Below, piece after piece: positions 1-64,000 of a stretch of DNA of 64,000 nt (positions are counted from its first letter, which is position 1; each line of letters begins with the position of its first letter). The notes beneath the pieces were generated by a model, which was not told the DNA's origin, ran no database searches, and saw only the letters and a list, made by a program, of their open reading frames with translations. The position numbers and the translations under genes are program-made. The DNA comes from an uncultured Elusimicrobia bacterium. Lineage in GTDB: Bacteria; Elusimicrobiota; Elusimicrobia; UBA1565; UBA9628. The stretch covers positions 1 through 64,000 of the forward strand of contig CAIRTQ010000033.1 in assembly GCA_903881545.1 (NCBI GenBank). Direction: 5' to 3'.

Positions 1-1
1 C

Positions 2-214
2 AAGGGGTACCGGCCGCAGTTCTATTTCCGGACGACGGACGTGACAGGCGCGGTGACGCTGCCGGCGGGCGTGGAGATGGTGATGCCTGGCGACAACATC
101 GACATCGAAGTGGAACTGCAGTCCCCGATCGCTATGGAGAAGGGTCTGCGTTTCGCGGTGCGCGAGGGCGGGCATACGGTGGGCGCCGGCGTCGTCGGCG
201 ACATCGTCGAGTAG
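2..214 (+). CDS. tuf: Elongation factor Tu, C-terminal end (truncated by window edge)
   Basis: Translation [70 protein letters not shown] is the canonical EF-Tu C-terminus; followed by rpmG/tRNA-Trp/secE/nusG. Confidence 0.97.
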
Positions 215-217
215 ACC

Positions 218-373
218 ATGGCCGATAAACGAGTCATCATCACCCTGGGCTGCACGGAGTGCAAGAACAAGAACTACCATTATCAGCGAGGCAAGAAGAA
301 AGACTTCAAGATTGAGATCCGGAAGTTCTGCCGGGCCTGCGGCAAGCAGACCCCGCATAAGGAAGTGAAATAG
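218..373 (+). CDS. rpmG: 50S ribosomal protein L33
   Basis: MADKRVIITLGCTECKNKNYHYQRGKKKDFKIEIRKFCRACGKQTPHKEVK*, with CxxC...CxxC zinc-ribbon cysteines; usual position between tuf and secE. Absent from the ORF track because it is short. Confidence 0.95.
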   Translation: MADKRVIITLGCTECKNKNYHYQRGKKKDFKIEIRKFCRACGKQTPHKEVK

Positions 374-393
374 GCGGATGCCGGCCGGCTTGT

Positions 394-469
394 GGGGGCG
401 TCGGTTAATTGGCTAAACCATCGGTCTCCAAAACCGAGACTCCAGGTTCGAGTCCTGGCGCCCCCGCCA
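394..469 (+). tRNA. tRNA-Trp (anticodon CCA)
   Basis: Cloverleaf: acceptor GGGGGCG/CGCCCCC, anticodon loop TCTCCAAAA, T-arm CCAGGTTCGAGTCCTGG, encoded 3' CCA; classic location upstream of secE. Confidence 0.95.
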
Positions 470-482
470 CTATGAGGCGTTT

Positions 483-668
483 ATGAACACAGCCATACAA
501 TTCGTCAGAGAATCGTACTACGAACTCAAGAAGGCCACCTGGCTGTCCCGCCGGGAGGCCTGGGATTCTACTATCGCGGTGCTGCTCATCGTCACGATCA
601 TCGCGGTCTATGTCGCGTCGATAGACTTCATCCTCTCCATCTTCTTCGGCTCCATCCTAGGCAGGTAA
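483..668 (+). CDS. secE: Preprotein translocase subunit SecE
   Basis: 61 aa, FVRESYYELKKATWLSRREAWDSTIAVLLIVTIIAVYVASIDFILS; single TM; adjacent to nusG. Confidence 0.93.
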   Translation: MNTAIQFVRESYYELKKATWLSRREAWDSTIAVLLIVTIIAVYVASIDFILSIFFGSILGR

Positions 669-669
669 C

Positions 670-1215
670 ATGACCACTCCCACTTCGGAACGCGGTTGGT
701 ACGTCGTGCATTGCCAGTCGGGCAAGGAGGACAGCGTCAAGGGCGCCATCGAGCGCAAGATCGTTCTGGAGAGCCTACAGGACAAGGTCTATTCGGTGCT
801 GATCCCCACCGAGGATGTGGTCGAGGTCAAGAAGAACAAGAAGCGCATCTCCAAACGCAAGTTCTTCCCGGGTTACGTGCTCATCGACATGAAGGTCGAC
901 GAAATCACTTACTGGCTCATCAAGGCCATCCCGGGGGTCAGCCACTTCCTGGGCGAGCCTCGGCCCACGCCCCTGCCGGAAAGCGAGATTCAGGGCATCG
1001 TCGAGCTGACCACCTCCACGGCCGGCAGCAAGCCGCGGCCCGCCGTCCAATTTGAGAAGGGCGAGAGCATCCGCATCACCGAGGGTCCTTTCCGCCATTT
1101 CACTGGCGTGGTGGAGGATGTCAATGACGCCAAGGCCAAGATCAAGGCCATGGTCACCATCTTTGGCCGGCCGACACCCGTGGAATTGGATTTCCTACAG
1201 GTCGAGAAACTCTAG
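670..1215 (+). CDS. nusG: Transcription termination/antitermination protein NusG
   Basis: WYVVHCQSGKEDSVKGAIERK... FFPGYVLIDM ... FEKGESIRITEGPFRHFTGVVEDVN (NGN and KOW domains). Confidence 0.96.
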   Translation: MTTPTSERGWYVVHCQSGKEDSVKGAIERKIVLESLQDKVYSVLIPTEDVVEVKKNKKRISKRKFFPGYVLIDMKVDEITYWLIKAIPGVSHFLGEPRPTPLPESEIQGIVELTTSTAGSKPRPAVQFEKGESIRITEGPFRHFTGVVEDVNDAKAKIKAMVTIFGRPTPVELDFLQVEKL

Positions 1216-1538
1216 TGGTGGATGTCGAGATTCTTCCTCCCGAGCACGAGCCTCGTGTGCATGTGGCGGGCGCCCGTGCGCCGGGCTGGCTCGGCGCCGG
1301 ACTGGCCGTCATGACCGTGGCCGCGGCGTTCGGAGTGGGTTTTTTGGCCATGTTCGGTCGGACCCTCTTCGCGGCCCTGGTCGTGCGGCTGGTGTGGCCG
1401 TTGATCTTCTCGCCGTATTTCACCGCCCGTGTGTTCGGCTCGGAGCGTATCGTTTTTTGGAAGATTTTAGTCGTATTCCTCGTGGTTGACTTGATCGCGC
1501 GGGTGTTCATCAGGAGAGAGCTATGGCCAAAAAAGTAA
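1215..1538 (+). CDS. Small membrane protein of unknown function
   Basis: 107 aa with GTG start overlapping the nusG stop; two or more hydrophobic segments; 3' end overlaps the rplK start by 16 nt. Confidence 0.6.
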
Positions 1539-1948
1539 AGACTCAGATCAAACTGCAGATTCCGGCGGGAGCCGCCAATCCGGCGCCGCCCGTGGGCCCG
1601 GCCTTGGGCCAGCACGGCGTCAACATCATGGATTTCTGCAAGCAGTTCAACGACCGTTCCCGGAACATGGAGGCGGGCATGACCATCCCGGTGGTCATCA
1701 CCGTCTACGAGGACCGGTCTTTCTCCTTCATCACCAAGATGCCTCCGGTGGCGTCGCTCTTGAAGCGCGCGGCCGGTTTGGCCAAGGCTTCCGGCGAGCC
1801 GAACCGCAACAAGGTCGGCAAGGTCACGTTGAAGCAGGCCGAGGAGATCGCGACGCAGAAGATGCCGGACCTCAATACTAAGGACCTCAAGGCCGCCCTG
1901 CAGATGGTGAAGGGTACGGCCCGGTCCATGGGCATCGAGGTACTGTAG
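1523..1948 (+). CDS. rplK: 50S ribosomal protein L11
   Basis: [38 protein letters not shown] is the canonical L11 N-terminus; SD AGGAGAGAGCT before ATG. Confidence 0.97.
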
Positions 1949-2007
1949 ACGACAGAAGGCGGACCGAGCCCCGCCGCGGCGGGGCGCCAACAGGTCAAGG
2001 AGGCGGT

Positions 2008-2691
2008 ATGGGAAAGAGAATAGCCGGTCTCATCAAGGACGTCGACCTCGCCAAGCGTTATCTTTTGGATGAGGCTGTGGCGCTGGTCAAGAAGTGCGCC
2101 ACCGCGAAGTTCGACGAGACGGTGGAACTGCATGTGCGCCTGGGCGTGGATCCCAAGCAGGCCGAGCAGCAGGTGCGTGGCACCGTAGGCCTGCCTAACG
2201 GCCTGGGCAAGTCGAAGAAGGTCGCGGTCGTCACCCAGGGCGAGAAGCAGAAGGACGCCACGGCCGCCGGGGCCGATGTGGTCGGCGGCGCCGAACTGGT
2301 GGAGCAGATCGCCAAGGGCTTCCTGGATTTCGAGGTGCTGGTGGCCACGCCGGACATGATGAGGGAGCTTTCTAAGCTCGGGAAGGTCTTGGGCCCTAAA
2401 GGCCTCATGCCCAACCCCAAGAGCGGCACGGTGACCATGGACGTGGCTAAGACGGTCAAGGAGCTCAAGGCTGGACGGGTGGAGTACAAGGTGGACGACT
2501 ACGGCATCATCCATGTCCCGGTAGGAAAGGCCTCTTTCGCCCCGCCCGCCATCGCCGGCAACGTCAAGGCCGTGATGGAGGTTCTCATTAAGGCCAAGCC
2601 GTCCTCATCCAAAGGCATCTACCTCATGAGCGTGACCTTGTCTTCGACCATGGGCCCGGGCGTCGGGTTGGATACGTCGCAGAAGTTCTGA
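2008..2691 (+). CDS. rplA: 50S ribosomal protein L1
   Basis: MGKRIAGLIKDVDLAKRYLLDEAVALVKKCATAKFDETVELHVRLGVDPKQAEQQVRGTVGLPNGLGK; L1 signature. Confidence 0.97.
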   Translation: MGKRIAGLIKDVDLAKRYLLDEAVALVKKCATAKFDETVELHVRLGVDPKQAEQQVRGTVGLPNGLGKSKKVAVVTQGEKQKDATAAGADVVGGAELVEQIAKGFLDFEVLVATPDMMRELSKLGKVLGPKGLMPNPKSGTVTMDVAKTVKELKAGRVEYKVDDYGIIHVPVGKASFAPPAIAGNVKAVMEVLIKAKPSSSKGIYLMSVTLSSTMGPGVGLDTSQKF

Positions 2692-2712
2692 CCCCGTCGG
2701 TCCGGAGAAGTC

Positions 2713-3972
2713 ATGAGGCTGGCAGCGCTCTGGTGCTCATTGTTGCTGAGTGCCGCGTCGGCTTGGGCGCAGAATAGCGTTTTGCCCGCCGTCACCGAGG
2801 ATACCGCCGCCGCCTTCGAGGCCATCAAGGCCGGTGCGTTGGAGCCCGATTCCGCCCTGCGCGCCGCGGCCTGCGAGAGCCTGCGTATCTTCGTCCAGCA
2901 GTATCCCTCCGCGACCCAGGCGCCGGAGGCCCTGGCCATGCTGGCCGGCCAAGAGGATCGTCGCGCGGCCATCGTGGACTGGCTACACCTGGCCTACGAA
3001 TACCCCGCCTCTCCTGTGGCGCGGCAGGCCAAGTCCGAGTACTTGGACCTCGTTAAGAAGAAGATGAATCGTCATGCGCAGGCGGCGATGAGCGCCCTCG
3101 TTCAAGCTCCCGAATCCGCTGACCTGGCCGACCGGTTGGCCCAGGTCGTCTACGGGCTGGCGGAGAGTTCCGGTGACGCCCTGTATGAGCCCGCCGTCGC
3201 GGAGGCGCGGCGATTCCAGGTGCGCTTCCCCGCGTTCCATGACGGCGACCGCATCCTGTGGAGCCTAGCCCACCTGCATCGGGCCGACGGAAAGAATGCT
3301 GCGGCCCTGATGGCTTACCGCCAGTTGGCGGCGTACCGGGGCAGTTCCTACCGGGAGCAGGCCCAGTTCGCCGTGGGCGCCCTCCTGGCGGATAGGCTCA
3401 AGAAATTCAAGGCAGCGGCCGAGGCGTTCCAGGAATTTATCACGCAATTTCCGCAGAGCGCCGAAATTCCGCGTGTGCTGGAGCGGCTGGCCGTGCTCTA
3501 CGCTGATCGCTTCGACCAGCCCGCCTTGGCGGTCGAGACTTATGAACGCATCATCAAGGGCTACCCGAAAAGCGATTATGCCCTGAAGGCCTTCGACAGC
3601 GAGGCCAAGCTGCAGCGGGGCCGCCTCAAGCAGCCGCTGGAGGCGATCAAGACCTGGCAGCGGCTGACCGAGCAGTTCCGCTATCCCGAGGCGGTGGCGG
3701 CGCTCCTGGCGGCGGCGAAAATAGCGCGTAAGGATCTCAAGGATTATAAGCAAGAGGTGGAACTGCGCATGAGGATAGCCTCTGATTTTCCCGCCGCCAA
3801 GGAGGCCGCGGAACAGCTTTATCAGGCCGCCCAAGTCACGGAGTATGATCTCAACGATTCGAGCGGCGCCGTCAAGATTTATAGGCAGGTCGTCGCCTTG
3901 GTTCCCGCGGACAAGCTGGGCCGCAAGGCCCGGGACCGGGCCGAGAAGCTGGAGCTGAAAAAGTCGCCATGA
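2713..3972 (+). CDS. Secreted TPR-repeat protein
   Basis: N-terminal signal peptide (LAALWCSLLLSAASAWAQ); repeated TPR-like units (AAEAFQEFITQFPQSAEIPRVLERLAVLYADRFDQPALAVETYERIIKGYPKSDYALKA). Confidence 0.75.
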   Translation: MRLAALWCSLLLSAASAWAQNSVLPAVTEDTAAAFEAIKAGALEPDSALRAAACESLRIFVQQYPSATQAPEALAMLAGQEDRRAAIVDWLHLAYEYPASPVARQAKSEYLDLVKKKMNRHAQAAMSALVQAPESADLADRLAQVVYGLAESSGDALYEPAVAEARRFQVRFPAFHDGDRILWSLAHLHRADGKNAAALMAYRQLAAYRGSSYREQAQFAVGALLADRLKKFKAAAEAFQEFITQFPQSAEIPRVLERLAVLYADRFDQPALAVETYERIIKGYPKSDYALKAFDSEAKLQRGRLKQPLEAIKTWQRLTEQFRYPEAVAALLAAAKIARKDLKDYKQEVELRMRIASDFPAAKEAAEQLYQAAQVTEYDLNDSSGAVKIYRQVVALVPADKLGRKARDRAEKLELKKSP

Positions 3973-5705
3973 GATCCACCCCGTCCGGCGGGCTGCCCTC
4001 GGGGGCGCCGGCCGGATGGAGTTTCGCAAAAGCACTGATCCTCATCAGCTGCGCCTATTGGCTGGCCGTCCTGCTATTGCCGCCCTTCCAGGACGTTGCC
4101 CTCAACGACGATTGGGCCTACGCTTTCATCGTGCGCTGTTTCCTCCAGGGCGGAGGCATCGCGTCCCATGCCATCACGGAGCCCACCGGCATCGTCCAGG
4201 CGGCGTGGGGCATGATCTTTACCCGTCTTCTCGGCCCGGGTCATGGGGCACTGCGTCTGTCTACCCTCGTGTTGGGCTGGGTCGGGGCCATGGCCTTTTG
4301 TGACCTGCTCCGGCAAGAGCGACGCGAATCGCTCGAATGCCAGGATGTTGTCATAGGACTGCTTTTCGCTTTCAACCCCCTCTTCTTTGTGCTCTGTCCC
4401 AGCTTTATGACCGATGTCCCTGCCCTCGCCTTGAGTTTGGCGACCCTGGCCGTTAGTCGCAGAGCCTTCGCAGGCGAGCTCCCGGCCATGCGCGGGCTGC
4501 TTTTGGGTTCCGCCTGCGCGGCTCTGGCCTACGGCATCCGGCAGACCGCCATCCTGGTCCCCATTGGTTTGACCGCCTGCTATTGGCGCGAATGCCGGCG
4601 CACCCCCCGCATTCTTTTGGCCATTTGGTCACTGCCCTGCGCGGCCGCTGGCGGGCATCAATTTTGGCTGCATTCCACGGATGGCCCCAGCCTGGGCATT
4701 CACCGCTGGATATGGGAGGGCCAAGCGGGCTGGGCCGGGAGTTGGATGCTGGCCGTGCAGCGCGCGGCCGCGGCCGCGGTTTACTGCGGTCTCTTCAGCA
4801 TTCCCTTGGCGGCTGCCTTCTGGTGCGACCGGCCCTGGGCCCGGATGCGGCGGCTGCCCCGGTCCGGTTGGTACGCCGCGGCAGCGGCCTTCGCCATCGT
4901 CGCGGTCTTTTTTTTATGCGGCGGGTGGCTTCCCTATTCGCCCTTCCCCGGGGACGGGCGGCTGGCCCAGGGTCTGTTCCATGAGTGCAGTTATGTTAGC
5001 CGTTGGGGGCTGGGGTGCTTCAACATCAACGGCATGGCATTCCGTCCGACCACCTTCATTCAGGGCGGATGGTTTTGGGCGGTGCTGAGTGCTCTCTCAG
5101 GCGTCGCTCTCGTCACTCTGGCGGCGCTGGCCGCGGACGCGCCGCCGGCGTCCGCGCGGCTGGCGCTGTTGGCTTTCGGGCCGCAATTCCTCTTGTTCCT
5201 ATTGAGCGCGTACTTTTTTGACCGTTATATTTTGACATTGGTTCCCGCGGCCCTGCTTTGCGGCCAGGCCGCCGTCGGCAGAAGCGCGCGCTCACGGCTC
5301 GCGCTCGGCATCGGTACCCTGGCCGTCGCCGCTTTCACTTGGGCCGGGACCTCGGATTACCTACGCGCGACCGCAGCGGCCTGGGATCTGGGGCGGCGCG
5401 CCGTGAGCGCGGGCGTGCCGGCCAGTGAGGTGCACGCCGACCTTGATTGGTGCTGGGCGCACAACGAAGACCGCGTCGTCGCGGAATTTCGATGGCGTTT
5501 TAAGGAGCGCATCCCTACGGATGAGACCGCGCTGCCTTGCATACGGGAGCCCGAGGCCTTGGTCACGTTCAAGGCTCCGGCCCGCTCCCCCTTCGTCCTG
5601 ATGGGATCGGAGGACTTCTTCTCGCCGCTGGCTTGGCGCACGGAGCGGCTTTACCTTTATCGCCGAGCGGCGGCGAGAGCCGCGCGCACTCGGCCCGATT
5701 CCTGA
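3969..5705 (+). CDS. Multi-TM dolichyl-phosphate-sugar-type glycosyltransferase-like membrane protein
   Basis: Many TM segments; early lumenal NDDWAYAF acidic motif typical of GT-C folds; overlaps preceding stop by 4 nt. Confidence 0.6.
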   Translation: MRSTPSGGLPSGAPAGWSFAKALILISCAYWLAVLLLPPFQDVALNDDWAYAFIVRCFLQGGGIASHAITEPTGIVQAAWGMIFTRLLGPGHGALRLSTLVLGWVGAMAFCDLLRQERRESLECQDVVIGLLFAFNPLFFVLCPSFMTDVPALALSLATLAVSRRAFAGELPAMRGLLLGSACAALAYGIRQTAILVPIGLTACYWRECRRTPRILLAIWSLPCAAAGGHQFWLHSTDGPSLGIHRWIWEGQAGWAGSWMLAVQRAAAAAVYCGLFSIPLAAAFWCDRPWARMRRLPRSGWYAAAAAFAIVAVFFLCGGWLPYSPFPGDGRLAQGLFHECSYVSRWGLGCFNINGMAFRPTTFIQGGWFWAVLSALSGVALVTLAALAADAPPASARLALLAFGPQFLLFLLSAYFFDRYILTLVPAALLCGQAAVGRSARSRLALGIGTLAVAAFTWAGTSDYLRATAAAWDLGRRAVSAGVPASEVHADLDWCWAHNEDRVVAEFRWRFKERIPTDETALPCIREPEALVTFKAPARSPFVLMGSEDFFSPLAWRTERLYLYRRAAARAARTRPDS

Positions 5706-7840
5706 CGGGAATTCTCGTCCAAGGGCCACGCCGCGGCGGCCGCGTCATAGAAGGACAAGGCGTCCTCGCCGCGCCCGGCCTGCGCCATGATGCGGGCTAC
5801 GAAAAGATAGCGGCGGCCGGCCGCGATCCTGCCATTGACGGCGGCCACGTCGAGATGCAGGGATCCGTCCGCTCCCGTGACGGGAGAGAATCGACCGAGA
5901 TCGTAGACCGGATCCTGCGCGGGGATCGGGCCGGACTGGGACGGCTGGTCCGAGACGGCGAAGACCCTGAAGTCCGGATTCTCATGGAGCAGGCGGAAGT
6001 CTTTCAGTCGCTGCGGGCTGAAATGGAACAGGACCGCCGCCGAGTCGGGCTTAAGGCGCATGTCGCCCGCGGTGTAGCGCGGTCCGCCCGGCGACTCGTC
6101 CAGAATGTCCTCAGCGGAGTAGACGAAGAGTGCGGCGCTATTGCGGCGGCAGAAGGCCAGGAATTCCGGCTCGTTCGAGTAGAGGGCACGCAGGAATCGC
6201 ATGGTCTTGGCGCGTATGCCGGGCGCCTCGAACTTCGGCTGTAGCAAGATCGGCGTCCCCGCGTAGGTCAGCAGCGAGGCCGAGAGTCCGAAATTGGCCA
6301 GCACCGGTCGGCCCGGTCCGCCATGCGTGCGCAGCCAGTGGATGAGGTCGAGCAGGTTGGAATAGGAGACGCCGGCGTGGCTTTCCTCTCTGGCCCACGC
6401 TGCGGAGAGGCGCAGGATAGGGTTGAACGGGGACGCTGGAGCCAGGGCCTTGGCACCTTCCAGGGTCGCGAGCAGGAAGAGTAGGCCGGTCAACCAAACG
6501 CCGCGCAGCCAGCGCCGCGGCAGCCGAGTCGCCGCGGCGCAGAGCAGGAATGCCAGTATCGGCACCAGGCGCAGTATCAGGGCGGTCCCCGCGAGGTAGA
6601 GGATGAGAAGGGCGTCTACGAGGGCGGCGGGGGCTCCCGCAGCCGAGTCTCTTTCGGCTGCCGCCGGGCTTCGCCGGGACAGGGCCGAAACCACCCTCGG
6701 CAATATGACCGCGGCCATGGGCAGAAGGGCGAACGATAGAAAACCGGGGTCGGGCGACTGGAATGGCCCCATCCAGAGCAGCCGAGCCTCGGGGCTTAGT
6801 TGGGCCGGGTCCGCCGGCAGGCTCAGGCCGTAGCGCAGTTTGGCCCACAGCAGGCCGTAGACATGGCCGTAAGCGGTCAGGTCGCTGGCTTGCCAAGAAC
6901 CCAGCGCCAGGGCCAGGATGGCCGCCAAGGCGGGAAAAAGGACGCGCCGCGGCAGGCGGGAAATCGTCAAGAGCAGACCGTAGCCGAGAACCATGGCGGG
7001 CGATAGCGCAAAGGCGGTATGGCGCAGGGGGGCGAAGATCCAGCCGGCGGCGAAGGCGAAGACCAGGAGTATGGCCACGCAGCCGCGCAGGCGTGCGATG
7101 TCCGCTTCGTCATGACGGCAGTACCAGGCGGCCCAGGATAGTGCCAGGAAGAGCGCGGCCAGATGGAATCTCGAGAAGTGCCAGCTAGCCAGGGCCAGGG
7201 CCAAGAGCGCTCCGGCCGCCGCTGCATAGAGCCGCCAGCGGCGTTGCTCCTGGTCGAGCGCCGCCGCCAGGAGAGCCAGGCTGGCCATAAGGAAAGGGAG
7301 GGTGAAGCTTTCGAACACGTAGGTCCCGATGCCGTTGGCCATGCCAGCCCAGGACAGGGCGAAGACCGCGGTCGCGGCCAGCGCCACGGGGGGGGCGCGG
7401 GAGAGCCGAACGGTGATGAGGTAGAGGGCCGGGATGCACAGGCTGTACATGACCGCGCTGAAGAGGAGGACGAACCATCTGAAGTCGTGCAACGGCGTGA
7501 TGAGATTGATGAGCCGCCAGCTCCAGCCCGTGGCCCACTCCATGGCCAGGGTCAGCTCCTGGCGCGTCCGGATCCCTTCGGGATACTGCGCGTCGCGGTC
7601 GAGCTCCGGGATGCCCGCCCCGGCCGCAACCGACAAGGCGTAGCGGTATTGGAAAGCGCTCTCATTGCGGAAGAAGCCGGTGTCATCGGCCGCGTCGAAG
7701 TAGGGCAGGGAGACGTCTTGCCGGACCCTGAGGTAGACCTGTCCGGCGGCGAGGACAGCGAGAAGCATCCAGACTAGGATGCGGCTGGCTCTGGGCGTAG
7801 ATGGTTCTAGGGAGGTCTCGCCGTGAACAGGGCCGGGCAT
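5657..7840 (-). CDS. STT3/oligosaccharyltransferase-like GT-C membrane protein with C-terminal soluble/TPR-like region
   Basis: 727 aa; YFDAADDTGFFRNESAFQYRYALSV...YPEGIRTRQELTLAMEWATGW resembles the STT3 first lumenal loop (acidic DxD-type motif); multiple TMs. Confidence 0.6.
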   Translation of the reverse strand: MPGPVHGETSLEPSTPRASRILVWMLLAVLAAGQVYLRVRQDVSLPYFDAADDTGFFRNESAFQYRYALSVAAGAGIPELDRDAQYPEGIRTRQELTLAMEWATGWSWRLINLITPLHDFRWFVLLFSAVMYSLCIPALYLITVRLSRAPPVALAATAVFALSWAGMANGIGTYVFESFTLPFLMASLALLAAALDQEQRRWRLYAAAAGALLALALASWHFSRFHLAALFLALSWAAWYCRHDEADIARLRGCVAILLVFAFAAGWIFAPLRHTAFALSPAMVLGYGLLLTISRLPRRVLFPALAAILALALGSWQASDLTAYGHVYGLLWAKLRYGLSLPADPAQLSPEARLLWMGPFQSPDPGFLSFALLPMAAVILPRVVSALSRRSPAAAERDSAAGAPAALVDALLILYLAGTALILRLVPILAFLLCAAATRLPRRWLRGVWLTGLLFLLATLEGAKALAPASPFNPILRLSAAWAREESHAGVSYSNLLDLIHWLRTHGGPGRPVLANFGLSASLLTYAGTPILLQPKFEAPGIRAKTMRFLRALYSNEPEFLAFCRRNSAALFVYSAEDILDESPGGPRYTAGDMRLKPDSAAVLFHFSPQRLKDFRLLHENPDFRVFAVSDQPSQSGPIPAQDPVYDLGRFSPVTGADGSLHLDVAAVNGRIAAGRRYLFVARIMAQAGRGEDALSFYDAAAAAWPLDENSRQESGRVRAALAAARR

Positions 7841-7896
7841 TTGCCTGTGCGGGTCTAAACTGATAAAATGGCCGACGAAAAGCTCCGGGTTCTGGT

Positions 7897-7973
7897 GGCG
7901 CGTTCGTCTAGCGGCCTAGGACGCTGCCCTCTCAAGGCAGAGATCAGGGGTTCAAATCCCCTACGCGCCACCA
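7897..7973 (+). tRNA. tRNA-Glu (anticodon CTC)
   Basis: GGCGCGT/ACGCGCC acceptor, D-arm CGTCTAGCGGCCTAGGA, anticodon stem-loop CTGCC-CTCTCAA-GGCAG, T-arm AGGGGTTCAAATCCCCT, encoded CCA. Confidence 0.93.
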
Positions 7974-8240
7974 GGCCCCGGAGCGCTCTTTTTCCATTTC
8001 GGCTCATATGCCTTTACCGGATGTCGACTCGGCATAATAGCATTTCCTCGACGATAGGCCTTCCAATGGATAAGAGTCGTTCCTCCTGGAGTTGCGCGCC
8101 GCTTTAATGCTGCCCGCAATGCTTGGGGGGAGCGGAAGGTGTATAATGTGCGAAACAGCGAATTGACGACCGCTCGTAGCCAAGGCAGGCGCGGACTATT
8201 GGCGGGATTCCATTCGGGGTCGGTCTGTGCCGGCTGAGAC

Positions 8241-9914
8241 ATGGTTATGACCGGTAGTCAGATGGGCAATCCCGTGGGCGCTTCGCGTATCGACAAACGC
8301 CGATTACGAACCTGGCTGCTCTGCTTGAGCTTTCTGGTTCCCTATCTATCATTGAATCTGCCGCGGCTGCATCTCCCAGGCCTGTGCGCTGAAGAAGCCT
8401 GGGCCGCCCTCCCGGCCTTGAGCCTGCTGGGCCGCAAGGATTTGCGTGCGGGGCATTTTATTTCTATCGGCGGCATTGCCTTCCCCGTGAGCGAGACGGC
8501 CTATCATGGCGCTCTGGCCAGCTATCTTCTCGCGCCGTTTTTGTGGCTGTTCGGAACGACGGTCGAAGCCATACGCTGCTATTCGGTCTGTATCGGAGCT
8601 TTGACCTTGCTCATGGTTTTCCTATTCAGCCGGAGGTTGCTTAACGACGATCGCGTGGCCTGGGGAGCCACCTTCCTGCTGGCGATATCCCCGGCTTACA
8701 TCTCCGGCACGCGCCTCGGAGTCTATTATGGCGTTGCAATCGTATTGTTCCAAATGGCCGCGCTTGCAAGTTTCGCCTCCTGGCATGCCATGGGCGTTAG
8801 GCGGCATCTTTACTTGGGTTGCTATTTATTGGGATGCGCATTGGCCTGCTATTCTTTTTCGATCTTGTATATTATCGCGATTATCCCGTTCGGATTTTTT
8901 TTCTTTTGTAAGACACACCAGCCCATCCGCGTCGCGGCTTTTTGTCTAGGATTCTTCTTATTGGGAATGTTCCCGTTCAATCTTTACCTCATGTTGGATG
9001 GCAAACCTTTCTGGGATTGCCTGCGGACGCTGTATCCTCACTCATATGCTCGGTTCGGTCCGTTCGGGGGCTCCGCTATCTTGTGTATTCTGGCTAGGCG
9101 TTGGAATCAGATAATGGACCTTGTGGCCAGGGATCCTCTCACCAAGGAGGTGTTTCCTCTTTCCGGGGGTGTATCCACCTGTCGCGCAATGCGGCTCTTC
9201 TTTTTTGGCGGGTTGTTATGGCTGCCCATCTCCTGCTGCCTGCGCCGGCAGACATTCCCGCGTGGGTGCAAGATTTTCTTGCTGCTTTATGCGGTCTTTG
9301 CTTTTCTTGTGAGTCCTTTGGGCGGGCTCACTTTTCATGTGGCCCATCTGTTCTCGATATTGCCCATCCTGATTATTATTATGGTAACAGCTCTTGTCGA
9401 ATTCGTGGACACCGCGCTCGGCGCTCTCAGCCTGGGGAGCCGGACCCTGCTGATCGTTTGCGCCGGACTCTTTTTGGGTTGGGTAAATCCTCCACGGATG
9501 CCTTCCCTTATTAAGACGATGCGCGGCGTGTCCCCGTGCTTTACCGATGGCGTTTATGGCATGGCCGACTGGCTTCGGCTCAACACTGGACATGACCGAC
9601 TCCTGCCGGATTATTGGCTTTATCCGACGGTCGACTTCTTGACCGGCCATGATCTCAACGGTCGGCTGGAGTCATTGGCAGTGGAACCCCCCAAGGCCAG
9701 CGATCTGTTGAGAGTGGATGTGGTGGTGGACTATCTGGCGATTGGTTCCGAAGCCTCCACCACCGGCTGTGGTCTTTTCAATGTGCCGGTTTATCGATTG
9801 ATAAGGTCCGCGGAAGCGCGCGGCGAATTGAAACGGTTGAAGACCTTCTACAACCTAGATGGGACGCCCATGATGGCCGCTTACAAAGTCATGCACCACG
9901 GCCCCGGTCGGTAG
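8241..9914 (+). CDS. ArnT/GT39-like multi-TM glycosyltransferase
   Basis: 557 aa; LPRLHLPGLCAEEAWAALPAL motif plus many TM segments. Confidence 0.55.
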   Translation: MVMTGSQMGNPVGASRIDKRRLRTWLLCLSFLVPYLSLNLPRLHLPGLCAEEAWAALPALSLLGRKDLRAGHFISIGGIAFPVSETAYHGALASYLLAPFLWLFGTTVEAIRCYSVCIGALTLLMVFLFSRRLLNDDRVAWGATFLLAISPAYISGTRLGVYYGVAIVLFQMAALASFASWHAMGVRRHLYLGCYLLGCALACYSFSILYIIAIIPFGFFFFCKTHQPIRVAAFCLGFFLLGMFPFNLYLMLDGKPFWDCLRTLYPHSYARFGPFGGSAILCILARRWNQIMDLVARDPLTKEVFPLSGGVSTCRAMRLFFFGGLLWLPISCCLRRQTFPRGCKIFLLLYAVFAFLVSPLGGLTFHVAHLFSILPILIIIMVTALVEFVDTALGALSLGSRTLLIVCAGLFLGWVNPPRMPSLIKTMRGVSPCFTDGVYGMADWLRLNTGHDRLLPDYWLYPTVDFLTGHDLNGRLESLAVEPPKASDLLRVDVVVDYLAIGSEASTTGCGLFNVPVYRLIRSAEARGELKRLKTFYNLDGTPMMAAYKVMHHGPGR

Positions 9915-10801
9915 CAGGCTACTGGTAGAATCCGTTCCAAGAGAGGGCTCGCGATAGTTCGCCTACAGCCGATCTGTGAAGCAGGGCGGAAAGGCCGATT
10001 CCACAGGTAAAGCGAAGGATTGCGTTTGCATCGCGACTGGCACAGGCAGGCTGCGCCTATCTGCGCCAAGCCATTATGGGACTTTCCAGTAAAACGCACA
10101 GTACGACCGCGTTGCTGGTTTCTTGTCTTTCTCGTCGAAGGGGTAGGCTTTGCATCGGGAGGGCTGGCTGCCCCACTTCAGGCACTTGGTTCTGTCAAGT
10201 GGGTCAAGACACCGCCTGTGCCTGAGGCGGGCCAGCCAGTCAAGATCGCAGCATCCATGGCGGCCACACACCCCTTTTCGCCGTGCCAGTTGTCGTTGAA
10301 CATATCCTTTGCGAAATCTATAGTAATACCAGTGGCGTATTCGGGTAACGGCAGTCCTGATTCCCTGGTTCAACATCTGAAGGCAATTCGCCCCTTGGTT
10401 TGGTCCGAAGAACGCAGCCTTCATGAATTCGGGTGCTCTTATCCGACCGTTCATCCATAATAGTAATTTTCGGGTATTCTCCTTTCTGAGAAGGTGGTGG
10501 AGGTGATTTTGGGCCGATTTCATGGAGTTTATGGTAGGATATGTTGTGGGTTAAGTAAGCCAACTCACGACGACAAGCTGCGTGCCACGAGCAGAAGGCC
10601 CCACTCCATGCTTCCGTTGATCCTGGTATTCGCGTATCGTGATCATGCCAGATTCATCGACCATCGAAACCTGCGTTTCTCCGTCGGGCCCCAGTGCCAT
10701 TTCATGCTGAATTCACCCGCTCGATTGGGAGAAGACCCTCTTCCTGCCCTTTTCAGCCCTGGCATGCCTTGCGGCGCCTGCGGAGTCGGGGGGATTCCGC
10801 A

Positions 10802-12250
10802 ATGAGAGTGGCCCTGGTGAATCCGCCGATGGGGACCGTCTATTCATCCGTCAGCGCGTCTTTGGGCAAGAGCCCGCCGGTGGGGCTCGCCTCGCTGGCC
10901 GCCTATGTCAGAGCGAAGGGGTTCGAGGTGCGGGTGCTCGACGCCGCGGTGATGGGCGCCGGTTTCGATGACATCGAGCATTTCCTGCGGGCGGGCTTTG
11001 ATGTGGTCGGCGTGGGCGCAATGACCCCGTCGTTGGACTGCTCCGCCAAGGTGTTGCGGTTGGCCAAGCAGGTCAACGGTGGATGCGTCACCGTCATGGG
11101 CGGCCCGCATCTGTCAGCCGTGCCCGAGGAGACCCTGCGCGCCTTGCCGGAAGTCGATTTTGGAGTCGTGGGCGAAGGCGAGGTGACCTTCCATGAGCTC
11201 CTGGATTGCCTGCGCAACGGCGGGGATGCATCGGGCATCCCCGGGCTTGTATTCAGGGACGGTGGCCAGGTCCGGCGAGGGCCCCGACGGGCGCTGATCG
11301 CAGATCTCGATTCCTTGCCCCTGCCGGCATACGATCTTCTGCCCATGGATCGATATTCCATGAAGATCCACCATGTCTGGTCTTCGGAGAAGGTGGCGCT
11401 GCGCCCATACACTGATCTCTTCACCTCCCGGGGCTGCCCGTACCGATGCACTTTCTGCGCCTCGCATGTCGTGTGGGGGCGGACGGTCCGATTTAGGAGC
11501 GCCGAGCACGTCCTTCGGGAAATCGATTTCTTGGTCGCCAGATACGGCGTGAAGGCCATCGAGATATGCGATGACCTGTTCACTATCAACAAGCCCCGGC
11601 TCCATGCGATCCTGGCCGGGTTGGCGCAACGGAAAAGCCCCGTGAGTTTCACCTGCATGTCCCGGGTGGACACCGTCGACCGGGAGACCCTGGAGATGCT
11701 CAAGGCGGCGCGGTTCCGGCTGATAAGGTTTGGCGTCGAATCCTGCTCGCAGCCCATCCTGGACGCGATGCGCAAGGGCACCACCGTAGCGGATGTCCGA
11801 AGGGCTTTCCATCTGGCCAAGGAGGTTGGCTTGGCGGCATCGGCCTGCGTTATGATCGGCTATCCGGGGGAGACCCGTGAGACGTTCGCAGCCACTTTGC
11901 GCGTCCTCCGCGAGATAGATCCGGTCGCCGTCGACTTCTTCATCACGATCCCGATTATCGGCAGCGAGCTGTACGAACTGGCGCGCCAGAACGGCTACCT
12001 GGCCAATGAGGACTGGAGCAATTGGACTTTGATACCCAGGAGCCCGGCACTCGGCACGCCGCAGCTGCCGGCCGCGGAATTGAAGGGGTTGCTGAAAACC
12101 GCCTATCTCCGATTCTATTTCCGGCCGCGGTTCATTCTGCGCTGCCTGCGGCGGATCTATTCCTGGGAGAACCTAGTCCTCTTGGCCAAAGGGTTCAAGG
12201 CGCTCTTGAGCGTCATGTTGAGCCGGCGGCAGGGCTCCCCGCCCGCCTGA
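10802..12250 (+). CDS. B12-binding domain radical SAM protein
   Basis: MRVALVNPPMGTVYSSVSASLGKSPPVGLASLAAYVRAKGFEV (cobalamin-binding N-term); FTSRGCPYRCTFCASH CxxxCxxC motif; FGVESCSQPILDAMRKG. Start moved inward from the track ORF (10694). Confidence 0.88.
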   Translation: MRVALVNPPMGTVYSSVSASLGKSPPVGLASLAAYVRAKGFEVRVLDAAVMGAGFDDIEHFLRAGFDVVGVGAMTPSLDCSAKVLRLAKQVNGGCVTVMGGPHLSAVPEETLRALPEVDFGVVGEGEVTFHELLDCLRNGGDASGIPGLVFRDGGQVRRGPRRALIADLDSLPLPAYDLLPMDRYSMKIHHVWSSEKVALRPYTDLFTSRGCPYRCTFCASHVVWGRTVRFRSAEHVLREIDFLVARYGVKAIEICDDLFTINKPRLHAILAGLAQRKSPVSFTCMSRVDTVDRETLEMLKAARFRLIRFGVESCSQPILDAMRKGTTVADVRRAFHLAKEVGLAASACVMIGYPGETRETFAATLRVLREIDPVAVDFFITIPIIGSELYELARQNGYLANEDWSNWTLIPRSPALGTPQLPAAELKGLLKTAYLRFYFRPRFILRCLRRIYSWENLVLLAKGFKALLSVMLSRRQGSPPA

Positions 12251-12366
12251 TCGCGGTTCCTGTTAGTTGTGTACGAGCTTGTTGATGGCCGCGTCCGGGC
12301 AATGTCGAATTTCTGGCAGTAGGCGTTATTGTGGTTCGGGGTGTCAGCATCTTTTATGTCACTGAT

Positions 12367-13173
12367 TCATTTCGCCGGGGCGGCGCCGCATTGGCGTTCA
12401 TAATACTGCACCACTTCCGCGACCGGACCCTGCGCCGCGACCGCCCCGTGCTCCAGGCAAATCGCGCGGGAGCAATTATTCTTAATGAGAGCCATGCTGT
12501 GAGAAGCCATGACCGTGGTCGTGCCTTGCCTCAGGAGTTCGTTCATCTTGGCGAGACATTTGGTCTGGAACGGGGTGTCGCCCGTCGCGAAGACCTCGTC
12601 GGTCAAGAGGATGTCGATGTCCGAATGCAGGGCTGTGGCCAGGGGGACTCGCGACGTGAAACCCGTTGATAATTCGCCCAGCCGTGAATAGAGATAGTCC
12701 TCCAACTCTCCGAAAGCGACGATGGCGTCGAAGCGCTGGCGCAGGGTGGCGCGCGACATTCCGCAGAGGGCCGCGGTTAGGCGGATGTTGTCGATGACCC
12801 GCAGTTCGCTGAAGAGGCCGGAGCCGATGGAGAAGAATGTGCTGATGCGACCGTGAGTGCAGAGCGTTCCTTCCGTCGGGACCAGGACGCCAGCGAGCAT
12901 GCGCAGAAAGGTGGTCTTGCCAGAGCCGTTGCGGCCGATGACTCCGACACACTCCCCTCTACGAATCTGCAGGTCGATTCCCCGGACCGCCCATAACGGG
13001 CGAGTGTTGGTGATTCCGCTGCACCATGCCAGCATCTGCGAGAAAAACCGCGCGTCCGTCTTTGTGCCGATCTGGAACCGTTTGCCCAGCCCCACGGCGC
13101 TGATGGCGATCTGGTCGTCGCCGGAAGGTGGGCGCGCGGTCCCGACGGCGCCGGCAGAGCCCGCTACCGGCAA
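12367..13173 (-). CDS. ABC transporter ATPase, polysaccharide-export (Wzt/TagH-like)
   Basis: Walker A GVIGRNGSGKTTFLRMLAG; LSTGFTSRVPLATAL signature-like; LTDEVFATGD Walker B. Confidence 0.85.
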   Translation of the reverse strand: MPVAGSAGAVGTARPPSGDDQIAISAVGLGKRFQIGTKTDARFFSQMLAWCSGITNTRPLWAVRGIDLQIRRGECVGVIGRNGSGKTTFLRMLAGVLVPTEGTLCTHGRISTFFSIGSGLFSELRVIDNIRLTAALCGMSRATLRQRFDAIVAFGELEDYLYSRLGELSTGFTSRVPLATALHSDIDILLTDEVFATGDTPFQTKCLAKMNELLRQGTTTVMASHSMALIKNNCSRAICLEHGAVAAQGPVAEVVQYYERQCGAAPAK

Positions 13174-13185
13174 GGGCCCTTCCCG

Positions 13186-13959
13186 CTAGGACAGAACATA
13201 GTCGCTCAACCGCCGCTTCTGTTTATTGAACACGGCGTAACCGATACCCGCGACCAGAAGGGCTAACGCCGTTAACGCCGCCATGTGTCGCCACGCGGGG
13301 AACCTCCCTTCCAATAGGCAATCCCGCGCCAGCCCGATGATATGCGCCATGGGATTGAAGCGGAGGAACCTTTGCCGATCCGCGCCGATGGCGGCGGCCG
13401 AATAGAAGACTGGGGTCAGGAAGAATCCTGCGGTCGTGATGATGCTCCAGATTCGTAGGAAATCAATGAAGCGCAACGCTAGAACGGACAACCCTAAGGC
13501 CAGGCCGGTGACGAACAGGAGTAGGACCGCGTCAATGAGTGGAAACGTCAGCCAGGACAGGCGGGGAACGGCCCCAAGGGCAATCAAAAAGACGAGCATC
13601 AAGACCAGCTCGATGGCATGCGAGATGGCCACGCTGCAGACGGTGGTAAGCACAAATAACTCCCGCGGCATGATGAAGTTCATCATGATACTCCGGCGGC
13701 TATTGAGGCTGCCCATGCCGGTGGTTGTCGCGGTGGTGAATAGGTTGAATTGGACCACGCCGATGAGGAGATAGCCGGGGTAGTTGGCCATGAATCCACC
13801 CATCCACCGGGTGAACAACATGTACAAGACGAGGAACATGAGTAAGGGGTTGAGCAGCGTCCAAAGGAAGCCCAGCAGGGTTGATTGCTCACGCAGCTTC
13901 CATTCGCAACGCGTCAGCTCGCGAAATTGATTGGCGTAGACGGCAAAATTGTCGATCAT
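13186..13959 (-). CDS. ABC-2 type transporter permease (Wzm/TagG-like)
   Basis: ELTRCEWKLREQSTLLGFLWTLLNPLLMFLVLYMLFT; six-TM ABC-2 layout; paired with the ATPase. Confidence 0.85.
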   Translation of the reverse strand: MIDNFAVYANQFRELTRCEWKLREQSTLLGFLWTLLNPLLMFLVLYMLFTRWMGGFMANYPGYLLIGVVQFNLFTTATTTGMGSLNSRRSIMMNFIMPRELFVLTTVCSVAISHAIELVLMLVFLIALGAVPRLSWLTFPLIDAVLLLFVTGLALGLSVLALRFIDFLRIWSIITTAGFFLTPVFYSAAAIGADRQRFLRFNPMAHIIGLARDCLLEGRFPAWRHMAALTALALLVAGIGYAVFNKQKRRLSDYVLS

Positions 13960-15047
13960 TGCCGGTCCCTCAGGAAGCCCGTCAGCGCCCGTGCGTTCTT
14001 ATCGGCCCGGGGCCCCAAGGTGAAGCGGCATAGGCCGGCCTGGCGCAGGAGCGTGGCCGCCAGCGCCAGCCGGGAGCACGCTATGGACGCCAGCCGGGCC
14101 AGGTCGCCAGCGCTCCAGCCGATCATGTATTCGGCCATCTGCGCGACGCCGTGGCCGGCCACCAGGTTCACTGCCAGCGGCCACAGCGCCGCCGGCCTGC
14201 CAATCGGCTCGATTCCAGGCTGCGTCCCGCGGCGGCCGAGGAACAGCCACTTGACCGGGGCCTCGGCGCGAATGCTGCCGCGGAAATAGTCGATATCCAC
14301 CAAATGCTTCGGCCCGTGTCTGCGGCGCAGGAAGGGCCGGACGAATCCCCCCGGGATACCCTCGAGAGGATAGGAATGCTGGAAGCCCCAGCGCAGAGGG
14401 AAGGCCAGCACTCGGCCATCCTGGGTCAGCAGTGGCGTGTCGTCCGAGAATATTCCGGCTTCGGTCGCGCGAGCCAATTCCAGGGCTAAGACGCTCTTGC
14501 CCCCGCCAGAGGGCAAGAGCAGGAGCGCGCCCGCCCCCTTCCATTCGAAGCCCAAGGCGTGGATTCGGTGCAGACCGCGGCAGTCCAAGGCTTCGCCCGC
14601 TTTGGACAGCAACGCCAGGTAGGCCAGCTCGTGGAGCCGCGGAAGGTCGGCGCAAGTGATGTGCAGTTCCCTCAGCCGCGGATGGAACTCCGCTTCGGCG
14701 GAATCCCAGTAGCGCACCCGGCGAATGCCGTCCTGGTCGAAGGCTACGTAGTCCCGCGTGGTCAGAGCTGGCAGGCCCGGCCAGCTCTTCCGGCGTTTCG
14801 GGGGCAGAGAGAATAGGCGCAGATGCAGCGCGTACTCCGGGGGGCGCCCGGCACCGGAAAAATAGGCGAAGTCTCGGCGCAGACCGTCGCGTACCGTCGG
14901 CGCTTGCGCGCTGATGCGGACAGCGAACCCGTGAATGTTCAGGTAGAGCTCATGCACCGCATCCGTTGCGCGGGCTGACGACGTCGGATCCGGATTTATC
15001 AGGGGAGGCATGGGTGCACCAAGACCGTGCCTATGATGATAAGACAT
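13956..15047 (-). CDS. HPr kinase/HprK-like P-loop protein
   Basis: GAGALLLLPSGGGKSVLALELARATEAGIFSDDTPLLTQDGRVLAFPLRWGF: Walker A and HprK-like phosphotransfer region. Start uncertain (alternatives 15140, 15011). Confidence 0.65.
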   Translation of the reverse strand: MSYHHRHGLGAPMPPLINPDPTSSARATDAVHELYLNIHGFAVRISAQAPTVRDGLRRDFAYFSGAGRPPEYALHLRLFSLPPKRRKSWPGLPALTTRDYVAFDQDGIRRVRYWDSAEAEFHPRLRELHITCADLPRLHELAYLALLSKAGEALDCRGLHRIHALGFEWKGAGALLLLPSGGGKSVLALELARATEAGIFSDDTPLLTQDGRVLAFPLRWGFQHSYPLEGIPGGFVRPFLRRRHGPKHLVDIDYFRGSIRAEAPVKWLFLGRRGTQPGIEPIGRPAALWPLAVNLVAGHGVAQMAEYMIGWSAGDLARLASIACSRLALAATLLRQAGLCRFTLGPRADKNARALTGFLRDRQ

Positions 15048-15112
15048 AGTGGGTTGCAGCCGCAATGCTCTCCGACGGTAATGGTTGGCGCGCAAATCTG
15101 CTATCCTGGTAA

Positions 15113-16972
15113 ATGATGCAGCAAATAGGCGCGCCTCCAAGAGTGCGGTGGGTGAGAATCGCGCTCTTGTTGGGTCTTTGGGCCGGGGCCATGTTGCTTT
15201 ATGCGGGCACGCTGCGCAATCCCCCGGTTTGGGATGACCATAACGTCCTTTTCGGGCAGGGCTTCCTCATGGATTGCCGCAACCTGCCCACGGCCGCCAA
15301 CCCAGCGAATTTTTTCAGGATTCTACCGGTTCGCAACGCGGCCCGGCCGGGCTGGCTCGTCTCCGCGCTTATGGATACCTGTCTGGGCGGCGGCCAGGTC
15401 GTGGTCTACCGCCTCGACAGCATCTTCTGGCATGCGGTCGGCGCCATGCTGGTCCTGGCCCTGGGCTGGAGCCTGAGCCAGAATCTCGTGGCTTCGTTGT
15501 TGGCGGGAGTCCTGTTCGCTGTCCATCCCGTGCACACCGAGACAGTCAACATCATTAGCTTCCGTGGCGACTTGCTGGCCCTGGCTTTTATGCTGCTGTC
15601 CTTCATCTTCTATCGCGAAGGCGATCGCCGCAACGGCTGGGCGCGGCGGGCCTGCTGGACCGCGTCCCTGGTGGGATTCTTCACGGCCTTGTCCGCCAAG
15701 GAGATGGCGATCACGCTGCCGCTCTTGCTCGTCATCGGGTGCCTGTACTTCCCGACGCCGCGTCCGCAGGCGGCGGCCGGTGTCAGGGTTTGGCCGCGCC
15801 GGGTGCTGTGGGGATCTTTCGCGCTGTTGGTGCCGCTCTACTTGGTTTTTCATACCTTGCGGTCGGGTTATGTGATGGCGGGGCATCAGGACATTTTGAG
15901 CTTCTGGGGCGCCAAGACCGCTGGGTCGCCGGCGCGGTCGCCGCGCCTGCGCTACGCGTCGAAGGACGGGATGTCGGCCAAGCTCGAGGACCCGCCCTGG
16001 CACCAGGTGTACGCCGACCGCCGATTGCGTTTTTTGACCATGTCGCGCGTCTTCGGTTCCTATTTAAGGCTCCTGGCGTGGCCCTGGCCGTTGCAAGGGG
16101 ATTATTCTCCCCCGGTGCTTCATTCGTGGCGCCATGCGGGCCTGCTCGCCTCCTGGGCGGCATGGCTATTGCTCTTCGCGGCCGCTTGGAAACTCCGGCA
16201 TCGGTTGCCCATGGCGGGTTTCGGCTTGATGTGGACGGCGACGGCCCTGCTCCCGGTCAGCGGCATGGTGGTCCTGCGCAACTTGCAGGCGGAAAGGTAT
16301 CTTTATGTGGCTTCGGCCGGGTTTTGCCTTGCTCTCGGCGCCCTCCTGGCATGGGCGGGCCGCCTTGGGGCTTGGCAGCGGCGCGTCTTTGTGACTGCGA
16401 CGGCGCTGCTTGTATTATCCTGGGTCAGCCTTACCTTGGCCCGCAACCGCGATTATCGCAGCGAACTGGCCTATTTCCGCGCCACGGAGAATGTGGACGG
16501 CAGCGTCGCGCGCGTTCATCTGGCCCTGGCGGGGGTCTATGAGGGACTGAGGCAGCCCGCCGCTGCGGAGGCTGAATTTCGCACCGCCCTGAGCTTGTGG
16601 CCGCGGTATCGCAAGGCCCAACTGCTCTTCGCCGGGTTTCTTATGGATAAGGGGCGCGCCCGGGAATCGGAGGCGTTGCTTCGTTCTGCGGGAGTGCTCT
16701 TTCCCGGCGACCCCGTGATTGCCCTGCGCCTTGGCGTCTGCTTGCTCGAGCAGGGCCGCGCGGGACCGGCCATGGAGCCTTTGCGGCAGGCGCTGGAAGA
16801 GACGAATTGGGCCTCGCCGCTGGCGCTTTACCACCTCGCTCTCGCTTGCCGCCAGGCCGGGCGGCAAGCGGAATTCAGGAAGCTTGAAGAGCGCTTGCGC
16901 CTGACTTCCCCGGAACTGGCCAATCTTGTTGGCGGTGGTAACCCGCGCCCTGTCAGGCCGACCTTCTTCTAG
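15113..16972 (+). CDS. TMTC-like/GT-C membrane glycosyltransferase with C-terminal TPR repeats
   Basis: RNPPVWDDHNVLF and GVLFAVHPVHTETVNIISFRGDLLALAFMLLSFIFYR resemble TMTC/DUF1736 proteins; C-terminal TPRs (AAAEAEFRTALSLWPRYRKA). Confidence 0.7.
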   Translation: MMQQIGAPPRVRWVRIALLLGLWAGAMLLYAGTLRNPPVWDDHNVLFGQGFLMDCRNLPTAANPANFFRILPVRNAARPGWLVSALMDTCLGGGQVVVYRLDSIFWHAVGAMLVLALGWSLSQNLVASLLAGVLFAVHPVHTETVNIISFRGDLLALAFMLLSFIFYREGDRRNGWARRACWTASLVGFFTALSAKEMAITLPLLLVIGCLYFPTPRPQAAAGVRVWPRRVLWGSFALLVPLYLVFHTLRSGYVMAGHQDILSFWGAKTAGSPARSPRLRYASKDGMSAKLEDPPWHQVYADRRLRFLTMSRVFGSYLRLLAWPWPLQGDYSPPVLHSWRHAGLLASWAAWLLLFAAAWKLRHRLPMAGFGLMWTATALLPVSGMVVLRNLQAERYLYVASAGFCLALGALLAWAGRLGAWQRRVFVTATALLVLSWVSLTLARNRDYRSELAYFRATENVDGSVARVHLALAGVYEGLRQPAAAEAEFRTALSLWPRYRKAQLLFAGFLMDKGRARESEALLRSAGVLFPGDPVIALRLGVCLLEQGRAGPAMEPLRQALEETNWASPLALYHLALACRQAGRQAEFRKLEERLRLTSPELANLVGGGNPRPVRPTFF

Positions 16973-17070
16973 TTCGTCTGCGAACGGGCCATTTTGCTAC
17001 CATAGCTTTCGAGAGGAGGCCCGCATTGGGGCCGGACAGGGGTGGTCTGCGGCCTCCGCTCAGGGCAACG

Positions 17071-18027
17071 ATGACTCCTCTATTGCCGCGAAAATATCCT
17101 CCGTTCAAGGTCCACTGGAACTGGGAGTTGCTGTTGGCCTGCAACTATCGCTGTAGCTATTGTGGTGCGCACAAGGAAGGAGTGCCTTGTCTCGAACTGG
17201 ACATCGCTCAGTGGCGTGCGATCTGGGGGCGGATATTCGACCGATACGGCTGTTGCCAAGTCCGTTTTGCCGGTGGTGAGCCGACCATCTATCCGGGATT
17301 CATACCATTGGTCAGCATGCTTCTGGAGCGGCATACCGTGGACATCACGACGAACCTCAGTTTCGACATCGCCGAGTGGGTCGCCAAGGTCCCGGCTCAA
17401 GGGATCGCGATTTCGGGCAGCCTACATCCCGAGTTCATGGCGCCGGAGGAATTTTTGCGGCGCCTGCTGATGTTGCGCGAGCATGGCGGCCGCCTCATCT
17501 CGGCCTGCATCGTCGCTTATCCACCCCACCTCGGCCAGCTGGAGAGCACCAGGCTCCTCTTCGAGCGGAACCAGATTCTTTTCAAGATAATCCCGTTCAG
17601 CGGAGTCTACCAGGGCCGCCGCTATCCGGAGGCTTATACAGAGCAGGAGAAGGCCCTGCTACAGGCCCAGGTGGACGGCAGTAGCGACCCCCTGGGCAAG
17701 ACCTTGAACCGGCAGTGGCAGGATTATGCCAAGGCACCTGCCGAAGACAAGGACCGCAAAGACCTCAAAGGCCGGCTTTGCCATATGGGCGAACTCTACG
17801 CCAAGATACTGCCCGACGGCAAGGTCCTGCGCTGCTGCCATCCCGAGGTCGCCGCGCTCGGCCACATTACGGACGCGGACTTGAAGCTTTACGAAGAGCC
17901 CCAACCCTGCACTGTCGAAGTTTGCCCCTGCTGGAAGGCCATGGTGGCCGGACAGTACGAGGCGAAGGTGGATCAGCTTTGGCAGTCGCCGGAACACCCG
18001 CGTTATCCCTTGGCCCAGCCCACATGA
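17071..18027 (+). CDS. Radical SAM protein, short paralog family (C-terminal RCC...CPCWKAM subtype)
   Basis: NWELLLACNYRCSYCGAH CxxxCxxC; FAGGEPTIYPGF; TTNLSFDIAEW; C-terminal CHMGELYAKILPDGKVLRCCHPE...CPCWKAM. Confidence 0.88.
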   Translation: MTPLLPRKYPPFKVHWNWELLLACNYRCSYCGAHKEGVPCLELDIAQWRAIWGRIFDRYGCCQVRFAGGEPTIYPGFIPLVSMLLERHTVDITTNLSFDIAEWVAKVPAQGIAISGSLHPEFMAPEEFLRRLLMLREHGGRLISACIVAYPPHLGQLESTRLLFERNQILFKIIPFSGVYQGRRYPEAYTEQEKALLQAQVDGSSDPLGKTLNRQWQDYAKAPAEDKDRKDLKGRLCHMGELYAKILPDGKVLRCCHPEVAALGHITDADLKLYEEPQPCTVEVCPCWKAMVAGQYEAKVDQLWQSPEHPRYPLAQPT

Positions 18028-19406
18028 GCCCTCAGGAATTGGAACGGGAGATTCGCCCGGAAGAGAAGGCGGCGCTTCATGAGAAGCGCGCCAAAGAGCA
18101 TTACCTCCGGGGCGATTATCCGGCCACGGTCAAGGAATTGGGGCTTTGTCTGGAAACGGAGCGCGTGCCCGAGCCCAAGAACCTGAGGATGATGCTGTTG
18201 ATCCTACAGACGCATCGCCGCTTCGCGGACCTGGAATCGGCCGGCTCCATGCTTCGGCGCATGGAAAGCAAGTACGGAGGCAGCAACGATAAGTTTATCC
18301 GGAATATCATCCTCAACGAGAGGGAGATAACGGAGGGGGCGGTCGAACTGCGATCCTATCCGACGCGCCTGACCGTGCGGCCGACCAGCCGTTGCTCCGT
18401 GCGCTGCAACATGTGCACGTTCTGGAAGGAGCCGCCGTGGGACATGCCGCAGAGGACCTTGGATGAGGTGGTGGCCCTGTATCCCTATCTGGAGGACATC
18501 CTCTGGCAGGGCGGGGAAGTCTTCGAGATGAAGAGGGAGGTGTTCACCGACATCTTGTTGCGCGGGATCGACTATCCACACCTGCTACAGAACATCATCA
18601 CCAACGGCCTGGCCATCGACAAAGAATGGGCGGAAAATCTGGTGCGGACCAACATCCACATCAAATTCTCCATAGACGGGACCACTCCCGAGGTCTATGA
18701 GCGGATCCGCGTCAGGGCGAAGTTCGCGGACCTGTTGAGATCGGTCGATAATCTGAATGACGCGATGGCCAAGCACGGCAAGCGCATCGGGTTCTCTCTG
18801 CATATGGTCGTGCAGCGTCATAATTACCTGCAAATCGAGCAGATGCTGGAGTTCGCTAAGGAGCATCGGTTCGACGCGGTGGCCTTGAGCCCCGTCGAGG
18901 GCGATCTGTATCGGGCCATAGACATCTTCAACCATGGTGATAGGCAGATTTGGGACGCCATAGAACGGCAACGGGCGGCGGTCAGGAAGAAGGCCTTGGC
19001 CTATGGGATATATCTGGAAGACAATCTGCCGTTTCCGCCCGCAGCCGAAGAGCCAGCGCCCCCACGAGACCCAGCCCAGCCGGAAAAGAGATATCCGCTT
19101 TCGCCCATGACGATGGCGGAAAGTGCCGAATATGCGTCATCGCGGTTCTCCAGTTTCTGCTTGTCTCCGTGGAAGAATATGATCCTCCGCAACGGCGGCG
19201 GAGTCTTGCCGAATTGGCATTGCGGAGAGACTTACGTCGGCAATGTCGAAGAGCGCCCCCTGCTCGAGATATGGAATGGGGAGCCGATGCGGAATTTCCG
19301 CAGGGCCATCCGCGACCGGAAGTTCGGCGGCGTCTGCAGGGCCTACTGCCTTTCCGGCGCGTTGATGGAATCTTGGAAACACCATATGGAATGGTACTGG
19401 TCCTGA
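18024..19406 (+). CDS. SPASM-type radical SAM protein with short N-terminal TPR-like region
   Basis: Internal ATG at 18024 overlaps previous stop (ATGA); RPTSRCSVRCNMCTFW; WQGGEVF; FCLSPWKNMILRNGGGVLPNWHCGETYVGNVEERPLLEIWNGEPMRNFRRAI SPASM-like tail. Confidence 0.85.
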   Translation: MSPQELEREIRPEEKAALHEKRAKEHYLRGDYPATVKELGLCLETERVPEPKNLRMMLLILQTHRRFADLESAGSMLRRMESKYGGSNDKFIRNIILNEREITEGAVELRSYPTRLTVRPTSRCSVRCNMCTFWKEPPWDMPQRTLDEVVALYPYLEDILWQGGEVFEMKREVFTDILLRGIDYPHLLQNIITNGLAIDKEWAENLVRTNIHIKFSIDGTTPEVYERIRVRAKFADLLRSVDNLNDAMAKHGKRIGFSLHMVVQRHNYLQIEQMLEFAKEHRFDAVALSPVEGDLYRAIDIFNHGDRQIWDAIERQRAAVRKKALAYGIYLEDNLPFPPAAEEPAPPRDPAQPEKRYPLSPMTMAESAEYASSRFSSFCLSPWKNMILRNGGGVLPNWHCGETYVGNVEERPLLEIWNGEPMRNFRRAIRDRKFGGVCRAYCLSGALMESWKHHMEWYWS

Positions 19407-19582
19407 GTCCGAAGTCCCTGGATTCAGAATAAGGAGTCTGCCTCTTGGGCAATCACGGGTCGCGCGTGGTATGGCAGGAGTAGGTGGCGGGTGGATGCGA
19501 AGATAAGGTAAACTCAATTGTGGCAGTCGCCACAGACGCTAGTCTGGCGACATAAGATGCCGGCTTCCTCAGGCCAGCGAAA

Positions 19583-20542
19583 ATGATTCCAACCCAAAGC
19601 GCGCGCCTCGAAAAGGCAGATGGCCGGAGTTTGCTCCCGCCTTTCAAGGTCTTCTTTACTTGGGATCTCCAGTACTCCTGCAATTACCGATGCACTTATT
19701 GCTTGGTATTTGAGAGCCCCCAATGGGAGTCGGTGCTCGCCAAGAAAGACCGGACGGTCCCGGCGGAGCGCTGGATGGAGATTTGGGACGACATCTATGC
19801 GCGCTACGGCAGCACCCATATCCACTGCTCGGGGGGAGAGCCGTTCCATTATCCGCGTATCATCGATATCCTCGCCCATATCACCCCCAAGCACACTATG
19901 GAATGCGATACCAACCTCTCTTTTGACATCGCGGACTTCATTGGCCGTGTGAAGCCCGGCACATTCCGATTCTCGCCCGCCTTCCATCCTCAGTTCGCCG
20001 TTTTGGAACCCTACGTCGAGAAATGCCGCAGGTTGCGCGACGCGGGCTACGACCTTCAGGGTGTCAACTTCGTCTGTTGGCCGCCGCACCTCAAGCAAAT
20101 CCCAGATCTGAATAAGGCTTTCGACGGCATCGGCGTGGTCTTGACGCTGATGCCTTTCCGGGGCCGCTTCGAGGGCCGGGACTATCCGGATGCCTACTCG
20201 CCCGAGGAGCGGCGTTTCATCAACTCGCACAGCGGCAATCCGGTGCTGTCCGAGGACTACGGTTCGTGGTATCAGGGCGGCAATCAAGGCGGAGAGAACC
20301 GCACGCGACAGGCGGCGCTTTGCCGGGCCGGGCAGATGTATGCCAAGATCCATCCCGACGGGACTGCCCTGCGTTGCTGCTTCATAGACGACCGTGGTCG
20401 GATCGGCAATCTCATTGATGGGACCTTTCGGCTTTCCGATGAGCCGCGTCCGTGCGAGTTTTCCGCGTGTTCCTGCTGGAAATGCATGATCGTCGGCGAG
20501 GAAGACCGCTGGTTGCGGCACTGGCGGGGCGTAGCCGCATAA
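19583..20542 (+). CDS. Radical SAM protein, short paralog family (RCC...CSCWKCM subtype)
   Basis: FTWDLQYSCNYRCTYCLVF; CSGGEPFHYPRI; CRAGQMYAKIHPDGTALRCCF; CSCWKCMIVG. Confidence 0.88.
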   Translation: MIPTQSARLEKADGRSLLPPFKVFFTWDLQYSCNYRCTYCLVFESPQWESVLAKKDRTVPAERWMEIWDDIYARYGSTHIHCSGGEPFHYPRIIDILAHITPKHTMECDTNLSFDIADFIGRVKPGTFRFSPAFHPQFAVLEPYVEKCRRLRDAGYDLQGVNFVCWPPHLKQIPDLNKAFDGIGVVLTLMPFRGRFEGRDYPDAYSPEERRFINSHSGNPVLSEDYGSWYQGGNQGGENRTRQAALCRAGQMYAKIHPDGTALRCCFIDDRGRIGNLIDGTFRLSDEPRPCEFSACSCWKCMIVGEEDRWLRHWRGVAA

Positions 20543-20551
20543 GGTGTTGCG

Positions 20552-21055
20552 ATGCGCGTCTATTTGAGTTCCAGCTTCGCCCCCGCCGAGGAGCGCCTTC
20601 TGGTGCAACTGCAGGGCGCCGGCCGCCTTTTTGACATCGAGGTGACGATCGGGCGCCGTTTTTGGGGGTCTTTGCAGACCCTTCCGCAGGATGTCGCGCA
20701 GGCCATCATGGATTCCGAAGTCGCGGCTTTCTGGCTGCTGGAAGGGGGATCAAACCTGTCCTATGTCGACATGGAGGCGGGCTTCGTCCGTAATGTGCGC
20801 CCGCGGCTCCCCCTCTTGATCGTCGCTGACGAATCCATCCGACCCAGCGGCTGTCTGGAATGGCGCGATACGGTGTCTCTGCCGCGGGCGGAACCCTGGC
20901 TGTTTGCACAGAAGGTCTGGCAGGCGACGGCACGGGTGGAAGCCGCGCTCGGGTCAGACCGCGCCGGCCGGCTGCGGGGCTGGCTCCTGGCAGGCATCGG
21001 CCTGAGAACGACGCCGGCCGCCCCGGTCCAGTCCACTCCCGCGCATCGGAGCTAG
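20552..21055 (+). CDS. TIR-like / nucleotide-binding-fold small protein
   Basis: MRVYLSSSFAPAEERLLVQL... AIMDSEVAAFWLLEGGSNLSYVDMEAGFVRNVRPRLPLLIVADES resembles TIR strand A / SDxxxxxxS...E topology; eyeballed only. Confidence 0.45.
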   Translation: MRVYLSSSFAPAEERLLVQLQGAGRLFDIEVTIGRRFWGSLQTLPQDVAQAIMDSEVAAFWLLEGGSNLSYVDMEAGFVRNVRPRLPLLIVADESIRPSGCLEWRDTVSLPRAEPWLFAQKVWQATARVEAALGSDRAGRLRGWLLAGIGLRTTPAAPVQSTPAHRS

Positions 21056-21114
21056 GTGGGATGGTGGCAATTCCGACCACCGCGCCTATGATGCGGCGGC
21101 ATCAGTCCTAGTTC

Positions 21115-22776
21115 ATGCCTGTGAAACCAAAGGTCTTCTTCCTGCAGATGCCGGCCTGGGGCCGGGAGCCCAACCTGGCGATCGCCCAGCTTTGCGCCGT
21201 GGTCAGACGCGAAGGCTATGAAGCGGTGGTCATGGACCTCAACATGGAGTTGTATCGCCGCTTCGGAGTGGCGCAAGGCCAGCGCGATCTATGGGCGGCT
21301 GAAATTGACAATCTGTGGCGCCAGCGCGAGTTTTGTTCCCGCATCCTGGAACAGAACAGGTCGTGGATTGCGGCGGAGTTTTTGGACCACATCTGCCGCG
21401 CCGATCAGCCGGTGGTTTGTTTCCCGGTGACAGCACCCTCTCTTCCGGCTAGCTTTCTGCTGACGCGCTGGATCAAGGAGCTGCGCCCTGACGCCACCGT
21501 CGTTTTCGGAGGGTCCTATTTTACCGTCTGCCCGGAATCCATCGGCGGGGGGCTGTGGGAATGCGGGGTGGACGCCGTGGTCTCGGGGGACGGTGAGGCG
21601 ACCCTGCTGGAGATCCTGGCGCGGCGCCAGGAGGGACGGGATTGGGATGGGTGCCGCGGCCTCTGGTTCCGGAGCCGCGAGAAGGGAATCGTCTTCACCG
21701 GCGAGCGGCCGCCTGTCGACTTGAACGCCCTCCCCTTCGCCGACTTCTCCGGATTCGACGCAAGCCTCTATCCCACAAAGGCATCCTCCGAGACCGAGAG
21801 GTTGGGGGTGGTGGGAACATTCGACGACCTCTTGCTGATGGCCAGCCGCGGTTGCTTTAGGAAATGTTCCTTCTGCGGCCATTGGATGTCCGGGAAGGGA
21901 TTCCGCAGCATGAGCGGCCGCAGAACTTATGAAGAGATCGTCCATCAGAGGACGGTCAGGCCTGAGATACGCCCCGGCGACAGCCTCATTAAATTCTATG
22001 ACCTTATCGTGAACGGGGATATGCGGGCCTTGAATGAACTCTGCGACCTCCTGATCGCTGACCCGGCGCCGAAGCTTTTGTGGCAGGAATGCAATGTGGC
22101 GATACGCCCGGAAATGACCTACGAAGTCTGCCGGAAGCTTCATGCGGCAGGCTGCCGCCAGTTTATCATAGGCTTGGAATCCGGGTCGCAGAGGATGTTG
22201 GACCTCATGGGTAAAGGTCAGACGATCGCTCAGATGAAGGAAGTTCTCCGCAACGCGTCCCGGGCAGGACTCCAAGTGCGCGGAAACTTCATGTTCGGCC
22301 ATCCTGGAGAGACCGAGGAGGATTTCCAGAAGACTATGGAGTTCCTCAGGGAAATGCACCCGCACATTCATTTCATCTATCCCAGCTATACCATGACCCA
22401 TCTGGAAGGCCGGCTCCATAGCGAACCTGAGAAATGGGGGCTGGAACCCGGACAAGACGCGCACTTCTGGCGGTCTGCCGATGGGACTAACACCTATCCC
22501 ATCCGCCTGGAGCGCTACCAGCGGTTCGTGAGGGAAGCGCAAGCCCTGGGCACCGGCCTCGGCCATTGTCTGAATATGCCTGTGGAGGACCTCGTGGAAC
22601 TGAAGCTGGGGGAATATTATCAGTTCACGAAAGAATACGATCTGGCGCTCGCCCATTTTAAGCGACATCTGGCCGCGGGGCGGGGAAATTCCTATGTCTT
22701 GAGCCAAGTCCGGGCCTTGGAACTGCAAACGAGTGGGACAGCGGGGGGGGCGGAACAAGGCCCGGGATCGAAATGA
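21115..22776 (+). CDS. B12-binding domain radical SAM protein
   Basis: KVFFLQMPAWGREPNLAIAQLCAVVRREGYEAVVMDLNMELY; ASRGCFRKCSFCGHW; GLESGSQRMLDLMGKG; WRSADGTNTYPIRLERYQRF. Confidence 0.9.
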   Translation: MPVKPKVFFLQMPAWGREPNLAIAQLCAVVRREGYEAVVMDLNMELYRRFGVAQGQRDLWAAEIDNLWRQREFCSRILEQNRSWIAAEFLDHICRADQPVVCFPVTAPSLPASFLLTRWIKELRPDATVVFGGSYFTVCPESIGGGLWECGVDAVVSGDGEATLLEILARRQEGRDWDGCRGLWFRSREKGIVFTGERPPVDLNALPFADFSGFDASLYPTKASSETERLGVVGTFDDLLLMASRGCFRKCSFCGHWMSGKGFRSMSGRRTYEEIVHQRTVRPEIRPGDSLIKFYDLIVNGDMRALNELCDLLIADPAPKLLWQECNVAIRPEMTYEVCRKLHAAGCRQFIIGLESGSQRMLDLMGKGQTIAQMKEVLRNASRAGLQVRGNFMFGHPGETEEDFQKTMEFLREMHPHIHFIYPSYTMTHLEGRLHSEPEKWGLEPGQDAHFWRSADGTNTYPIRLERYQRFVREAQALGTGLGHCLNMPVEDLVELKLGEYYQFTKEYDLALAHFKRHLAAGRGNSYVLSQVRALELQTSGTAGGAEQGPGSK

Positions 22777-22789
22777 GACTGTTAGGGAG

Positions 22790-23752
22790 ATGATGATGGC
22801 CGCGGCGCGCTGGGATCACTCTCGCCGGATGTGGCAGGGCGCTTCTTTTACATGGGATCTTTGGTACGGTTGCGACTATCACTGTCCTTACTGTTGGTTC
22901 GAGATGGATCCGGTTTGGGACCTGCTGGCCAAGGAGCACGAGGGCATTCCCATCGAGCGCTGGCTGCAAGCCTGGCGGCGCATCGGCGAGCGGCACGGCA
23001 CCGCGTCCATAGATGTCGTCGGTGGAGAGCCTTTGCGCTATCCGGGAGTCCTGGACCTCTTGGGCGGACTGGCGCAGTGGCATCGCCTCGAGGTCGTCAC
23101 GAACTTGAGCGTTCCGCTGGAGTTCCTGGAGGATCTGACCGCCCGAGTCTCCCCCGAGCGCATGCATCTTTCGGGCAGTTTCCATCATGAGTCTGCCGAC
23201 TGGGAGGATTTTTTGCGCAAGATTGTGTTCCTGAAATCCAGGGGATATGAGCCTGAGGTCGCGATGGTCGCGTGGCCTCCTCATATGGGTTTGATTCAAG
23301 AGAAGAAGGCGATTCTGGGGCGGATGCATATCCCGGCCAGCATCCTCGTCTTCCAAGGCGTCTTTCAAGGACGGGATTATCCCCGTTCCTACACTGACGC
23401 CGAGCGTGAGCAGTTAGGGGGATTGGTCTCGCCGCGCGAGCGGGAGTACCGCATGCATGAGCGGCGGACTTTGGCCAGGCCTTGTGGGGCGGGGCACGTC
23501 CACGCCCACGTGCGGGCCAATGGGGACGTCTTGCGCTGCGGCAAGGACAGTCAGTATTCGCGCCGAATGGGGAACCTGCTGGAGGCCGACTTCGCGCTTC
23601 ATTCTTCGCCCCAGCCTTGCCCCTACCCATATTGTAATGCCTGCGGGGAGCATGTATATCTTTGGGAGGATTGGACGAAGAAAGCGGCCTCGACAGGATG
23701 GCCGCTAGTGGAGGATTCTGGTTCGCACCATGCCGCGGCCCGCAGCGATTGA
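22790..23752 (+). CDS. Radical SAM protein, short paralog family (RCG subtype, divergent tail)
   Basis: FTWDLWYGCDYHCPYCWFEMD; VVGGEPLRYPGV; CGAGHVHAHVRANGDVLRCGKD; YPYCNACGEHVYL. Start set at MMMAAARWD. Confidence 0.86.
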   Translation: MMMAAARWDHSRRMWQGASFTWDLWYGCDYHCPYCWFEMDPVWDLLAKEHEGIPIERWLQAWRRIGERHGTASIDVVGGEPLRYPGVLDLLGGLAQWHRLEVVTNLSVPLEFLEDLTARVSPERMHLSGSFHHESADWEDFLRKIVFLKSRGYEPEVAMVAWPPHMGLIQEKKAILGRMHIPASILVFQGVFQGRDYPRSYTDAEREQLGGLVSPREREYRMHERRTLARPCGAGHVHAHVRANGDVLRCGKDSQYSRRMGNLLEADFALHSSPQPCPYPYCNACGEHVYLWEDWTKKAASTGWPLVEDSGSHHAAARSD

Positions 23753-23764
23753 CGGCCGCCGGCA

Positions 23765-25048
23765 TTGCCGGCCCTTATGACCACGGAGACCTCTGGCTTC
23801 GGGCTCGGGTGGCCGGCCCTGGCGCGGGAGACGCTATTGAAGAGCTCGCGCGTGTTCTGCATGCTTCCATGGACACACATGAGCGTCTATCCAGACGGCC
23901 AGACCTACCCTTGCTGCAACGCCTCGGGATGGCCCTTGGGAAGCGTCGGCGAAACTTCGCTGCAGGGGTTGTGGAATTCTGAACTCCTGAGACGTCTAAG
24001 GCTGGACATGCTCGCGGGGCGCGAGAGCGCTGCATGCACGAGGTGCTACGAAGCGGAACTCTGCGGCATGGGCACCTTGAGAACTTGGGCCAATGCGGAA
24101 CTCGCGCAGCACTTCGGACTCGTGGGGCAAACTCGGCCGGAGGGGTCCGTGGACCGTTTGAATCTGCCCTATTTAGATATCCGTTTCTCTAACCTCTGCA
24201 ATCTGCGATGCCGGACCTGCCGGCCGGAACTCAGCAGCGCTTGGCAGAAGGATGCCCACTTGTTGGGGGGAGTGGCGGTTCCGGCCCGGTCCGCGATATC
24301 GGCTCAAGCTCGCGCGGCGCTGATGGAACAAGTCCGGGCGCTCCTGCCGCAGGCTGAGATCATCTATTTCGCGGGTGGCGAGCCGCTGGTGATGGAAGAG
24401 CATCTGGAAATCCTGGAAGCTTTGATCGCACAGAAGCAGTTTGGGGTCCGTCTGCAATACAACACGAATCTTTCCATCTCGCATTTCAGAGGCGTCGATA
24501 TTATGAAATTGTGGGACCGGTTCGAGACGGTCGTAATCCAGGCGAGTTTGGACGGCATGGGACGGCGAGGTGAGTACCTACGCAAGGGCTTGCTTTGGGC
24601 CGATGTGGTCTCCAACCGCGAACGCATGCGTGAGGTCTGCCCGCGCGCCGCGTTCATCGTCCTGGCCACGGTCAGTGCCATGAACGCTTGGCATCTGCCC
24701 GACTTCCACGCGCAATGGCTGCGCCAGGGCTATGTGGGGCGCGGGCAGTTTCAATTGAACCCGCTTTTTACTCCGGAGGAGTACTGCGTGCAAGTCCTGC
24801 CCCCGCGGCTTAAGCAAGCCGTGATCCGGAAATATGAGGCGCATGTCGATACCGTGGCGCAGGCTTCCGGGGATGCTGCGAGCTTCGCCGGCGCCGTGAG
24901 ATTCATGCGCGCCCGGGATCGATCGGTTTTGCTCCCGAGATTCCGCGATCTGACGCTGAAGCTGGATGCGGCGCGCGGCGAGCGTTTCGCGGAGGTTTTC
25001 CCGGAATGTGCCGAACTTATCGTCGATTGTTTGAGAAGGAGCGAATAA
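23765..25048 (+). CDS. N-terminal-twitch/SPASM-like radical SAM protein
   Basis: N-term VFCMLPWTHMSVYPDGQTYPCCNASGWPLGSVGETSLQGLWNSELLRRLRLDMLAGRESAACTRCYEAE precedes core LPYLDIRFSNLCNLRCRTCRPELSSAW; FAGGEPLVMEEH. Confidence 0.85.
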   Translation: MPALMTTETSGFGLGWPALARETLLKSSRVFCMLPWTHMSVYPDGQTYPCCNASGWPLGSVGETSLQGLWNSELLRRLRLDMLAGRESAACTRCYEAELCGMGTLRTWANAELAQHFGLVGQTRPEGSVDRLNLPYLDIRFSNLCNLRCRTCRPELSSAWQKDAHLLGGVAVPARSAISAQARAALMEQVRALLPQAEIIYFAGGEPLVMEEHLEILEALIAQKQFGVRLQYNTNLSISHFRGVDIMKLWDRFETVVIQASLDGMGRRGEYLRKGLLWADVVSNRERMREVCPRAAFIVLATVSAMNAWHLPDFHAQWLRQGYVGRGQFQLNPLFTPEEYCVQVLPPRLKQAVIRKYEAHVDTVAQASGDAASFAGAVRFMRARDRSVLLPRFRDLTLKLDAARGERFAEVFPECAELIVDCLRRSE

Positions 25049-25152
25049 GCTAAAGTACCGACGGCCTGGCGGATGGGAGCGAGGGCGCGAGGGAGTGGGG
25101 GGGGCTCGATGAAATGCGACGCCAGTTATCCGGGAGGGGCGGCCCGTAGCCG

Positions 25153-26070
25153 TTGCGCCCATTGACCTCCGGCAATCCAGAGCGGCAAATGGCGGCGTGG
25201 TGGCTGGACGACCATCCGTTGACCCTTTCATGGGATATCTGGTATTCCTGCAACTACCGTTGCTCCTATTGTTGGTGGGAGATGGACCATCTCTGGGGCG
25301 AACTGGCCAAGCAGCATCGCATTCTGTCTCCAGGGGAGTGGGCGGCTATTTGGAGCCGCATCCACGCCCGCTACGGTACTGCGCTCATCGACCTCCTGGG
25401 CGGCGAGCCCATGCTCTATCCGAGGTGCAGCGAGCTTCTCCAGGAGCTGACCAGGCAGCATCGGTTCCGCATCACGACGAATCTCTCGTTGACGGTCAGC
25501 GAACTGGAGAGCCTGCTGGAGGGCATAAGCCCGGAACGCGTCCATTTCAATGTGAGCTTCCATCCGCAATTCGCGGACTTGGCAGAGTTCCTGGAGAAGG
25601 TAGAGAAGCTCCGGAAAAGGGGGTATCAGCCGGGCGTGCTGTTTGTTCCCTGGCCGCCATTGCTGCCAAAGATGGCTTTCTATCGCGCGGAATTCATCGC
25701 GCGCGGTCTGCCTTTCACCCCTATGATCTTCCAGGGACAATGGGAGGGGGGGGCCTATCCGGATTCCTATTCGCAGGAGGAGCGGGTGTTCTTGGCGGAC
25801 ATGATGAGCGACCCGTCCATCAAGGAGTCCGAGGTCAAATACCGTTTGGAGCGCCAGTCGCCCCGGGGAAAGCTCTGCCATGCCGGGAGGAAATACGTCA
25901 ATATCAAGGGCAACGGGGACGTTTATCGCTGCGGACAGGATGCTTTTGGACGCAGTCCGATGGGGAATATCTTCGATCCGGACTTCAAGCTGTATGAGCG
26001 CCCCATGCCATGCCCTTATGATAATTGTAGTTGCCTAGAGTTCAGATATCTGGATAAGGGGCAAGAGTGA
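25153..26070 (+). CDS. Radical SAM protein, short paralog family (RCG subtype)
   Basis: LSWDIWYSCNYRCSYCWWEMD; LLGGEPMLYPRC; CHAGRKYVNIKGNGDVYRCGQD; PCPYDNCSCLEF. Confidence 0.87.
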   Translation: MRPLTSGNPERQMAAWWLDDHPLTLSWDIWYSCNYRCSYCWWEMDHLWGELAKQHRILSPGEWAAIWSRIHARYGTALIDLLGGEPMLYPRCSELLQELTRQHRFRITTNLSLTVSELESLLEGISPERVHFNVSFHPQFADLAEFLEKVEKLRKRGYQPGVLFVPWPPLLPKMAFYRAEFIARGLPFTPMIFQGQWEGGAYPDSYSQEERVFLADMMSDPSIKESEVKYRLERQSPRGKLCHAGRKYVNIKGNGDVYRCGQDAFGRSPMGNIFDPDFKLYERPMPCPYDNCSCLEFRYLDKGQE

Positions 26071-26164
26071 GGTGCTGCGGGTTATCCGTCCAGCCGCAGC
26101 AGCCACAGCACTCGGCCGCTGGGACTGGAGATGACCCATCATAGAATCATCCGGGAACAAGCCT

Positions 26165-27940
26165 TTGTTTGAGTCATTGGCAAAGTCCAGGGTGTTCTGC
26201 GTCGCGCCATGGCGCAACCTGTTCGTGCGCGAGGACGGGTTGGCGTCCGTGTGTTGCATGGCAACGGACCAAACCAAGAATTCCCTCTGGCGCATGAGCC
26301 TGCAGGAGACATGGAATTCTCCCGAGATCAAGCAGATGCGTCTCAACATGCTGCAGGGGAGAAAGAGCCTGCCCTGCATGAAATGCTATGAGGTCGAGGC
26401 CGCCGGTGCGGAAAGTCTGCGCACGGAGCAAAACAGGACGGTGGAAAGCCTTGCGGATGTCGCGGCGCGCACGGGATGCGAGGGGCAGGTCGATCGTGCC
26501 CATTTAATCTCCCTGGAATTGAATCTATCGAACACTTGCAATTATCGCTGCCGTTACTGTAATCCACGGCGCAGCACCGCATGGCATAAGGACTTCATGG
26601 CCGTCTCCAACAATAATTGGGGATACCCTGCGACATTGACGGCTACGGATGATTTCCCAGGGCTGTATGAACAGATCCGCGCCATGTTGTCGCACCTGCA
26701 AAGGATCAGCTTCGCGGGCGGAGAGCCTTTGATATCGAATTGGCAACATGAGATCCTCGGAATCTTGCTGGCCGGGGGAAGGCCGGATGTCTCGATCAGC
26801 TACACCACGAATTTTTCTAACTTGGTCCATCAGGGGACCGATATCTTGGAATTGTGGAAACGATTCCGGCATGTCTCCGTCATGGCGAGTCTCGATGCTC
26901 CGGAAAAGCGCGGGGAGTATATTCGTAAAGGGCAAGAATGGGGCCAGGTGATAAGGAACCGGGAACGCTTGATGGAGGCTTGCCCCCATGTGGTCTTCGG
27001 CATTGCACCCACGCTCTCGGCAATGAATGCGTTCTGTCTGCCCGATTTCCATCGCGACTGGCTGGAAAAAGGATATCTCGGGCCCAATAGCATTTGCATC
27101 GGGACGCTGTTCGTGCCTTTGGAGTACCGCATCCAGATTCTGCCGGACCATCTGAAGCGCAAGGCAGTCGAGCGGTATCAAGAACATGCCGCCTATCTCC
27201 ACCATAGATTTGGCAAGCTCGCGGAACGTGACATATCTCGGTTCGAGGATGCCGTCCGCTTCATGCGGGATAAGGATTTGAGTTGCCTCATCGGCCGTTT
27301 CAGGAAGAAGACTCGGGAGTTGGACGAAATCAGGAAGGAAAGATTCGAGGAGGTGTTCCCGGAACTTGCGGAGCTTATGGATGAGCCATGGGCATCAGGA
27401 GCAGGTCCGGCTCGGGGCCGGCCCGGTGCTGATGCGAGTTCAGAGGATCCACCCGTGCCGACGGCGCAACAGACGCAGAGAGCGGTGACAAGTTACAGGG
27501 ATCTGCTGAGTCTGGATACGCTGGAGCCGTTTCAGGTGGCCGAAACCCACTTGGAGATAGGGGCTTTGTATAAGCGGATAGGCCGTCTTGATGATGCGGT
27601 GCAGGAATTCCTTCAGGTGATCAAGGTGCATGCTTCGCCCGCGGAATCATGGATGGACCTGTGGGGCGAGGTCGGGTTCCTATGCGCGGAGATGGGGAGA
27701 ATCAAGGAAGCGGAATCTGGGTTCCAAGACTTGTTATCCCGGGAGGGGCGCACCCTTGAGCAGACGGCCGGGGCGCGCATCGGACTGGGGCGGCTGTACC
27801 AGTGCGCTGGCCGTGCCCTAGACGCTCTGCCGGAATATCAGAAGGTCTTAGAGGCGGATGACTCCCCTGCCGGCGCCAAGGCGCAGGCCTCTCGCGAGAT
27901 GGACCGTGTTCTCTTGGAAATGGGATTGGCCTTACATTAA
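26165..27940 (+). CDS. N-terminal-twitch radical SAM protein with C-terminal TPR domain
   Basis: VFCVAPWRNLFVREDGLASVCCMATD...; core LELNLSNTCNYRCRYCNPRRSTAWHKD; FAGGEPLISNWQ; C-term TPRs (FQVAETHLEIGALYKRIGRLDDAVQEFLQVIKVH). TTG start assumed. Confidence 0.83.
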   Translation: MFESLAKSRVFCVAPWRNLFVREDGLASVCCMATDQTKNSLWRMSLQETWNSPEIKQMRLNMLQGRKSLPCMKCYEVEAAGAESLRTEQNRTVESLADVAARTGCEGQVDRAHLISLELNLSNTCNYRCRYCNPRRSTAWHKDFMAVSNNNWGYPATLTATDDFPGLYEQIRAMLSHLQRISFAGGEPLISNWQHEILGILLAGGRPDVSISYTTNFSNLVHQGTDILELWKRFRHVSVMASLDAPEKRGEYIRKGQEWGQVIRNRERLMEACPHVVFGIAPTLSAMNAFCLPDFHRDWLEKGYLGPNSICIGTLFVPLEYRIQILPDHLKRKAVERYQEHAAYLHHRFGKLAERDISRFEDAVRFMRDKDLSCLIGRFRKKTRELDEIRKERFEEVFPELAELMDEPWASGAGPARGRPGADASSEDPPVPTAQQTQRAVTSYRDLLSLDTLEPFQVAETHLEIGALYKRIGRLDDAVQEFLQVIKVHASPAESWMDLWGEVGFLCAEMGRIKEAESGFQDLLSREGRTLEQTAGARIGLGRLYQCAGRALDALPEYQKVLEADDSPAGAKAQASREMDRVLLEMGLALH

Positions 27941-27952
27941 GATGCCGCAGCA

Positions 27953-28807
27953 CTACGGCAGCCACGCCCCCGCCTGTTCGGGAGGCTTCTCGTCCGGGAT
28001 GACCTTCCATTCATCGCACGGGCAGAAGGGCACATCGCAGGGTAAGGGCTCCGACAGTAGGGAGAATGACGGTTCAAAGATGTTGCCGATGATATGGCGG
28101 TCGCCGATCTGGCCGCAACGGGCCACGTTGCCATTGGGCAGAAGAAGCGCCCCCAGGCGCCCGGCTTGGCACAAGACCCCCTTATGGCCCTTATCCGCCA
28201 CCCAGTGGTCCGACATGCCAAGGATGCTCTTTTGTTCGGCGTTATAGCCTGCCGGATATTCCACGCCCTCGTGGGTCCCGATGAAAGGCACCAGCTTGAG
28301 GCTTTCTCCGATGGTCTTGAACGCTTCCACATAGCGCGGTATGTCCGGGATGAACGGCGGCCATGCCACCAGGTTGATGACGCCCAAATTGACCCCGCGC
28401 TTCCTCAAGAGGGCAACCGTATTCAGGAAATCGTCGAGCCGGTGATGCTCGGGATGGAAGCTCACTGACAGGGAGACTTTCGCCGGGTCGCAGCGCGACG
28501 TGAATTCCTCTAGGTGCACGGAGACATTGGTGGTGATGTTGATGGGCCAATGCCAGCGAGAGATCCTCGCGATGATGTCGAGGAAGCCGGGGTAGGTGAA
28601 GGGCTCCCCTCCGTTGATGACCAGGAAACAGCGCCCGTAGTGCTCATGCATTCGGCCCCAGCATTCCTCCCATTCCGCCGGGCTCTTGTAGACATTGCGT
28701 TTGGCGTATTCCTCCCAACGCGCAGCGAACAGGCAATAGGTGCACCGGTAATTGCAGCTCCAGTGGATGTTCCAGCTGAACCGCACCTGCTCATTCATTG
28801 CGGGCAT
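27953..28807 (-). CDS. Radical SAM protein, short paralog family (RCG subtype)
   Basis: FSWNIHWSCNYRCTYCLFAARW; INGGEPFTYPGFLDI; CQAGRLGALLLPNGNVARCGQI; CPCDEWKV. Start MPAMNEQ at 28807. Confidence 0.87.
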   Translation of the reverse strand: MPAMNEQVRFSWNIHWSCNYRCTYCLFAARWEEYAKRNVYKSPAEWEECWGRMHEHYGRCFLVINGGEPFTYPGFLDIIARISRWHWPINITTNVSVHLEEFTSRCDPAKVSLSVSFHPEHHRLDDFLNTVALLRKRGVNLGVINLVAWPPFIPDIPRYVEAFKTIGESLKLVPFIGTHEGVEYPAGYNAEQKSILGMSDHWVADKGHKGVLCQAGRLGALLLPNGNVARCGQIGDRHIIGNIFEPSFSLLSEPLPCDVPFCPCDEWKVIPDEKPPEQAGAWLP

Positions 28808-28824
28808 GCCAATCTTGGGGCCCA

Positions 28825-29958
28825 CTAGGGCTTCGCCATGGCCTCGTTGTACTCCGTCATGATCTGGGACGGCTCCTTGGGCCGGTGGATCACGTGCGCC
28901 GGCCATTCGTTAATCCCGGCGGGGTTGTGCCGCGGGCAGGTGCGGAAGCAGCCATCCCCTTCGCGCAAGGCGCGGCGGATGGCCCGGTAGCGCGGGCCAT
29001 CCCATATCTCCAGGAAGCTCTTTTCCGCCAAGCTGTCCTCGAAGCCGCCGTAAATGTCGCAGGGCAAGACCCGTCCGTCCACGCTGAACATGAACTGCCC
29101 CCAGGGCTCCCGGCAGAAATTCATGGCTGGGTCCGGCGCGGCCGTCTGGCCGAACTTGTGCGGCAATTCGATTTCGATCCCCACCTCTGTCGCCACGCGG
29201 CGGGCCTCGTCAATACAGCGATTGGCCAGTTCCGGTTTGAAGTATAGGGAAAGGTATTTTTGCTGCGACTCGTAGATATAGAAGTATCCAGCCCGGACCC
29301 GGTCCGCCCCCATGTCTTTGGCGAAGCGCACGAAATCCGGCAGTCTTTCTACATTCAAGGTGGTCATGACGAACATGAAGTACAGTTTTGGATTGCCGGT
29401 GTTCCCGCGCAAGCGCTGAAGCTCTCGGATGTTCTCCGTCACACGGTCGAAGGCGTTGTAGCGCATCATCAGTTTATGAGTGGCGGCGTCGCTGGCATGC
29501 AGGGAGAGTTGTAGGGTGTAGCGGCTGTCCGAGCCGGCGATCAGCTCGCGCATGCGCGGGTTTAGATGGGAGGCGTTGGTGGCGATGAATTTGTCCACAT
29601 GAGGGAATTCATTGTTGAGATACTCAAGGATGTGTTCCGCGTCCGGCAGGCCCAGGAATTCTCCGGAACCGGACAGGACGACCTGCTGGGCCCGCCGCAG
29701 CACCGGAGCCAGTTCCTGCCCGAAGCGCTTGAGGTATTCGTCCAGATGAAACAGGGGGTAGCCGTTGCCTTTGGAGCAGAAGATACAGTCCGCGTTACAG
29801 GCGGCGTGGAGCTGCATGAAGAAGGTGCGCGGAACGCTGGAGAGGATGATGCGGCGTTCCTGCCACTCCCGCTCGTTCAGGTCGGAATTCTCTTTCTGTA
29901 GTTTCTCCCAGACCGTGCGCCGCAGGGTGGAAGGGCGCGTTAAGGTCGCCGTCGTCAT
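28825..29958 (-). CDS. SPASM-type radical SAM protein with SGSGE motif
   Basis: MQLHAACNADCIFCSKGNGYPLF; LSGSGEFLGLPDA; CREPWGQFMFSVDGRVLPCDIYGGFEDSLAEKSFLEIWDGPRYRAIRRALREGDGCFRTCPRHN. Confidence 0.87.
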   Translation of the reverse strand: MTTATLTRPSTLRRTVWEKLQKENSDLNEREWQERRIILSSVPRTFFMQLHAACNADCIFCSKGNGYPLFHLDEYLKRFGQELAPVLRRAQQVVLSGSGEFLGLPDAEHILEYLNNEFPHVDKFIATNASHLNPRMRELIAGSDSRYTLQLSLHASDAATHKLMMRYNAFDRVTENIRELQRLRGNTGNPKLYFMFVMTTLNVERLPDFVRFAKDMGADRVRAGYFYIYESQQKYLSLYFKPELANRCIDEARRVATEVGIEIELPHKFGQTAAPDPAMNFCREPWGQFMFSVDGRVLPCDIYGGFEDSLAEKSFLEIWDGPRYRAIRRALREGDGCFRTCPRHNPAGINEWPAHVIHRPKEPSQIMTEYNEAMAKP

Positions 29959-30938
29959 GGCATCGTGCCGAGGGCCAACTTTTGGGCGTCTACGGGCTGC
30001 AAACGGTTCTCCTGCAACATCATTTTTTTCTCATCGTCTTCCCAGGCGGATTGGAACTCTTTGCACCGGCAATAATCGACCGGGCAAGGCCGCCCCGTTT
30101 CCAGGAGTTTGACTTCGGGGGCGAAGATGGAGGCGATGGACTGATCCTCATGGCACAATTGTCCGCAGCGGTAGATCTTTCCGTCGGCCTGGACGACGGC
30201 GTATCTCTGTCCGGCGCCGCAGATTTTGCCGCGCACCGGGATTGGCTCGAGATTGACGGTCTCCGGACCAATCTCCTGGCCGATGACTTCCTTAATCAGT
30301 AGGCGTTCCTCTGACGAATACGCGAACGGATAGTCTTTGGCCTGGTAGGCGCCCCAATACATCGCCAGATTCATGTGCACGCCGTTCTGCGCGAAGCGTC
30401 GTTTGAAATCCGGCATACCCGCCAACTGGGCGGGATAGGCGAGATAACATACATTGGCCGTGAAGCCATGCTTGCGCAGAAGTAGCACATTGTTGAGAAA
30501 AAGGTCGAAATCGGTGTTTAAGGGGTGGAAGGTGCAGTCCAATTCCGCATGGGCCGGATCCACGGCCGTGACGAATTTGTGGAGCGAATCGGTGCGCGAG
30601 CCGTTGGTCGTCACCTGGACATCATGCCACCGCGTGATGGTCGCGATCACCTCGACGAATCCGGGATAGGTGAACGGCTCCCCGGCCGTGATGCGGAGTT
30701 GGCAGCTGCCATGCCGGGCATGCATCCGCTCCCAGACCTCCCCCCATTCCTGCGGGGATTTGTAGGTGTTCTTCTTGGCCAGCTCGGCCCAGCCAGCCGA
30801 GGTATAGAAGCAGTAGGGGCACCGGTAGTTGCAGTTATAATGCATGTCCCAAGCCAGGACTAGCCGCCGCTTAGGCAGCTTCGATTCCATGTTCATCTGC
30901 GGCACCGGCTGAGACGCGCTTTCGCTGGTCGGGTTCAT
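29955..30938 (-). CDS. Radical SAM protein, short paralog family (RCG subtype)
   Basis: LAWDMHYNCNYRCPYCFYTSAGW; ITAGEPFTYPGF; CGAGQRYAVVQADGKIYRCGQL; VDYCRCKEF. Confidence 0.87.
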   Translation of the reverse strand: MNPTSESASQPVPQMNMESKLPKRRLVLAWDMHYNCNYRCPYCFYTSAGWAELAKKNTYKSPQEWGEVWERMHARHGSCQLRITAGEPFTYPGFVEVIATITRWHDVQVTTNGSRTDSLHKFVTAVDPAHAELDCTFHPLNTDFDLFLNNVLLLRKHGFTANVCYLAYPAQLAGMPDFKRRFAQNGVHMNLAMYWGAYQAKDYPFAYSSEERLLIKEVIGQEIGPETVNLEPIPVRGKICGAGQRYAVVQADGKIYRCGQLCHEDQSIASIFAPEVKLLETGRPCPVDYCRCKEFQSAWEDDEKKMMLQENRLQPVDAQKLALGTMP

Positions 30939-31132
30939 TGAGGGAGTCGAATTGCTGCGGCCGAGTGGAGCGCCTAGTCAGCCTCCGAATTTTTAGATTG
31001 TAGGAATTCCAGAGGGGAGTTGTCCATGCTTGCCTGCTCGCGAATGTCAGGCCTCGGGCGCGTCGCATCGGGTCGCAGTGCTTTGGTATAATCAAACGCG
31101 GACGAACCGTATTGCCCGCCCAATAGCTCCAA

Positions 31133-32269
31133 GTGCCATCCAAGAACGCGCCGGACCCGCAAGCTGCTGGTTGGATCGGAAGTGGGGCATGTGCCCAGCC
31201 GATTCTTGACCGGGAGAGCCAGTTGGATAGGGAGCGCTTTGAAAGGAACCGCGATCTCAACGATATGGAAACGCGCTCCCGCAAAATCGTGCTCCAATCC
31301 AACCCCCTGCGTTTTGGCGTCATCGCAACGACTGTCTGCAACTTGCGATGCATCATGTGTCTGAGTTCGCGGCATACCAAGGATGCTACTCTGTCTGCGT
31401 CTGCGTTGGCTAAGATAGATGAATTGCTGCCTTTCTTGGAAAGGATCGAATGGCAGGGCGGTGAAGTCTTTGGAATCGACCACATCAGGGATTATTTCGT
31501 CACCCTCTCGCGCTACCCCCAGATCAGCCATCGGTTCACGACCAACGGGCTCTTGCTGGATGAGGAGTGGATTGAACTCTTGCTCGCGTGCCGGTCGGAG
31601 ATCACATTCTCCATTGACGGCGCCCGCAAGGAGACCTATGAGCGCATCCGGCGTGGCGGACGCTTTGAAGACTTGATACGCAATTTGAATCTTATCAGAA
31701 AGATGGAAATGGAACACCATAAGAGCATAAGGCGGCATCTTACGGTCGTCGTGATGGCATCGAATTGCCAGGAACTGGCAGAGTTCGTCCCGTTCGCGGC
31801 GGCGTTCGGATTTTATTCGTTGAGTTTTCGGCCAGTGATGTTATTGGAAAACGAAGAGAATATATTCCAGAGACCGGATTTCGATGGCCGTAGCCTCGCC
31901 GTCACGGGTGAACTCATGAGGCGCAAGTGCGAGGAATTGAATATCGCTTTTTGTTGGATGCTCCCGACGCCGCCGGAAGACCAGTCTCCCCGCACCGCGG
32001 TCCCCGTCCCGCTCGCGGCCGACCGGCTCTTTTGTAATTACCCGTGGAAGTCTCTATGGATATCCGCCGATAGGGAGGGCGACATCTTCCCTGATTGCTG
32101 GTGCCGGCAACCCATCGGCAATGTCTCGACCGAAACTTGTCTACAGGCTTGGAACAGCGAGAAGATGCAGGAATACCGTCGGCGCATCATCATGCATGAC
32201 TCAGGTCTCTGCAACAAGGATTGCGTGACCGGCTATTCCGCGGCCGTGGACCCGAAGAACTATGAGTGA
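31133..32269 (+). CDS. SPASM-type radical SAM protein with WQGGEVF motif
   Basis: VIATTVCNLRCIMCLSSRH; IEWQGGEVFGIDHI; TTNGLLLDEEW; FCNYPWKSLWISADREGDIFPDCWCRQPIGNVSTETCLQAWNSEKMQEYRRRI. Start codon uncertain. Confidence 0.85.
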   Translation: MPSKNAPDPQAAGWIGSGACAQPILDRESQLDRERFERNRDLNDMETRSRKIVLQSNPLRFGVIATTVCNLRCIMCLSSRHTKDATLSASALAKIDELLPFLERIEWQGGEVFGIDHIRDYFVTLSRYPQISHRFTTNGLLLDEEWIELLLACRSEITFSIDGARKETYERIRRGGRFEDLIRNLNLIRKMEMEHHKSIRRHLTVVVMASNCQELAEFVPFAAAFGFYSLSFRPVMLLENEENIFQRPDFDGRSLAVTGELMRRKCEELNIAFCWMLPTPPEDQSPRTAVPVPLAADRLFCNYPWKSLWISADREGDIFPDCWCRQPIGNVSTETCLQAWNSEKMQEYRRRIIMHDSGLCNKDCVTGYSAAVDPKNYE

Positions 32270-32293
32270 TCCTTTAGCACTTACGCGCAGATC

Positions 32294-33316
32294 ATGTCGC
32301 GATGTTTGTGCCCAGTGCTTGCCCGGGAGGCATCCCAAAAGGAGAAACCCATGCTAGAACGATTGCCTGTCCCGCCCCGGTTCCCCCGCAAGGGCCCGCT
32401 CTACAGAGTCTATTGGAATTGGGAAATCACATACGAATGCAATTACCAGTGCTCCTACTGTTACTTCTGGAAGGAGGAGCGCTACCGACAGGTCTATCCG
32501 AGCGTCTCCACGGGGCGGTGGCGGCAGATTTGGGAGGCCATCTTCGAGGATTACGGTTGCGGGCACATCCGATTCTCGGGTGGAGAGCCCTTCGTTTATC
32601 CTGATTTCATCGGGCTCGTGTCGGCTCTGGCCGGGATGCATACCGTTGATGTGACTACCAATCTGGCTTTTGATGTGCACCGTTTTCTGCGGGAAGTCGA
32701 GCCAGGCGGAGTCACTCTGTCCGCGAGCTTCCATCCCGAGTTTGTTGCTTTGCGGGATTTTTTGGATTCGGTCAGGCTGCTGCAGGAGTGCGGTTTCCCG
32801 ACCAGCATCGCCTATGTTGCGTACCCGCCCCACTTGGCGGATCTGGAACGATATAAATCCGAAGCGGAGAAAGGCTCCCTCTTCAAAATCATCCCGTTCC
32901 ATGGCGAGTTTGAAGGCAAGAGATACCCTGACGGCTACAGCCCCGAGCAGAAGAAGCTCCTGGAGGGTGCTGCGGCGAACACCACGAACCCGTCTCAAAA
33001 GGAGATCAACACTCAATTCCTGGATAGAGGCGCGAGCCAGAAGGGATCCTCGATGGAGAAATCCTGCCACATGGGCGAGTTGTATGCTAGAATCCTGCCG
33101 AGCGGCGAAGTGACCCGATGTTGCCACCCCGACAGCGGGAAGATTGGGAGCATCTTTAGTCCTGGATTGAGGCTCCTGGACGCCCCGGCACCATGCGCTG
33201 TGGAGGCGTGCCCTTGCTGGAAAGCCATGATCGTCGGCCGTATTGAAGATAAGTATTCGATCCTTTGGGAAATGCCAGCGCCCAAGAAAGACGGAAGCCC
33301 CGCGCCGCGGCTTTGA
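32294..33316 (+). CDS. Radical SAM protein, short paralog family (RCC...CPCWKAM subtype)
   Basis: YWNWEITYECNYQCSYCYFWKEE; FSGGEPFVYPDF; CHMGELYARILPSGEVTRCCHPD; CPCWKAMIVG. True start may be ATG 32351. Confidence 0.87.
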   Translation: MSRCLCPVLAREASQKEKPMLERLPVPPRFPRKGPLYRVYWNWEITYECNYQCSYCYFWKEERYRQVYPSVSTGRWRQIWEAIFEDYGCGHIRFSGGEPFVYPDFIGLVSALAGMHTVDVTTNLAFDVHRFLREVEPGGVTLSASFHPEFVALRDFLDSVRLLQECGFPTSIAYVAYPPHLADLERYKSEAEKGSLFKIIPFHGEFEGKRYPDGYSPEQKKLLEGAAANTTNPSQKEINTQFLDRGASQKGSSMEKSCHMGELYARILPSGEVTRCCHPDSGKIGSIFSPGLRLLDAPAPCAVEACPCWKAMIVGRIEDKYSILWEMPAPKKDGSPAPRL

Positions 33317-33317
33317 G

Positions 33318-34157
33318 ATGGATGACAAGATTTCGTTCAGTTGGGACCTGCACTTCGTCTGCAACTACCGTTGTCCCTACTGCTGGTTTGACGGGAAATG
33401 GGGCGATCTTTCCAAATTCAACCTTTATCCGTCCTTGGCCGATGTGCTCAAAGCGTGGGGGCGGATTCACGACAGATATGGCGCCGCGCACATCCATCTG
33501 TTAGGGGGAGAGCCGCTCGTATACCCCCGGTTCCCCGAACTTATTAGGGCCTTATCCCGTTCCCACAATGTTTCTTGTACGACCAATTTGTCCGTGGATG
33601 TGGACGAATTCTTGCACGATATCGACTCCGCCCGGGTCCGTTTTTCTCCGACCTTCCACCCGCGATTCGCTGATTTCGATCGATTCGTTTCCAGGCTATT
33701 GAAGCTACAGGGACAGGGCTTGGCGGCCGCCAAGGTGGGCTATCTTGCCTATCCGCCGCAGATCCCGGACTTCGAATCCTTCCGGAAAAGATTCGCAGCG
33801 CATGGGATCGCGCTGGTGGCCATGACCTTTTGGGGTGATTATGGTGGTATTTCGTTCCCAGCCGGGTATTCTCAGGAGGAAAAATCTATCATCGAGCCGT
33901 ATCTGGCGGATCGCGACGGAGAGAAGTTCCAGCTGGAACCGAAAAAAGTCAAAGGCATGCTCTGCGGGGCCGGACAGCGCTATGCGGTCGTGAAGCCGGA
34001 TGGAGCGGTCGTCAGATGCGGCGGGAGCAGCGTTTCGCAGTCGATGGGCAATTTGTTCGATGACCATTTCGCGCTGGCGGATCAGCCCCAACCCTGTGTT
34101 TCAGACCACTGTCCGTGCAATGAATGGGTGGCGCTACTGCTCGAGGAGGTGGCGTGA
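33318..34157 (+). CDS. Radical SAM protein, short paralog family (RCG subtype)
   Basis: MDDKISFSWDLHFVCNYRCPYCWFDGKW; LLGGEPLVYPRF; CGAGQRYAVVKPDGAVVRCGGS; CPCNEWVALL. Confidence 0.88.
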   Translation: MDDKISFSWDLHFVCNYRCPYCWFDGKWGDLSKFNLYPSLADVLKAWGRIHDRYGAAHIHLLGGEPLVYPRFPELIRALSRSHNVSCTTNLSVDVDEFLHDIDSARVRFSPTFHPRFADFDRFVSRLLKLQGQGLAAAKVGYLAYPPQIPDFESFRKRFAAHGIALVAMTFWGDYGGISFPAGYSQEEKSIIEPYLADRDGEKFQLEPKKVKGMLCGAGQRYAVVKPDGAVVRCGGSSVSQSMGNLFDDHFALADQPQPCVSDHCPCNEWVALLLEEVA

Positions 34158-35059
34158 GGGGCGCGGCCAAGACTCCGGTCGCGCAGCCTCCGGCCGCCGA
34201 CACTGCGGCTCCTGCGGCGGCGCCGATTGAGTTCAGCTGGGACATTCATCATGCCTGCAATTACCGGTGCCCATACTGCTTCAGCCATGGCCACTGGGAA
34301 GAGCTGGCCCGGATGAACAGATATTTCCCGGTGGCCAAATGGTTGGAGGCATGGCACGCCATCAGATTGCGGCATGGCCGTGCCCGCATCAAGATAGCCT
34401 GCGGCGAACCCTTCACCTATCCCGCTTTTTTCGACTTGGCGGCGGGGTTGTCCCAGGAGCATTCTTTGGAGATCGTCACCAATCTTTCCTGCCGGAAGGA
34501 GGAACTGTCCACATTCTTGGCCGGGGTCTCTCCCGGGGCAGTGACTCTTTATGCCAGCTTCCACCCGCGATTCGCGGAATTTGAGCCTTTTATCGAAAAG
34601 GCGCTGTTGGCCAAGGCCCAGGGCGTCTTGGCCGGCGTCAATTTTGTCGCCTATCCTCCGGACTTGGAGCAAGCGCAGCGGCTCAAGGCGAGTTTTAATG
34701 CTGCCAGCCTCACTTTCGGCATTCTTCCTTTTCGGGGGATGTACCATGGTGCCGTCTATCCTGATTCCTACACCGAAGCGGAGAAGCAGGCCATCCATGA
34801 GACGGCGCGCGGAGCCTCTCCCAAGCAGGTGGAGAATCTCCGCTGGATGGTGGAGCCGGAGCGGACCAGGGGCAGGCTGTGCCGCGCAGGCCAGGCCTTT
34901 GCCTGCGTAGAATCTGATGGGACTGTCTTCCGCTGCGGGGAGTCCAAGCATAAGCCGATTGGATGTATCTTCGACCAAAACCTCGCGTTGTCCGAGGAAC
35001 CGCGTCCATGCGAGAAAGAATCCTGCCCATGCGAGTTCAGGTGGCTGGTGCGGGAGTGA
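34154..35059 (+). CDS. Radical SAM protein, short paralog family (RCG subtype)
   Basis: GTG start overlapping previous stop (GTGA); FSWDIHHACNYRCPYCFSHGHW; ACGEPFTYPAFFD; CRAGQAFACVESDGTVFRCGES; SCPCEFRWL. Confidence 0.87.
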   Translation: MRGAAKTPVAQPPAADTAAPAAAPIEFSWDIHHACNYRCPYCFSHGHWEELARMNRYFPVAKWLEAWHAIRLRHGRARIKIACGEPFTYPAFFDLAAGLSQEHSLEIVTNLSCRKEELSTFLAGVSPGAVTLYASFHPRFAEFEPFIEKALLAKAQGVLAGVNFVAYPPDLEQAQRLKASFNAASLTFGILPFRGMYHGAVYPDSYTEAEKQAIHETARGASPKQVENLRWMVEPERTRGRLCRAGQAFACVESDGTVFRCGESKHKPIGCIFDQNLALSEEPRPCEKESCPCEFRWLVRE

Positions 35060-35063
35060 AACC

Positions 35064-36002
35064 ATGATTCAGCCGCGAGCCGAGGTCCCGCCGTACGGCG
35101 TATTCTTCACATGGGACATCCATTTCCGGTGCAATTATAGTTGTCCTTATTGCTTTTTCGACAAGATATGGCCGCAATTGGCGGAGGAGAACCGATATCC
35201 CGGTGCGGACAAATGGATTGAGGTCTGGGAAGGGATCCATGCCAGATACGGGCCCTGCAATATCCATATCACGGGTGGAGAACTCTCCAGCTATCCTGAT
35301 TTCTTGCGCCTCGCGGCAGCGTTGGCGCAACGGCATTTTTTGGAATTGGACACCAATCTATCGCTGGACGCGGAGTCCTTCGTTGCGCGTATTCCGCCGC
35401 GTAATGTCCGATTCGCGGCCACCTTCCATCCCGTTTGCACGGATATCGATTCATTCCTCAGAAGGGCCGTCAGGCTGCGCGATAGCGGATTCCCCATAAG
35501 GGTCGATTTTGTCGCGTATCCGCCGCAACTGGCCAACCTACCGGAATACGCCGCCAGGTTCCAGAAGAGCAACATGGATCTGCAGGTCATACCCTTCCGA
35601 GGGGAATACCAGGGCCGCCAGTACCCGGGAGGATACACCGACCAGGAAAGGGCGGCGGTCCTGAGCTTAGGCGGCAAGCCCTTTTCCACGGGACAGATGA
35701 TGGAGAAATATGCCGCCCCCGATGCGAGCCGCCTGCCCCTGCGCAATGTGTGCCGCATGGGCCAGATGTATGCGAAGATACGGCCAGACGGTACGGCGCA
35801 TCGGTGCTGTAAGGTCAAAGACAGCGGCAAGCTCGGGAATCTGCTCGAAGGGACATTCAAGCTGTTGGATGATGCCGCCCCATGCGATTACAGTGATGAA
35901 TGCACATGCTGGAGAGCGATGGTCCTGGGCCGGGAGGAGAACTGGCTCCGCGATTGGGTGTTCCCGTTCCGGCGTTCCGCAACGGAGGCCGCGCGGCCAT
36001 GA
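35064..36002 (+). CDS. Radical SAM protein, short paralog family (RCC...CTCWRAM subtype)
   Basis: FTWDIHFRCNYSCPYCFFDKIW; ITGGELSSYPDF; CRMGQMYAKIRPDGTAHRCCKV; CTCWRAMVLG. Confidence 0.87.
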   Translation: MIQPRAEVPPYGVFFTWDIHFRCNYSCPYCFFDKIWPQLAEENRYPGADKWIEVWEGIHARYGPCNIHITGGELSSYPDFLRLAAALAQRHFLELDTNLSLDAESFVARIPPRNVRFAATFHPVCTDIDSFLRRAVRLRDSGFPIRVDFVAYPPQLANLPEYAARFQKSNMDLQVIPFRGEYQGRQYPGGYTDQERAAVLSLGGKPFSTGQMMEKYAAPDASRLPLRNVCRMGQMYAKIRPDGTAHRCCKVKDSGKLGNLLEGTFKLLDDAAPCDYSDECTCWRAMVLGREENWLRDWVFPFRRSATEAARP

Positions 36003-37072
36003 TGCCTTGCGGTCGTGCGATCTCTAACCGGGACTTGAACGCGACGGAATTGGCCCGGCGGGAAGTGGCGCTGGAATCCTTGCCCACGAAGCTCATGGTC
36101 GTCCTCACCCGGGAGTGCAACCTCAGGTGTATCATGTGTCCAAGGTGTTTGGACCGGCCTTTGACATTGCCCTACGCTCTGGCCGTAAAGGCGACCGAAC
36201 TCCTGCCCGGGCTGGAGAAGATCGATTGGCAGGGGGGCGAGGTTTTCCTCCTGGACTACTTCAAGAAACTCTTTGCCATGACAGCCGATCATCCCCATAT
36301 CCTACAGCATATCACTACCAACGGGCTGCTCATCGACCAGCAATGGGCGGAGCTGTTCTCCCGATCGAAGGTCGATCTCCTGATTTCCATAGATTCCGTG
36401 GTGGCGGCCACGTACGAATCCATCAGGGTCAACGGGCGGTTCGCGGATCTGCTCCGCGCCCTGGACCGTCTTAATGGCGCCCGGGTTAAGAACCCCGGGG
36501 ACTTGCATCTCGATTTGATTGCCATCGTCATGAAGCGTAACTATCGCGAGGTAGAGCTGTTGCCCGATTTCTGCCTGCGTCATGGGTTCAGGAGCCTGCT
36601 CCTCGACCTGCTCTGGCCGGCGGTCGCTCCGCAAGAGGATATTCTCACCCCGCCGGACCAGCTGGCGGTGGAATTCTTGCGCCGGGCGCTGCCGCGCATG
36701 GAGCGTGACTGCGCGGAGCAGGGGATCCAGTTTAACTGCACTTTTCGTCAACATCTGGAGGTCGCGCCGGCTGGTTGGGATTCGGACGCCGGTGAGAGTG
36801 CGGTCGCGCCGAGAGTGTTGCGCGTAGTGGAACCGACGTGGGATTGCTCGGCTCCCTGGAACAGTCTGCATGTCGAGCCCGATGGTCACGTCTATCCAGA
36901 TTGCAAGTGCTCGCGAGCGGTTGGCGATCTATGTAAGAGCTCCTTGAAGAAAATATGGAACGGAGGGGAGATGCGCCAGTATCGGTCTCTGCTGAGGGCT
37001 GGCCAGGCGCGGCAGATCTGCTCCGAACAGTGCGGATTGTACGCGTCCTTGAGTAGAAGGGATGGACAGTAG
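35999..37072 (+). CDS. SPASM-type radical SAM protein with WQGGEVF motif
   Basis: VVLTRECNLRCIMCPRCL; IDWQGGEVFLLDYF; WDCSAPWNSLHVEPDGHVYPDCKCSRAVGDLCKSSLKKIWNGGEMRQYRSLL. Confidence 0.86.
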   Translation: MMPCGRAISNRDLNATELARREVALESLPTKLMVVLTRECNLRCIMCPRCLDRPLTLPYALAVKATELLPGLEKIDWQGGEVFLLDYFKKLFAMTADHPHILQHITTNGLLIDQQWAELFSRSKVDLLISIDSVVAATYESIRVNGRFADLLRALDRLNGARVKNPGDLHLDLIAIVMKRNYREVELLPDFCLRHGFRSLLLDLLWPAVAPQEDILTPPDQLAVEFLRRALPRMERDCAEQGIQFNCTFRQHLEVAPAGWDSDAGESAVAPRVLRVVEPTWDCSAPWNSLHVEPDGHVYPDCKCSRAVGDLCKSSLKKIWNGGEMRQYRSLLRAGQARQICSEQCGLYASLSRRDGQ

Positions 37073-37140
37073 TTGGTCTATGCGCTGCGGGGATACGAGA
37101 AGCCGGCGGCAGAGTGGCCGGTGGGCCTAAGGAGTCGAGA

Positions 37141-37995
37141 TTGAATCCTACAGAATCAAGCGGGATCCTTTCGTTTTCGTGGGACCTTCATTACGCCTGC
37201 AACTACCGTTGTCCTTATTGCTGGTGGCACGGAAGATGGGAGGAGCTCGCCCGCGGCAACGTGTATCCCCCGTCGGATAAGCTGGTGGATATCTGGCGGA
37301 GCATTTACTATAGTTACGGGGGAGGGCATATCTCCATCGTCGGGGGAGAGCCTCTCATTTATCCGGAATTCGGCAAGGTGGTAAGAGAGATCTCCCAGAT
37401 GTTCTCGATAGGCATTGTCACCAATTTGGCGGGTGACATTGCCGACCTGTTACGGGAGACTTCTCCTTCCCGGGTCGCTATCACCCCCACATTCCATCCG
37501 GGATTCGTGGATTTCGACGAATTCCTGGGTCGAGCGGTACAGTTGAAGGAAGGCGGCAGAGGCTCCGCCGTGCTCTATGTCGCCTACCCGGAGCAGCTCA
37601 AGCGTATCCCGGAGTACGGGGAGAGATTTAAGAAGCATGGGTTGGAGCTTCAGGTTTTCTCCTTCTGGGGCGAATTCCAGGGGAAGACCTATCCCGCCAG
37701 TTACACGCAAGAGGAAAAGACCATCATCGGATCGTATTTGGGAGAACGCGCTGGGAAGAAGTTCCAACTCGTCCCCAGCAAGGTCAAGGGCAAGTTGTGC
37801 CGGGCGGGCCAACGCTACGCGGTCGTAAAGGCCAACGGAGACGTCGCGGCCTGCGGAGGGGATTGGCCGCGTATGATGGGGAATATCTTTGCCGGCACGT
37901 TCAAGCTCCAGGATCAGCCGTTGCCTTGCCAATCGGATTTTTGCCCGTGTAACGAATGGGCCTATCTTCTGTTGCCCGACGATGCAACTAACTAG
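37141..37995 (+). CDS. Radical SAM protein, short paralog family (CG subtype)
   Basis: TTG start with AAGGAG SD; FSWDLHYACNYRCPYCWWHGRW; VGGEPLIYPEF; CRAGQRYAVVKANGDVAACGGD; FCPCNEWAYLL. Confidence 0.87.
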   Translation: MNPTESSGILSFSWDLHYACNYRCPYCWWHGRWEELARGNVYPPSDKLVDIWRSIYYSYGGGHISIVGGEPLIYPEFGKVVREISQMFSIGIVTNLAGDIADLLRETSPSRVAITPTFHPGFVDFDEFLGRAVQLKEGGRGSAVLYVAYPEQLKRIPEYGERFKKHGLELQVFSFWGEFQGKTYPASYTQEEKTIIGSYLGERAGKKFQLVPSKVKGKLCRAGQRYAVVKANGDVAACGGDWPRMMGNIFAGTFKLQDQPLPCQSDFCPCNEWAYLLLPDDATN

Positions 37996-38008
37996 CAAGG
38001 GAGACCAA

Positions 38009-39085
38009 ATGGACCAGCGCGAAAGCTACATCGAATCAGAACTGGGAGCGCGCAGGCTGCTTCCTCAGGAGGACGAGAAGGTCGTCGCCGCGGAGCACTA
38101 TATCAGGGTGGATAAGCCTTTCCAGCCTCTTCCCGAGGCTACCAGCGCGCTGGATCGCAGCCGGATCGCGCCGAATCACGTCTTCTTCACTTGGGACATC
38201 CATTACGCCTGCAACTACAATTGCACTTATTGCAACACTCCAAAACGGGTGCAGCCGGCTGATATGTGGACCTTCCGGGAGCGCAAGAGGGTCGTGTATC
38301 CGGGATTGCGACGTTGGCTGGAGGTGTGGAGCAAGATTCACGACCTTTATGGAAGCAGCGAAATCCATATCACCGGCGGGGAGCCTTTCATTTATCCCGA
38401 TTTCCTGGAGCTTATCACCGAACTCTCCAAGATACACACCCTGGAGATCATCACGAATCTGGCCGTAGACGCCAAGGAGATTGCTGCGCATGTCACCCCC
38501 GACCGGGTGCGGATAGGGACTACTTTCCATCCCGAATTCGCCGATTTGCGCGGCTTCCTGGAAAAACATAAGGCGCTGCGGGCCGGCGGTTTCGAGACTT
38601 GGGCCAACTATGTGCTCTATCCGCCATTGTTGGCGGAGGTCCCCAATTACAAGCGTGAATTCGATGCGCTCGGCATCCCTTTCAACTTGCAGCCATATTT
38701 AGGTTGGTACAACAACAAGGAGTATCCCATGGGGTACTCCGATGAAGAGCTGTCATTTCTGAAGGCATGCTACGGCAGCGATGATATCGTCAACAAGAAG
38801 ACCATGGAATGGAAGATCGGCTCGCCTAAACGCGACATGAGAGGGCAGCCTTGCCGGATGGGCCAGATGTACGCCAAGATCTATCCGACGGGAGACGCCT
38901 ATCGGTGCTGCGCCAGCGGCGGGGCCTACATTGGTAATCTGATCGAAGGCACTTTTCAGCTGAACAGCGAACCCTTGCCCTGCGACGGCGAACATTGTCA
39001 TTGCTGGAGGGGTATGCTTGTTTCCCAGGAGGAAGGCTGGAAGCGCCATTGGGTGATTCCCCACAAACAGGCTGTCAGGGCGTGA
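38009..39085 (+). CDS. Radical SAM protein, short paralog family (RCC...CHCWRGM subtype), N-terminally extended
   Basis: FTWDIHYACNYNCTYCNTPK; ITGGEPFIYPDF; CRMGQMYAKIYPTGDAYRCCASGG; CHCWRGMLVSQ. Confidence 0.87.
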   Translation: MDQRESYIESELGARRLLPQEDEKVVAAEHYIRVDKPFQPLPEATSALDRSRIAPNHVFFTWDIHYACNYNCTYCNTPKRVQPADMWTFRERKRVVYPGLRRWLEVWSKIHDLYGSSEIHITGGEPFIYPDFLELITELSKIHTLEIITNLAVDAKEIAAHVTPDRVRIGTTFHPEFADLRGFLEKHKALRAGGFETWANYVLYPPLLAEVPNYKREFDALGIPFNLQPYLGWYNNKEYPMGYSDEELSFLKACYGSDDIVNKKTMEWKIGSPKRDMRGQPCRMGQMYAKIYPTGDAYRCCASGGAYIGNLIEGTFQLNSEPLPCDGEHCHCWRGMLVSQEEGWKRHWVIPHKQAVRA

Positions 39086-39119
39086 ATCCCCGGCCAGTTC
39101 GTCGCGGTGCAGGGACCGT

Positions 39120-40505
39120 ATGAAGATTGCTCTGGTCCTGGCGCCCAACTTGTTTAAGCGCGGCCCTCTGATAGGATTGGCCTACCTGGACGCCTATCTC
39201 AAGGCGCATGATTTCGAGGTTGAGATTTTCGATCTGAACACCGAGATCCAGGTACCGCACGAGGGCGATGAGACTCTGTGGGGCCAGAAGGAGTTCGTAG
39301 ACGACCTCATGTCCGCGAACCAAGGTGCTTGGGACCTGCTGGCCCGCAAGGTGTTGCGGTCCGGCGCCGAGGTCATCGGATTCTCCGCATGGGCGAGCAC
39401 CAGCTTTGCCTCCTTGGGCCTCGCGAGGATCATGAAGCGTGAGGATCCCAAGAGGCTGGTCGTCTTTGGAGGGCCACAATGCAGCTTCTTCCCCGATGAG
39501 TTGCTCTCCGACGGGAGCGTGGATGCGCTGGTCTTCGGCGAAGGCGAGGCAACCCTTCTGGAACTGGCGCGTCAGTATCGGGCGCAGGGCAGAGTCGAGT
39601 CCTGTCCGGGCGCGGCTACCAGACATGACGGCGCGGCCACCCCGGCCACCTTCAGGCCGGAAATCCCGGATTTGGACGCACTGCCCTTCCCCGATTTCTC
39701 CGGATTCCCACTAAAGAAATACTATTTTCCCAACCATCTTCCCATCACTTTCTACCGGGGCTGCGCTAGGCGCTGCGTGTTCTGTAACTCTGCCTCAATA
39801 TGGAAGAAGTTCCGCTCGCGTTCGGCACGGAACATCTTCCGCGAAATGCTCCATCAGAAGAGTCTTTATCCCAATCTCGAGAAGTTCGAGGTGGACGATA
39901 CCGCTCTGAACCTGGATCTGAATGTGATCTCCGAGTTGTGCGACCTGATGTCGGCCCATGATTTTAAAATCCGCTGGGGAGGCGCCGCCATAATTCATCC
40001 GGACCTCGGGCCGGAACTGCTGCGCAAGATGGGGCGAGCCGGATGCAACAGCCTGGCCTATGGTTTGGAAAGTGGCTCGCAGGTGGTGATCGATGGGATG
40101 CGGAAGGGCTTTAGGATCGATGCCGCCGAAAGGAATGTCAGGGATACCCATGATGCCGGTATAGGGGTCGACCTGAATATCGTTATCGGCTTTCCGGGCG
40201 AAACGGAGAGAGAGTTTCAAGAAACCTGTGCCTTCATTCAACGCAATAGGGAATTCATTTCCTTCGTGAGTTTTCCCAGCGAATGTTGGGTAGGCAACGA
40301 CACGTACCTGCACACCCACCCGGAGGATTTCGGGATCGTGCTTGGGGAGTCCGGGCACATGTGGCGTTCTCAAGACGGGACCAATACCCATGAGGTGCGG
40401 CAAGACAGGATCCGCAGGTTCAACGGTATGGTTTCATCCCTCGGGCTCTCCCAGCACAACTACGCTACAGAAGCGGCAAAGCGGCAAGGAGCGGCGCGCC
40501 TATGA
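39120..40505 (+). CDS. B12-binding domain radical SAM protein
   Basis: KIALVLAPNLFKRGPLIGLAYLDAYLKAHDFEVEIFDLN; YRGCARRCVFCNSASIW; GLESGSQVVIDGMRKG; WRSQDGTNTHEVRQDRIRRF. Confidence 0.9.
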   Translation: MKIALVLAPNLFKRGPLIGLAYLDAYLKAHDFEVEIFDLNTEIQVPHEGDETLWGQKEFVDDLMSANQGAWDLLARKVLRSGAEVIGFSAWASTSFASLGLARIMKREDPKRLVVFGGPQCSFFPDELLSDGSVDALVFGEGEATLLELARQYRAQGRVESCPGAATRHDGAATPATFRPEIPDLDALPFPDFSGFPLKKYYFPNHLPITFYRGCARRCVFCNSASIWKKFRSRSARNIFREMLHQKSLYPNLEKFEVDDTALNLDLNVISELCDLMSAHDFKIRWGGAAIIHPDLGPELLRKMGRAGCNSLAYGLESGSQVVIDGMRKGFRIDAAERNVRDTHDAGIGVDLNIVIGFPGETEREFQETCAFIQRNREFISFVSFPSECWVGNDTYLHTHPEDFGIVLGESGHMWRSQDGTNTHEVRQDRIRRFNGMVSSLGLSQHNYATEAAKRQGAARL

Positions 40506-41989
40506 AGATCACCCTGGTGTTATGCCCGAGTTGGGGGATCGAAACGCCTCACCTGGGGATCGCGTTGCTGTCGGCTAACCTTAGAAAGAATGGCTTCGCC
40601 GTGGCTGTGCTGGATCTTAACATTAGATTTCATAACCGGCACAAGGAAGAAGGCCTCTGGAAGTCGGAGGAAGACGTGCATTGGGAGGATCCCCAATCGT
40701 TGAACCGCTTCGTCCAGGAGAATTCCGCCCTCCTTGACTCATTCGCCGATGAGATCCTTGCCACCGGTTCGGAGGTGATAGGATTCTCGGTCTACAGCAC
40801 CACGCAACGGCTTTCCTTGGAACTGGCCCGCCGCATCAAGAGCAAGGACAAAGCCAAGACCATCGTATGCGGCGGACAGATGTGCTATCCCCAGGCCCGA
40901 GCGATGAGTCTCATTCGTGAGGAATCCGTGGATGCCGTGGTCTTGGGCGAGGGTGACGAGGTCATTGTGAGCCTCATGCGCAAGATGGCCGAATCCGGCA
41001 AGCCCGACCATTGCCTCGGCGTGTTATGGAAGGAAAACGGGACAGTCCGTTCCGGAGGCCTGGCGCCCGCCATTGCCGATTTGGACGGCTTGCCTTGTCC
41101 TGATTTCAGTGATTTCAATCTTCGGGACTACGGCAACCCGACACAACTCCCCATGCTCGCCAGCCGAGGCTGCCCGTATCCCTGCGCGTTCTGCAATACC
41201 AAGCTTTTCTGGGGCAAGCACCGTTCCTTGAGCGGCGAGCGGATGTTCCGCGAGGTCCTCCATGATTTGGATTTATATCCGGAGGTGCATTTCATCACCC
41301 TTAATGATCACACGGTCAATGCCGACATGGAGGCTTTTTCCCATTTTGTGGATCTGGCCACGGAACTCAAGGAGAAGAATGGCCACCTGAAAAAGAATTA
41401 CGCCCGGTTGGGATGGAAGGGCGCCGCTGTCATCCGAGAGGAAATGACGAAGGAGTTGATGGAGAGAGTCAAGCGTTCCGGCTGCATCGAGCTGGAATAT
41501 GGTGTCGAGAGCGCCTCGGACAAGGTCAGGAGGATCATGCGAAAGCCTCCGAAGGACATGGGGACGTTAGAAAGGGTGATAAGGGATACCGCCGAGGCAG
41601 GCATCGACGTGCGCGCCAATTTTATGTTCGGATTCCCCGGGGAGACGGTCGAGGATTTCGAACAGACGCTGGAATTCCTGCGCAGGAATAAGGATTATTT
41701 CAGGCAGGTGCATCCCAGTGAGACCTTTTGCCATATCGATCCTGATACATACATGTACAACCATCCGCAGGAATTCGGAATCACTAACTTCCTTACGAAT
41801 TCCCTCTATTGGGAGTCCGCCGAGGATTTGCAGAACATTTATCCCGAAAGATTGAGGCGGCATCAGGTGTTTTGCGATCTGGCGAGTTCTTTGAATATTC
41901 CCCTTAGTCCGGGCGGGCTCAAGATCCGGCTGTATAAACAGCACTTTCTGGATGAGTACTTCAAATACAAGGAGCGGGCCGCAGGTTAA
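40502..41989 (+). CDS. B12-binding domain radical SAM protein
   Basis: KITLVLCPSWGIETPHLGIALLSANLRKNGFAVAVLDLN; ASRGCPYPCAFCNTKLFW; GVESASDKVRRIMRK; ATGA overlap with 39120 gene. Confidence 0.9.
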   Translation: MKITLVLCPSWGIETPHLGIALLSANLRKNGFAVAVLDLNIRFHNRHKEEGLWKSEEDVHWEDPQSLNRFVQENSALLDSFADEILATGSEVIGFSVYSTTQRLSLELARRIKSKDKAKTIVCGGQMCYPQARAMSLIREESVDAVVLGEGDEVIVSLMRKMAESGKPDHCLGVLWKENGTVRSGGLAPAIADLDGLPCPDFSDFNLRDYGNPTQLPMLASRGCPYPCAFCNTKLFWGKHRSLSGERMFREVLHDLDLYPEVHFITLNDHTVNADMEAFSHFVDLATELKEKNGHLKKNYARLGWKGAAVIREEMTKELMERVKRSGCIELEYGVESASDKVRRIMRKPPKDMGTLERVIRDTAEAGIDVRANFMFGFPGETVEDFEQTLEFLRRNKDYFRQVHPSETFCHIDPDTYMYNHPQEFGITNFLTNSLYWESAEDLQNIYPERLRRHQVFCDLASSLNIPLSPGGLKIRLYKQHFLDEYFKYKERAAG

Positions 41990-42219
41990 CCTGAATTTGA
42001 GGAGGGGCATCCTCCATGATTTTAACTAGCCAGGGATAACACCAGCCGCCCGCAAATACTGGGTCTTGTTGCATTTGAGTTTTCCTAACGGTCCTGCTCC
42101 TCGAATCGTAATCAAAATGTTGACTGCGGAAAATTTCATAGGTATGATTGTTTTAGGAATAGGATCTGCGCTGTGAGGACTCGAACCCGGGATCGGAGAC
42201 GGGGATATAGGAGAGCCAA

Positions 42220-43128
42220 ATGAGAATGGAGACGGGAAAGAGAATAGCAGGCGCGTGTTCAATTCTGATCGCGGGGGGCTTCCTCGCCGGCTGCGAGACC
42301 ATGAAGGTGGCGGGCGTGTCGAAGTCGTCGGAATCCGAGAAGAACGCCCTTGTAAAAAAGGTGCTGACCTACAGCGTGGCGCATTACATGTATAACATCG
42401 CGTCGGGCCAGCAGATGTGGGGCGACCCCAAGTTGGACCATGCCGCCCTGAAGAAGGTGAAGAAGGTCGCGATCCTGCGCTTCGGCGTGCAGTCCTACTC
42501 CGGCACAACCGAAACCGGAGGAAACGGCGTGAACTTCACATACACCGCCTCCTTTGATGGTAATTGGCAACCGTTCGCGGGAAAGGCTTACGACCAGATG
42601 AAGACGGCGTTCGAACAGAACGGTATCGATGTCATTCCCGCCGACGCGGTCACGTCGAACGCCGCCTATAAGGCCTTCGAGATCGACAAGCCGGCCGGGT
42701 ATCAGTTCACCGCCTACGCGCTGAGGGACTTTGCCCCGGCCACGAGCTACGTCAGGAAGGGGCTCGGTTTTGGAGCGAAGGAGTACTCGATCGGGAATGC
42801 GACCCGGTTCCAAAAACTGGGGAAGGCGCTGGGCGTTGACGCCGTCATGCTGATCGTGGGCGATATAGGGCTCGATGCGAGTGGGGTCTTGTGGTTCAGC
42901 AAGCTGCACGCCAAGCTTCCCGGCTACGGCGGGAAGCCCGACCATGGGCTGATGGTGGACATGTTCTCGGCGGACGAGCCCAAGCTGATCTGGAGCGCGT
43001 GTACCAAGAAGGACATAGTTGTGCCGATCACGTCGAAGAAGGACCTCATGAACGACTTCCTCAACAGCTACAATGAGGTGGCGCAACTCGTCGCCCATAA
43101 ACTGAAGCTGGACATGGACAGTAACTAG
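42220..43128 (+). CDS. Predicted lipoprotein (CsgG/LpoB-like fold possible)
   Basis: Signal peptide with lipobox (SILIAGGFLAGCETM); KKVAILRFGVQSYSG...YDQMKTAFEQNGIDVIPADAV. Confidence 0.65.
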   Translation: MRMETGKRIAGACSILIAGGFLAGCETMKVAGVSKSSESEKNALVKKVLTYSVAHYMYNIASGQQMWGDPKLDHAALKKVKKVAILRFGVQSYSGTTETGGNGVNFTYTASFDGNWQPFAGKAYDQMKTAFEQNGIDVIPADAVTSNAAYKAFEIDKPAGYQFTAYALRDFAPATSYVRKGLGFGAKEYSIGNATRFQKLGKALGVDAVMLIVGDIGLDASGVLWFSKLHAKLPGYGGKPDHGLMVDMFSADEPKLIWSACTKKDIVVPITSKKDLMNDFLNSYNEVAQLVAHKLKLDMDSN

Positions 43129-43598
43129 GTTTTTGAGTGGGGCTTTGCGTCTCTTGGCCCGACTGGTGCTCGCCGGTCCCAAGTTCGGGGGCCGACGAGC
43201 GGATGGTGATTGCTGATTCCGTCAGCGCGCAAGAACTTATTGCGATACTACGGAGCGTTGGGGCTGAACTTGCCGCTGCGGTCTATGGTTGTAGCTGTAG
43301 ACGTTGTGGATAAGGCGCAAAACTTGGGATTCATGCGAATCCCGAAGGGAGGGAATCGGCAGGACGATGGCATTGGACCGTCTCTGAGGGTGAAAGTCAC
43401 CCCGAGGGACGAGAATGTCGTGCGGTAGCCATCCGGCGAGCCGCAGGACACCCGCAAACCGGAAGATTTTTTCGTGGGCCGGAATCTTCCTTGGTCATCT
43501 TTAGCACGATTACGACTTACGTGATCTTTTGGGAGAAGCCCAGGGGCCTTCTTGCGAGAGAGTCAATTTTATATAATTCCAAAACCCTCCCCTATTCA

Positions 43599-44393
43599 AT
43601 GGATACTCCCCTCGCTAGCATCGTCATTCTGACCCATAATGATGTGGAGTATTTTAGGGAATGCTTGGCCAGCGTCCGGGCCCGTACCGACGTGCCGTAT
43701 GAGGTCATCGTGGTCGACAACTCGTCCACCGGCGCGGCCGTGTCCGCTCTCGGGCGCCTCTGCCGGGGCCCGAACATCCGGCTGATTCGCAACGCGGAGA
43801 ACCGCTTCTTCGCCGCGGGGAATAATCAGGGTATACGCGCCGCGCGCGGGCGGTACGTGGTGCTGCTGAACGCCGACGCCGTCGTCGGTCTGCAGTGGCT
43901 TTCCCGGCTCATCGCCTGGGCGCAGGCTGACCCTGAGGTTGGCCTCGTAGCCCCCGTGACCAACAGCGCTTCGGGATTGCAATATATCGCGGCGCCCGGC
44001 TATCACGGTGTCGCTGATTTCGCGAAGTTCTCTTGGGCCTGGGCCCAGGTGCACGCCGGGCGCAGCCGCGAGGCGCATCGGCTCATCGCGTTCTGCCTGC
44101 TGATCAAGCGCGAGGTCATCGATTGCGTCGGGTTGCTCGATGAACGCTTCGGACCGGGCGGCTACGAGGACTACGACTACTGCTTGCGCGTGCGCCAAGC
44201 GGGGTTCAAGCTCTTGCTGGCCGAAGATGTCTTCGTGCACCATTACGGCGCTAAGGGCTATGAGGGCATGGACTACTCCCACCACCGCAGGATTAACCGG
44301 GAGATTCTGGCGCGAAAATGGTCCCAATTCGTGCTGCACGCCCTTGACGACGTGGATAAGGCCATCGAGAATCTGCGGGCGGTCCCGCGATGA
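43599..44393 (+). CDS. Family 2 glycosyltransferase
   Basis: ASIVILTHNDVEYFRECLASVRARTDVPYEVIVVDNSSTG; FAAGNNQGIRAARGRYVVLLNADAVV; FGPGGYEDYDYCLRVRQAGFKL. Confidence 0.85.
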   Translation: MDTPLASIVILTHNDVEYFRECLASVRARTDVPYEVIVVDNSSTGAAVSALGRLCRGPNIRLIRNAENRFFAAGNNQGIRAARGRYVVLLNADAVVGLQWLSRLIAWAQADPEVGLVAPVTNSASGLQYIAAPGYHGVADFAKFSWAWAQVHAGRSREAHRLIAFCLLIKREVIDCVGLLDERFGPGGYEDYDYCLRVRQAGFKLLLAEDVFVHHYGAKGYEGMDYSHHRRINREILARKWSQFVLHALDDVDKAIENLRAVPR

Positions 44394-45538
44394 ATAAGTG
44401 CCGCAGCGAGGATGGGACGGGCCATGCCCCGGAGAAGGCGGCGGCCGCGCCGCGGAAAACCAATCCCTTCGTCGCGGACAAGATTCTTGGGCATGTGGAT
44501 CGCGTCAGGGACTGGCTCGTCAGCGGCCGTTCGCGGCCCATCACTGTCGAATTTGACTTGACCAACCGGTGCAACCAGGGCTGTCCGCGCTGCTTCGGCT
44601 TTCATCCTAAGCGTGGCGCGTCCCAGATGGCCTTGGAGGATGCCCGGCGTATCCTCCGTCAGGTCCAGGCCCTGGGCGCGCGCGGAGTGACCTTCACTGG
44701 GGGCGGCGATCCCTTGGTGAGTCCCATCGTGATCCCCGTCCTACGTTTCGCGCGCGAACTGGGCCTGGACCTGGGATTTATTACCAATGCCGCCGCCCTG
44801 ACCGAGGAGTCTGCCCGGGTGGTCTTGGAATGTTGCCAGTGGGTTCGGGTGAGCCTTGATGCGGCGAGTCCGGAAATCTATAAGTTGACGCACGGCATGG
44901 ACGGCCCTGACTGGCGCGCGGTGCTGGAAAACATGAGGTTACTGCTGAAGCTTAAGCAGCAGGCGAGCCTGGCTTGCACCGTGGGGATTGGGTTTCTCAC
45001 CAGCGCCGAGAGCCGGCAGGATATACTTTCTTTTGCGGCCTTAGGCCGGGAATTGGGGGTGGACTATGTCCAGTACCGACCTTTGCTGCGTCGTTTCGGA
45101 GAGGCCGAACTAAATTACTCGGATCCGGCTGTTTTGGCGAGCATCCGTCGTGCCCGGGAGTTCGCGCATGATGGCTTCCAGGTCGTTGATTCCGAGCATA
45201 AATACCGTCTCATCCAGGAAGGGGACTGGCGCAGGACTTACGCGCAATGTTATGGCCAGAATTTTGCGACCGTGGTGGCGGCTGATAGCCGGATGTATAT
45301 TTGCTGCCATATGCGAGGGGTGGAGAAATACTGCATAGGGGACCTCTCCCGCCAGAGTCTGGAAGAAATATGGGACTCTCCTAGGCGCCAAGAGGTGGCT
45401 GCCACCGTGGATTTCCGGGACTGCCCCCCGTTGTGCCGTTGCGACAGTTTTAACCATATCCTCTGGCGCCTGCGGCAGGAAGGCTTGGAGCCGCCGGTTT
45501 CGGCGACCACCTTGCAACGGCATCCGAACTTCATCTAG
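44390..45538 (+). CDS. SPASM-type radical SAM protein
   Basis: VEFDLTNRCNQGCPRCFGF; TFTGGGDPLVSPIV; YICCHMRGVEKYCIGDLSRQSLEEIWDSPRRQEVAATVDFRDCPPLCRCDSFN. Confidence 0.87.
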   Translation: MNKCRSEDGTGHAPEKAAAAPRKTNPFVADKILGHVDRVRDWLVSGRSRPITVEFDLTNRCNQGCPRCFGFHPKRGASQMALEDARRILRQVQALGARGVTFTGGGDPLVSPIVIPVLRFARELGLDLGFITNAAALTEESARVVLECCQWVRVSLDAASPEIYKLTHGMDGPDWRAVLENMRLLLKLKQQASLACTVGIGFLTSAESRQDILSFAALGRELGVDYVQYRPLLRRFGEAELNYSDPAVLASIRRAREFAHDGFQVVDSEHKYRLIQEGDWRRTYAQCYGQNFATVVAADSRMYICCHMRGVEKYCIGDLSRQSLEEIWDSPRRQEVAATVDFRDCPPLCRCDSFNHILWRLRQEGLEPPVSATTLQRHPNFI

Positions 45539-46609
45539 GTGGGGGCCTTGAAGCTAAGCATTGTCATCATCAGTCACCGTCCGGAACTGCTGCGGTGCTG
45601 TCTGGACAGCCTGGACCTTTCGGGCTGCGAAACGACTGAGATACTGGTTTTTCTCAACGGCCAAGACGAGGGCGTCGGCCGCCTGCGCGCCGAGTTGGAG
45701 GCCCGCTGGCCTCATGTGACGGTACGGGATGTTCCGCGTATCTCCCGGGGCGCGGCGCGCAATCTGGCGGTGGGGCAGACGCACGGGGAAATCCTCTATT
45801 TCCTTGACGACGACGTGGTTGCGCCCCCAGGCTTCTGCCGGAGGGTGGTGGAGAAATTCGAGCGGAACCCTGAGCTTTGCTACGGTGGCGGCCCTAACCT
45901 TTGCGCGCCGGGCGCCACGGCATTCCAGGCCGCGGTGGATGCGGCGCTGAATTCGCCCTGGGGTGCGGGACCTATGAGGGTGCGCTACCGTTCGGGAGGC
46001 CGAGAGCGGTTGCTGGACTCTTGGGGCTTCATGCTTTGCAACCTGGGAGTGCGGCGCCGGATCTTCGCTGAGGACGGACTCGCATTCCCCGAATCCTGCG
46101 TGAGCGCGGAGGAGAACCTCCTGCTCTATCGCGCGCAAAGGCGGCATGGCCGCGGCTTCTTCAGTCCGGAATTATATGTCTATCATGTTCGCCGCCGGGA
46201 CATAGGTGGCTTCTGCCGCCAGGCTTTCCAGTGCGGCGTCGGCCGCATGCAAGTAACGCTCATGGAGCCGGGGTCCCTGCAATGGGTGACGCTACTGCCG
46301 CCTTTCGGGCTGGTCCTTCTAATCTTGCTTTGTCTGGACCTGCGCACGACCGCGGCGGGGGCGCTGCTGGCTCTCTATTCCGGGTTTTGTGTCGGCGCCG
46401 CGGTGCCTCTGCTGCGGACGGCGCGTGGCCTGGCGGCAGCCATGCGGTTGCCCTGGGTGCTGGGGTTGGGTCATCTCTGCTACGCGGTGGGGATGCTGGC
46501 CGGCATCGCGCGTTGCCGCTCGGCCCGGGGCATCATCGCTCCGGTTTGTCTCCCCAGAACCCGGGCCAGCCTTCCTGGCGCGCCGCTGCGCCCCGCCGCG
46601 AATGAATGA
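45539..46609 (+). CDS. Family 2 glycosyltransferase with C-terminal TM segments
   Basis: GTG start; LSIVIISHRPELLRCCLDSL; EILYFLDDDVVAPPGFC; C-terminal hydrophobic region. Confidence 0.8.
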   Translation: MGALKLSIVIISHRPELLRCCLDSLDLSGCETTEILVFLNGQDEGVGRLRAELEARWPHVTVRDVPRISRGAARNLAVGQTHGEILYFLDDDVVAPPGFCRRVVEKFERNPELCYGGGPNLCAPGATAFQAAVDAALNSPWGAGPMRVRYRSGGRERLLDSWGFMLCNLGVRRRIFAEDGLAFPESCVSAEENLLLYRAQRRHGRGFFSPELYVYHVRRRDIGGFCRQAFQCGVGRMQVTLMEPGSLQWVTLLPPFGLVLLILLCLDLRTTAAGALLALYSGFCVGAAVPLLRTARGLAAAMRLPWVLGLGHLCYAVGMLAGIARCRSARGIIAPVCLPRTRASLPGAPLRPAANE

Positions 46610-46628
46610 GGATCGGGCACTGCCCCAG

Positions 46629-47777
46629 CTACGGCCGGCGCAGGGCTCTATGGTGCTCCTGGACGATTTGTCCGTCGCACTTGTGCCGATGATCCACGTG
46701 CGCTTCCCAATCATTGATGCTGGTGGCATTATGGCGTTGACAGGTCCCTAGGCAGCCGCCACCAGCCCGCAAGCTGCGTCGGATGGCGCGGTAGGCGGGT
46801 CCGTTCCAAATTTCCGCGAAGCTCTTATCGGCCAGCGATTCCTTGAAAGATCCAATCAAATCGCAGGGTAGTATCCTGCCTTCGGGATCCACCACCACCT
46901 GGTGCCACGGCTCGTTGCACCGGGCCGGCGTCCGGGCCGGTGCCGGCCCTTCACCGAACTTTTGCGGGAGGCTGATCTCCATGCCCACCTCCTGTGCCAC
47001 GCTGCGCGCCTCGTCTATGGCGCGGTTGGCCAAGTCCTGCTTGAAGTAGAGCGAAAGGTATTTCTGTGCTGCTTCGCAGATGAAGAAGTAGGTGGCCAGT
47101 ACCCTGTCCGCCCCCAGTTCCTTGGCCAAGCGCACGAAATCCGGCAGCTTGTCCGCATTGAGCGTGGTCATCACGAATTTGAAGTGCACCCGTACTTGGT
47201 CCGTGCCTTGGCGCATCTCCATGAGTTGTTTGATGTTCTTCATGACTCGCTCAAAGGACCAGTACCTCATCATGAGTTCGTGCGTCGACTGGTCGGGCGC
47301 GTGGAGGGACAGCTGGAGCGTGTAGCGGCTTGCCGAGTTCACTATCAGGTCGCATTTCTCATGCGTGAGATACGAGGCGTTGGTGGCGATGCGTTTCTCT
47401 ACATGCGGGAATCGGCCATTGAGATAGCCCAAGAGCGCGGGCGCCTCGGATAGCCCCAATACCTCGCCCGAACCAGAGAAGGTCAGCGTCGCCGCGCGTT
47501 GGAGGACCGGCGTCATCGATGAGTCGAATCGAGCCAGCCAGTCGTCCAACCGGAACGACTCGAAGCCGTCGCCTTGGGAGCAGAACACGCAGCCAGCGTT
47601 GCAGGGCGCATGGATCTGAAGACGCACTGTCTGCGGCGTGCTGGCCAAGATGATGCGGCCGGCTTCGTGCTCCTGCCGGTTGAGATCCACATTCTCCGTT
47701 TGGAGCTGTTCGAGCCGGCGACGCCGCCGGCCGGCGGCGGGCTCGGGCGATCGGGCGGCGGAGGGCATGGCCTTCAT
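46629..47777 (-). CDS. SPASM-type radical SAM protein with SGSGE motif
   Basis: LQIHAPCNAGCVFCSQGDGFESF; TFSGSGEVLGLSEAP; CNEPWHQVVVDPEGRILPCDLIGSFKESLADKSFAEIWNGPAYRAIRRSLRAGGGCLGTCQRHN. Start trimmed from the track ORF. Confidence 0.86.
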   Translation of the reverse strand: MKAMPSAARSPEPAAGRRRRRLEQLQTENVDLNRQEHEAGRIILASTPQTVRLQIHAPCNAGCVFCSQGDGFESFRLDDWLARFDSSMTPVLQRAATLTFSGSGEVLGLSEAPALLGYLNGRFPHVEKRIATNASYLTHEKCDLIVNSASRYTLQLSLHAPDQSTHELMMRYWSFERVMKNIKQLMEMRQGTDQVRVHFKFVMTTLNADKLPDFVRLAKELGADRVLATYFFICEAAQKYLSLYFKQDLANRAIDEARSVAQEVGMEISLPQKFGEGPAPARTPARCNEPWHQVVVDPEGRILPCDLIGSFKESLADKSFAEIWNGPAYRAIRRSLRAGGGCLGTCQRHNATSINDWEAHVDHRHKCDGQIVQEHHRALRRP

Positions 47778-49741
47778 CGCGCGCAGAGCGGGGCGGGTTG
47801 AGCCGCTTCGCCCCCGGCAGTCTCGGATTTGACCAGGCTCATCGCCAGGCGCAGACGTTTGGCCAGCAGGTGCAGAGTGTTCGGGTCCGTCGCCCGTTCG
47901 CCGGCCCAGAAGATGTCGAAATGATCCCCACTCCATTCGATGCGGGCCTTTTCCCCGGTCATGGCTTTGAGGAACGAGGCTGCTCGAAACAGGAAACGCT
48001 CGAGGCTCTGCGGCGCTTGACGGGAGCCCGCCAAGAACTCATCCCAGGTTAAGCCCGCGTCCAAGCGGCTTCGGAGTCCCTCCCAGACCGCCGCTGGGTC
48101 TGCCTTGCCGGCGGCCGCAATCCGGTCGGCCTTGGCCAGGGCCCGGGCGGCGTTCCGGAAGCTCTCCAGATGCGGGAGAGCCCGGATTAGATGCTTGAGC
48201 GTCGGCCCATGGTAAAGGTCCAACTCCAGGTATTCCAAGTAATTCTGCAGGGCCGCTAAGGGCCGGCCTGCGAAATGGTGGTACGCCGCTAGGTTGGAGA
48301 GATGATCCAGGTCAAGGGCGCCGTTGACCCCCTTGTAAGCGTCTATGCCCAGAGTGATGGCCAGGGACCGGAACTTTTTGTAGCGTTCCAAACGCACCGG
48401 ATAGGTATTGGTCCCATCCTGGGACTCCCAGTAGAGATTGTGCGTTGACTCTTCGGAGCGCTGGCGAATTCCCAACTCCTCCTGGTGGTCGATCAGATAG
48501 CTGTGCGCCTCCAGGCTTGTGAAGGTGGCGCTGGCGTAGACCCGGTCCAAGTTGCTTCGGTTGCGGCGCAGGAAATCCAGAGTCATCTGCGCGTCTTCCT
48601 CCGTCTCCCCGGGAAAGCCGAACATGAAGTTGCCGGTCACGATGATGCCGGCATCATGGGTGTCCCGCAACACCCGTTCGGCCACGTCGGGAGAGTAGTT
48701 TTTGTTCATGGCCTTGAGCACGCGCTCCGAGCCGCTCTCGATTCCGTAGATGATGTCGTGGCAGTTGGCGGCGCGTAGATCTTTCAGGACTTCCAGCGTC
48801 ATCTCCGGGCGTATGACCGCGTTGATCTTCCATCCGATCAGATCGTTCTTCCACCGGTCTTCGGCCACGGCTGCGCTTACGAGCCGACTAAACTTCTGCA
48901 GGGCCCGGACGTCGCCGTTGGCTGTAATGTCGTAGAACTCCCTATGGCGACGGCTAGGGAACAGGCGCAGGTTGTGCATGACCTCCGCGAAGATGCGGTC
49001 TCCGCCCATATGCGCATAGCCGGGCCAGAAGGAGTGCGCGCTGCAGAACCGGCACTGCCAGACGCACCCTCGGCTGGCCGCGATCGGGATCCGCTCCGGG
49101 TCGGTATAGAGCTCCATGGGAAATCCCGTGAAGTCCGCGAATGGGATATCGTCTAGATTGCGTACCGGCACAGCCGCGCCGGAGGTGAACGGTGCTCCGT
49201 CGCGCCAAACCCAGGCCCCCGGCAGCGGTTCTAGCTCGCCCGTGCTGTCAAAGCGCTTCAATATCTGGGGGAATACCACGTCGCCCGCGCCTTGCACCAC
49301 CATGTCCACGCAGGGCTCTCCGAGTAGGGCTCTGATCTTGTTACCAAAATAGAAATAGGGCCCCCCAAGGATAATCTTGACCTTGGGATCGGCGGCCTTG
49401 AGGCGCCGCGCCAGCTCCAGCGCGGCCAGATGGGAGCCGCTTTGCACAGAAATGCCAATGACGCGGGCGCCGGTCTTGAGGATGTCCTCCAAGAAGCGCT
49501 CCACCTGCTGAGAATTATCCTGGAAGAAGGTGGCAACGAACGCCGGCTGGTTCCAGAAATGGAACTGCTCCCAGACCCAGAGGCTTTCATATTTCTTCAC
49601 CCGTTCCTTCCAGAGCAGGATGTTGAGGTCAAACACCGCCGGCTCGAAACCAGCCGCGCGAGCGCAACCCGCCAATTGGGCTAAGCCCAAGGGTGGGTCT
49701 GTGATGCCCCAGACTGGAGGCTGGATCAAGGCGACTTTCAT
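47774..49741 (-). CDS. B12-binding domain radical SAM protein with C-terminal extension
   Basis: MKVALIQPPVWGITDPPLGLAQLAGCARAAGFEPAVFDLN; ASRGCVWQCRFCSAHSFW; GIESGSERVLKAMNK; WESQDGTNTYPVRLERYKKF. Confidence 0.9.
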   Translation of the reverse strand: MKVALIQPPVWGITDPPLGLAQLAGCARAAGFEPAVFDLNILLWKERVKKYESLWVWEQFHFWNQPAFVATFFQDNSQQVERFLEDILKTGARVIGISVQSGSHLAALELARRLKAADPKVKIILGGPYFYFGNKIRALLGEPCVDMVVQGAGDVVFPQILKRFDSTGELEPLPGAWVWRDGAPFTSGAAVPVRNLDDIPFADFTGFPMELYTDPERIPIAASRGCVWQCRFCSAHSFWPGYAHMGGDRIFAEVMHNLRLFPSRRHREFYDITANGDVRALQKFSRLVSAAVAEDRWKNDLIGWKINAVIRPEMTLEVLKDLRAANCHDIIYGIESGSERVLKAMNKNYSPDVAERVLRDTHDAGIIVTGNFMFGFPGETEEDAQMTLDFLRRNRSNLDRVYASATFTSLEAHSYLIDHQEELGIRQRSEESTHNLYWESQDGTNTYPVRLERYKKFRSLAITLGIDAYKGVNGALDLDHLSNLAAYHHFAGRPLAALQNYLEYLELDLYHGPTLKHLIRALPHLESFRNAARALAKADRIAAAGKADPAAVWEGLRSRLDAGLTWDEFLAGSRQAPQSLERFLFRAASFLKAMTGEKARIEWSGDHFDIFWAGERATDPNTLHLLAKRLRLAMSLVKSETAGGEAAQPAPLCAR

Positions 49742-51096
49742 GAGTAGCTCCCGTGCGGCGGAAATTTAAAATCGGCTCGGCCGATGGACTGGCAGCGTTC
49801 GCAAACATGATCAGAATCGGCCTTCACTCCGACTTGGCCGCGGGCGAACCGGCGGACATGGCGCCGCGCGGCGCGGTAGCGCGAGCCGTTCCAGAGGGCG
49901 CGCCAGCCTTTTCGGGTGAACACGCCGAAATCGTCCGACTGGTCCTCTACACTACAGCAGGGCGAAGCCGAGCCGTCTGGATTGAGCGCCAGTCCCGCCC
50001 AGGGCCACTTGCACAGAGGCCGGGGCCCCGACGGAGCCTCCTGCTGATCACGGCCGCAGCTCTCGCTGCGCTCGGCTAGGTGCGCCGTTCTTTTGAGCGC
50101 GAAACCCAGGTCTGCTGGACGCCGGGTTCGGCGCAAGACCTCGAGCCAATAGGATGCGCGCCGCAAGTGGCGGGCCTGAAAGCGCCGCGCATGGAGTACG
50201 ACTGAGGGCGCGCCCGGCTTTACATGCGTGCATTCGCGGGCTCGGCTAAGCTCTTCTGCAGGTGGCTCAGCGGCGGGCATAGGATAGATCTGGTAGCGCG
50301 GGTCGCGCGCCATCCATTCCCAAAGATAGCCCTTTTCGTTGGGTAGATACGGAGCCACCAGGCTCGTTTGGTCCGCCCCGCAGGCGCGCGCGAACTCCTC
50401 GACCCGATCGGCTTCATGCTCGTTGTGCCGGAAGACCAGAAACTGCCAGATGATCCAGGGCTTCTTGCACCCCAGCGCCTGGCGCTTCTCCACTAATGTG
50501 CGCAGGTTCCGCAAAACCCGGTCGAAATCTCCGCCTGCTCGGTAGCGTCCGTAGGTTTCGGGGGAGAGTCCATCCACGGATAGGCTCAGGATGTCCAAGC
50601 CCGAGCGGACCAGGCGGTCGATGGTCTCTTCGCTGGCGTCGTTAAAATTGGCGTCCAGCTTGACTTCGATGCCGTAGCTCTTGGTCAGCGCGATCATCTC
50701 CGGAAGCTGTTTATTGAGTAAGGACTCGCCCCAGTTCATGATGTCCAGGTGGATGGCGGATGGTCCGACTTCTTTTAGGATGGCCTTGAAGAAATTTATA
50801 TCCATGGTGCCCTTGTTGCGGACGCCGCGGTTGGCTCCGGTCGGACAGAAAGGGCAATGGAGTTGGCACAGGTTCGATGGATCCAAGGTGAGCCAATAGG
50901 GCCGGCCGCCCCAGAGGCTCTGGCTGCCCCGTGCCATCAGGAATTCCACCCAAAGATAGTTGCCTAGTTTGAGGTAGCGCCCTTGCCGCCAGAGGTTGCT
51001 CGACACGGCCCAGTCGCTCAAGGGGCAGAGTCGCGCTTGGAGCCGGCGCCACCGGCTGGGATTCTTCTGCGTCCGCGTCATATCCAAGGCCACCAT
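49738..51096 (-). CDS. SPASM-type radical SAM protein
   Basis: LTLDPSNLCQLHCPFCPTGANRG; MNWGESLLNKQL; CKWPWAGLALNPDGSASPCCSVEDQSDDFGVFTRKGWRALWNGSRYRAARRHV. Confidence 0.86.
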   Translation of the reverse strand: MVALDMTRTQKNPSRWRRLQARLCPLSDWAVSSNLWRQGRYLKLGNYLWVEFLMARGSQSLWGGRPYWLTLDPSNLCQLHCPFCPTGANRGVRNKGTMDINFFKAILKEVGPSAIHLDIMNWGESLLNKQLPEMIALTKSYGIEVKLDANFNDASEETIDRLVRSGLDILSLSVDGLSPETYGRYRAGGDFDRVLRNLRTLVEKRQALGCKKPWIIWQFLVFRHNEHEADRVEEFARACGADQTSLVAPYLPNEKGYLWEWMARDPRYQIYPMPAAEPPAEELSRARECTHVKPGAPSVVLHARRFQARHLRRASYWLEVLRRTRRPADLGFALKRTAHLAERSESCGRDQQEAPSGPRPLCKWPWAGLALNPDGSASPCCSVEDQSDDFGVFTRKGWRALWNGSRYRAARRHVRRFARGQVGVKADSDHVCERCQSIGRADFKFPPHGSYS

Positions 51097-51100
51097 GATA

Positions 51101-51841
51101 TCATAGCGTCGACGCGTTCAGGGCGTCGATGCGGGCCTGGTTCAGCCTCGTGGGAGGGATGGATGAGACGCAATCCGTCATCCTGACCCAGCCGTGGTCC
51201 AAGGCGCACACTGCTGACTCCGTTTGCCCTTCGAACCGGCAACCCGTCAAGTCGACCAAGGACCAGCCCGAGGCGGAGCAGCCTTGCTCGCCGCCGCGCA
51301 GGAGGCTGCGTTCCAAACGCACCTGGGAGCCTTCACAACAGATCGCCCCCCAACGCTCCGCCGCGATCTCGCCGGAGATGAAGCGCACGCGCGCCAGGCC
51401 CATGGCCCAGAGGCCCTTTTCGCTGTCCCGCATCAAGCAGCCCACGCAATCGATCCGGGCATCGTCGAGAGCCTGTAGCGAAGTCTCGCGCGCCCCAGCG
51501 ATGCGGACCTGCCGCAGCCGGCCGCGCCCTTGGCCCAGGAAGCAGAGGCCGCCCCAAGGTTCTTCCGGCGTGCCCAAAGAGATCGAAGCCCCAACAGCAC
51601 CCAATATCTCAAGCCGGCCCTGCACCACGATGTCGCAGAGCTCGCGGCGGGTCGTCTCGATCGGCCAACCTTCTGGCGCGCTGCGGAATACCGCGCATGA
51701 CCAAGCTGGCTTCGGAGCGAACCGCACTTTCGTCCCGGCGTGGATGCGTAACAACTTCCCCTGCGGGATTAGGAGGTCTCCATCCACGAGGACTTCTCCA
51801 GACCATTCCGTGTCGGCGGTGAGTGCCCCGTGCCAGCCCAT
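51101..51841 (-). CDS. Right-handed beta-helix repeat protein
   Basis: GALTADTEWSGEVLVDGDLLIPQGKLLRIHAGTKVRFAPK...PWGGLCFLGQGRGRLRQVRIAGARETSLQALDDARIDCVGCLMRDSEKGLWAMGLARVRF: short repetitive rungs. Confidence 0.7.
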   Translation of the reverse strand: MGWHGALTADTEWSGEVLVDGDLLIPQGKLLRIHAGTKVRFAPKPAWSCAVFRSAPEGWPIETTRRELCDIVVQGRLEILGAVGASISLGTPEEPWGGLCFLGQGRGRLRQVRIAGARETSLQALDDARIDCVGCLMRDSEKGLWAMGLARVRFISGEIAAERWGAICCEGSQVRLERSLLRGGEQGCSASGWSLVDLTGCRFEGQTESAVCALDHGWVRMTDCVSSIPPTRLNQARIDALNASTL

Positions 51842-54800
51842 TTAGGCCTCCACCGCCAGCTTGCGGGCCGCCGCCAGGATGGCGGCGCGAGCTTGGGGGC
51901 GGTTGGTGATATGGCAAGATAAGTCATCCACGTTGTAGCCCGCGTAGCGTGCGCAGCGGCGGCACCAGGGATGCGGCTTGCCTTGCGCCATGCTGCAGCG
52001 CAGGCTGCGATAGAAAGGGGAATTCCATATGGCCCCGATTTCCGAATCTTTGATGTTCCCGATGTGCTCGCCCCAGCGACAGCAAGGCAGCACCGAGCCC
52101 TGAAGTTCCACATAGATGTGCTGCCAGGGCTCAGTGCAGAGCGACTGCGCGGCCGCGCCGCCGCCAAACAGGGGGGGCAGGTCCACGCGGAAGGGCCGGT
52201 CCGGGGCGCGTTGGCGCAATTGATCTGCCGTCCGGGCAGCTGTCTGCAGGGCCGCGTTGGCCTGGCCCTGATGGAAGAAGCAGGAGAGCGGGAGTTGCTT
52301 GGGCGTGAAGACCTCCACATGCAGGCCGCGCACGCTTTGCGCGCCCAAGTCCCAGGCCAGACGGATGAAGTCGGGGAGGTCCGCAATGTTGCGGCTATTG
52401 AGCACGTTGACGAGTTCCAGGTGCAGCCGGCCGCTCGCTTGGCTGCGGTCGCGCCATTTGGATAAGCTCCGCAAGTTGTCGATAATCTCCTGGAAACGGC
52501 CTTTGAGACCGGTCAGTTCTTGATGCAGGCCAGCGCGGGAAGAGTGCAAGGAGACTTGAACCGCGTAGCGTCCCTGCAACAGGCGTTCCACCACCGAGGG
52601 CCGCAGGGGTGTTCCGTTGGTGGTCAATATTTTTTCGGTCTCGGGCAAGGATCTGTTGATGTAATCAAGGAACGCTTCGGCTTTCGGCATGAGCAAGAGC
52701 TCCCCGAAGCCGGTAAAGGTGATCTTCTGCGCGTTGCGCAGGAAAGAGCCCATCCGGACCTCGAAGAAATCTCGGTAGGTCTCCAAGGTGAATCGGGGAT
52801 AATCGCCTTCGGGACAGAAGATGCAGCGGGCGTTGCAGGCCTGGTGCGCGCCGAGGGTCACCAGCACCGGCGTCGAGCGCAGGCGCTGCTCCCCCGCCGC
52901 TGTTTCGCGCTGGTTGAGGACCATGTTGAATCCGCGCGGAGAGAACTCTTGCGGCGCCGGCGGAAACGCCGGCCCGCGCGCTGGCCGGCCGGCCTTATCG
53001 TAGCAACGGCGCAGGGCTTCCCGGAGCGTTTCATCTTGGGATTCTAGGCGCCAGGAGCGGCGATAGCAGAGGATGGCGCGGGGCAGGTCCGCCTCCCTCT
53101 CGTAGTACGCGCCCAGCAGAAGCCACTTGTCCGGCTTGCTACGGAGCACTCCTGAAGTCTCAGGCAGGCCCAAGGCCAGGGCCAGGCGGCAAAATTCTTC
53201 ATAGCGGCGGAAGCGTTCCGGATAGTCGTTGCGACCGCCATCTGATTTCCAGTAAAGGTGATGCTCCGCTCCGGTGATGCCAAACTCCTTCGGATGGTTG
53301 TAAAGCCGCGTGTTCTTGTCGATGACGCAGAACGATTGGCTGGCCAGGACCGAATCCACGAACGGCCGCGCTCGCTTGAGAAGGTCTAGCGTCCGGCTGA
53401 AGTCCCGCTTGGTCTCACCCGGGATGCCGAACATGACGTTGATCTGCGCCTTGATCCCTGCCGCGTGAGCGGCGCGCAATGCGCGCAATGCCTGGGCGTT
53501 GGTGAAGCGCTTGTTCATGGCCGCGCGCACTTTGGGCGATCCGGATTCGATGCCAAAGCCTAGCCAGCGGCAGCCCGCGCGCGCCATCTTGGCCAGCAGC
53601 CGCTCATCCATGCCGGGCACCACGATGGCCTGGCCTTCCCAGGTCACGGGCAGGCCTTGCGCGATGACCAGGTCGCAGAAGCGCTCGAGCTCGCGCAATC
53701 TGCCGTTGAGCAATGAGCCGATGAAATAGAAGTGGTTGACCTGCGGATATAGCTGCATCTGATGGCTGATCTCAGCGAAGATTCGTTCCCCGCTCATGGA
53801 GCGGAATCGGGTCCAGAACTGCCACTCGCTGCAAAAATGGCAGGAGCGGGCGCAGCCGCGGCTGTCCATGATCTCCAGGCGCCGCGGGTTCCGGTAGCGG
53901 CCCTCGCGCATTTGCGCAGTGAAGTCGGAGTAGTCCGGGAAGGGTAGGCGGTCCAGGTCCATGATGGGTGCGCGGTCGCCGCCGTCCACGATGCCGGAAG
54001 GCCCGCGGGCCACCAGTCCGGGCAGTCCCAAAATGGATTTCCCAGCGCGAAGCTGGTCCAATAGCTCGCGCAAGGTCTCCTCACCTTCGCCGACGGCTAC
54101 CGCGTCCACGCGCGGGTCAAGCGCTAGGTCTTGGCCCCGTTGTTCCCGCGCGCAGCGCGGCCCGCCGAAGACCACCAGCCGGGACGGATCGGCGTGCTTG
54201 ATCCGCCCCGCGATTTCGAGGCTGGCGAGTACCGAAGTCGTGTGGGTCGTGAATCCGATCACCTTGGCGCCGCTGGCCAGGATGCGGTTGACGCAAGAGT
54301 TCACCGCGCTGTCCTGGGATTCCATGAGACGCCCCACCAAGGCGGGATTCTCCCAAAATGAATAGAGGTCTTTGTCGTCCCAGACGGCCCGTTGCCCGGC
54401 CGCGGCATGATAGAGCTCGTTGTTGAGATCGAAGCAGGCAGCCTCGTGGCCATTCTGCCGCGCATAGGCGGCTAAGGCGGCCAGGGAGAAAGGGGGGCAT
54501 TCCTGGCCCCAGCCCGGACACTGCACCAAGGCGACTTGGGCGGTACGCTTCTTCGGCGTGGGCGCGGCAACGGCTGAATCGTCTGATGCCACACGGAGGG
54601 GAGTATCCTTCTTGCAGCCTAAGGCCACGATCCGGTCCAGGACTGGATTGGCGGTACAGAGCAGCCAGCAGTGGCAGCGGCCGCGCGCGACATTGTCCCT
54701 TTCCTGGCGCGCTCGAGGCGACTGCCAGACTTCGTCGAACGGGGCCTCACGCACACTGCCGACGGTACGTTGTTTGTTGACCGGGCAGAAGAACAGGCTG

Positions 54801-55750
54801 CCCTCCGGGTCCAGCATGGCGTAGCGCTGACCAGCCAGGCAATCCGGGAAGAACCGTCGCGGCATCCGAATGTACTCCTTGAGGTAATGCCAGTAGAGGA
54901 TCCGGCTCAACAGCCCGACGGATTCGGATTCGCGTCCTTGCAGCAGACGGGGCAAGATGCCTTCGCGCCGGCATATGTCGTCCATGACCAGATCAATCTG
55001 GCCGGTGATCGCCGCGATCTGTGCCGGTTTCCAGAGGAAGGCCGGAGCCTCGGGAACCCCCGTATGGTTGACCGCCATCTGCGCCCCGAACCAAACGCCC
55101 TGCTCCGTCGCGAAGCGATAGGCCGGCCATAGTTGCCGATAGTTGTGTGGAGTGATGGTTAAATTGAAACTGAATGTAATGTCAGGGAATTCTCGACGCA
55201 ACATTCCCATCGATTCGACCAGCCCTGCGAAGGCCCCGGAGCGGCCGCGGATCAGGTCATGCGCGCCCCCCACGCCGTCCAAGGAAGACCCCAGCCATAG
55301 CCGTTGAACTCCGGCCGCGCGCAGCTGCGTCAAGCGGCGGCGCAACAGCGTGGGATCGCCGAAATGGGAAAGCACTCCCAGGGAAGCCTTGGGGAAGCGC
55401 CGGCAGAGCAGGGCCGCGATCTCAGGCAGGTCCTGGCGCAGGCAGGGTTCGCCTCCGGTCAGGACGATCGTCTCTACGCCGTCCAGCGTCCTTGCCTCGC
55501 CGAGGATGTGCTCCAATTCGGCGGCACCCAATTCTCGGCCGGTCGCCGCAGGTTCGGCGCGATGCCGGCGCCAGTGATGGCACATGAGGCAGCGCATATC
55601 GCAGCGCCGGGTCAGTTCCAGATGCAGTTCTCGGATGGGAGATGGGATGCTCCCCTCGTCTTTCAGCCGCGCCTCGCCGCGCCGGGCGATTTCCGCCAAG
55701 AGGCTCTCGGTCCAGCGCAGTGCGTCCAAGGCCAAGGCGCGTCGGCTCAT
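51842..55750 (-). CDS. Triple-module fusion: rSAM/SPASM + B12-binding rSAM + rSAM/SPASM (about 1302 aa)
   Basis: Three CxxxCxxC motifs in one open frame: LELTRRCDMRCLMCHHW; DSRGCARSCHFCSEWQFW (after VALVQCPGWGQECPPFSLAALAAYARQNGHEAACFDLN); GAHQACNARCIFCPEGD; terminal SPASM CTEPWQHIYVELQGSVLPCCRWGEHIGNIKDSEIGAIWNSPFYRSLRCSM. Start at ATG 55750 overlaps upstream stop. Confidence 0.85.
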   Translation of the reverse strand: MSRRALALDALRWTESLLAEIARRGEARLKDEGSIPSPIRELHLELTRRCDMRCLMCHHWRRHRAEPAATGRELGAAELEHILGEARTLDGVETIVLTGGEPCLRQDLPEIAALLCRRFPKASLGVLSHFGDPTLLRRRLTQLRAAGVQRLWLGSSLDGVGGAHDLIRGRSGAFAGLVESMGMLRREFPDITFSFNLTITPHNYRQLWPAYRFATEQGVWFGAQMAVNHTGVPEAPAFLWKPAQIAAITGQIDLVMDDICRREGILPRLLQGRESESVGLLSRILYWHYLKEYIRMPRRFFPDCLAGQRYAMLDPEGSLFFCPVNKQRTVGSVREAPFDEVWQSPRARQERDNVARGRCHCWLLCTANPVLDRIVALGCKKDTPLRVASDDSAVAAPTPKKRTAQVALVQCPGWGQECPPFSLAALAAYARQNGHEAACFDLNNELYHAAAGQRAVWDDKDLYSFWENPALVGRLMESQDSAVNSCVNRILASGAKVIGFTTHTTSVLASLEIAGRIKHADPSRLVVFGGPRCAREQRGQDLALDPRVDAVAVGEGEETLRELLDQLRAGKSILGLPGLVARGPSGIVDGGDRAPIMDLDRLPFPDYSDFTAQMREGRYRNPRRLEIMDSRGCARSCHFCSEWQFWTRFRSMSGERIFAEISHQMQLYPQVNHFYFIGSLLNGRLRELERFCDLVIAQGLPVTWEGQAIVVPGMDERLLAKMARAGCRWLGFGIESGSPKVRAAMNKRFTNAQALRALRAAHAAGIKAQINVMFGIPGETKRDFSRTLDLLKRARPFVDSVLASQSFCVIDKNTRLYNHPKEFGITGAEHHLYWKSDGGRNDYPERFRRYEEFCRLALALGLPETSGVLRSKPDKWLLLGAYYEREADLPRAILCYRRSWRLESQDETLREALRRCYDKAGRPARGPAFPPAPQEFSPRGFNMVLNQRETAAGEQRLRSTPVLVTLGAHQACNARCIFCPEGDYPRFTLETYRDFFEVRMGSFLRNAQKITFTGFGELLLMPKAEAFLDYINRSLPETEKILTTNGTPLRPSVVERLLQGRYAVQVSLHSSRAGLHQELTGLKGRFQEIIDNLRSLSKWRDRSQASGRLHLELVNVLNSRNIADLPDFIRLAWDLGAQSVRGLHVEVFTPKQLPLSCFFHQGQANAALQTAARTADQLRQRAPDRPFRVDLPPLFGGGAAAQSLCTEPWQHIYVELQGSVLPCCRWGEHIGNIKDSEIGAIWNSPFYRSLRCSMAQGKPHPWCRRCARYAGYNVDDLSCHITNRPQARAAILAAARKLAVEA

Positions 55751-56913
55751 GCGGGACCTCTGCGGAAGAGCTGTTCGAGCGCGGATGTCGGCCCCAGGCA
55801 CCACTTGCGCAGCAGAAGGTTCATGTCGGCCTCCGCATCCCGCGCCGCGGGCGGCGGTTCGGTAGGCGGAAAGGTCAGGATATCGGTGGCGATGAGCAGG
55901 CGCTGGTTGAGTTGGCGCAGACGCAGGCAATAGTCGAATACCGCGGCGGCCCAGGTCTGGTAGCGTTCATCGAGGCCGCCGGCCAGGGCCGCGGCGTTGC
56001 GCCGCAGCATCCAGCAAGACGAATCCAGGTAATGCGCGCATTCGCGGTGGCTCCGCCCGGCGCTCAGACGAGCCGAGGCCAATTGTCTCTGAGAGCCAGC
56101 GCGGGATGGCTGGCCCCGCACCGCGCCCACCGCGGCCAGGGGGGCCTCTCCTTCCAGATATTCTTTCATGCGCTCCAGGCTCGCGGGGATCAGACCGGTG
56201 CCGCCCCGCACCGACAGCACGCATCGGTAACGCGCGCGCTGGAGTGCCGCGTTCCAGCCGACGATGCCGCCGCGTCCCCGGGGCACGGTGATCCATTCGC
56301 TGGGGAAGGGCAGCCGGTCCAGGCGCCTACGCAGATTCTGGTCTGAGCCCAGGACCAGGACGCTGATGCCGTCGCGGCCCGCGTCATCGAATTCCCGGGA
56401 GGGGCGCGGCTGGGCCGGCAAGAAGCGGCCTCCCAGTTTTTCGCAGGCCTGAACTGCGGTCCGAGCCATGACCCAGTCGTGCGGCTGTGTGCCCTGGTGG
56501 TCTGGCCATGGGTCGGAGAGCAGGACCAGGTCCGAAAGCTGGTTCATCCCCGGAATCTGCTCGCGCCAAGCCGGCGAAAAATTCTCACGGCGCAGGAGGC
56601 AAACGCGCGGAGTCGTGGGGGACCATCCGGCCACGCGATGTAGGTTCTCGATACTGGCCGCCTCGCCGACGGCCAGTATGACCTCGACCCGCGCGTCGAA
56701 AAGGGCTTCTTTGACGTGCTCGAAGAAATCCCTTTGCGCGCGAGGCGGGAAACGCATCCCGCCACGGCAGAGTCCGGGGCCGCCCGGGTCTAGTGCCAGC
56801 GCGACGCCCCACCGGGCGCCGAGCTCGTGCAGGAGCTCCGAGGTCCGCTGGCCGTCGCCGGTCTTCAATTCGTTGAGCCACCCCGGCACCAGCGCCAGCA
56901 CCCTATACGACAT
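55747..56913 (-). CDS. Glycosyltransferase-related protein (GT2-like C-terminal half)
   Basis: MSYRVLALVPGWLNELKTGDGQRTSELLHELGARWGVALALD...; PRGRGGIVGWNAALQRARYRCVLSVRGGTGLIPASLERM; SCWMLRRNAAALAGGLDERYQTWAAAVFDYCLRLRQLNQRLL. Track ORF start (57324) rejected. Confidence 0.65.
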   Translation of the reverse strand: MSYRVLALVPGWLNELKTGDGQRTSELLHELGARWGVALALDPGGPGLCRGGMRFPPRAQRDFFEHVKEALFDARVEVILAVGEAASIENLHRVAGWSPTTPRVCLLRRENFSPAWREQIPGMNQLSDLVLLSDPWPDHQGTQPHDWVMARTAVQACEKLGGRFLPAQPRPSREFDDAGRDGISVLVLGSDQNLRRRLDRLPFPSEWITVPRGRGGIVGWNAALQRARYRCVLSVRGGTGLIPASLERMKEYLEGEAPLAAVGAVRGQPSRAGSQRQLASARLSAGRSHRECAHYLDSSCWMLRRNAAALAGGLDERYQTWAAAVFDYCLRLRQLNQRLLIATDILTFPPTEPPPAARDAEADMNLLLRKWCLGPTSALEQLFRRGPA

Positions 56914-58153
56914 CGGCTTTCTCCTGAGGCGAGCGCGCCAGCACTTCATCGTACACCGCGCCCAGGCGCGGGGCGAGCTGCGACCAATCATAGCGGCGGC
57001 GCACCAGCTCCACCCCCCGGGCTCCGAGTTCGCGGCGCAGAGGGGCAGAGTCGAGCAGGCGCAGTACCTGAGCGGCGAAGAGCGCCGGGGAGTCGGCTGA
57101 AAGGACGTCGCGGTCGGGCGTGAGTTCGAGGCCGCGTAGGGAACGCCGCGTTGCCACCACCGGCAGGCCCGAGGCCAGAGCCTCCAGAATCTTGCCCTTG
57201 ATGCCCTCTCCCAAGCGTACAGGCGCCACAAACACGGTGGCTTGCTCCAGGTACGGCTTGACGTCCGGGACCGTCCCCGTGACCGTGACGCCGGGGATAT
57301 CCCGGGCCAAGTTAAGCACCGCATTGGTGGGGCTTGAGCCCACGGCGAAGAACCGCGCCTGAGGCCGCACTTTTAGGATCGCGGGCCAGATCTTCCGGCA
57401 GAAAAAGACCACCGCGTCTTCGTTGGGGTAGTGGGGGTAGTGGCCTACGTAAAGCAGGGTGGGCGCCGCGCCGGTGGGGGGCTCTGGGGCCGGGCGGAAA
57501 TGCGTCGTGTCCACGCCCGTAGGGACCACTTGGATTTTGTGGGCCGCGATGACTTTGGAAAGGCGGTGATGGTCCGTGGGAGTCATGACCACGACCCGGT
57601 CGAACCAAGTCCCGGCCTGGCGCACGAATGCCACGCGGCGGCGCCATTGCCGGATCTGTAGGAATTTGCGCCAGCCCACCATCTCCCGGAAGTAGGAGCC
57701 GAAGAACGATATGGAACCGGCGTCGTGCTGAGTCCAGATGCGGGGCACTCCGGCGAGCTGGCGAGCGTAGAGCGCCGTGAGGTCGAACTCGGCGTGCACC
57801 AGGTCCGGCCGCTCTTCTGCGACGATCTCCGCTACCCTCTGAGCCGTCTGCGGGTCGAAAAAGCGGGCGACGTCATCGGGGAGGGCCAAACGGTCGACGC
57901 GAAGCGAGCGGGGTTCCGGAGGCAGCGTGAGCCAATGGATGCGCTCGAAGATGGGCCGCAAGTAGTGGTGCTCCCACAGGAGCTCTTGCGCCGTTTGATG
58001 CGCGTCGCGCGGGATGTCGCGCGGGAGGAAGGTGGCCAGGGAGAAACGGAACCGTTGGCCCAGAAGCTGGCACAAGGTGTGGATGCGCTTGCATCCACCA
58101 TCGAAGGGGTAGGGCGGGGAAGGCGTCAAAAGCAGCACATGCGGCTTCATCAT
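56903..58153 (-). CDS. Family 1/4 glycosyltransferase (GT-B)
   Basis: KPHVLLLTPSPPYPFDGGCKRIHTLCQLL; VVPTGVDTTHFRPAPE; VFVAPVRLGEGIKGKILEALASGLPVVATRRSLRGLEL. Confidence 0.9.
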   Translation of the reverse strand: MMKPHVLLLTPSPPYPFDGGCKRIHTLCQLLGQRFRFSLATFLPRDIPRDAHQTAQELLWEHHYLRPIFERIHWLTLPPEPRSLRVDRLALPDDVARFFDPQTAQRVAEIVAEERPDLVHAEFDLTALYARQLAGVPRIWTQHDAGSISFFGSYFREMVGWRKFLQIRQWRRRVAFVRQAGTWFDRVVVMTPTDHHRLSKVIAAHKIQVVPTGVDTTHFRPAPEPPTGAAPTLLYVGHYPHYPNEDAVVFFCRKIWPAILKVRPQARFFAVGSSPTNAVLNLARDIPGVTVTGTVPDVKPYLEQATVFVAPVRLGEGIKGKILEALASGLPVVATRRSLRGLELTPDRDVLSADSPALFAAQVLRLLDSAPLRRELGARGVELVRRRYDWSQLAPRLGAVYDEVLARSPQEKADVV

Positions 58154-60480
58154 GCGCTCCGCTGCACCGAGTCGTAGCAAGGATGATATTCGCGGTGAAA
58201 ATCCTTGCCGTTGCCCATATAATCGTTGTGTGACAGCCGAGTCCGGCAGCGGTGGTCGGTCCATACGGCCGTATCCCGGCAGCTGGAAAAGGTATTGCCT
58301 GTCGCGCGCAGGCGCGATCTTCGTAATGCGAGTACGCCGTTCTCATTGTCGGTGAACACCGCTCCGTCCATTCGGATGCGGCAATCATCCTCGGCCATGA
58401 TGGCGGTCTTGGCTTGGCGGCTGAACGATATCCCCCGTAGGCGCGCCCGCGAGGAATGGCTGCAGCGGATCGCCTCGCGGTTATCCTGCCAGGAGCCACC
58501 CATGGCCTCGATCTGCGAGGAATTCTGAGTCCATACGCCGGTGCCGTTGCCTTCGATTCGGACCCCGCAAAGGAGGGCCCGCGACCGTTGCAGAGTCTCC
58601 ATGCCCACGTTGTTGCGTTCCAAGCGGCAGCCCCTGAGGCGTAGACGCGCCCGGCCCGAGGCAAAGATTGCGGACTGGCCAGCGTGATCGAGCCAACGGC
58701 TCGAACGGCCGAGGAAGGTCGAGTGACCGAGCATCGTCGCCGCTGAGCCGCGACAGCGGGAATAGGTCCCGCAGAAGTCGGATACGACGGCGCAACCTTC
58801 AGTGAGAATGTCCGTGTTGCAATCGCAGGCCCGGCAGCGCCGCAGGCGCACGCGGGCATCGTCGTGCGCCCAGACTGCGGCCTTGCTGGATTCAGTGAAG
58901 GAGCAGTCATGCAAGACAGCGGAGGCGCCTCCTCCCCAAGCGGTGGCGCCCTGTCCGCCTTGGAAATCACAATGGCGAAACTCGGCCCGGCAGAAGTCCA
59001 CGCCCAGAGCGGCAAAGTCGGCAGCGGGATCGAAACGGGCGTGGCGGATGCTGGCCCGGGAGCGGCCGAGCAGTACGATGCCGCCCCAGGGGGCCCCAGT
59101 GAAGTGCACTTTGTGGCCCGGTTCGCCGGCGACATCCAACTCTCCATAGACCATTAGCGCGCAGCGGCCGCGGCGGGGGAGCTGAGCCCTGGTCCCAAAA
59201 GCCAACCGGTCTGCCGCCCAGCCCGCAGCGGCTGTTGTTTCCGACCGGACCAGCGTCCCCGGCAAGATGCTCAGCCTGCATCCGGCCGCAATCACCATGG
59301 TTTCGGAAAGAGTGACCTCACCTTCCCAAACGATGTCGCGGCCGCGATGCGGAGCGGGACATCCAGCGTCCAGCCGTAGCCATGTGCCTTCAATCCGAGC
59401 CCGCAAGGCGCGGCAACGGCGCGGGAAGGCCAAGCCACATGCGCGATACGCTACAGTAAGGAATCTAAGCGTATGCCGGATGGCGGGCCGCCGCAGAGCA
59501 ATCCATGCTTCTTTGGCCCGGTCGCGGATCCAGGCGGCGGTCTGGAGGGTGCGGTCGCGCAGAAAGCGATAGGCGTCGCGTAGAGCAATGCAGGCATCGA
59601 ATATCCGGTCTCGGGTCCAGGCGCCGGACTGGAGACAGGCGTCCCGCAGGGACCGGTAGGCATCGCGCAGAATAATGCAGGCATCGAATATCCGGTCTCG
59701 GAGCCAAGCCCGGGTCTTCAGAAAACTGTCGCGCAGGAAACGGCAGGCATCAATGGTGCGGTCGCGAGTCCAGGCGCAGGTCTGAAGAAAACGGTCGCGC
59801 AGGAAGCGGTAGGCGTCGCGCAGGGCCAGTCCGGCGTCAATGATGCGGTCGCGGGTCCAGGCGGCGGTCTGGAGGGTGCGGTCGCGCAGGAAATGGCATG
59901 CATCAATGATGCGGTCGCGAGTCCAGGCGCAGGTCTGAAGAAAACGGTCGCGCAGAAAGCGGTAGGCGTCACGTAGTGCTAGTCCGGCGTCGATGATGCG
60001 GTCGCGGGTCCAGGCGGCGGTCTTCAGGCAGAACCCCCGGATTATTTCGGCGCATAGCAATCCAAGCACGACCGTTGAGACAATCCCTATGCCGCAGTGG
60101 CAGAGCCTACGGAATGGGCCTTGCAGGCTTATCCAGCGCCCTTGTCCACGCCGGAAGGACTCGACGCGGCCCGCGATGCATGAGCTGGGAACCGCCTTGT
60201 CCAGGATGATGGACCGATCTCCCTTCGTCCAAAAGACATGACCACCCGTACGGTCGGCCTTCCAAACGATGCGATGCGCCACGAAATTGCGGCGCTCTAT
60301 ATCGACATAGACGACGATGTCTCCCAGGAGCAATTGGTTGGGAGCGATGCGGCGAAAGCGCAGGGCGTCTCCGGATCGCAATAGAAACCGCATGGAGTTT
60401 CCGGAGAACGGCATCTCTCGCTCCGCGTAGTGGCCACGCGGGTCTTGTGGCTCATCCGAATATATAGGAGCGGTGGTCAT
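58150..60480 (-). CDS. S26 signal-peptidase-like N-terminus + TM + tandem amphipathic repeats + beta-helix domain
   Basis: MPFSGNSMRFLLRSGDALRFRRIAPNQLLLGDIVVYVDIERRNFVAHRIVWK...FWTKGD (S26-like SGxSM, GDIVVY, HRI, TKGD); TM GIVSTVVLGLLCAEI; repeats AWTRDRIIDAGLALRDAYRFLRDRFLQTC; C-terminal beta-helix rungs. Confidence 0.75.
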   Translation of the reverse strand: MTTAPIYSDEPQDPRGHYAEREMPFSGNSMRFLLRSGDALRFRRIAPNQLLLGDIVVYVDIERRNFVAHRIVWKADRTGGHVFWTKGDRSIILDKAVPSSCIAGRVESFRRGQGRWISLQGPFRRLCHCGIGIVSTVVLGLLCAEIIRGFCLKTAAWTRDRIIDAGLALRDAYRFLRDRFLQTCAWTRDRIIDACHFLRDRTLQTAAWTRDRIIDAGLALRDAYRFLRDRFLQTCAWTRDRTIDACRFLRDSFLKTRAWLRDRIFDACIILRDAYRSLRDACLQSGAWTRDRIFDACIALRDAYRFLRDRTLQTAAWIRDRAKEAWIALRRPAIRHTLRFLTVAYRACGLAFPRRCRALRARIEGTWLRLDAGCPAPHRGRDIVWEGEVTLSETMVIAAGCRLSILPGTLVRSETTAAAGWAADRLAFGTRAQLPRRGRCALMVYGELDVAGEPGHKVHFTGAPWGGIVLLGRSRASIRHARFDPAADFAALGVDFCRAEFRHCDFQGGQGATAWGGGASAVLHDCSFTESSKAAVWAHDDARVRLRRCRACDCNTDILTEGCAVVSDFCGTYSRCRGSAATMLGHSTFLGRSSRWLDHAGQSAIFASGRARLRLRGCRLERNNVGMETLQRSRALLCGVRIEGNGTGVWTQNSSQIEAMGGSWQDNREAIRCSHSSRARLRGISFSRQAKTAIMAEDDCRIRMDGAVFTDNENGVLALRRSRLRATGNTFSSCRDTAVWTDHRCRTRLSHNDYMGNGKDFHREYHPCYDSVQRSA
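59485..60030 (-). repeat. In-frame tandem repeat encoding about 29/22-aa alternating amphipathic units (51 aa/153 nt superunit)
   Basis: Near-identical TGATGCGGTCGCGGGTCCAGGCGGCGGTCT copies at about 59841 and about 59994 (153 nt apart), with further diverged copies. Confidence 0.85.
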
Positions 60481-60655
60481 GGCTCAGGCCATGCCGCGTT
60501 GGGGTGAGATGGGTTCTTCCGCATCATGAGATCGAACGGGCGGCCTTGCCATGGTGGACTAATGGACCAATAGATATCCTGCCTACCCATTGCCAGTCCG
60601 AGGGCAGTGGGTTTATGACGGAACCGAGAGTTCTAGCCCCGGGTCTCGGCCGTGC

Positions 60656-61111
60656 TTACTTGGAAGACCCCGTCAGATTCTGCCGGAATGAGTTCTTCAG
60701 CAATCGCCAAAGCTGGCTGCAATTCACTCCGGAGGCCCGGAGCGTCCCGGCGACCTCATCGCCCGCTTTGAAATCCAGATTGGCGCGCGCCTCGGTCCCG
60801 CTCTTTCCGTTCTGGAGATCGACATGGCTTGACCGCCAATGGAGGTCGCGAATGTTGTGCCGCAACGGCAGTAAGTTGAGGTCGTCGATTGAGAGCCAAT
60901 CGCGGGCCTCGATGAGGTGGCTCGGTGAGAAGAGCCACAGGCTTTCGTGGACGCGCGCGCCGTCGCGGTTGATATACTCAGAAAAGAAAAGGTCTTCGAT
61001 CGGTTCCGGGGAGATGCCTTCCGCATATTCCAGGACTTGCTGTAATCTTTGGTGCACATCCTTGGCGACGACTCCCAGCGAACGGAGATATTCCTCTGGA
61101 TTGGTTTTCAT
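60656..61111 (-). CDS. Hypothetical protein, possibly PH-like fold
   Basis: 151 aa with SD AAGGAG and strong upstream promoter; WLFSPSHLIEARDWLSIDDLNLLPLRHNIRDLHWRSSHVDLQNGKSGTEARANLDFKAGDEVAGTLRASGVNCSQLWRLL. Confidence 0.65.
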   Translation of the reverse strand: MKTNPEEYLRSLGVVAKDVHQRLQQVLEYAEGISPEPIEDLFFSEYINRDGARVHESLWLFSPSHLIEARDWLSIDDLNLLPLRHNIRDLHWRSSHVDLQNGKSGTEARANLDFKAGDEVAGTLRASGVNCSQLWRLLKNSFRQNLTGSSK

Positions 61112-61140
61112 GTTGAAGTCTCCTTAAATGAATTTAAATT

Positions 61141-61170
61141 ATTATACAAATTAGCAGGATTCTGCGCCAA
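61141..61170 (-). promoter_or_regulatory. Sigma70-type promoter upstream of the 60656..61111 gene
   Basis: On the minus strand: TTGGCG (61170-61165), 18-nt spacer, TATAAT (61146-61141); about 30 nt upstream of the ATG. Confidence 0.65.
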
Positions 61171-61184
61171 GCGTAGACTTGTCG

Positions 61185-61283
61185 CTACACGAACATCGTG
61201 GAAACGCCCAACTTGGTGGTCAATTTGAATTTCTTCAAGATTGGTTTTTTATAGATTTTCTTTGGCTCGGGTTTCTTCTTCAT
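61185..61283 (-). CDS. Candidate RiPP precursor peptide, 32 aa: MKKKPEPKKIYKKPILKKFKLTTKLGVSTMFV
   Basis: Uninterrupted ATG..TAG; SD AAGGAG 6 nt upstream of ATG; starts 12 nt after the stop of the GT2-PqqD gene; YxxPxL motif (YKKPIL) as in lasso-peptide leaders bound by PqqD/RRE domains. Missing from the ORF track. Confidence 0.6.
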   Translation of the reverse strand: MKKKPEPKKIYKKPILKKFKLTTKLGVSTMFV

Positions 61284-61295
61284 CTGGCGCTCCTT

Positions 61296-62483
61296 CTATC
61301 TTTGTGATAAGAAAGCGATCAGGTGGTCGTCTTTCAACTCCTGCAGCAAGGTGTCGATGTCTTTTCGTGCTTCCTCTGATTGCGCCGCGCCGGATGCTTC
61401 GACTTCTTTGATTATCTCCTCCTCGGTCTTTCCTTCCGACAAAAGCTCCCAGACCCTCGCGCCGACGCCGTGCAACTGATAACCGAAGCCGCTCTGCAGG
61501 TTGACGGCCTTGACGTCCCCGGTCCTGCCCCACCGCCAAACGAGCCGCTTCGGAACGAACGTCAAAGGGGCGAAAGCCCGCCTTTTCCCAAACCATTCTT
61601 CCAGAGAGCCGTATATCCAGGTGAGCAATCCCATGAAGGAAAAGATCAGCCGGAAAGAATAGACGCTCAGGTTCTTGGCGCGCTCCACTTGGAAGACGCT
61701 TCTTCCAGCCAGAAGGGCATTCTTGAACGTGTCGGCCAGCATGCGCCGCCCGGACAGCGACAGACCGATTATGCCTTCGTATTTTCTTATGAGGCAGTAC
61801 TGCCAATAGACATAATGGAGGAATACTTCCGGCAATTGCGCGATCTTATCGCGATGTTTGTGAAAGACGACGGCGTTGCGCATATGCCGCAGTTGATGTC
61901 CCTTCAGATTGATGCGCCATATGAGGTCGGTGTCTTCTCCTGCGGCGAAATATTCGTCGAAAGAACCGACCTGGCTGAATAGTTCTCGGCGGCAGGCTAG
62001 GTTGCAGGTGGCGAACAGTGGCTCGGTGAAATAGTTCTCTTCGTTGATGTCATCGTTCCCGTTGTTCTGGTTCTGGTGCTTTTGGAACCAGTAGAAGGCC
62101 TTCTCGATGGTGTTGGCAGGCCGGTAGGATCGCGTGCTTCCGCCGCAGCCGCCGACATTCGGGGTGGAGAATCCTTTGACCAAATTCTTTATCCAGTGCC
62201 TGCCTACCACGCAATCGGCATCCGTGAAGGCGATGATGTTCCCGGAGGCGATCTTCAGGCCTGCATTCCGGGCTGCGCTGCGGCCTTTTCTGGGCTCGAA
62301 TACATAGCGTACCGGGTATCTTTTTATGATTTCGGCGCTCGAATCCGTCGAGCGATTATCGATGATGATGAATTCCAGAAGTTCCTTGGGATAATCAAGC
62401 GCCATCAAGGAATCCAGGCAGAAAGGCAGCATCTCCTCCTCATTATAAACAGGAATTAGGATGCTGACGGTCGGCAGGGGCAT
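61296..62483 (-). CDS. Family 2 glycosyltransferase with C-terminal PqqD domain
   Basis: GT2: VSILIPVYNEEEMLPFCLDSLMALDYPKELLEFIIIDNRSTDSS; C-term PqqD: RLVWRWGRTGDVKAVNLQSGFGYQLHGVGARVWELLSEGKTEEEIIKEVEASGAAQSEEARKDIDTLLQELKDDHLI. Confidence 0.85.
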   Translation of the reverse strand: MPLPTVSILIPVYNEEEMLPFCLDSLMALDYPKELLEFIIIDNRSTDSSAEIIKRYPVRYVFEPRKGRSAARNAGLKIASGNIIAFTDADCVVGRHWIKNLVKGFSTPNVGGCGGSTRSYRPANTIEKAFYWFQKHQNQNNGNDDINEENYFTEPLFATCNLACRRELFSQVGSFDEYFAAGEDTDLIWRINLKGHQLRHMRNAVVFHKHRDKIAQLPEVFLHYVYWQYCLIRKYEGIIGLSLSGRRMLADTFKNALLAGRSVFQVERAKNLSVYSFRLIFSFMGLLTWIYGSLEEWFGKRRAFAPLTFVPKRLVWRWGRTGDVKAVNLQSGFGYQLHGVGARVWELLSEGKTEEEIIKEVEASGAAQSEEARKDIDTLLQELKDDHLIAFLSQR

Positions 62484-62576
62484 GTCGCTTTAGGAAATTA
62501 GGCATCCCGCTCGGCTGCGCGGGCATGGTCGTCAGTCTATCTTTTTTATGGGCAAGAATCAAAAAATGGGTGGGGG

Positions 62577-63974
62577 CTAGTGGACCGTGGGAAAGCCGAT
62601 GGTGCTGCACATCAGGCTCTGCTGCAAGAGTTCATACAACGGCTTTCCCCACTTCCTGATGAAGATGTCTCTATTCGTTTTTCTATAGTCCAGCAAGACT
62701 CCGGGCGCATATCCTTTCGAGCCGTAATGATGGATGAACACATCATTGACGCAAAAGGAGCGGAACCCGGCGATCCTTGCCCGCAGGCAGTAATCGTAAT
62801 CCTCAAAAGGTCCCCAGGCGAACTGTTCGTCCAAGAGCCCGACGGCTTTGACCACTTCCCTCTTGATGAGAAGGCAAAAGCCCGTTAGTGCGAAGACTTC
62901 GAACCAATCGCCCAGATGCGCTAGGTGGCGCATCCGCGACCAGCGGATCATGTCTGCCAGAGTGCGATACGGGCCGGGGGCTGTCATTTGCACCCCGTAG
63001 ATGGAATTCGTGCGGGGGCCTACCAATCCGATGGCGCGGCTGCTCTGCGCGCAGGCAATCATCCGGTCAAGCCACAAGGGCGTGACCACGGTGTCGTTAT
63101 TGAGCAAGAGTAGGTATTTGCCCCGGGCCTTCTTGATTCCCTGGTTGCAACCCGCGGCAAAACCGCGGTTATCCGGGTTAAGGATGACCGTGGCTCCGGG
63201 GACGGATTCCAGATACTTCGCGGTGCCGTCCGTCGAGCCATTGTCTATCAGCAGGAGCTCGTAGGGTTTATGGGTGTATTTCACGATACTCTTGATGCAG
63301 CGCTTGGAATACTGCAGGCCGTTGTGATTGAGGATTATAATGCTGGTTAAATCATTCTTGGCATGCGTTTCCGGTGTCGGCCCTATGTCTGCGAATAAGT
63401 CCGGCAACCGCTGTAGGGCGAGCCGGCCCGAAGGCTTGCTCAGCAGTGGGACGGTCTCTACGCGAAGCGTGGGGTTTTCCTGGTGCAGGAGGCCCTTGTC
63501 TTCTGCGGTCTCGGTGATGACAAGATCCGCCTGCGCGTACGCAGTCAGAAGCTGGAGGGCGAACCCCTCCTGCTGAAACAGGCGGGAGAGCGCAGCGCGG
63601 GGCAGACGGTGGTAGATGTCCAAAGTCCCGGCAAAGACCACGATCTTGCTATGAGGGGCGAGGGCCCTCACATCCCGCATCAAGGCGCTCATCTGTACGG
63701 ATTCTCTGACAAAGATGGCGACGGCTGCGAAGGCATGCCGCAGAAGATTCCGGTGCAGTAGGCGTCGCATGTCGGGGCCATCAAGCAGGCGTATCCCCGC
63801 GTCGCTCAGCTGACGTCTGTATGCCGGATTATTGAAGAACGAATGCAGCGGCGAGATGAGATAGACGTCGTAGCGACGCAGCAGCATCCTCGCTGCGGCT
63901 TCGATGTGATCGGCCGGCTCCGAGGCAAGAAGCAGTATTTTGGCTTTCGTGGCACGCCGTTTCGATGTTTTCAT
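62577..63974 (-). CDS. Family 2 glycosyltransferase with N-terminal extension
   Basis: TSIIILNHNGLQYSKRCIKSIVKYTHKPYELLLIDNGSTDGTAKYLESV; FAAGCNQGIKKARGKYLLLLNNDTVV; FAWGPFEDYDYCLRARIAGF; extra N-terminal domain of about 200 aa. Confidence 0.87.
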   Translation of the reverse strand: MKTSKRRATKAKILLLASEPADHIEAAARMLLRRYDVYLISPLHSFFNNPAYRRQLSDAGIRLLDGPDMRRLLHRNLLRHAFAAVAIFVRESVQMSALMRDVRALAPHSKIVVFAGTLDIYHRLPRAALSRLFQQEGFALQLLTAYAQADLVITETAEDKGLLHQENPTLRVETVPLLSKPSGRLALQRLPDLFADIGPTPETHAKNDLTSIIILNHNGLQYSKRCIKSIVKYTHKPYELLLIDNGSTDGTAKYLESVPGATVILNPDNRGFAAGCNQGIKKARGKYLLLLNNDTVVTPLWLDRMIACAQSSRAIGLVGPRTNSIYGVQMTAPGPYRTLADMIRWSRMRHLAHLGDWFEVFALTGFCLLIKREVVKAVGLLDEQFAWGPFEDYDYCLRARIAGFRSFCVNDVFIHHYGSKGYAPGVLLDYRKTNRDIFIRKWGKPLYELLQQSLMCSTIGFPTVH

Positions 63975-64000
63975 TCTAGGCGATTTGGTCCGTCATCCGA

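Follow-up and report, generated by a model that had tools for sequence, protein, structure and literature searches.

We show that a stretch of 64,000 nucleotides from an Elusimicrobiota bacterium (the window) holds 28 radical SAM (rSAM) cores in 26 side-by-side open reading frames at 17137-55618, and that this island looks like two related, anciently diverged multi-rSAM systems that adjoin and interleave. An undescribed multi-rSAM RiPP-type maturation system is in our judgement its most likely job, a reading whose chances we hold to be evenly balanced. The numbers in an earlier note on this DNA (28 cores in 26 genes at 17.1-55.8 kb, one more at 10.8 kb) were reproduced exactly by a PF04055 profile search, which gave 29 cores in the window with the outlier core at 11423. 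With a CxxxCxxC core and the score as criterion, 27 of the 28 island cores exceed the PF04055 cut-off of 29.5 bits; the core at 34247 (g22) reaches 27.5 bits, below the cut-off, but its protein is an evident homolog of the remaining short copies. All five architectures that had been named are real (Table 1): 12 short rSAMs with an auxiliary-cluster C-terminus in their alignment, three SPASM enzymes with WQGGEVF, two SPASM enzymes with SGSGE, two N-terminal twitch rSAMs, both above the NF033640 cut-off, and five B12-binding rSAMs including the middle of the fusion gene g37. The remaining cores belong to the SPASM-type genes at 44390 and 49738 and to both ends of that fusion. Tight spacing was also borne out: in eleven cases, neighbouring genes on one strand abut or share 4 nt.

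Table 1. Features of the island and its surroundings in the window.
Feature	Position	Strand	Evidence
g03 ABC transporter ATPase	12367..13173	-	PF00005
g04 ABC-2 permease	13186..13959	-	PF01061
g05 putative HprK-like protein	13956..15011	-	P-loop PSGGGKS, SDD motif; weak TIGR04355
g07 short rSAM (S family)	17071..18027	+	PF04055; short-copy alignment; orthologs G002, G010, G021
g08 SPASM rSAM, WQGGEVF type, TPR-like N-terminus	18024..19406	+	PF04055+PF13186; nearest G018/G010/G021
g09 short rSAM	19583..20542	+	PF04055; short-copy alignment; tree
g10, 167-aa protein	20552..21055	+	conserved in G010, G021 islands
g11 B12-binding rSAM	21115..22776	+	PF04055+PF02310
g12 short rSAM	22790..23752	+	PF04055; short-copy alignment; tree
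g13 N-twitch rSAM	23777..25048	+	NF033640 356.5 bits, cut-off 170
g14 short rSAM	25189..26070	+	PF04055; short-copy alignment; tree
g15 N-twitch rSAM, C-terminal TPR	26192..27940	+	NF033640 337.3 bits, cut-off 170
g16 short rSAM	27953..28906	-	PF04055; short-copy alignment; tree
g17 SPASM rSAM, SGSGE type	28825..29958	-	57% identity to g33
g18 short rSAM	29955..30938	-	PF04055; short-copy alignment; tree
g19 SPASM rSAM, WQGGEVF type; would be first gene of system-2 block	31133..32269	+	
g20 short rSAM	32351..33316	+	PF04055; short-copy alignment; tree
g21 short rSAM	33318..34157	+	PF04055; nearest Omnitrophota
g22 short rSAM	34154..35059	+	PF04055 27.5 bits, below cut-off; short-copy alignment; tree
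g23 short rSAM, start uncertain	34917..36002	+	PF04055; short-copy alignment; tree
g24 SPASM rSAM, WQGGEVF type	35906..37072	+	PF04055
g25 short rSAM	37141..37995	+	AlphaFold2 pLDDT 85; PDB fold search
g26 short rSAM	37982..39085	+	tree
g27 B12-binding rSAM	39120..40505	+	PF04055; nearest Omnitrophota
g28 B12-binding rSAM	40502..41989	+	PF04055; nearest Omnitrophota
g30 GT2 glycosyltransferase	43599..44393	+	PF00535
g31 SPASM-type rSAM	44390..45538	+	GT2-g31 pair kept in G030, G180, G276
g32 GT2 glycosyltransferase	45539..46609	+	PF00535
g33 SPASM rSAM, SGSGE type	46629..47777	-	
g34 B12-binding rSAM	47774..49741	-	
g35 SPASM rSAM	49738..51096	-	
g36	51101..51841	-	related to beta-helix part of g41; conserved beside g35/g37
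g37 three-core fusion SPASM - B12-rSAM - SPASM	51842..55750	-	Pfam
g38 glycosyltransferase-like	55747..56949	-	syntenic with G002; without Pfam match
g39 GT4-like glycosyltransferase	56903..58153	-	sequence reading; synteny G002, G030, G180, G276
g41 putative archaeal-type signal-peptidase domain + right-handed beta-helix fusion	58150..60480	-	TIGR02228; PF13229
PEP1 candidate RiPP precursor peptide, MKKKPEPKKIYKKPILKKFKLTTKLGVSTMFV	61185..61283	-	kept beside GT2-PqqD fusion in G133, G111; coding pattern
g42 GT2 glycosyltransferase + C-terminal PqqD domain	61296..62483	-	PF00535 114 bits; PF05402 44.7 bits
g43 GT2 glycosyltransferase	62577..63974	-	PF00535

Across its 2.94 Mb, the whole genome has 150 PF04055 matches, and many of these belong to further arrays. 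Chance is excluded because, at the rate of the remaining genome, the 38.7 kb of the island would be expected to hold 1.6 cores, versus 28 observed. Had the genes arisen by recent tandem duplication, with no pathway in common, or through faulty assembly, the local gene density and the presence of a second array family in another part of the genome would fit. However, in trees that included 26 window rSAM domains, each of them grouped more closely with a copy from another genome than with any of the window's own, which rules out recent tandem duplication. Misassembly, a possibility raised in the note, is excluded because the same-genus genome G002 has a syntenic island in which the genes follow one another in the same way and the three-core fusion recurs; in G010 that fusion is split. 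We therefore give this explanation hardly any weight. Since the nearest relative of every tested domain lies in another genome, we regard the genes as old paralogs that were kept or acquired together as a set, and the proposed local expansion is not supported: the choice between duplication and recruitment, left to a tree, went against local duplication.

A synteny search revealed a gene order conserved across families and phyla. It is kept in G002, G010, G013, G030, G180 and G276. System 1 would comprise the minus-strand string from g41 to g33 and g18-g16, with g07-g11, whereas the plus-strand block g19-g28 would form system 2. Trees place the nearest relatives of the system-2 B12 enzymes and of several system-2 short copies in Omnitrophota, where g21/g25-like and g26-like domains are joined in one fusion. 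The density of the island is in part due to the stacking of two related systems.

All 12 short enzymes belong to a single family. A contig scan with three of the copies as queries detected it in 29 of the 294 Elusimicrobiota genomes and also in Omnitrophota. Their best family match is NF038073 (STM4011), which aligns over most of their length, but three copies score 64.9-82.8 bits, below the cut-off of 200, and the neighbours of STM4011 genes differ from the island genes. Large and conserved, the short-rSAM family stays under the cut-off of every curated family tested. Among the other enzymes, the B12-binding g11 scores 133.4 with TIGR03975 (RiPP rSAM C-methyltransferase; cut-off 281.85), while g13 and g15 are members of the twitch domain-containing rSAMs (NF033640), from which g15 differs in its C-terminal TPR. 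The genome carries a further large array of TPR fusions. A profile scan of g10 gave no Pfam or NCBIfam match.

Glycosyltransferases and a PqqD domain had been described as mixed into the island. Both are nearby, but PqqD lies outside it at 61.3 kb and is fused to the glycosyltransferase g42 (44.7 bits, cut-off 23.4). Discrete PqqD proteins occur in G111, G133, G180 and G276, in the latter two directly at the island core. PqqD is present in 26 of 29 genomes with the short family versus 84 of 265 others, a difference confounded by shared ancestry, and was absent at the threshold used in G066 and one Omnitrophota genome. The scanned rSAMs themselves gave no match to a recognition domain.

Downstream of g42 lies PEP1, which encodes a Lys-rich candidate precursor of 32 amino acids with a YxKPxL motif. 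Among 294 genomes it matches at E about 1e-17 in G000, G111 and G133 only, always beside the GT2-PqqD fusion, and changes in the gene are biased to the third codon position. This conserved gene beside the fusion, adjoining B12- and short-type rSAMs in two other genomes, is new. The cassettes read GT2-PqqD, PEP1, GT2, B12-rSAM, B12-rSAM, PqqD, signal peptidase, short rSAM in G111, and GT2-PqqD, PEP1, PqqD, B12-rSAM, GT2, three B12-rSAMs in G133; in both genomes the cassette and the large island are on different contigs. Sister islands have class-2 peptides (YxKPxLTxHG...), most of which end in Tyr. In G002 they adjoin HprK and a short rSAM, in G006 a short rSAM, and those of G014 and G030 are on the island contig. 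G002, syntenic for system 1, is without g42 and PEP1 and has a class-2 peptide instead. In the island gaps of the window no small ORF but PEP1 stood out as a precursor, and a search of the window's genome for a class-2 precursor found none (best E 0.29). Searches beside PqqD in G010, G013, G015, G021, G057 and G118 yielded no precursor, and none was seen within reach of the islands in G010, G021, G057, G066 and Omnitrophota.

The earlier suggestion of an undescribed multi-step modification system is supported by the order conserved across families and phyla and by the PqqD, peptidase and glycosyltransferase genes and precursor-like peptides close by. In such a pathway, the PqqD-type recognition domain would bind the YxKPxL leader of PEP1, SPASM and twitch rSAMs would rebuild the core by oxidative or cross-linking steps, B12-rSAMs would add methylation or similar steps, and neighbouring glycosyltransferases would glycosylate the modified core. 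The signal-peptidase domain of g41 (TIGR02228 37.3 bits, cut-off 51.85; Ser/His/Asp boxes present) may then cut off the leader before the finished product is exported. The HprK-like g05 scores weakly with TIGR04355 (16.9, cut-off 200) but has a P-loop, lies 46 kb from PEP1 and has homologs in the islands of G002, G133 and G066; a PDB sequence search with it gave no match. With scores under curated cut-offs, both assignments are putative. Our data establish the enzyme families, the conserved order with its old divergence and a conserved peptide gene beside PqqD fusions; we infer the peptide as substrate, the step order and the product, and that the rSAMs act on PEP1 is about an even call. Against the RiPP reading, 26 rSAM genes would seem to far exceed the apparent need of a 32-residue precursor. 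Also against it count the separate contigs of cassette and island in G111 and G133, the islands where no precursor or PqqD was found, the class-2 peptide in place of g42 and PEP1 in G002, the confounded PqqD association, the low peptidase and HprK scores, and the negative result for recognition domains in the scanned rSAMs.

Alternatively, the rSAMs could remodel a surface glycan or lipid-linked saccharide, and peptide, PqqD and kinase would be a separate small RiPP cassette sharing a polysaccharide locus by chance. GT2, GT4-like and membrane glycosyltransferases, ABC-2 exporters, SGNH/GDSL hydrolases with TPR, and methyltransferases all recur in the islands, and LPP and paeninodin clusters themselves sit inside capsule loci (PMC13381572). 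The fold relatives of the short family, from a PDB search with the AlphaFold2 model of g25, include the sugar enzymes BlsE, AbmM and DesII, but the best match is SkfB, a peptide maturase. In G111, moreover, short rSAM, two B12-rSAMs, PqqD, peptidase and peptide form a single compact string. Overall, we consider a glycan pathway rather unlikely.

Known rSAM-containing RiPP and cofactor loci have one to a few rSAMs. A set of ten to twenty-six distinct rSAMs, kept in a fixed order and accompanied by identifiable precursor candidates, would amount to a radical-chemistry pathway of unusual length that could yield new enzyme chemistry; through the peptide genes, the question becomes accessible to tests in laboratory hosts. 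More tentatively, and with somewhat less than even confidence, the RiPP reading may extend to a new class, either of ribosomal peptides or of cofactors derived from peptides, common to Elusimicrobiota and Omnitrophota, with a conserved set of at least ten distinct rSAMs and lasso/LPP-type YxxPxL leader recruitment, of which one chromosome may run two lines.

Several known systems share features with the island. Meheust et al. 2020 reportedly described nitrogenase-paralog/rSAM clusters in Elusimicrobia, and a similar tetrapyrrole or metallocofactor pathway would agree with the shared phylum, the extensive rSAM suite and metalloenzyme-maturase models among the weak best matches of several SPASM proteins. 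However, the island contig is without nitrogenase-like genes, the four PF00148 matches all lie on contig C98, and no rSAM there scores above 37 bits with the window families, so that this pathway is disfavoured and very improbable. A small redox cofactor derived from a peptide, as in the PQQ and mycofactocin pathways, with one step per rSAM, is improbable as well. It would explain a PqqD-type chaperone with SPASM rSAMs, an MftF-like GT2 (TIGR03965, 158.9 bits) and the Tyr at the end of most class-2 peptides, a residue from which PQQ and mycofactocin are made. Yet scores stay below equivalog cut-offs (280 for MftF), the last residue of PEP1 is not Tyr, none of the island genes was assigned to a dedicated dehydrogenase family, and those pathways have one rSAM versus 26 here.

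Lasso peptides of the paeninodin type share the YxxPxL leader, a PqqD-like B1 and, putatively, an HprK-like kinase; the island differs in its many rSAMs, and neither a macrolactam synthase nor a B2 protease was among the scanned window genes. Linear polyphosphorylated peptides (LPP) of Bacillota have a YxxPx[L/V] leader recognised by a PqqD-type RRE, an archaeal-type signal peptidase as leader peptidase, an HprK-like kinase, an NTP transferase and a transporter in a glycosyltransferase-rich setting, and the text of that paper does not mention radical SAM (PMC13381572). The island, whose host is an Elusimicrobiota bacterium, has similar parts, the signal peptidase and the kinase being putative, although its RRE can be fused to GT2 and its peptidase to a beta-helix, PEP1 has YxxPxL only rather than the full LPP leader motif YxxPxVLxHQxIxFETxxS, and the transporter is ABC-2 (PF01061) instead of MsbA-like. 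PqqD, the putative archaeal-type signal peptidase and HprK-like kinase, and the exporter together resemble an LPP/lasso-like recruitment that would here be coupled to many rSAMs.

In the genome that the window comes from (2.94 Mb in 158 contigs, 93% complete), a PF04055 profile search returned 150 matches, 29 of them inside the window: one at 11423 and 28 across 17137-55618, within 26 ORFs. This agrees exactly with the earlier note's count of radical SAM (rSAM) cores and genes in the island and its outlier, and compares with 1.6 cores expected in 38.7 kb from the genome outside the window. The architectures listed there were recovered as well: twelve short proteins (~300 aa each), WQGGEVF-type and SGSGE-type SPASM proteins, two N-twitch proteins above the NF033640 cut-off and five B12-binding enzymes, one forming the middle of the three-core fusion g37. 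At 11 same-strand neighbour pairs the genes overlap by 4 nt or abut. By reading, the window's first 2.7 kb are a ribosomal-protein region, and the locus is therefore chromosomal. The same genome holds a second rSAM expansion of ~35 tandem genes (about 350-1115 aa), most of which join an N-terminal TPR array to an N-twitch rSAM, on contigs C22, C126, C39, C62, C135, C2, C31, C117 and C109 (L043-L052), several of which end inside arrays; g13 and g15 of the window are relatives of these genes, and C135 also carries a short-family rSAM. Contig C98, distinct from the window's, combines four PF00148 matches, which are nitrogenase-like genes, with rSAMs and a PqqD.

CxxxCxxC is retained in all 12 short copies, as are five C-terminal cysteines arranged in a twitch-like way. 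The AlphaFold2 model of the short enzyme is confident (mean pLDDT 85, pTM 0.83), and a PDB fold search with it ranked the peptide maturase SkfB first, followed by BlsE, SuiB and anSME. STM4011 was the top NCBIfam model, at 65-83 bits in the three copies scanned, below its cut-off of 200. The proposal of a local expansion did not survive tree building: in a tree of 132 domains, every short copy (12/12) lies nearer to another genome's copy than to any other window copy. The B12 (5) and SPASM-type (9) domains gave the same result. The short copies share 29-48% identity with the top sequence in their alignment. The short family is present in 29 of 294 Elusimicrobiota genomes and also in Omnitrophota; its clusters reach 20 rSAM genes per 50 kb. 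G002, a genome of the same genus, shows gene-by-gene synteny with 46.6-60.5 kb, including the fusion gene (1307 aa), and in G010 its counterpart is split (386 + 966 aa); the fusion is therefore genuine, and its three parts probably work together.

The nearest relatives of g41 to g33 and g18 to g16 (minus strand) and of g07-g11 are mostly in Elusimicrobiota islands, such as those of G002, G010, G013 and G021. The minus-strand string is broken between g33 and g18 by a plus-strand block, g19-g28, which seems to have been inserted into it. For this block's B12 enzymes g27 and g28, and for several of its short copies, the closest relatives are in Omnitrophota; there a single protein combines the g21/g25-like and g26-like domains, and g27-like and g28-like enzymes come after it. 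Part of the rSAM density is probably due to two related systems lying stacked together. The SGSGE-type SPASM genes on either side of the block are 57% identical.

Features of the window and, where a stretch is named, of other genomes
Feature	Gene	Position	Strand	Remarks
ABC-2 exporter	g03, g04			
HprK-like protein	g05			P-loop
SGSGE-type SPASM gene		28825-29958	minus	
Apparently inserted block	g19-g28	31.1-42.0 kb	plus	
SGSGE-type SPASM gene		46629-47777	minus	
Glycosyltransferases	g30, g32, g39, g42, g43			
Three-core fusion	g37	51842-55750	minus	SPASM, B12-rSAM, SPASM
Putative archaeal-type signal-peptidase domain + right-handed beta-helix	g41	58150-60480	minus	Ser, His, Asp boxes
151-aa ORF		60656-61111	minus	between PEP1 and g41; no Pfam/NCBIfam match
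Candidate precursor MKKKPEPKKIYKKPILKKFKLTTKLGVSTMFV	PEP1	61185-61283	minus	32 codons; 12 nt downstream of g42; good ribosome-binding site
GT2-PqqD fusion	g42			
Small family adjoining short rSAMs		L027:15118-15783		example
Cys-rich peptide MKKTKARYEKPKLARVK...		L155:4312-4476	minus	G300:C63, Omnitrophota; YxKPxL

A further GT2-PqqD gene lies just outside the window (C33:64015). PqqD occurs in 26/29 short-family genomes vs 84/265 others (Fisher p 1.2e-9, inflated by shared ancestry). The conserved core of G180 and G276 is headed directly by a discrete PqqD, a signal-peptidase-beta-helix gene and a gene that reads as nucleotidyltransferase-like. The linker of g41 between peptidase domain and beta-helix repeats an amphipathic unit, RDRIIDACxALRDAYRFLRDR... 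The small family of the sister islands (G002, G010, G014, G021, G013) resembles a metallo-beta-lactamase fold in G010 but is shortened elsewhere; it was not found in the window.

PEP1 homologs adjoin the same GT2-PqqD fusion in G133 (GT2-PqqD, peptide, PqqD, B12-rSAM, GT2, three B12-rSAMs) and G111 (GT2-PqqD, peptide, GT2, two B12-rSAMs, PqqD, signal peptidase, short rSAM), and their codons differ mostly at third positions. A profile search of the 294 genomes matched these two and the window's own at E ~1e-17, with no other match below E 0.008. A second class of peptides carries YxKPxLTxHG and, in most members, a C-terminal Tyr; it adjoins HprK and a short rSAM in G002 and a short-rSAM fragment in G006 (a genome of the same genus), shares a contig with the island in G014 and G030, and is not confined to genomes that have the short family. 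Strong matches are enriched in short-family genomes (class-1 3/3, class-2 5/8); several islands have no detected precursor. The Cys-rich peptide of G300 adjoins five rSAMs; a PqqD is encoded on that stretch too, and the peptide probably marks another rSAM RiPP cassette.

A 32-residue candidate precursor is short for so many rSAMs. The main rival to a peptide substrate, namely that the rSAMs act on a glycan, appears possible but is the less probable reading. The peptide reading has a known counterpart in the linear polyphosphorylated peptides (LPP RiPPs) of Bacillota, which combine a YxxPx[L/V] leader, an RRE, an archaeal-type signal peptidase, an HprK-like kinase, an NTP transferase and a transporter in loci rich in glycosyltransferases (PMC13381572). 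The island has recruitment parts of these kinds: a PqqD-type domain as RRE, and putative versions of the signal peptidase and the kinase. The full leader motif is absent from the candidate peptide and the LPP transporter type from the island, and membership in the LPP family was rejected on these grounds. The term radical SAM does not occur in the text of the LPP article (PMC13381572). By analogy, the island would work like an LPP-like system to which a large rSAM suite has been added.

Follow-up and report, generated by a model that had tools for sequence, protein, structure and literature searches.

Genes around a 32-residue peptide

The window, by which we mean the whole 64,000-nucleotide stretch of uncultured Elusimicrobia DNA that was analysed, carries near its end a minus-strand gene for a GT2 glycosyltransferase of 395 aa with a C-terminal PqqD/RRE domain (61296..62483; PF00535, 8.8e-33; PF05402, 1.8e-11), here called GT2-PqqD. 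It is followed on the same strand by a very short gene (61185..61283) that encodes a precursor-like peptide of 32 aa, MKKKPEPKKIYKKPILKKFKLTTKLGVSTMFV. Read along the minus strand, the TAG stop codon of GT2-PqqD (61298-61296) is directly followed by a Shine-Dalgarno sequence, AAGGAG (61295-61290), a 6-nt spacer and the ATG of the peptide (61283-61281). A preliminary description of this DNA had given the sequence, coordinates, strand, AAGGAG with its spacing and the 12-nt distance from the GT2-PqqD stop, all of which proved exact, and the matches above bear out its recognition of the neighbour as a GT2 enzyme that ends in PqqD. Judging by the spacing and the Shine-Dalgarno sequence, GT2-PqqD and the peptide probably share one transcript, with the peptide translated from its 3′ end.

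The peptide comprises a Lys-rich N-terminal part (residues 1-10), the motif Y11-x-x-P14-x-L16, which we infer to be its docking motif for an RRE (RiPP recognition element), and a short tail, FKLTTKLGVSTMFV. Its first 30 bases occur once in its own genome, and neither of the other two PqqD loci in that genome yielded a convincing YxxPxL small ORF. In 1.11 Mb, made up of the window and 80 other loci and read on both strands, 110 ATG-initiated ORFs of 25-45 aa are equipped with a Shine-Dalgarno sequence, and the pattern Y..P.[LIVMF] is present in a single one of them, the window peptide.

Downstream, a protein of 151 aa with a good Shine-Dalgarno sequence is encoded at 60656-61111 on the minus strand; it matched no family, and none of the 342 genomes of the phylum yielded a relative, so that it was left out of the system. 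Between it and the peptide lies a promoter-like site (61170-61141), of a kind that is no commoner here than in shuffled sequence. On the same strand, 58150..60480 encodes a candidate leader peptidase, in which an N-terminal archaeal/SipW-type signal-peptidase-like domain (TIGR02228, 2.3e-9, below the cut-off) is combined with a C-terminal beta-helix (PF13229). Repeats such as AWTRDRIIDACxxLRD lie between these two parts. On the other side of GT2-PqqD, the minus strand carries a second GT2 glycosyltransferase of 465 aa (62577..63974) and the 3′ end of a second GT2-PqqD gene (63976..64000), most of which lies outside the window (63976-65184 of the contig) and whose product is 45% identical to the first. 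The preliminary description contained neither the signal-peptidase-like domain nor the second GT2-PqqD past the window end, nor the additional YxxP peptides, described below, that accompany PqqD genes elsewhere in the phylum.

Conservation of the peptide and its linkage to GT2-PqqD

Using the GT2-PqqD protein as query against the 342 genomes of the phylum, we found homologues at E<=1e-45 in three: its own, G324 and G326. Reading downstream of these genes, prior to any search with a peptide profile, revealed related peptides in both other genomes, MEKKKAKKKVYKKPVLKKYQLPKKIGATAIFI at 12 nt 3′ of the GT2-PqqD stop in G324 and MEKKNNEKKKMYKKPLLKKYKLGNKLSVSPTMFLTAC at 186 nt downstream in G326. A profile of the three peptides returned the same 3 of 342 genomes at E of about 1e-17, with the next match at 0.009; because these genomes supplied the seed, what the search tells us is how far all other genomes fall behind. 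Peptide and GT2-PqqD homologues thus coincide in the same three genomes. Since PqqD as such is common (139 of the 342 genomes), the peptide is associated with this particular GT2-PqqD rather than with PqqD generally. Among the 80 loci listed by a contig scan with the GT2-PqqD alignment, which made use of two generic GT2 patterns, no further homologue of the peptide was found.

The two homologous peptides are 50-69% identical to that of the window, and the Tyr, Pro and Leu of the motif together with flanking Lys residues are invariant in all three. The tails are alike as well, ending in FV, FI and FLTAC, and in this they are unlike the variable cores of RiPPs. For all pairs pN/pS is 0.24-0.26, with synonymous sites saturated, and the alignment scores lie 10-13 SD above those of shuffled peptides. 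These values bear on the possibility of a chance ORF, to which we give virtually no credence: short ORFs abound (180 with 25 aa or more overlap 50000-64000), but two distant genomes have homologues of this one in the corresponding position, its pN/pS is about 0.25, its z against shuffles is 10-13, and nothing comparable appears in the 80 other loci. The chance reading was rejected by this conservation. The check for homologues in related genomes that the preliminary description had proposed came out in favour of the ORF, with selection in place of drift. On this sequence evidence, 61185-61283 on the minus strand is a real conserved gene that is linked to the GT2-PqqD gene, and its peptide is under purifying selection (pN/pS about 0.25).

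PqqD domains and the enzymes common to three loci

The PqqD/RRE domain of the window's GT2-PqqD corresponds to residues 327-389 in the PF05402 match (61317..61505, minus strand). We built an RRE profile from the seven PqqD domains of the three loci, which include two standalone PqqDs in G324, one in G326 and none in the window's own cluster, where the second GT2-PqqD is present instead. Its best matches were TbiB1 (5v1u/5v1v; E 9.6e-17), TfuB1, 9x90 (PbaB1) and 9x8z (LppB), all of which are RREs with solved structures that recognise YxxP/WxxP leaders. The assignment of YxxPxL as a motif of the type found in lasso leaders, made in the preliminary description, agrees with this result and with the invariance of its Tyr, Pro and Leu.

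LppB is the RRE of the linear polyphosphorylated peptides (LPP) of Bacillota, a system that also includes LppA, the SipW-type peptidase LppS and LppK (PMC13381572). Because the seven domains align with LppB without gaps, the residues of the pocket can be read across. In all seven domains, Asp occupies the position of LppB's Tyr-binding D70 (D375 in the window protein). N33 of LppB maintains the kink at Pro and is required for binding there; Asn is found at this position in each of the three standalone PqqDs and in the fused domain of G324, and the remaining fused domains have His, Glu or Ser; the window's own RRE has His there and Gly at the position of LppB Y60. Judged by family, the PqqD domains are likely to bind the peptide, although the pocket of the window protein departs from LppB at the N33 and Y60 positions. 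An AlphaFold2 model of GT2-PqqD computed from four sequences reached a pLDDT of 52 and was kept out of the evidence.

A lasso precursor would account for the YxxPxL motif and the lasso-type RRE. The stretch that follows L16, with about 16 residues, is however too short for a macrolactam plus a threaded tail, none of the three peptides has an Asp or Glu after the motif (the macrolactam acceptor, at core position 7-9), and no B2 protease (PF13471) scored above the cut-off in the three genomes. A non-systematic look at the proteins scanned gave no Asn-synthase-like macrolactam synthetase. We rejected this reading for want of the acceptor residue and regard it as next to impossible. What stands of the earlier proposal is the candidate precursor: the gene is conserved and tied to GT2-PqqD, and a precursor role is the best explanation of the peptide.

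Common to the three loci are GT2-PqqD, the peptide, the second GT2 (36-37% identical in both related loci), B12-radical-SAM and radical-SAM/SPASM proteins and the signal-peptidase-like domain. The candidate modifying enzymes in the window are encoded on the minus strand at 51842..55930, with three radical-SAM stretches of which the middle one is B12-binding and TIGR03975-like, and at 47774..49741, a B12-binding radical-SAM protein that is TIGR03975-like below the cut-off. The former is a single ORF of 1362 aa, its stretches being of the SPASM, B12 and SPASM types in this order. TIGR03975, a RiPP C-methyltransferase subfamily, is the best NCBIfam match, below cut-off, of the B12-radical-SAM proteins of these loci. 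Membership in the pathway is uncertain for two B12-radical-SAM-type proteins on the plus strand (39120..40505 and 40502..41989), both with BLASTP matches to proteins of G324 and G326, and for a small radical-SAM/SPASM-type protein from a tandem set (29955..30938, minus strand), which is 32-33% identical to the products of G324 2019-2915 and G326 15636-16490. Distances from the peptide to the radical-SAM genes reach 30 kb, and some of these genes are on the opposite strand. From 17026 to 50000, both strands hold an unusually dense radical-SAM array, with many proteins of the small type that carry W-D-x-x-x-x-C-N-Y-x-C-x-Y-C.

In the signal-peptidase-like domain, Ser, His and Asp are invariant across the three loci (S29, H69 and D94 in the window protein) and correspond in the triad alignment to S29, H68 and D93 of LppS, mutation of which abolished cleavage (PMC13381572). 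In G324 and G326, this domain runs into a C-terminal part that appears methyltransferase-like by eye, in place of the beta-helix.

Sibling peptides and a proposed pathway

Related Lys-rich YxxP peptides of 34-51 aa are encoded in 20 further genomes, mostly beside PqqD. One family, which came to light in the flanks of the best 30 PqqD loci of the phylum (MKPTKSQPRKDKKYQKPKVKAHGKISEVASAFKP and relatives; 16 genomes, E below 1e-13), lies directly 3′ of standalone PqqDs and consists of Lys-rich peptides of 34-49 aa with the consensus YxKPx[VIL]KxHGK[IL]S[ED]VASAFKP and an almost invariant tail, HGKISEVASAFKP; examples are L169 9978 (plus strand, 34 aa), L172 9124 (plus) and L173 9613 (plus). In the loci examined, its neighbours are radical-SAM, acyltransferase-like and GT2 proteins, a P-loop protein related to that encoded at 13956-15140 of the window, and a relative of the peptidase/beta-helix protein of 58150-60480. 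A third type (MAKKTRLSAGKNAKRKKYSKPRLTRHGELSKTALAHSY and similar; KKY[SV]KP[RK]LT[RK]HG[EA]LS[KQ]TALA[HR]SY) occurs in two genomes of the window's own genus and one of its own family (L184 3685, L186 11174 and L187 3407, all minus strand), in two of which the contig also bears a PqqD gene at a distance of 4-10 kb. Because only the KKYxKP segment aligned when the profiles of the two peptide families were compared (probability 15%), we call them siblings by architecture and not by proven descent.

Genome G175 carries two tandem peptides after PqqD (L185 463 and 665, plus strand), MKKPDKKDQKNKKYQKPKIKQHGKITTVAGIIVRE and MKKPDKKDQKDKKYQKPKIKQHGKITKVAGADDDPVR. Their N-terminal parts are almost the same, whereas their C-terminal parts differ, ending in VAGIIVRE and VAGADDDPVR. 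This pattern of a constant N-part with different C-parts supports the reading of the YxxP group as RiPP precursors. At the locus itself, a conserved peptide gene adjoins the RRE-GT2 in three genomes, and the cluster has an RRE domain (PF05402) whose nearest solved structures are YxxP-binding RREs.

We therefore consider it probable that the peptide is a short linear RiPP precursor, which would dock on the RRE via YxxPxL, serve as a substrate of the glycosyltransferases and radical-SAM enzymes and perhaps be trimmed by the peptidase. By homology, the PqqD/RRE domains would bind the peptide through YxxPxL, a docking step that probably works as in lasso and LPP systems; one RRE is fused to the glycosyltransferase, so that enzyme would carry its own docking site. 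The neighbouring genes suggest that the short C-terminal part, with its Ser/Thr, Lys and hydrophobic residues, is what the glycosyltransferases, the B12-radical-SAM and the radical-SAM/SPASM enzymes modify, and by analogy with LPP the SipW/LppS-like domain may cut off the Lys-rich leader (PMC13381572). Counting from Tyr by the lasso (-17) or LPP (-16) leader length would leave, in this borrowed register, 5-6 residues as the core of each of the two peptides with 32 aa. At such lengths the core candidates would be VSTMFV and ATAIFI in two genomes and about 10 residues, VSPTMFLTAC, in the third. As the most likely product we envisage a linear peptide that is glycosylated, C-methylated or both, and the pathway is most likely a previously undescribed peptide-tailoring system.

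The mycofactocin system (MftA, MftB, MftC and MftF), in which a short peptide is processed by a PqqD-type RRE, radical SAM and a GT2, resembles the one proposed here. The mycofactocin precursor ends in Val-Tyr. A precursor of a cofactor or small molecule in the style of PQQ or mycofactocin, from which a radical-SAM enzyme would rearrange a few tail residues before excision and glycosylation, fits the similar short tails of the three peptides and the almost invariant sibling tail, both of which would suit a fixed product, and the best NCBIfam match of GT2-PqqD is MftF (TIGR03965, 2e-46). That match, however, scores 158.9 bits where the cut-off is 280, the peptides lack a C-terminal VY, the RRE is part of the glycosyltransferase, the radical-SAM enzymes are of the B12 type and the C-termini of the tandem G175 peptides differ; we consider such a precursor unlikely. 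The peptide could also be an adaptor instead of a substrate, docking on the RRE and steering or activating the glycosyltransferase towards another acceptor, e.g. a surface polysaccharide. Its very short, Lys-rich and uniform sequence, the nearby glycosyltransferases and a polysaccharide-type ABC transporter elsewhere in the window would agree with such a role, which we nevertheless hold to be quite improbable given that the peptide is conserved together with radical-SAM enzymes and a peptidase-like domain, that the YxxP peptides known at RREs are precursors, and that the C-termini of tandem siblings vary.

Among known systems, the RiPP precursor that we favour shares with LPP a YxxP leader and a PqqD-type RRE, docking being predicted here, a SipW/archaeal-type peptidase with Ser/His/Asp, nearby glycosyltransferases and the lack of lasso machinery among the genes found. 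LPP precursors have 35-200 aa and the leader consensus YxxPxVLxHQxIxFETxxS (PMC13381572), of which only YxxPx[LV] is in common with the peptides described here; moreover, the RRE is here fused to GT2, radical-SAM enzymes are many and the peptidase domain is joined to a beta-helix. LPP systems have an HprK-like kinase by which the core is polyphosphorylated. A possible further likeness to them, an HprK-like P-loop gene with an ABC transporter (12367-15140), lies about 46 kb from the peptide. This minus-strand group of an ABC-2 transporter pair and a P-loop protein may belong to the same system; the P-loop protein (13956-15140) is without a Pfam/NCBIfam match and by eye has GGGKS and DD, resembling HprK-like precursor kinases. 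With lasso systems that have discrete B1 RREs (TbiB1, TfuB1, PbaB1), the locus shares the YxxPxL leader motif and the RRE family; it differs in the macrolactam acceptor, the B2 protease and the tail length discussed above.

Fusions of an RRE to a PF00535 glycosyltransferase have been noted as new combinations in putative RiPP clusters, and the passages on these fusions describe no precursor or product (PMC7470986; PMC12710340). As far as those passages go, the domain combination is the same and several of the clusters contain radical-SAM genes, whereas a conserved precursor candidate and a gene set are given here. One such fusion family thereby gains a likely substrate, a predicted docking motif and a conserved gene set, which makes it possible to test directly whether a fused RRE brings about leader-dependent glycosylation of a peptide.

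More tentatively, and with our doubts somewhat outweighing our confidence, the locus and its siblings may represent a new RiPP class, defined by very short linear peptides, a glycosyltransferase with its own RRE, B12-radical-SAM modification and cutting by a beta-helix-fused signal peptidase. If so, about 35-residue YxxP precursors would form a phylum-wide group that annotation easily misses; precursor candidates of about this length, readily omitted from gene annotation, are in any case contained in the PqqD loci of the phylum. A further peptide, MPKERKPYKKPELKEVKLQLEEQILASCRASRTSTVNYRTSRRTCANCRNTYSAS (L170 8686, minus strand), adjoins a B12-radical-SAM/TPR/PqqD fusion (9749-12493, minus strand), and near it is encoded a 621-aa protein with NTP_transf_5, GNAT and S24-like stretches.

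Follow-up and report, generated by a model that had tools for sequence, protein, structure and literature searches.

The window analysed here is a stretch of 64,000 nucleotides from an uncultured Elusimicrobia bacterium (positions 1 to 64,000 of contig CAIRTQ010000033.1, assembly GCA_903881545.1; the contig is C33 below). Near its right-hand end it encodes a single intact frame of 395 aa that joins a glycosyltransferase family 2 (GT2) domain to a PqqD/RRE domain, followed directly by a very small gene:

61185–61283 (−), candidate precursor peptide of 32 aa, MKKKPEPKKIYKKPILKKFKLTTKLGVSTMFV, of the YxxPxL family, with an AAGGAG site
61290–61295 (−), AAGGAG, ribosome-binding site for the peptide gene, immediately 3' of the TAG stop of the fusion
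61296–62483 (−), GT2-PqqD fusion, 395 aa (PF00535, E 8.8e-33; PF05402, E 1.8e-11)
61317–61505 (−), C-terminal PqqD/RRE domain of the fusion, residues 327–389 (Pfam PF05402, E 1.8e-11)
61968–62465 (−), GT2 (GT-A) catalytic domain of the fusion, residues 7–172 (Pfam PF00535, E 8.8e-33)
63976–64000 (−), 3' end of another GT2-PqqD fusion (the second on the contig), with the remainder past the end of the window

An earlier note on this DNA, made from the letters alone, had read the gene as a GT2 with a C-terminal PqqD domain, and the profile searches bear this out: besides the PF00535 match, the C-terminus scores 44.7 bits against PF05402, above the curated Pfam cut-off of 23.4. Residues D88 and D90 (DxD), and then E183-D184, are invariant in all six aligned fusions, and with PF00535 above its cut-off and the DxD present the protein belongs to the GT2 family. 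Solved GT2 relatives include GalNAc-transferases and SunS, which are peptide or protein glycosyltransferases, although polysaccharide synthases score higher. An AlphaFold model of the whole fusion, made from a 5-row alignment, reached a pLDDT of 51.6 and was left unused.

GT2-PqqD fusions are rare and patchy in distribution, with seven found in six genomes of two phyla. With the C-terminal halves as query, 294 genomes of the phylum yielded two close fusions, in genomes G103 and G077, and one divergent copy in G149, and a full-length query against 278 genomes of the phylum returned the same set. The second fusion on the window's own contig (complete at C33:63976–65184, L005:3976–5184; 402 aa) is 42–45% identical to the first. 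Two of 334 Omnitrophota genomes (G538 and G613) carry the fusion; a C-terminal search of this phylum at 1e-12 returned discrete PqqDs only, and the fusions were seen by reading the loci and by the full-length search. Both Pfam cut-offs are passed by all six fusions scanned (window, neighbouring copy, G103, G077, G149 and G538), with PF05402 scores of 32–55 bits in the five others; the G613 fusion, split across two contig ends, is not among the six. Such recurrence across two phyla, with every scanned copy above both cut-offs, shows that the architecture is neither a chance product nor an assembly chimera. A contig scan with an alignment of four fusions, the patterns of which are generic GT2 motifs, gave 80 loci, none with a fused PqqD. 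At 1e-70 no fusion was found in 198 genomes from the phylum of a Deltaproteobacteria MAG or in 201 genomes from the phylum of a Dehalococcoidales MAG, each a weak negative from a set without a positive control, and none was found in plasmids at 1e-30.

The 32-aa peptide that the earlier note had proposed for structure prediction is present as the ORF at 61185–61283 (−), which has the AAGGAG site in front of it and starts 12 bp past the TAG stop of the fusion. It contains the motif Y11-x-x-P14-x-L16 and lacks Cys. The corresponding peptide of G103 (MEKKKAKKKVYKKPVLKKYQLPKKIGATAIFI) likewise starts 12 bp past the fusion stop, that of G077 (MEKKNNEKKKMYKKPLLKKYKLGNKLSVSPTMFLTAC) lies less than 200 bp from the fusion stop, and that of G149 (MKKKLSYSKPKLIKYRRIKKAPVFLGS) is encoded between a discrete PqqD gene and the fusion, immediately ahead of the latter. 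The two Omnitrophota genomes have several peptides per cassette (e.g., MKKFKNFKSEKKSYKKPKLLKFSKVKRIQGGSIVDVPSVPI), with a constant or similar leader and a variable tail, in the following arrays:

L132:6297–7334, precursor array, Omnitrophota, leaders alike and tails variable
L165:10355–11276, precursor array, Omnitrophota, leaders alike and tails variable

Arrays of this kind, with a constant leader and variable tails, are typical of RiPPs, and the general description of a RiPP (a conserved leader and a variable core linked to enzymes) applies to the system. Some precursor copies in the G538 array appear degenerate, with stops.

In all six fusion genomes, the YxxPxL peptide family is confined to the cassette. 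A peptide model built from three sequences matches 3 of 340 genomes of the phylum, which are its own source genomes and those with close fusions, the informative part being the absence elsewhere; a 13-sequence model run against the six whole genomes matches inside the cassettes only. Tyr11, Pro14 and Leu16 are invariant in 13 of 13 peptides, and Lys13 and Lys18 nearly so. Differences between the peptide genes are in excess at the third codon position, as expected of translated sequence, with just 20 codons compared. The aligned candidate acceptors are Ser28/Thr29 (window), Thr28 (G103) and Ser29 (G077), and in most Omnitrophota peptides a Ser lies one residue farther from the motif. The spacing between motif and core Ser/Thr is not fixed, at 17 or 18 residues in most peptides and another value in G149.

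In a search with the profile of the fused domain, the PDB chains TbiB1, TfuB1, PbaB1 (9x90) and LppB (9x8z) rank above PqqD itself, and each of these four was solved in complex with a leader. The predicted domain, with pLDDT above 90 over most of its length, has the strict RRE order of elements (E10–14, E20–24, E30–33, H36–45, H50–59, H66–81), and its best matches are TbiB1–leader complexes first (Foldseek 1.2e-4; VIA Z 11.9, rmsd 2.4, 83–84 aligned), with TfuB1 also among the best fold matches. A second look with VIA gave further RRE-bearing RiPP enzymes at Z 5–8, and only the top rows are relied on. The fused domain models as a lasso/LPP-type RRE. The nearest curated family to the C-terminus of the fusion is that of the lasso PqqD chaperones, at 31.5 bits and under the cut-off of 70.

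In the solved LppB complex, the residues that touch the leader are known, and Asp70 hydrogen-bonds the leader Tyr (PMC13381572). These contact residues map onto the fused RREs without gaps. Asp occupies the Asp70 position in all seven fused RREs (Asp375 in the window) and in four discrete relatives, whereas PbaB1, the leader of which has Trp, has Gln there, and the hydrophobic leader pocket is largely kept. The first copy in the window has Gly at the position of LppB Tyr60 and His at that of Asn33; the second fusion retains Tyr at position 60. Peptide and pocket therefore agree on a Tyr-type recognition, which, short of an assay, is the strongest evidence for a working pair. Both refuting conditions named in the earlier note point the other way: the C-terminus matches PqqD, and immediately past the fusion there is a peptide with the motif that lasso/LPP-type RREs bind, which accompanies the fusion in both phyla. 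Structure prediction with the 32-aa peptide, as the note had suggested, speaks neither for nor against binding: in an AlphaFold2 model with the TAG read through, behind which the peptide is in frame, the RRE fold is well modelled, and the peptide is an undocked coil of low pLDDT in what is a single-chain model with a short linker.

The fusion and its peptide stand among further genes of glycan and radical SAM (rSAM) type:

12367–13959 (−), ATPase and permease genes of an ABC-2 exporter, 48 kb away from the GT2-PqqD fusion
47774–49741 (−), B12-binding radical SAM protein, with homologues in the G103 and G077 cassettes
51842–55930 (−), 1362-aa protein with three stretches that match radical SAM, plus two SPASM domains and a B12-binding domain
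58150–60480 (−), 776-aa protein with an N-terminal archaeal-type SpI-like domain (TIGR02228), repeats and a C-terminal right-handed beta-helix (PF13229)
62577–63974 (−), N-extended GT2, 465 aa, between both GT2-PqqD genes (PF00535, E 1.5e-27)

Past the peptide gene lie, in turn, a 151-aa ORF, the gene of the 776-aa protein, a GT4 gene and then a run of radical SAM genes. The 151-aa ORF (60656–61111), directly behind the peptide gene, has no Pfam or NCBIfam match and no homologue seen in the other cassettes. Homologues of the N-extended GT2 adjoin the fusion in G077 and G149 and lie in the same cluster in G103. The middle part of the 1362-aa protein, a triple rSAM fusion with the B12-binding domain in the middle, has homologues in the B12-rSAMs that the G103 and G077 cassettes encode. 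Between 21115 and 55930 radical SAM genes are dense, and many are of two alternating small types (one CNYRCPYCWW-like and STM4011-related, the other SPASM), apparently tandem-duplicated; homologues of the CNYRCPYCWW-like type are single-copy in the cassettes of G103 and G077. A pair homologous to the ABC-2 exporter adjoins the SpI-like gene in G149, and the exporter of the window is tied to the fusion only by this analogy. The ORF at 13956–15140, directly before the ABC-2 permease and ATPase and 46 kb from the fusion, contains GGGKS and SDDT motifs; its match to an HprK-related family is weak (TIGR04355, 0.0037), and the arrangement resembles the kinase/exporter block of G538.

The 776-aa protein supplies a candidate leader peptidase. 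In the LPP pathway, the peptidase LppS requires Ser/His/Asp and does not cut the leader off unless the precursor is presented by an RRE (PMC13381572). The SpI-like domain at 58150–60480 matches TIGR02228 under the cut-off (2.3e-9; the beta-helix part matches PF13229 at 1.9e-20), and alignment places in it the Ser, His and Asp required by LppS. Homologues are present in all six cassettes, joined to differing parts: a beta-helix in the window, NTP_transf_5 in G538 and, on reading of the sequence, a methyltransferase-like part in G077. These homologues retain the three residues except in G149 (L131:1–903), where Cys replaces the catalytic Ser (GKCM); the contig piece of G103 ends before the Asp, which was read on the adjoining locus L129. 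The repeats of 58150–60480 are about 30 residues long (AWTRDRIIDACxxLRD...), an odd scaffold for a possible leader peptidase.

The Omnitrophota cassettes also encode an HprK-related kinase (clear in G538, TIGR04352, 7.3e-21; by homology in G613), an ABC exporter and a SPASM rSAM, and only in these two cassettes do an HprK kinase and an NTP transferase score strongly. By gene content, these cassettes combine most of the LPP core set with the fusion. Discrete PqqDs are encoded in the cassettes of G103, G077, G149, G538 and G613, and those of G103, G149 and G538 adjoin the peptide or lie close to it; on the window's contig the PF05402 search found no discrete PqqD, only the two fused copies.

The window thus resembles the LPP system (LppA/LppB/LppS) in its YxxP leader, its lasso-type RRE with the Tyr-binding Asp, its archaeal-type SpI peptidase with Ser/His/Asp and its location among glycan genes, and the Omnitrophota cassettes add the HprK-related kinase and NTP_transf_5 (PMC13381572). 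It differs in that the RRE is fused to a GT2 and rSAM enzymes are present, whereas the window lacks a discrete RRE, found in G103, G077, G149 and G538, and neither a confident HprK kinase nor an NTP transferase was found there; the window leader also lacks the VLxHQxIxFETxxS extension, so that of the LPP motif YxxPxVLxHQxIxFETxxS only YxxPxL is common, and its core is far shorter (PMC13381572). The lasso B1 proteins TbiB1 and TfuB1 are the closest solved structures to the RRE domain and share its leader motif, but they are discrete proteins. Identity as a lasso peptide was set aside, as neither a macrolactam synthetase (cyclase) nor a B2 protease was found among the Pfam-scanned cassette genes, a subset of the ORFs.

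For the GT2 part, the nearest curated NCBIfam is MftF of mycofactocin (TIGR03965; 158.9 bits, under the cut-off of 280), which likewise has a peptide-derived substrate and an rSAM partner; the match covers MftF positions 74–289 only and includes no fused PqqD. The glycocin enzyme SunS (TIGR04195) is also a GT2 that glycosylates a ribosomal peptide, but the fusion scores 29.7 bits against a cut-off of 350, and the acceptor of SunS is Cys, which the window precursor lacks. By the tests applied, the window system falls outside the LPP, mycofactocin and glycocin families, and lasso membership is without support; it would work in the manner of an LPP/lasso-type leader system that carries another enzyme.

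The pairing of an RRE with a glycosyltransferase is less unprecedented than the earlier note implied, since RRE-Finder listed such fusions in 2020, predicted to be RiPP-related (PMC7470986), and its 2025 update lists them with PF00535 (PMC12710340). These share the architecture of the window fusion, and the text of the entries, on which alone the comparison is made, gives architecture only, with no precursor family, cassette or RRE subtype (PMC7470986; PMC12710340). The note's remark on the many rSAMs holds: 24 window ORFs of more than 250 aa contain CxxxCxxC, and all eight carriers scanned match PF04055. No characterised RRE-glycosyltransferase fusion was found in the literature searched, which excludes most subscription papers. 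New here are the cassette and the precursor family; the idea of an RRE-glycosyltransferase fusion was already known.

We infer that the fusion is a leader-guided GT2 of a RiPP pathway that glycosylates the very short core of the 32-aa precursor, with a probability of roughly two in three. The PqqD match, the linked motif-bearing peptide and the kept YxxPxL pocket support the leader-guided peptide glycosylation proposed in the earlier note, for which binding and sugar transfer are the predicted steps. The peptide downstream of the fusion would be the precursor; the lasso/LPP-type RRE would bind its Y11-x-x-P14-x-L16 leader and present the short C-terminal core to the GT2, which would move a sugar from an activated donor onto a core hydroxyl, predicted to be that of Ser28 or Thr29. 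The second fusion copy would add a further sugar or take another intermediate as its substrate, and the neighbouring GT2 and GT4 enzymes may extend the sugar on the peptide. Changes to the core may come from the B12-rSAM enzymes, and the leader would be cut off by the SpI-like domain once the RRE has presented it, in an order of steps that is likewise putative. Weighing against the peptide as acceptor, the locus is rich in polysaccharide-type glycosyltransferases, and the GT2 could act on a glycan. Also counting against the main reading are the Gly and His in the RRE of the window's first copy, the variable spacing of the core Ser/Thr, and strong HprK kinase and NTP transferase scores in the two Omnitrophota cassettes alone.

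It is unlikely, though worth weighing, that the RRE is functional but the GT2, like MftF in mycofactocin, adds sugar to a late peptide-derived product or an rSAM-modified residue instead of the unmodified peptide. An RRE fused to the enzyme implies a substrate that still has its leader, whereas MftF acts once the leader is removed. MftF is nonetheless the best NCBIfam relative of the GT2, and three of the phylum's four cassettes encode B12-rSAMs that resemble RiPP C-methyltransferases, although the type of rSAM varies among cassettes.

Distinctly improbable is a vestigial or structural PqqD in an enzyme that makes surface polysaccharide, with the peptide an unrelated neighbour served by discrete PqqDs. 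All seven fused copies, from both phyla, retain the pocket residues and among them the Asp that binds Tyr, and the window contig keeps the precursor even though its only PqqDs are the two fused ones; in favour of this explanation are the neighbouring GT2s, GT4 and beta-helix proteins, and the discrete PqqDs that G103, G149 and G538 encode beside the peptide or close to it. Very improbable is a third reading, in which the fused RRE chiefly hands the peptide on to the SpI-like peptidase or an rSAM and the GT2 is a passenger, since the GT2 fusion is kept despite a discrete PqqD in G103, G077, G149, G538 and G613, even if LppB does present its precursor to the SpI peptidase LppS (PMC13381572) and the window has no discrete RRE able to do so.

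A leader-guided peptide glycosyltransferase could belong to a larger scheme, which we offer as a rather unlikely speculation: a new RiPP class in which a short leader-guided glycopeptide would serve as primer or anchor of a cell-surface glycan, the RRE-GT2 placing the first sugars on the 32-aa precursor, the glycosyltransferases extending them, the rSAMs modifying, the SpI trimming and the ABC-2 pair exporting the product.

If the leader-guided reading is true, a leader-recognising glycosyltransferase and its adjoining 32-aa substrate would form a ready-made testable pair. Targeted peptide modification with an engineered glycosyltransferase is reportedly, by its title, the subject of a 2024 paper in ACS Catal. 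that PMC12710340 cites. The RRE-guided repertoire would gain a modification, and the link of LPP-like RiPPs to surface-glycan loci, left open in the study of the LPP pathway (PMC13381572), would become directly testable.
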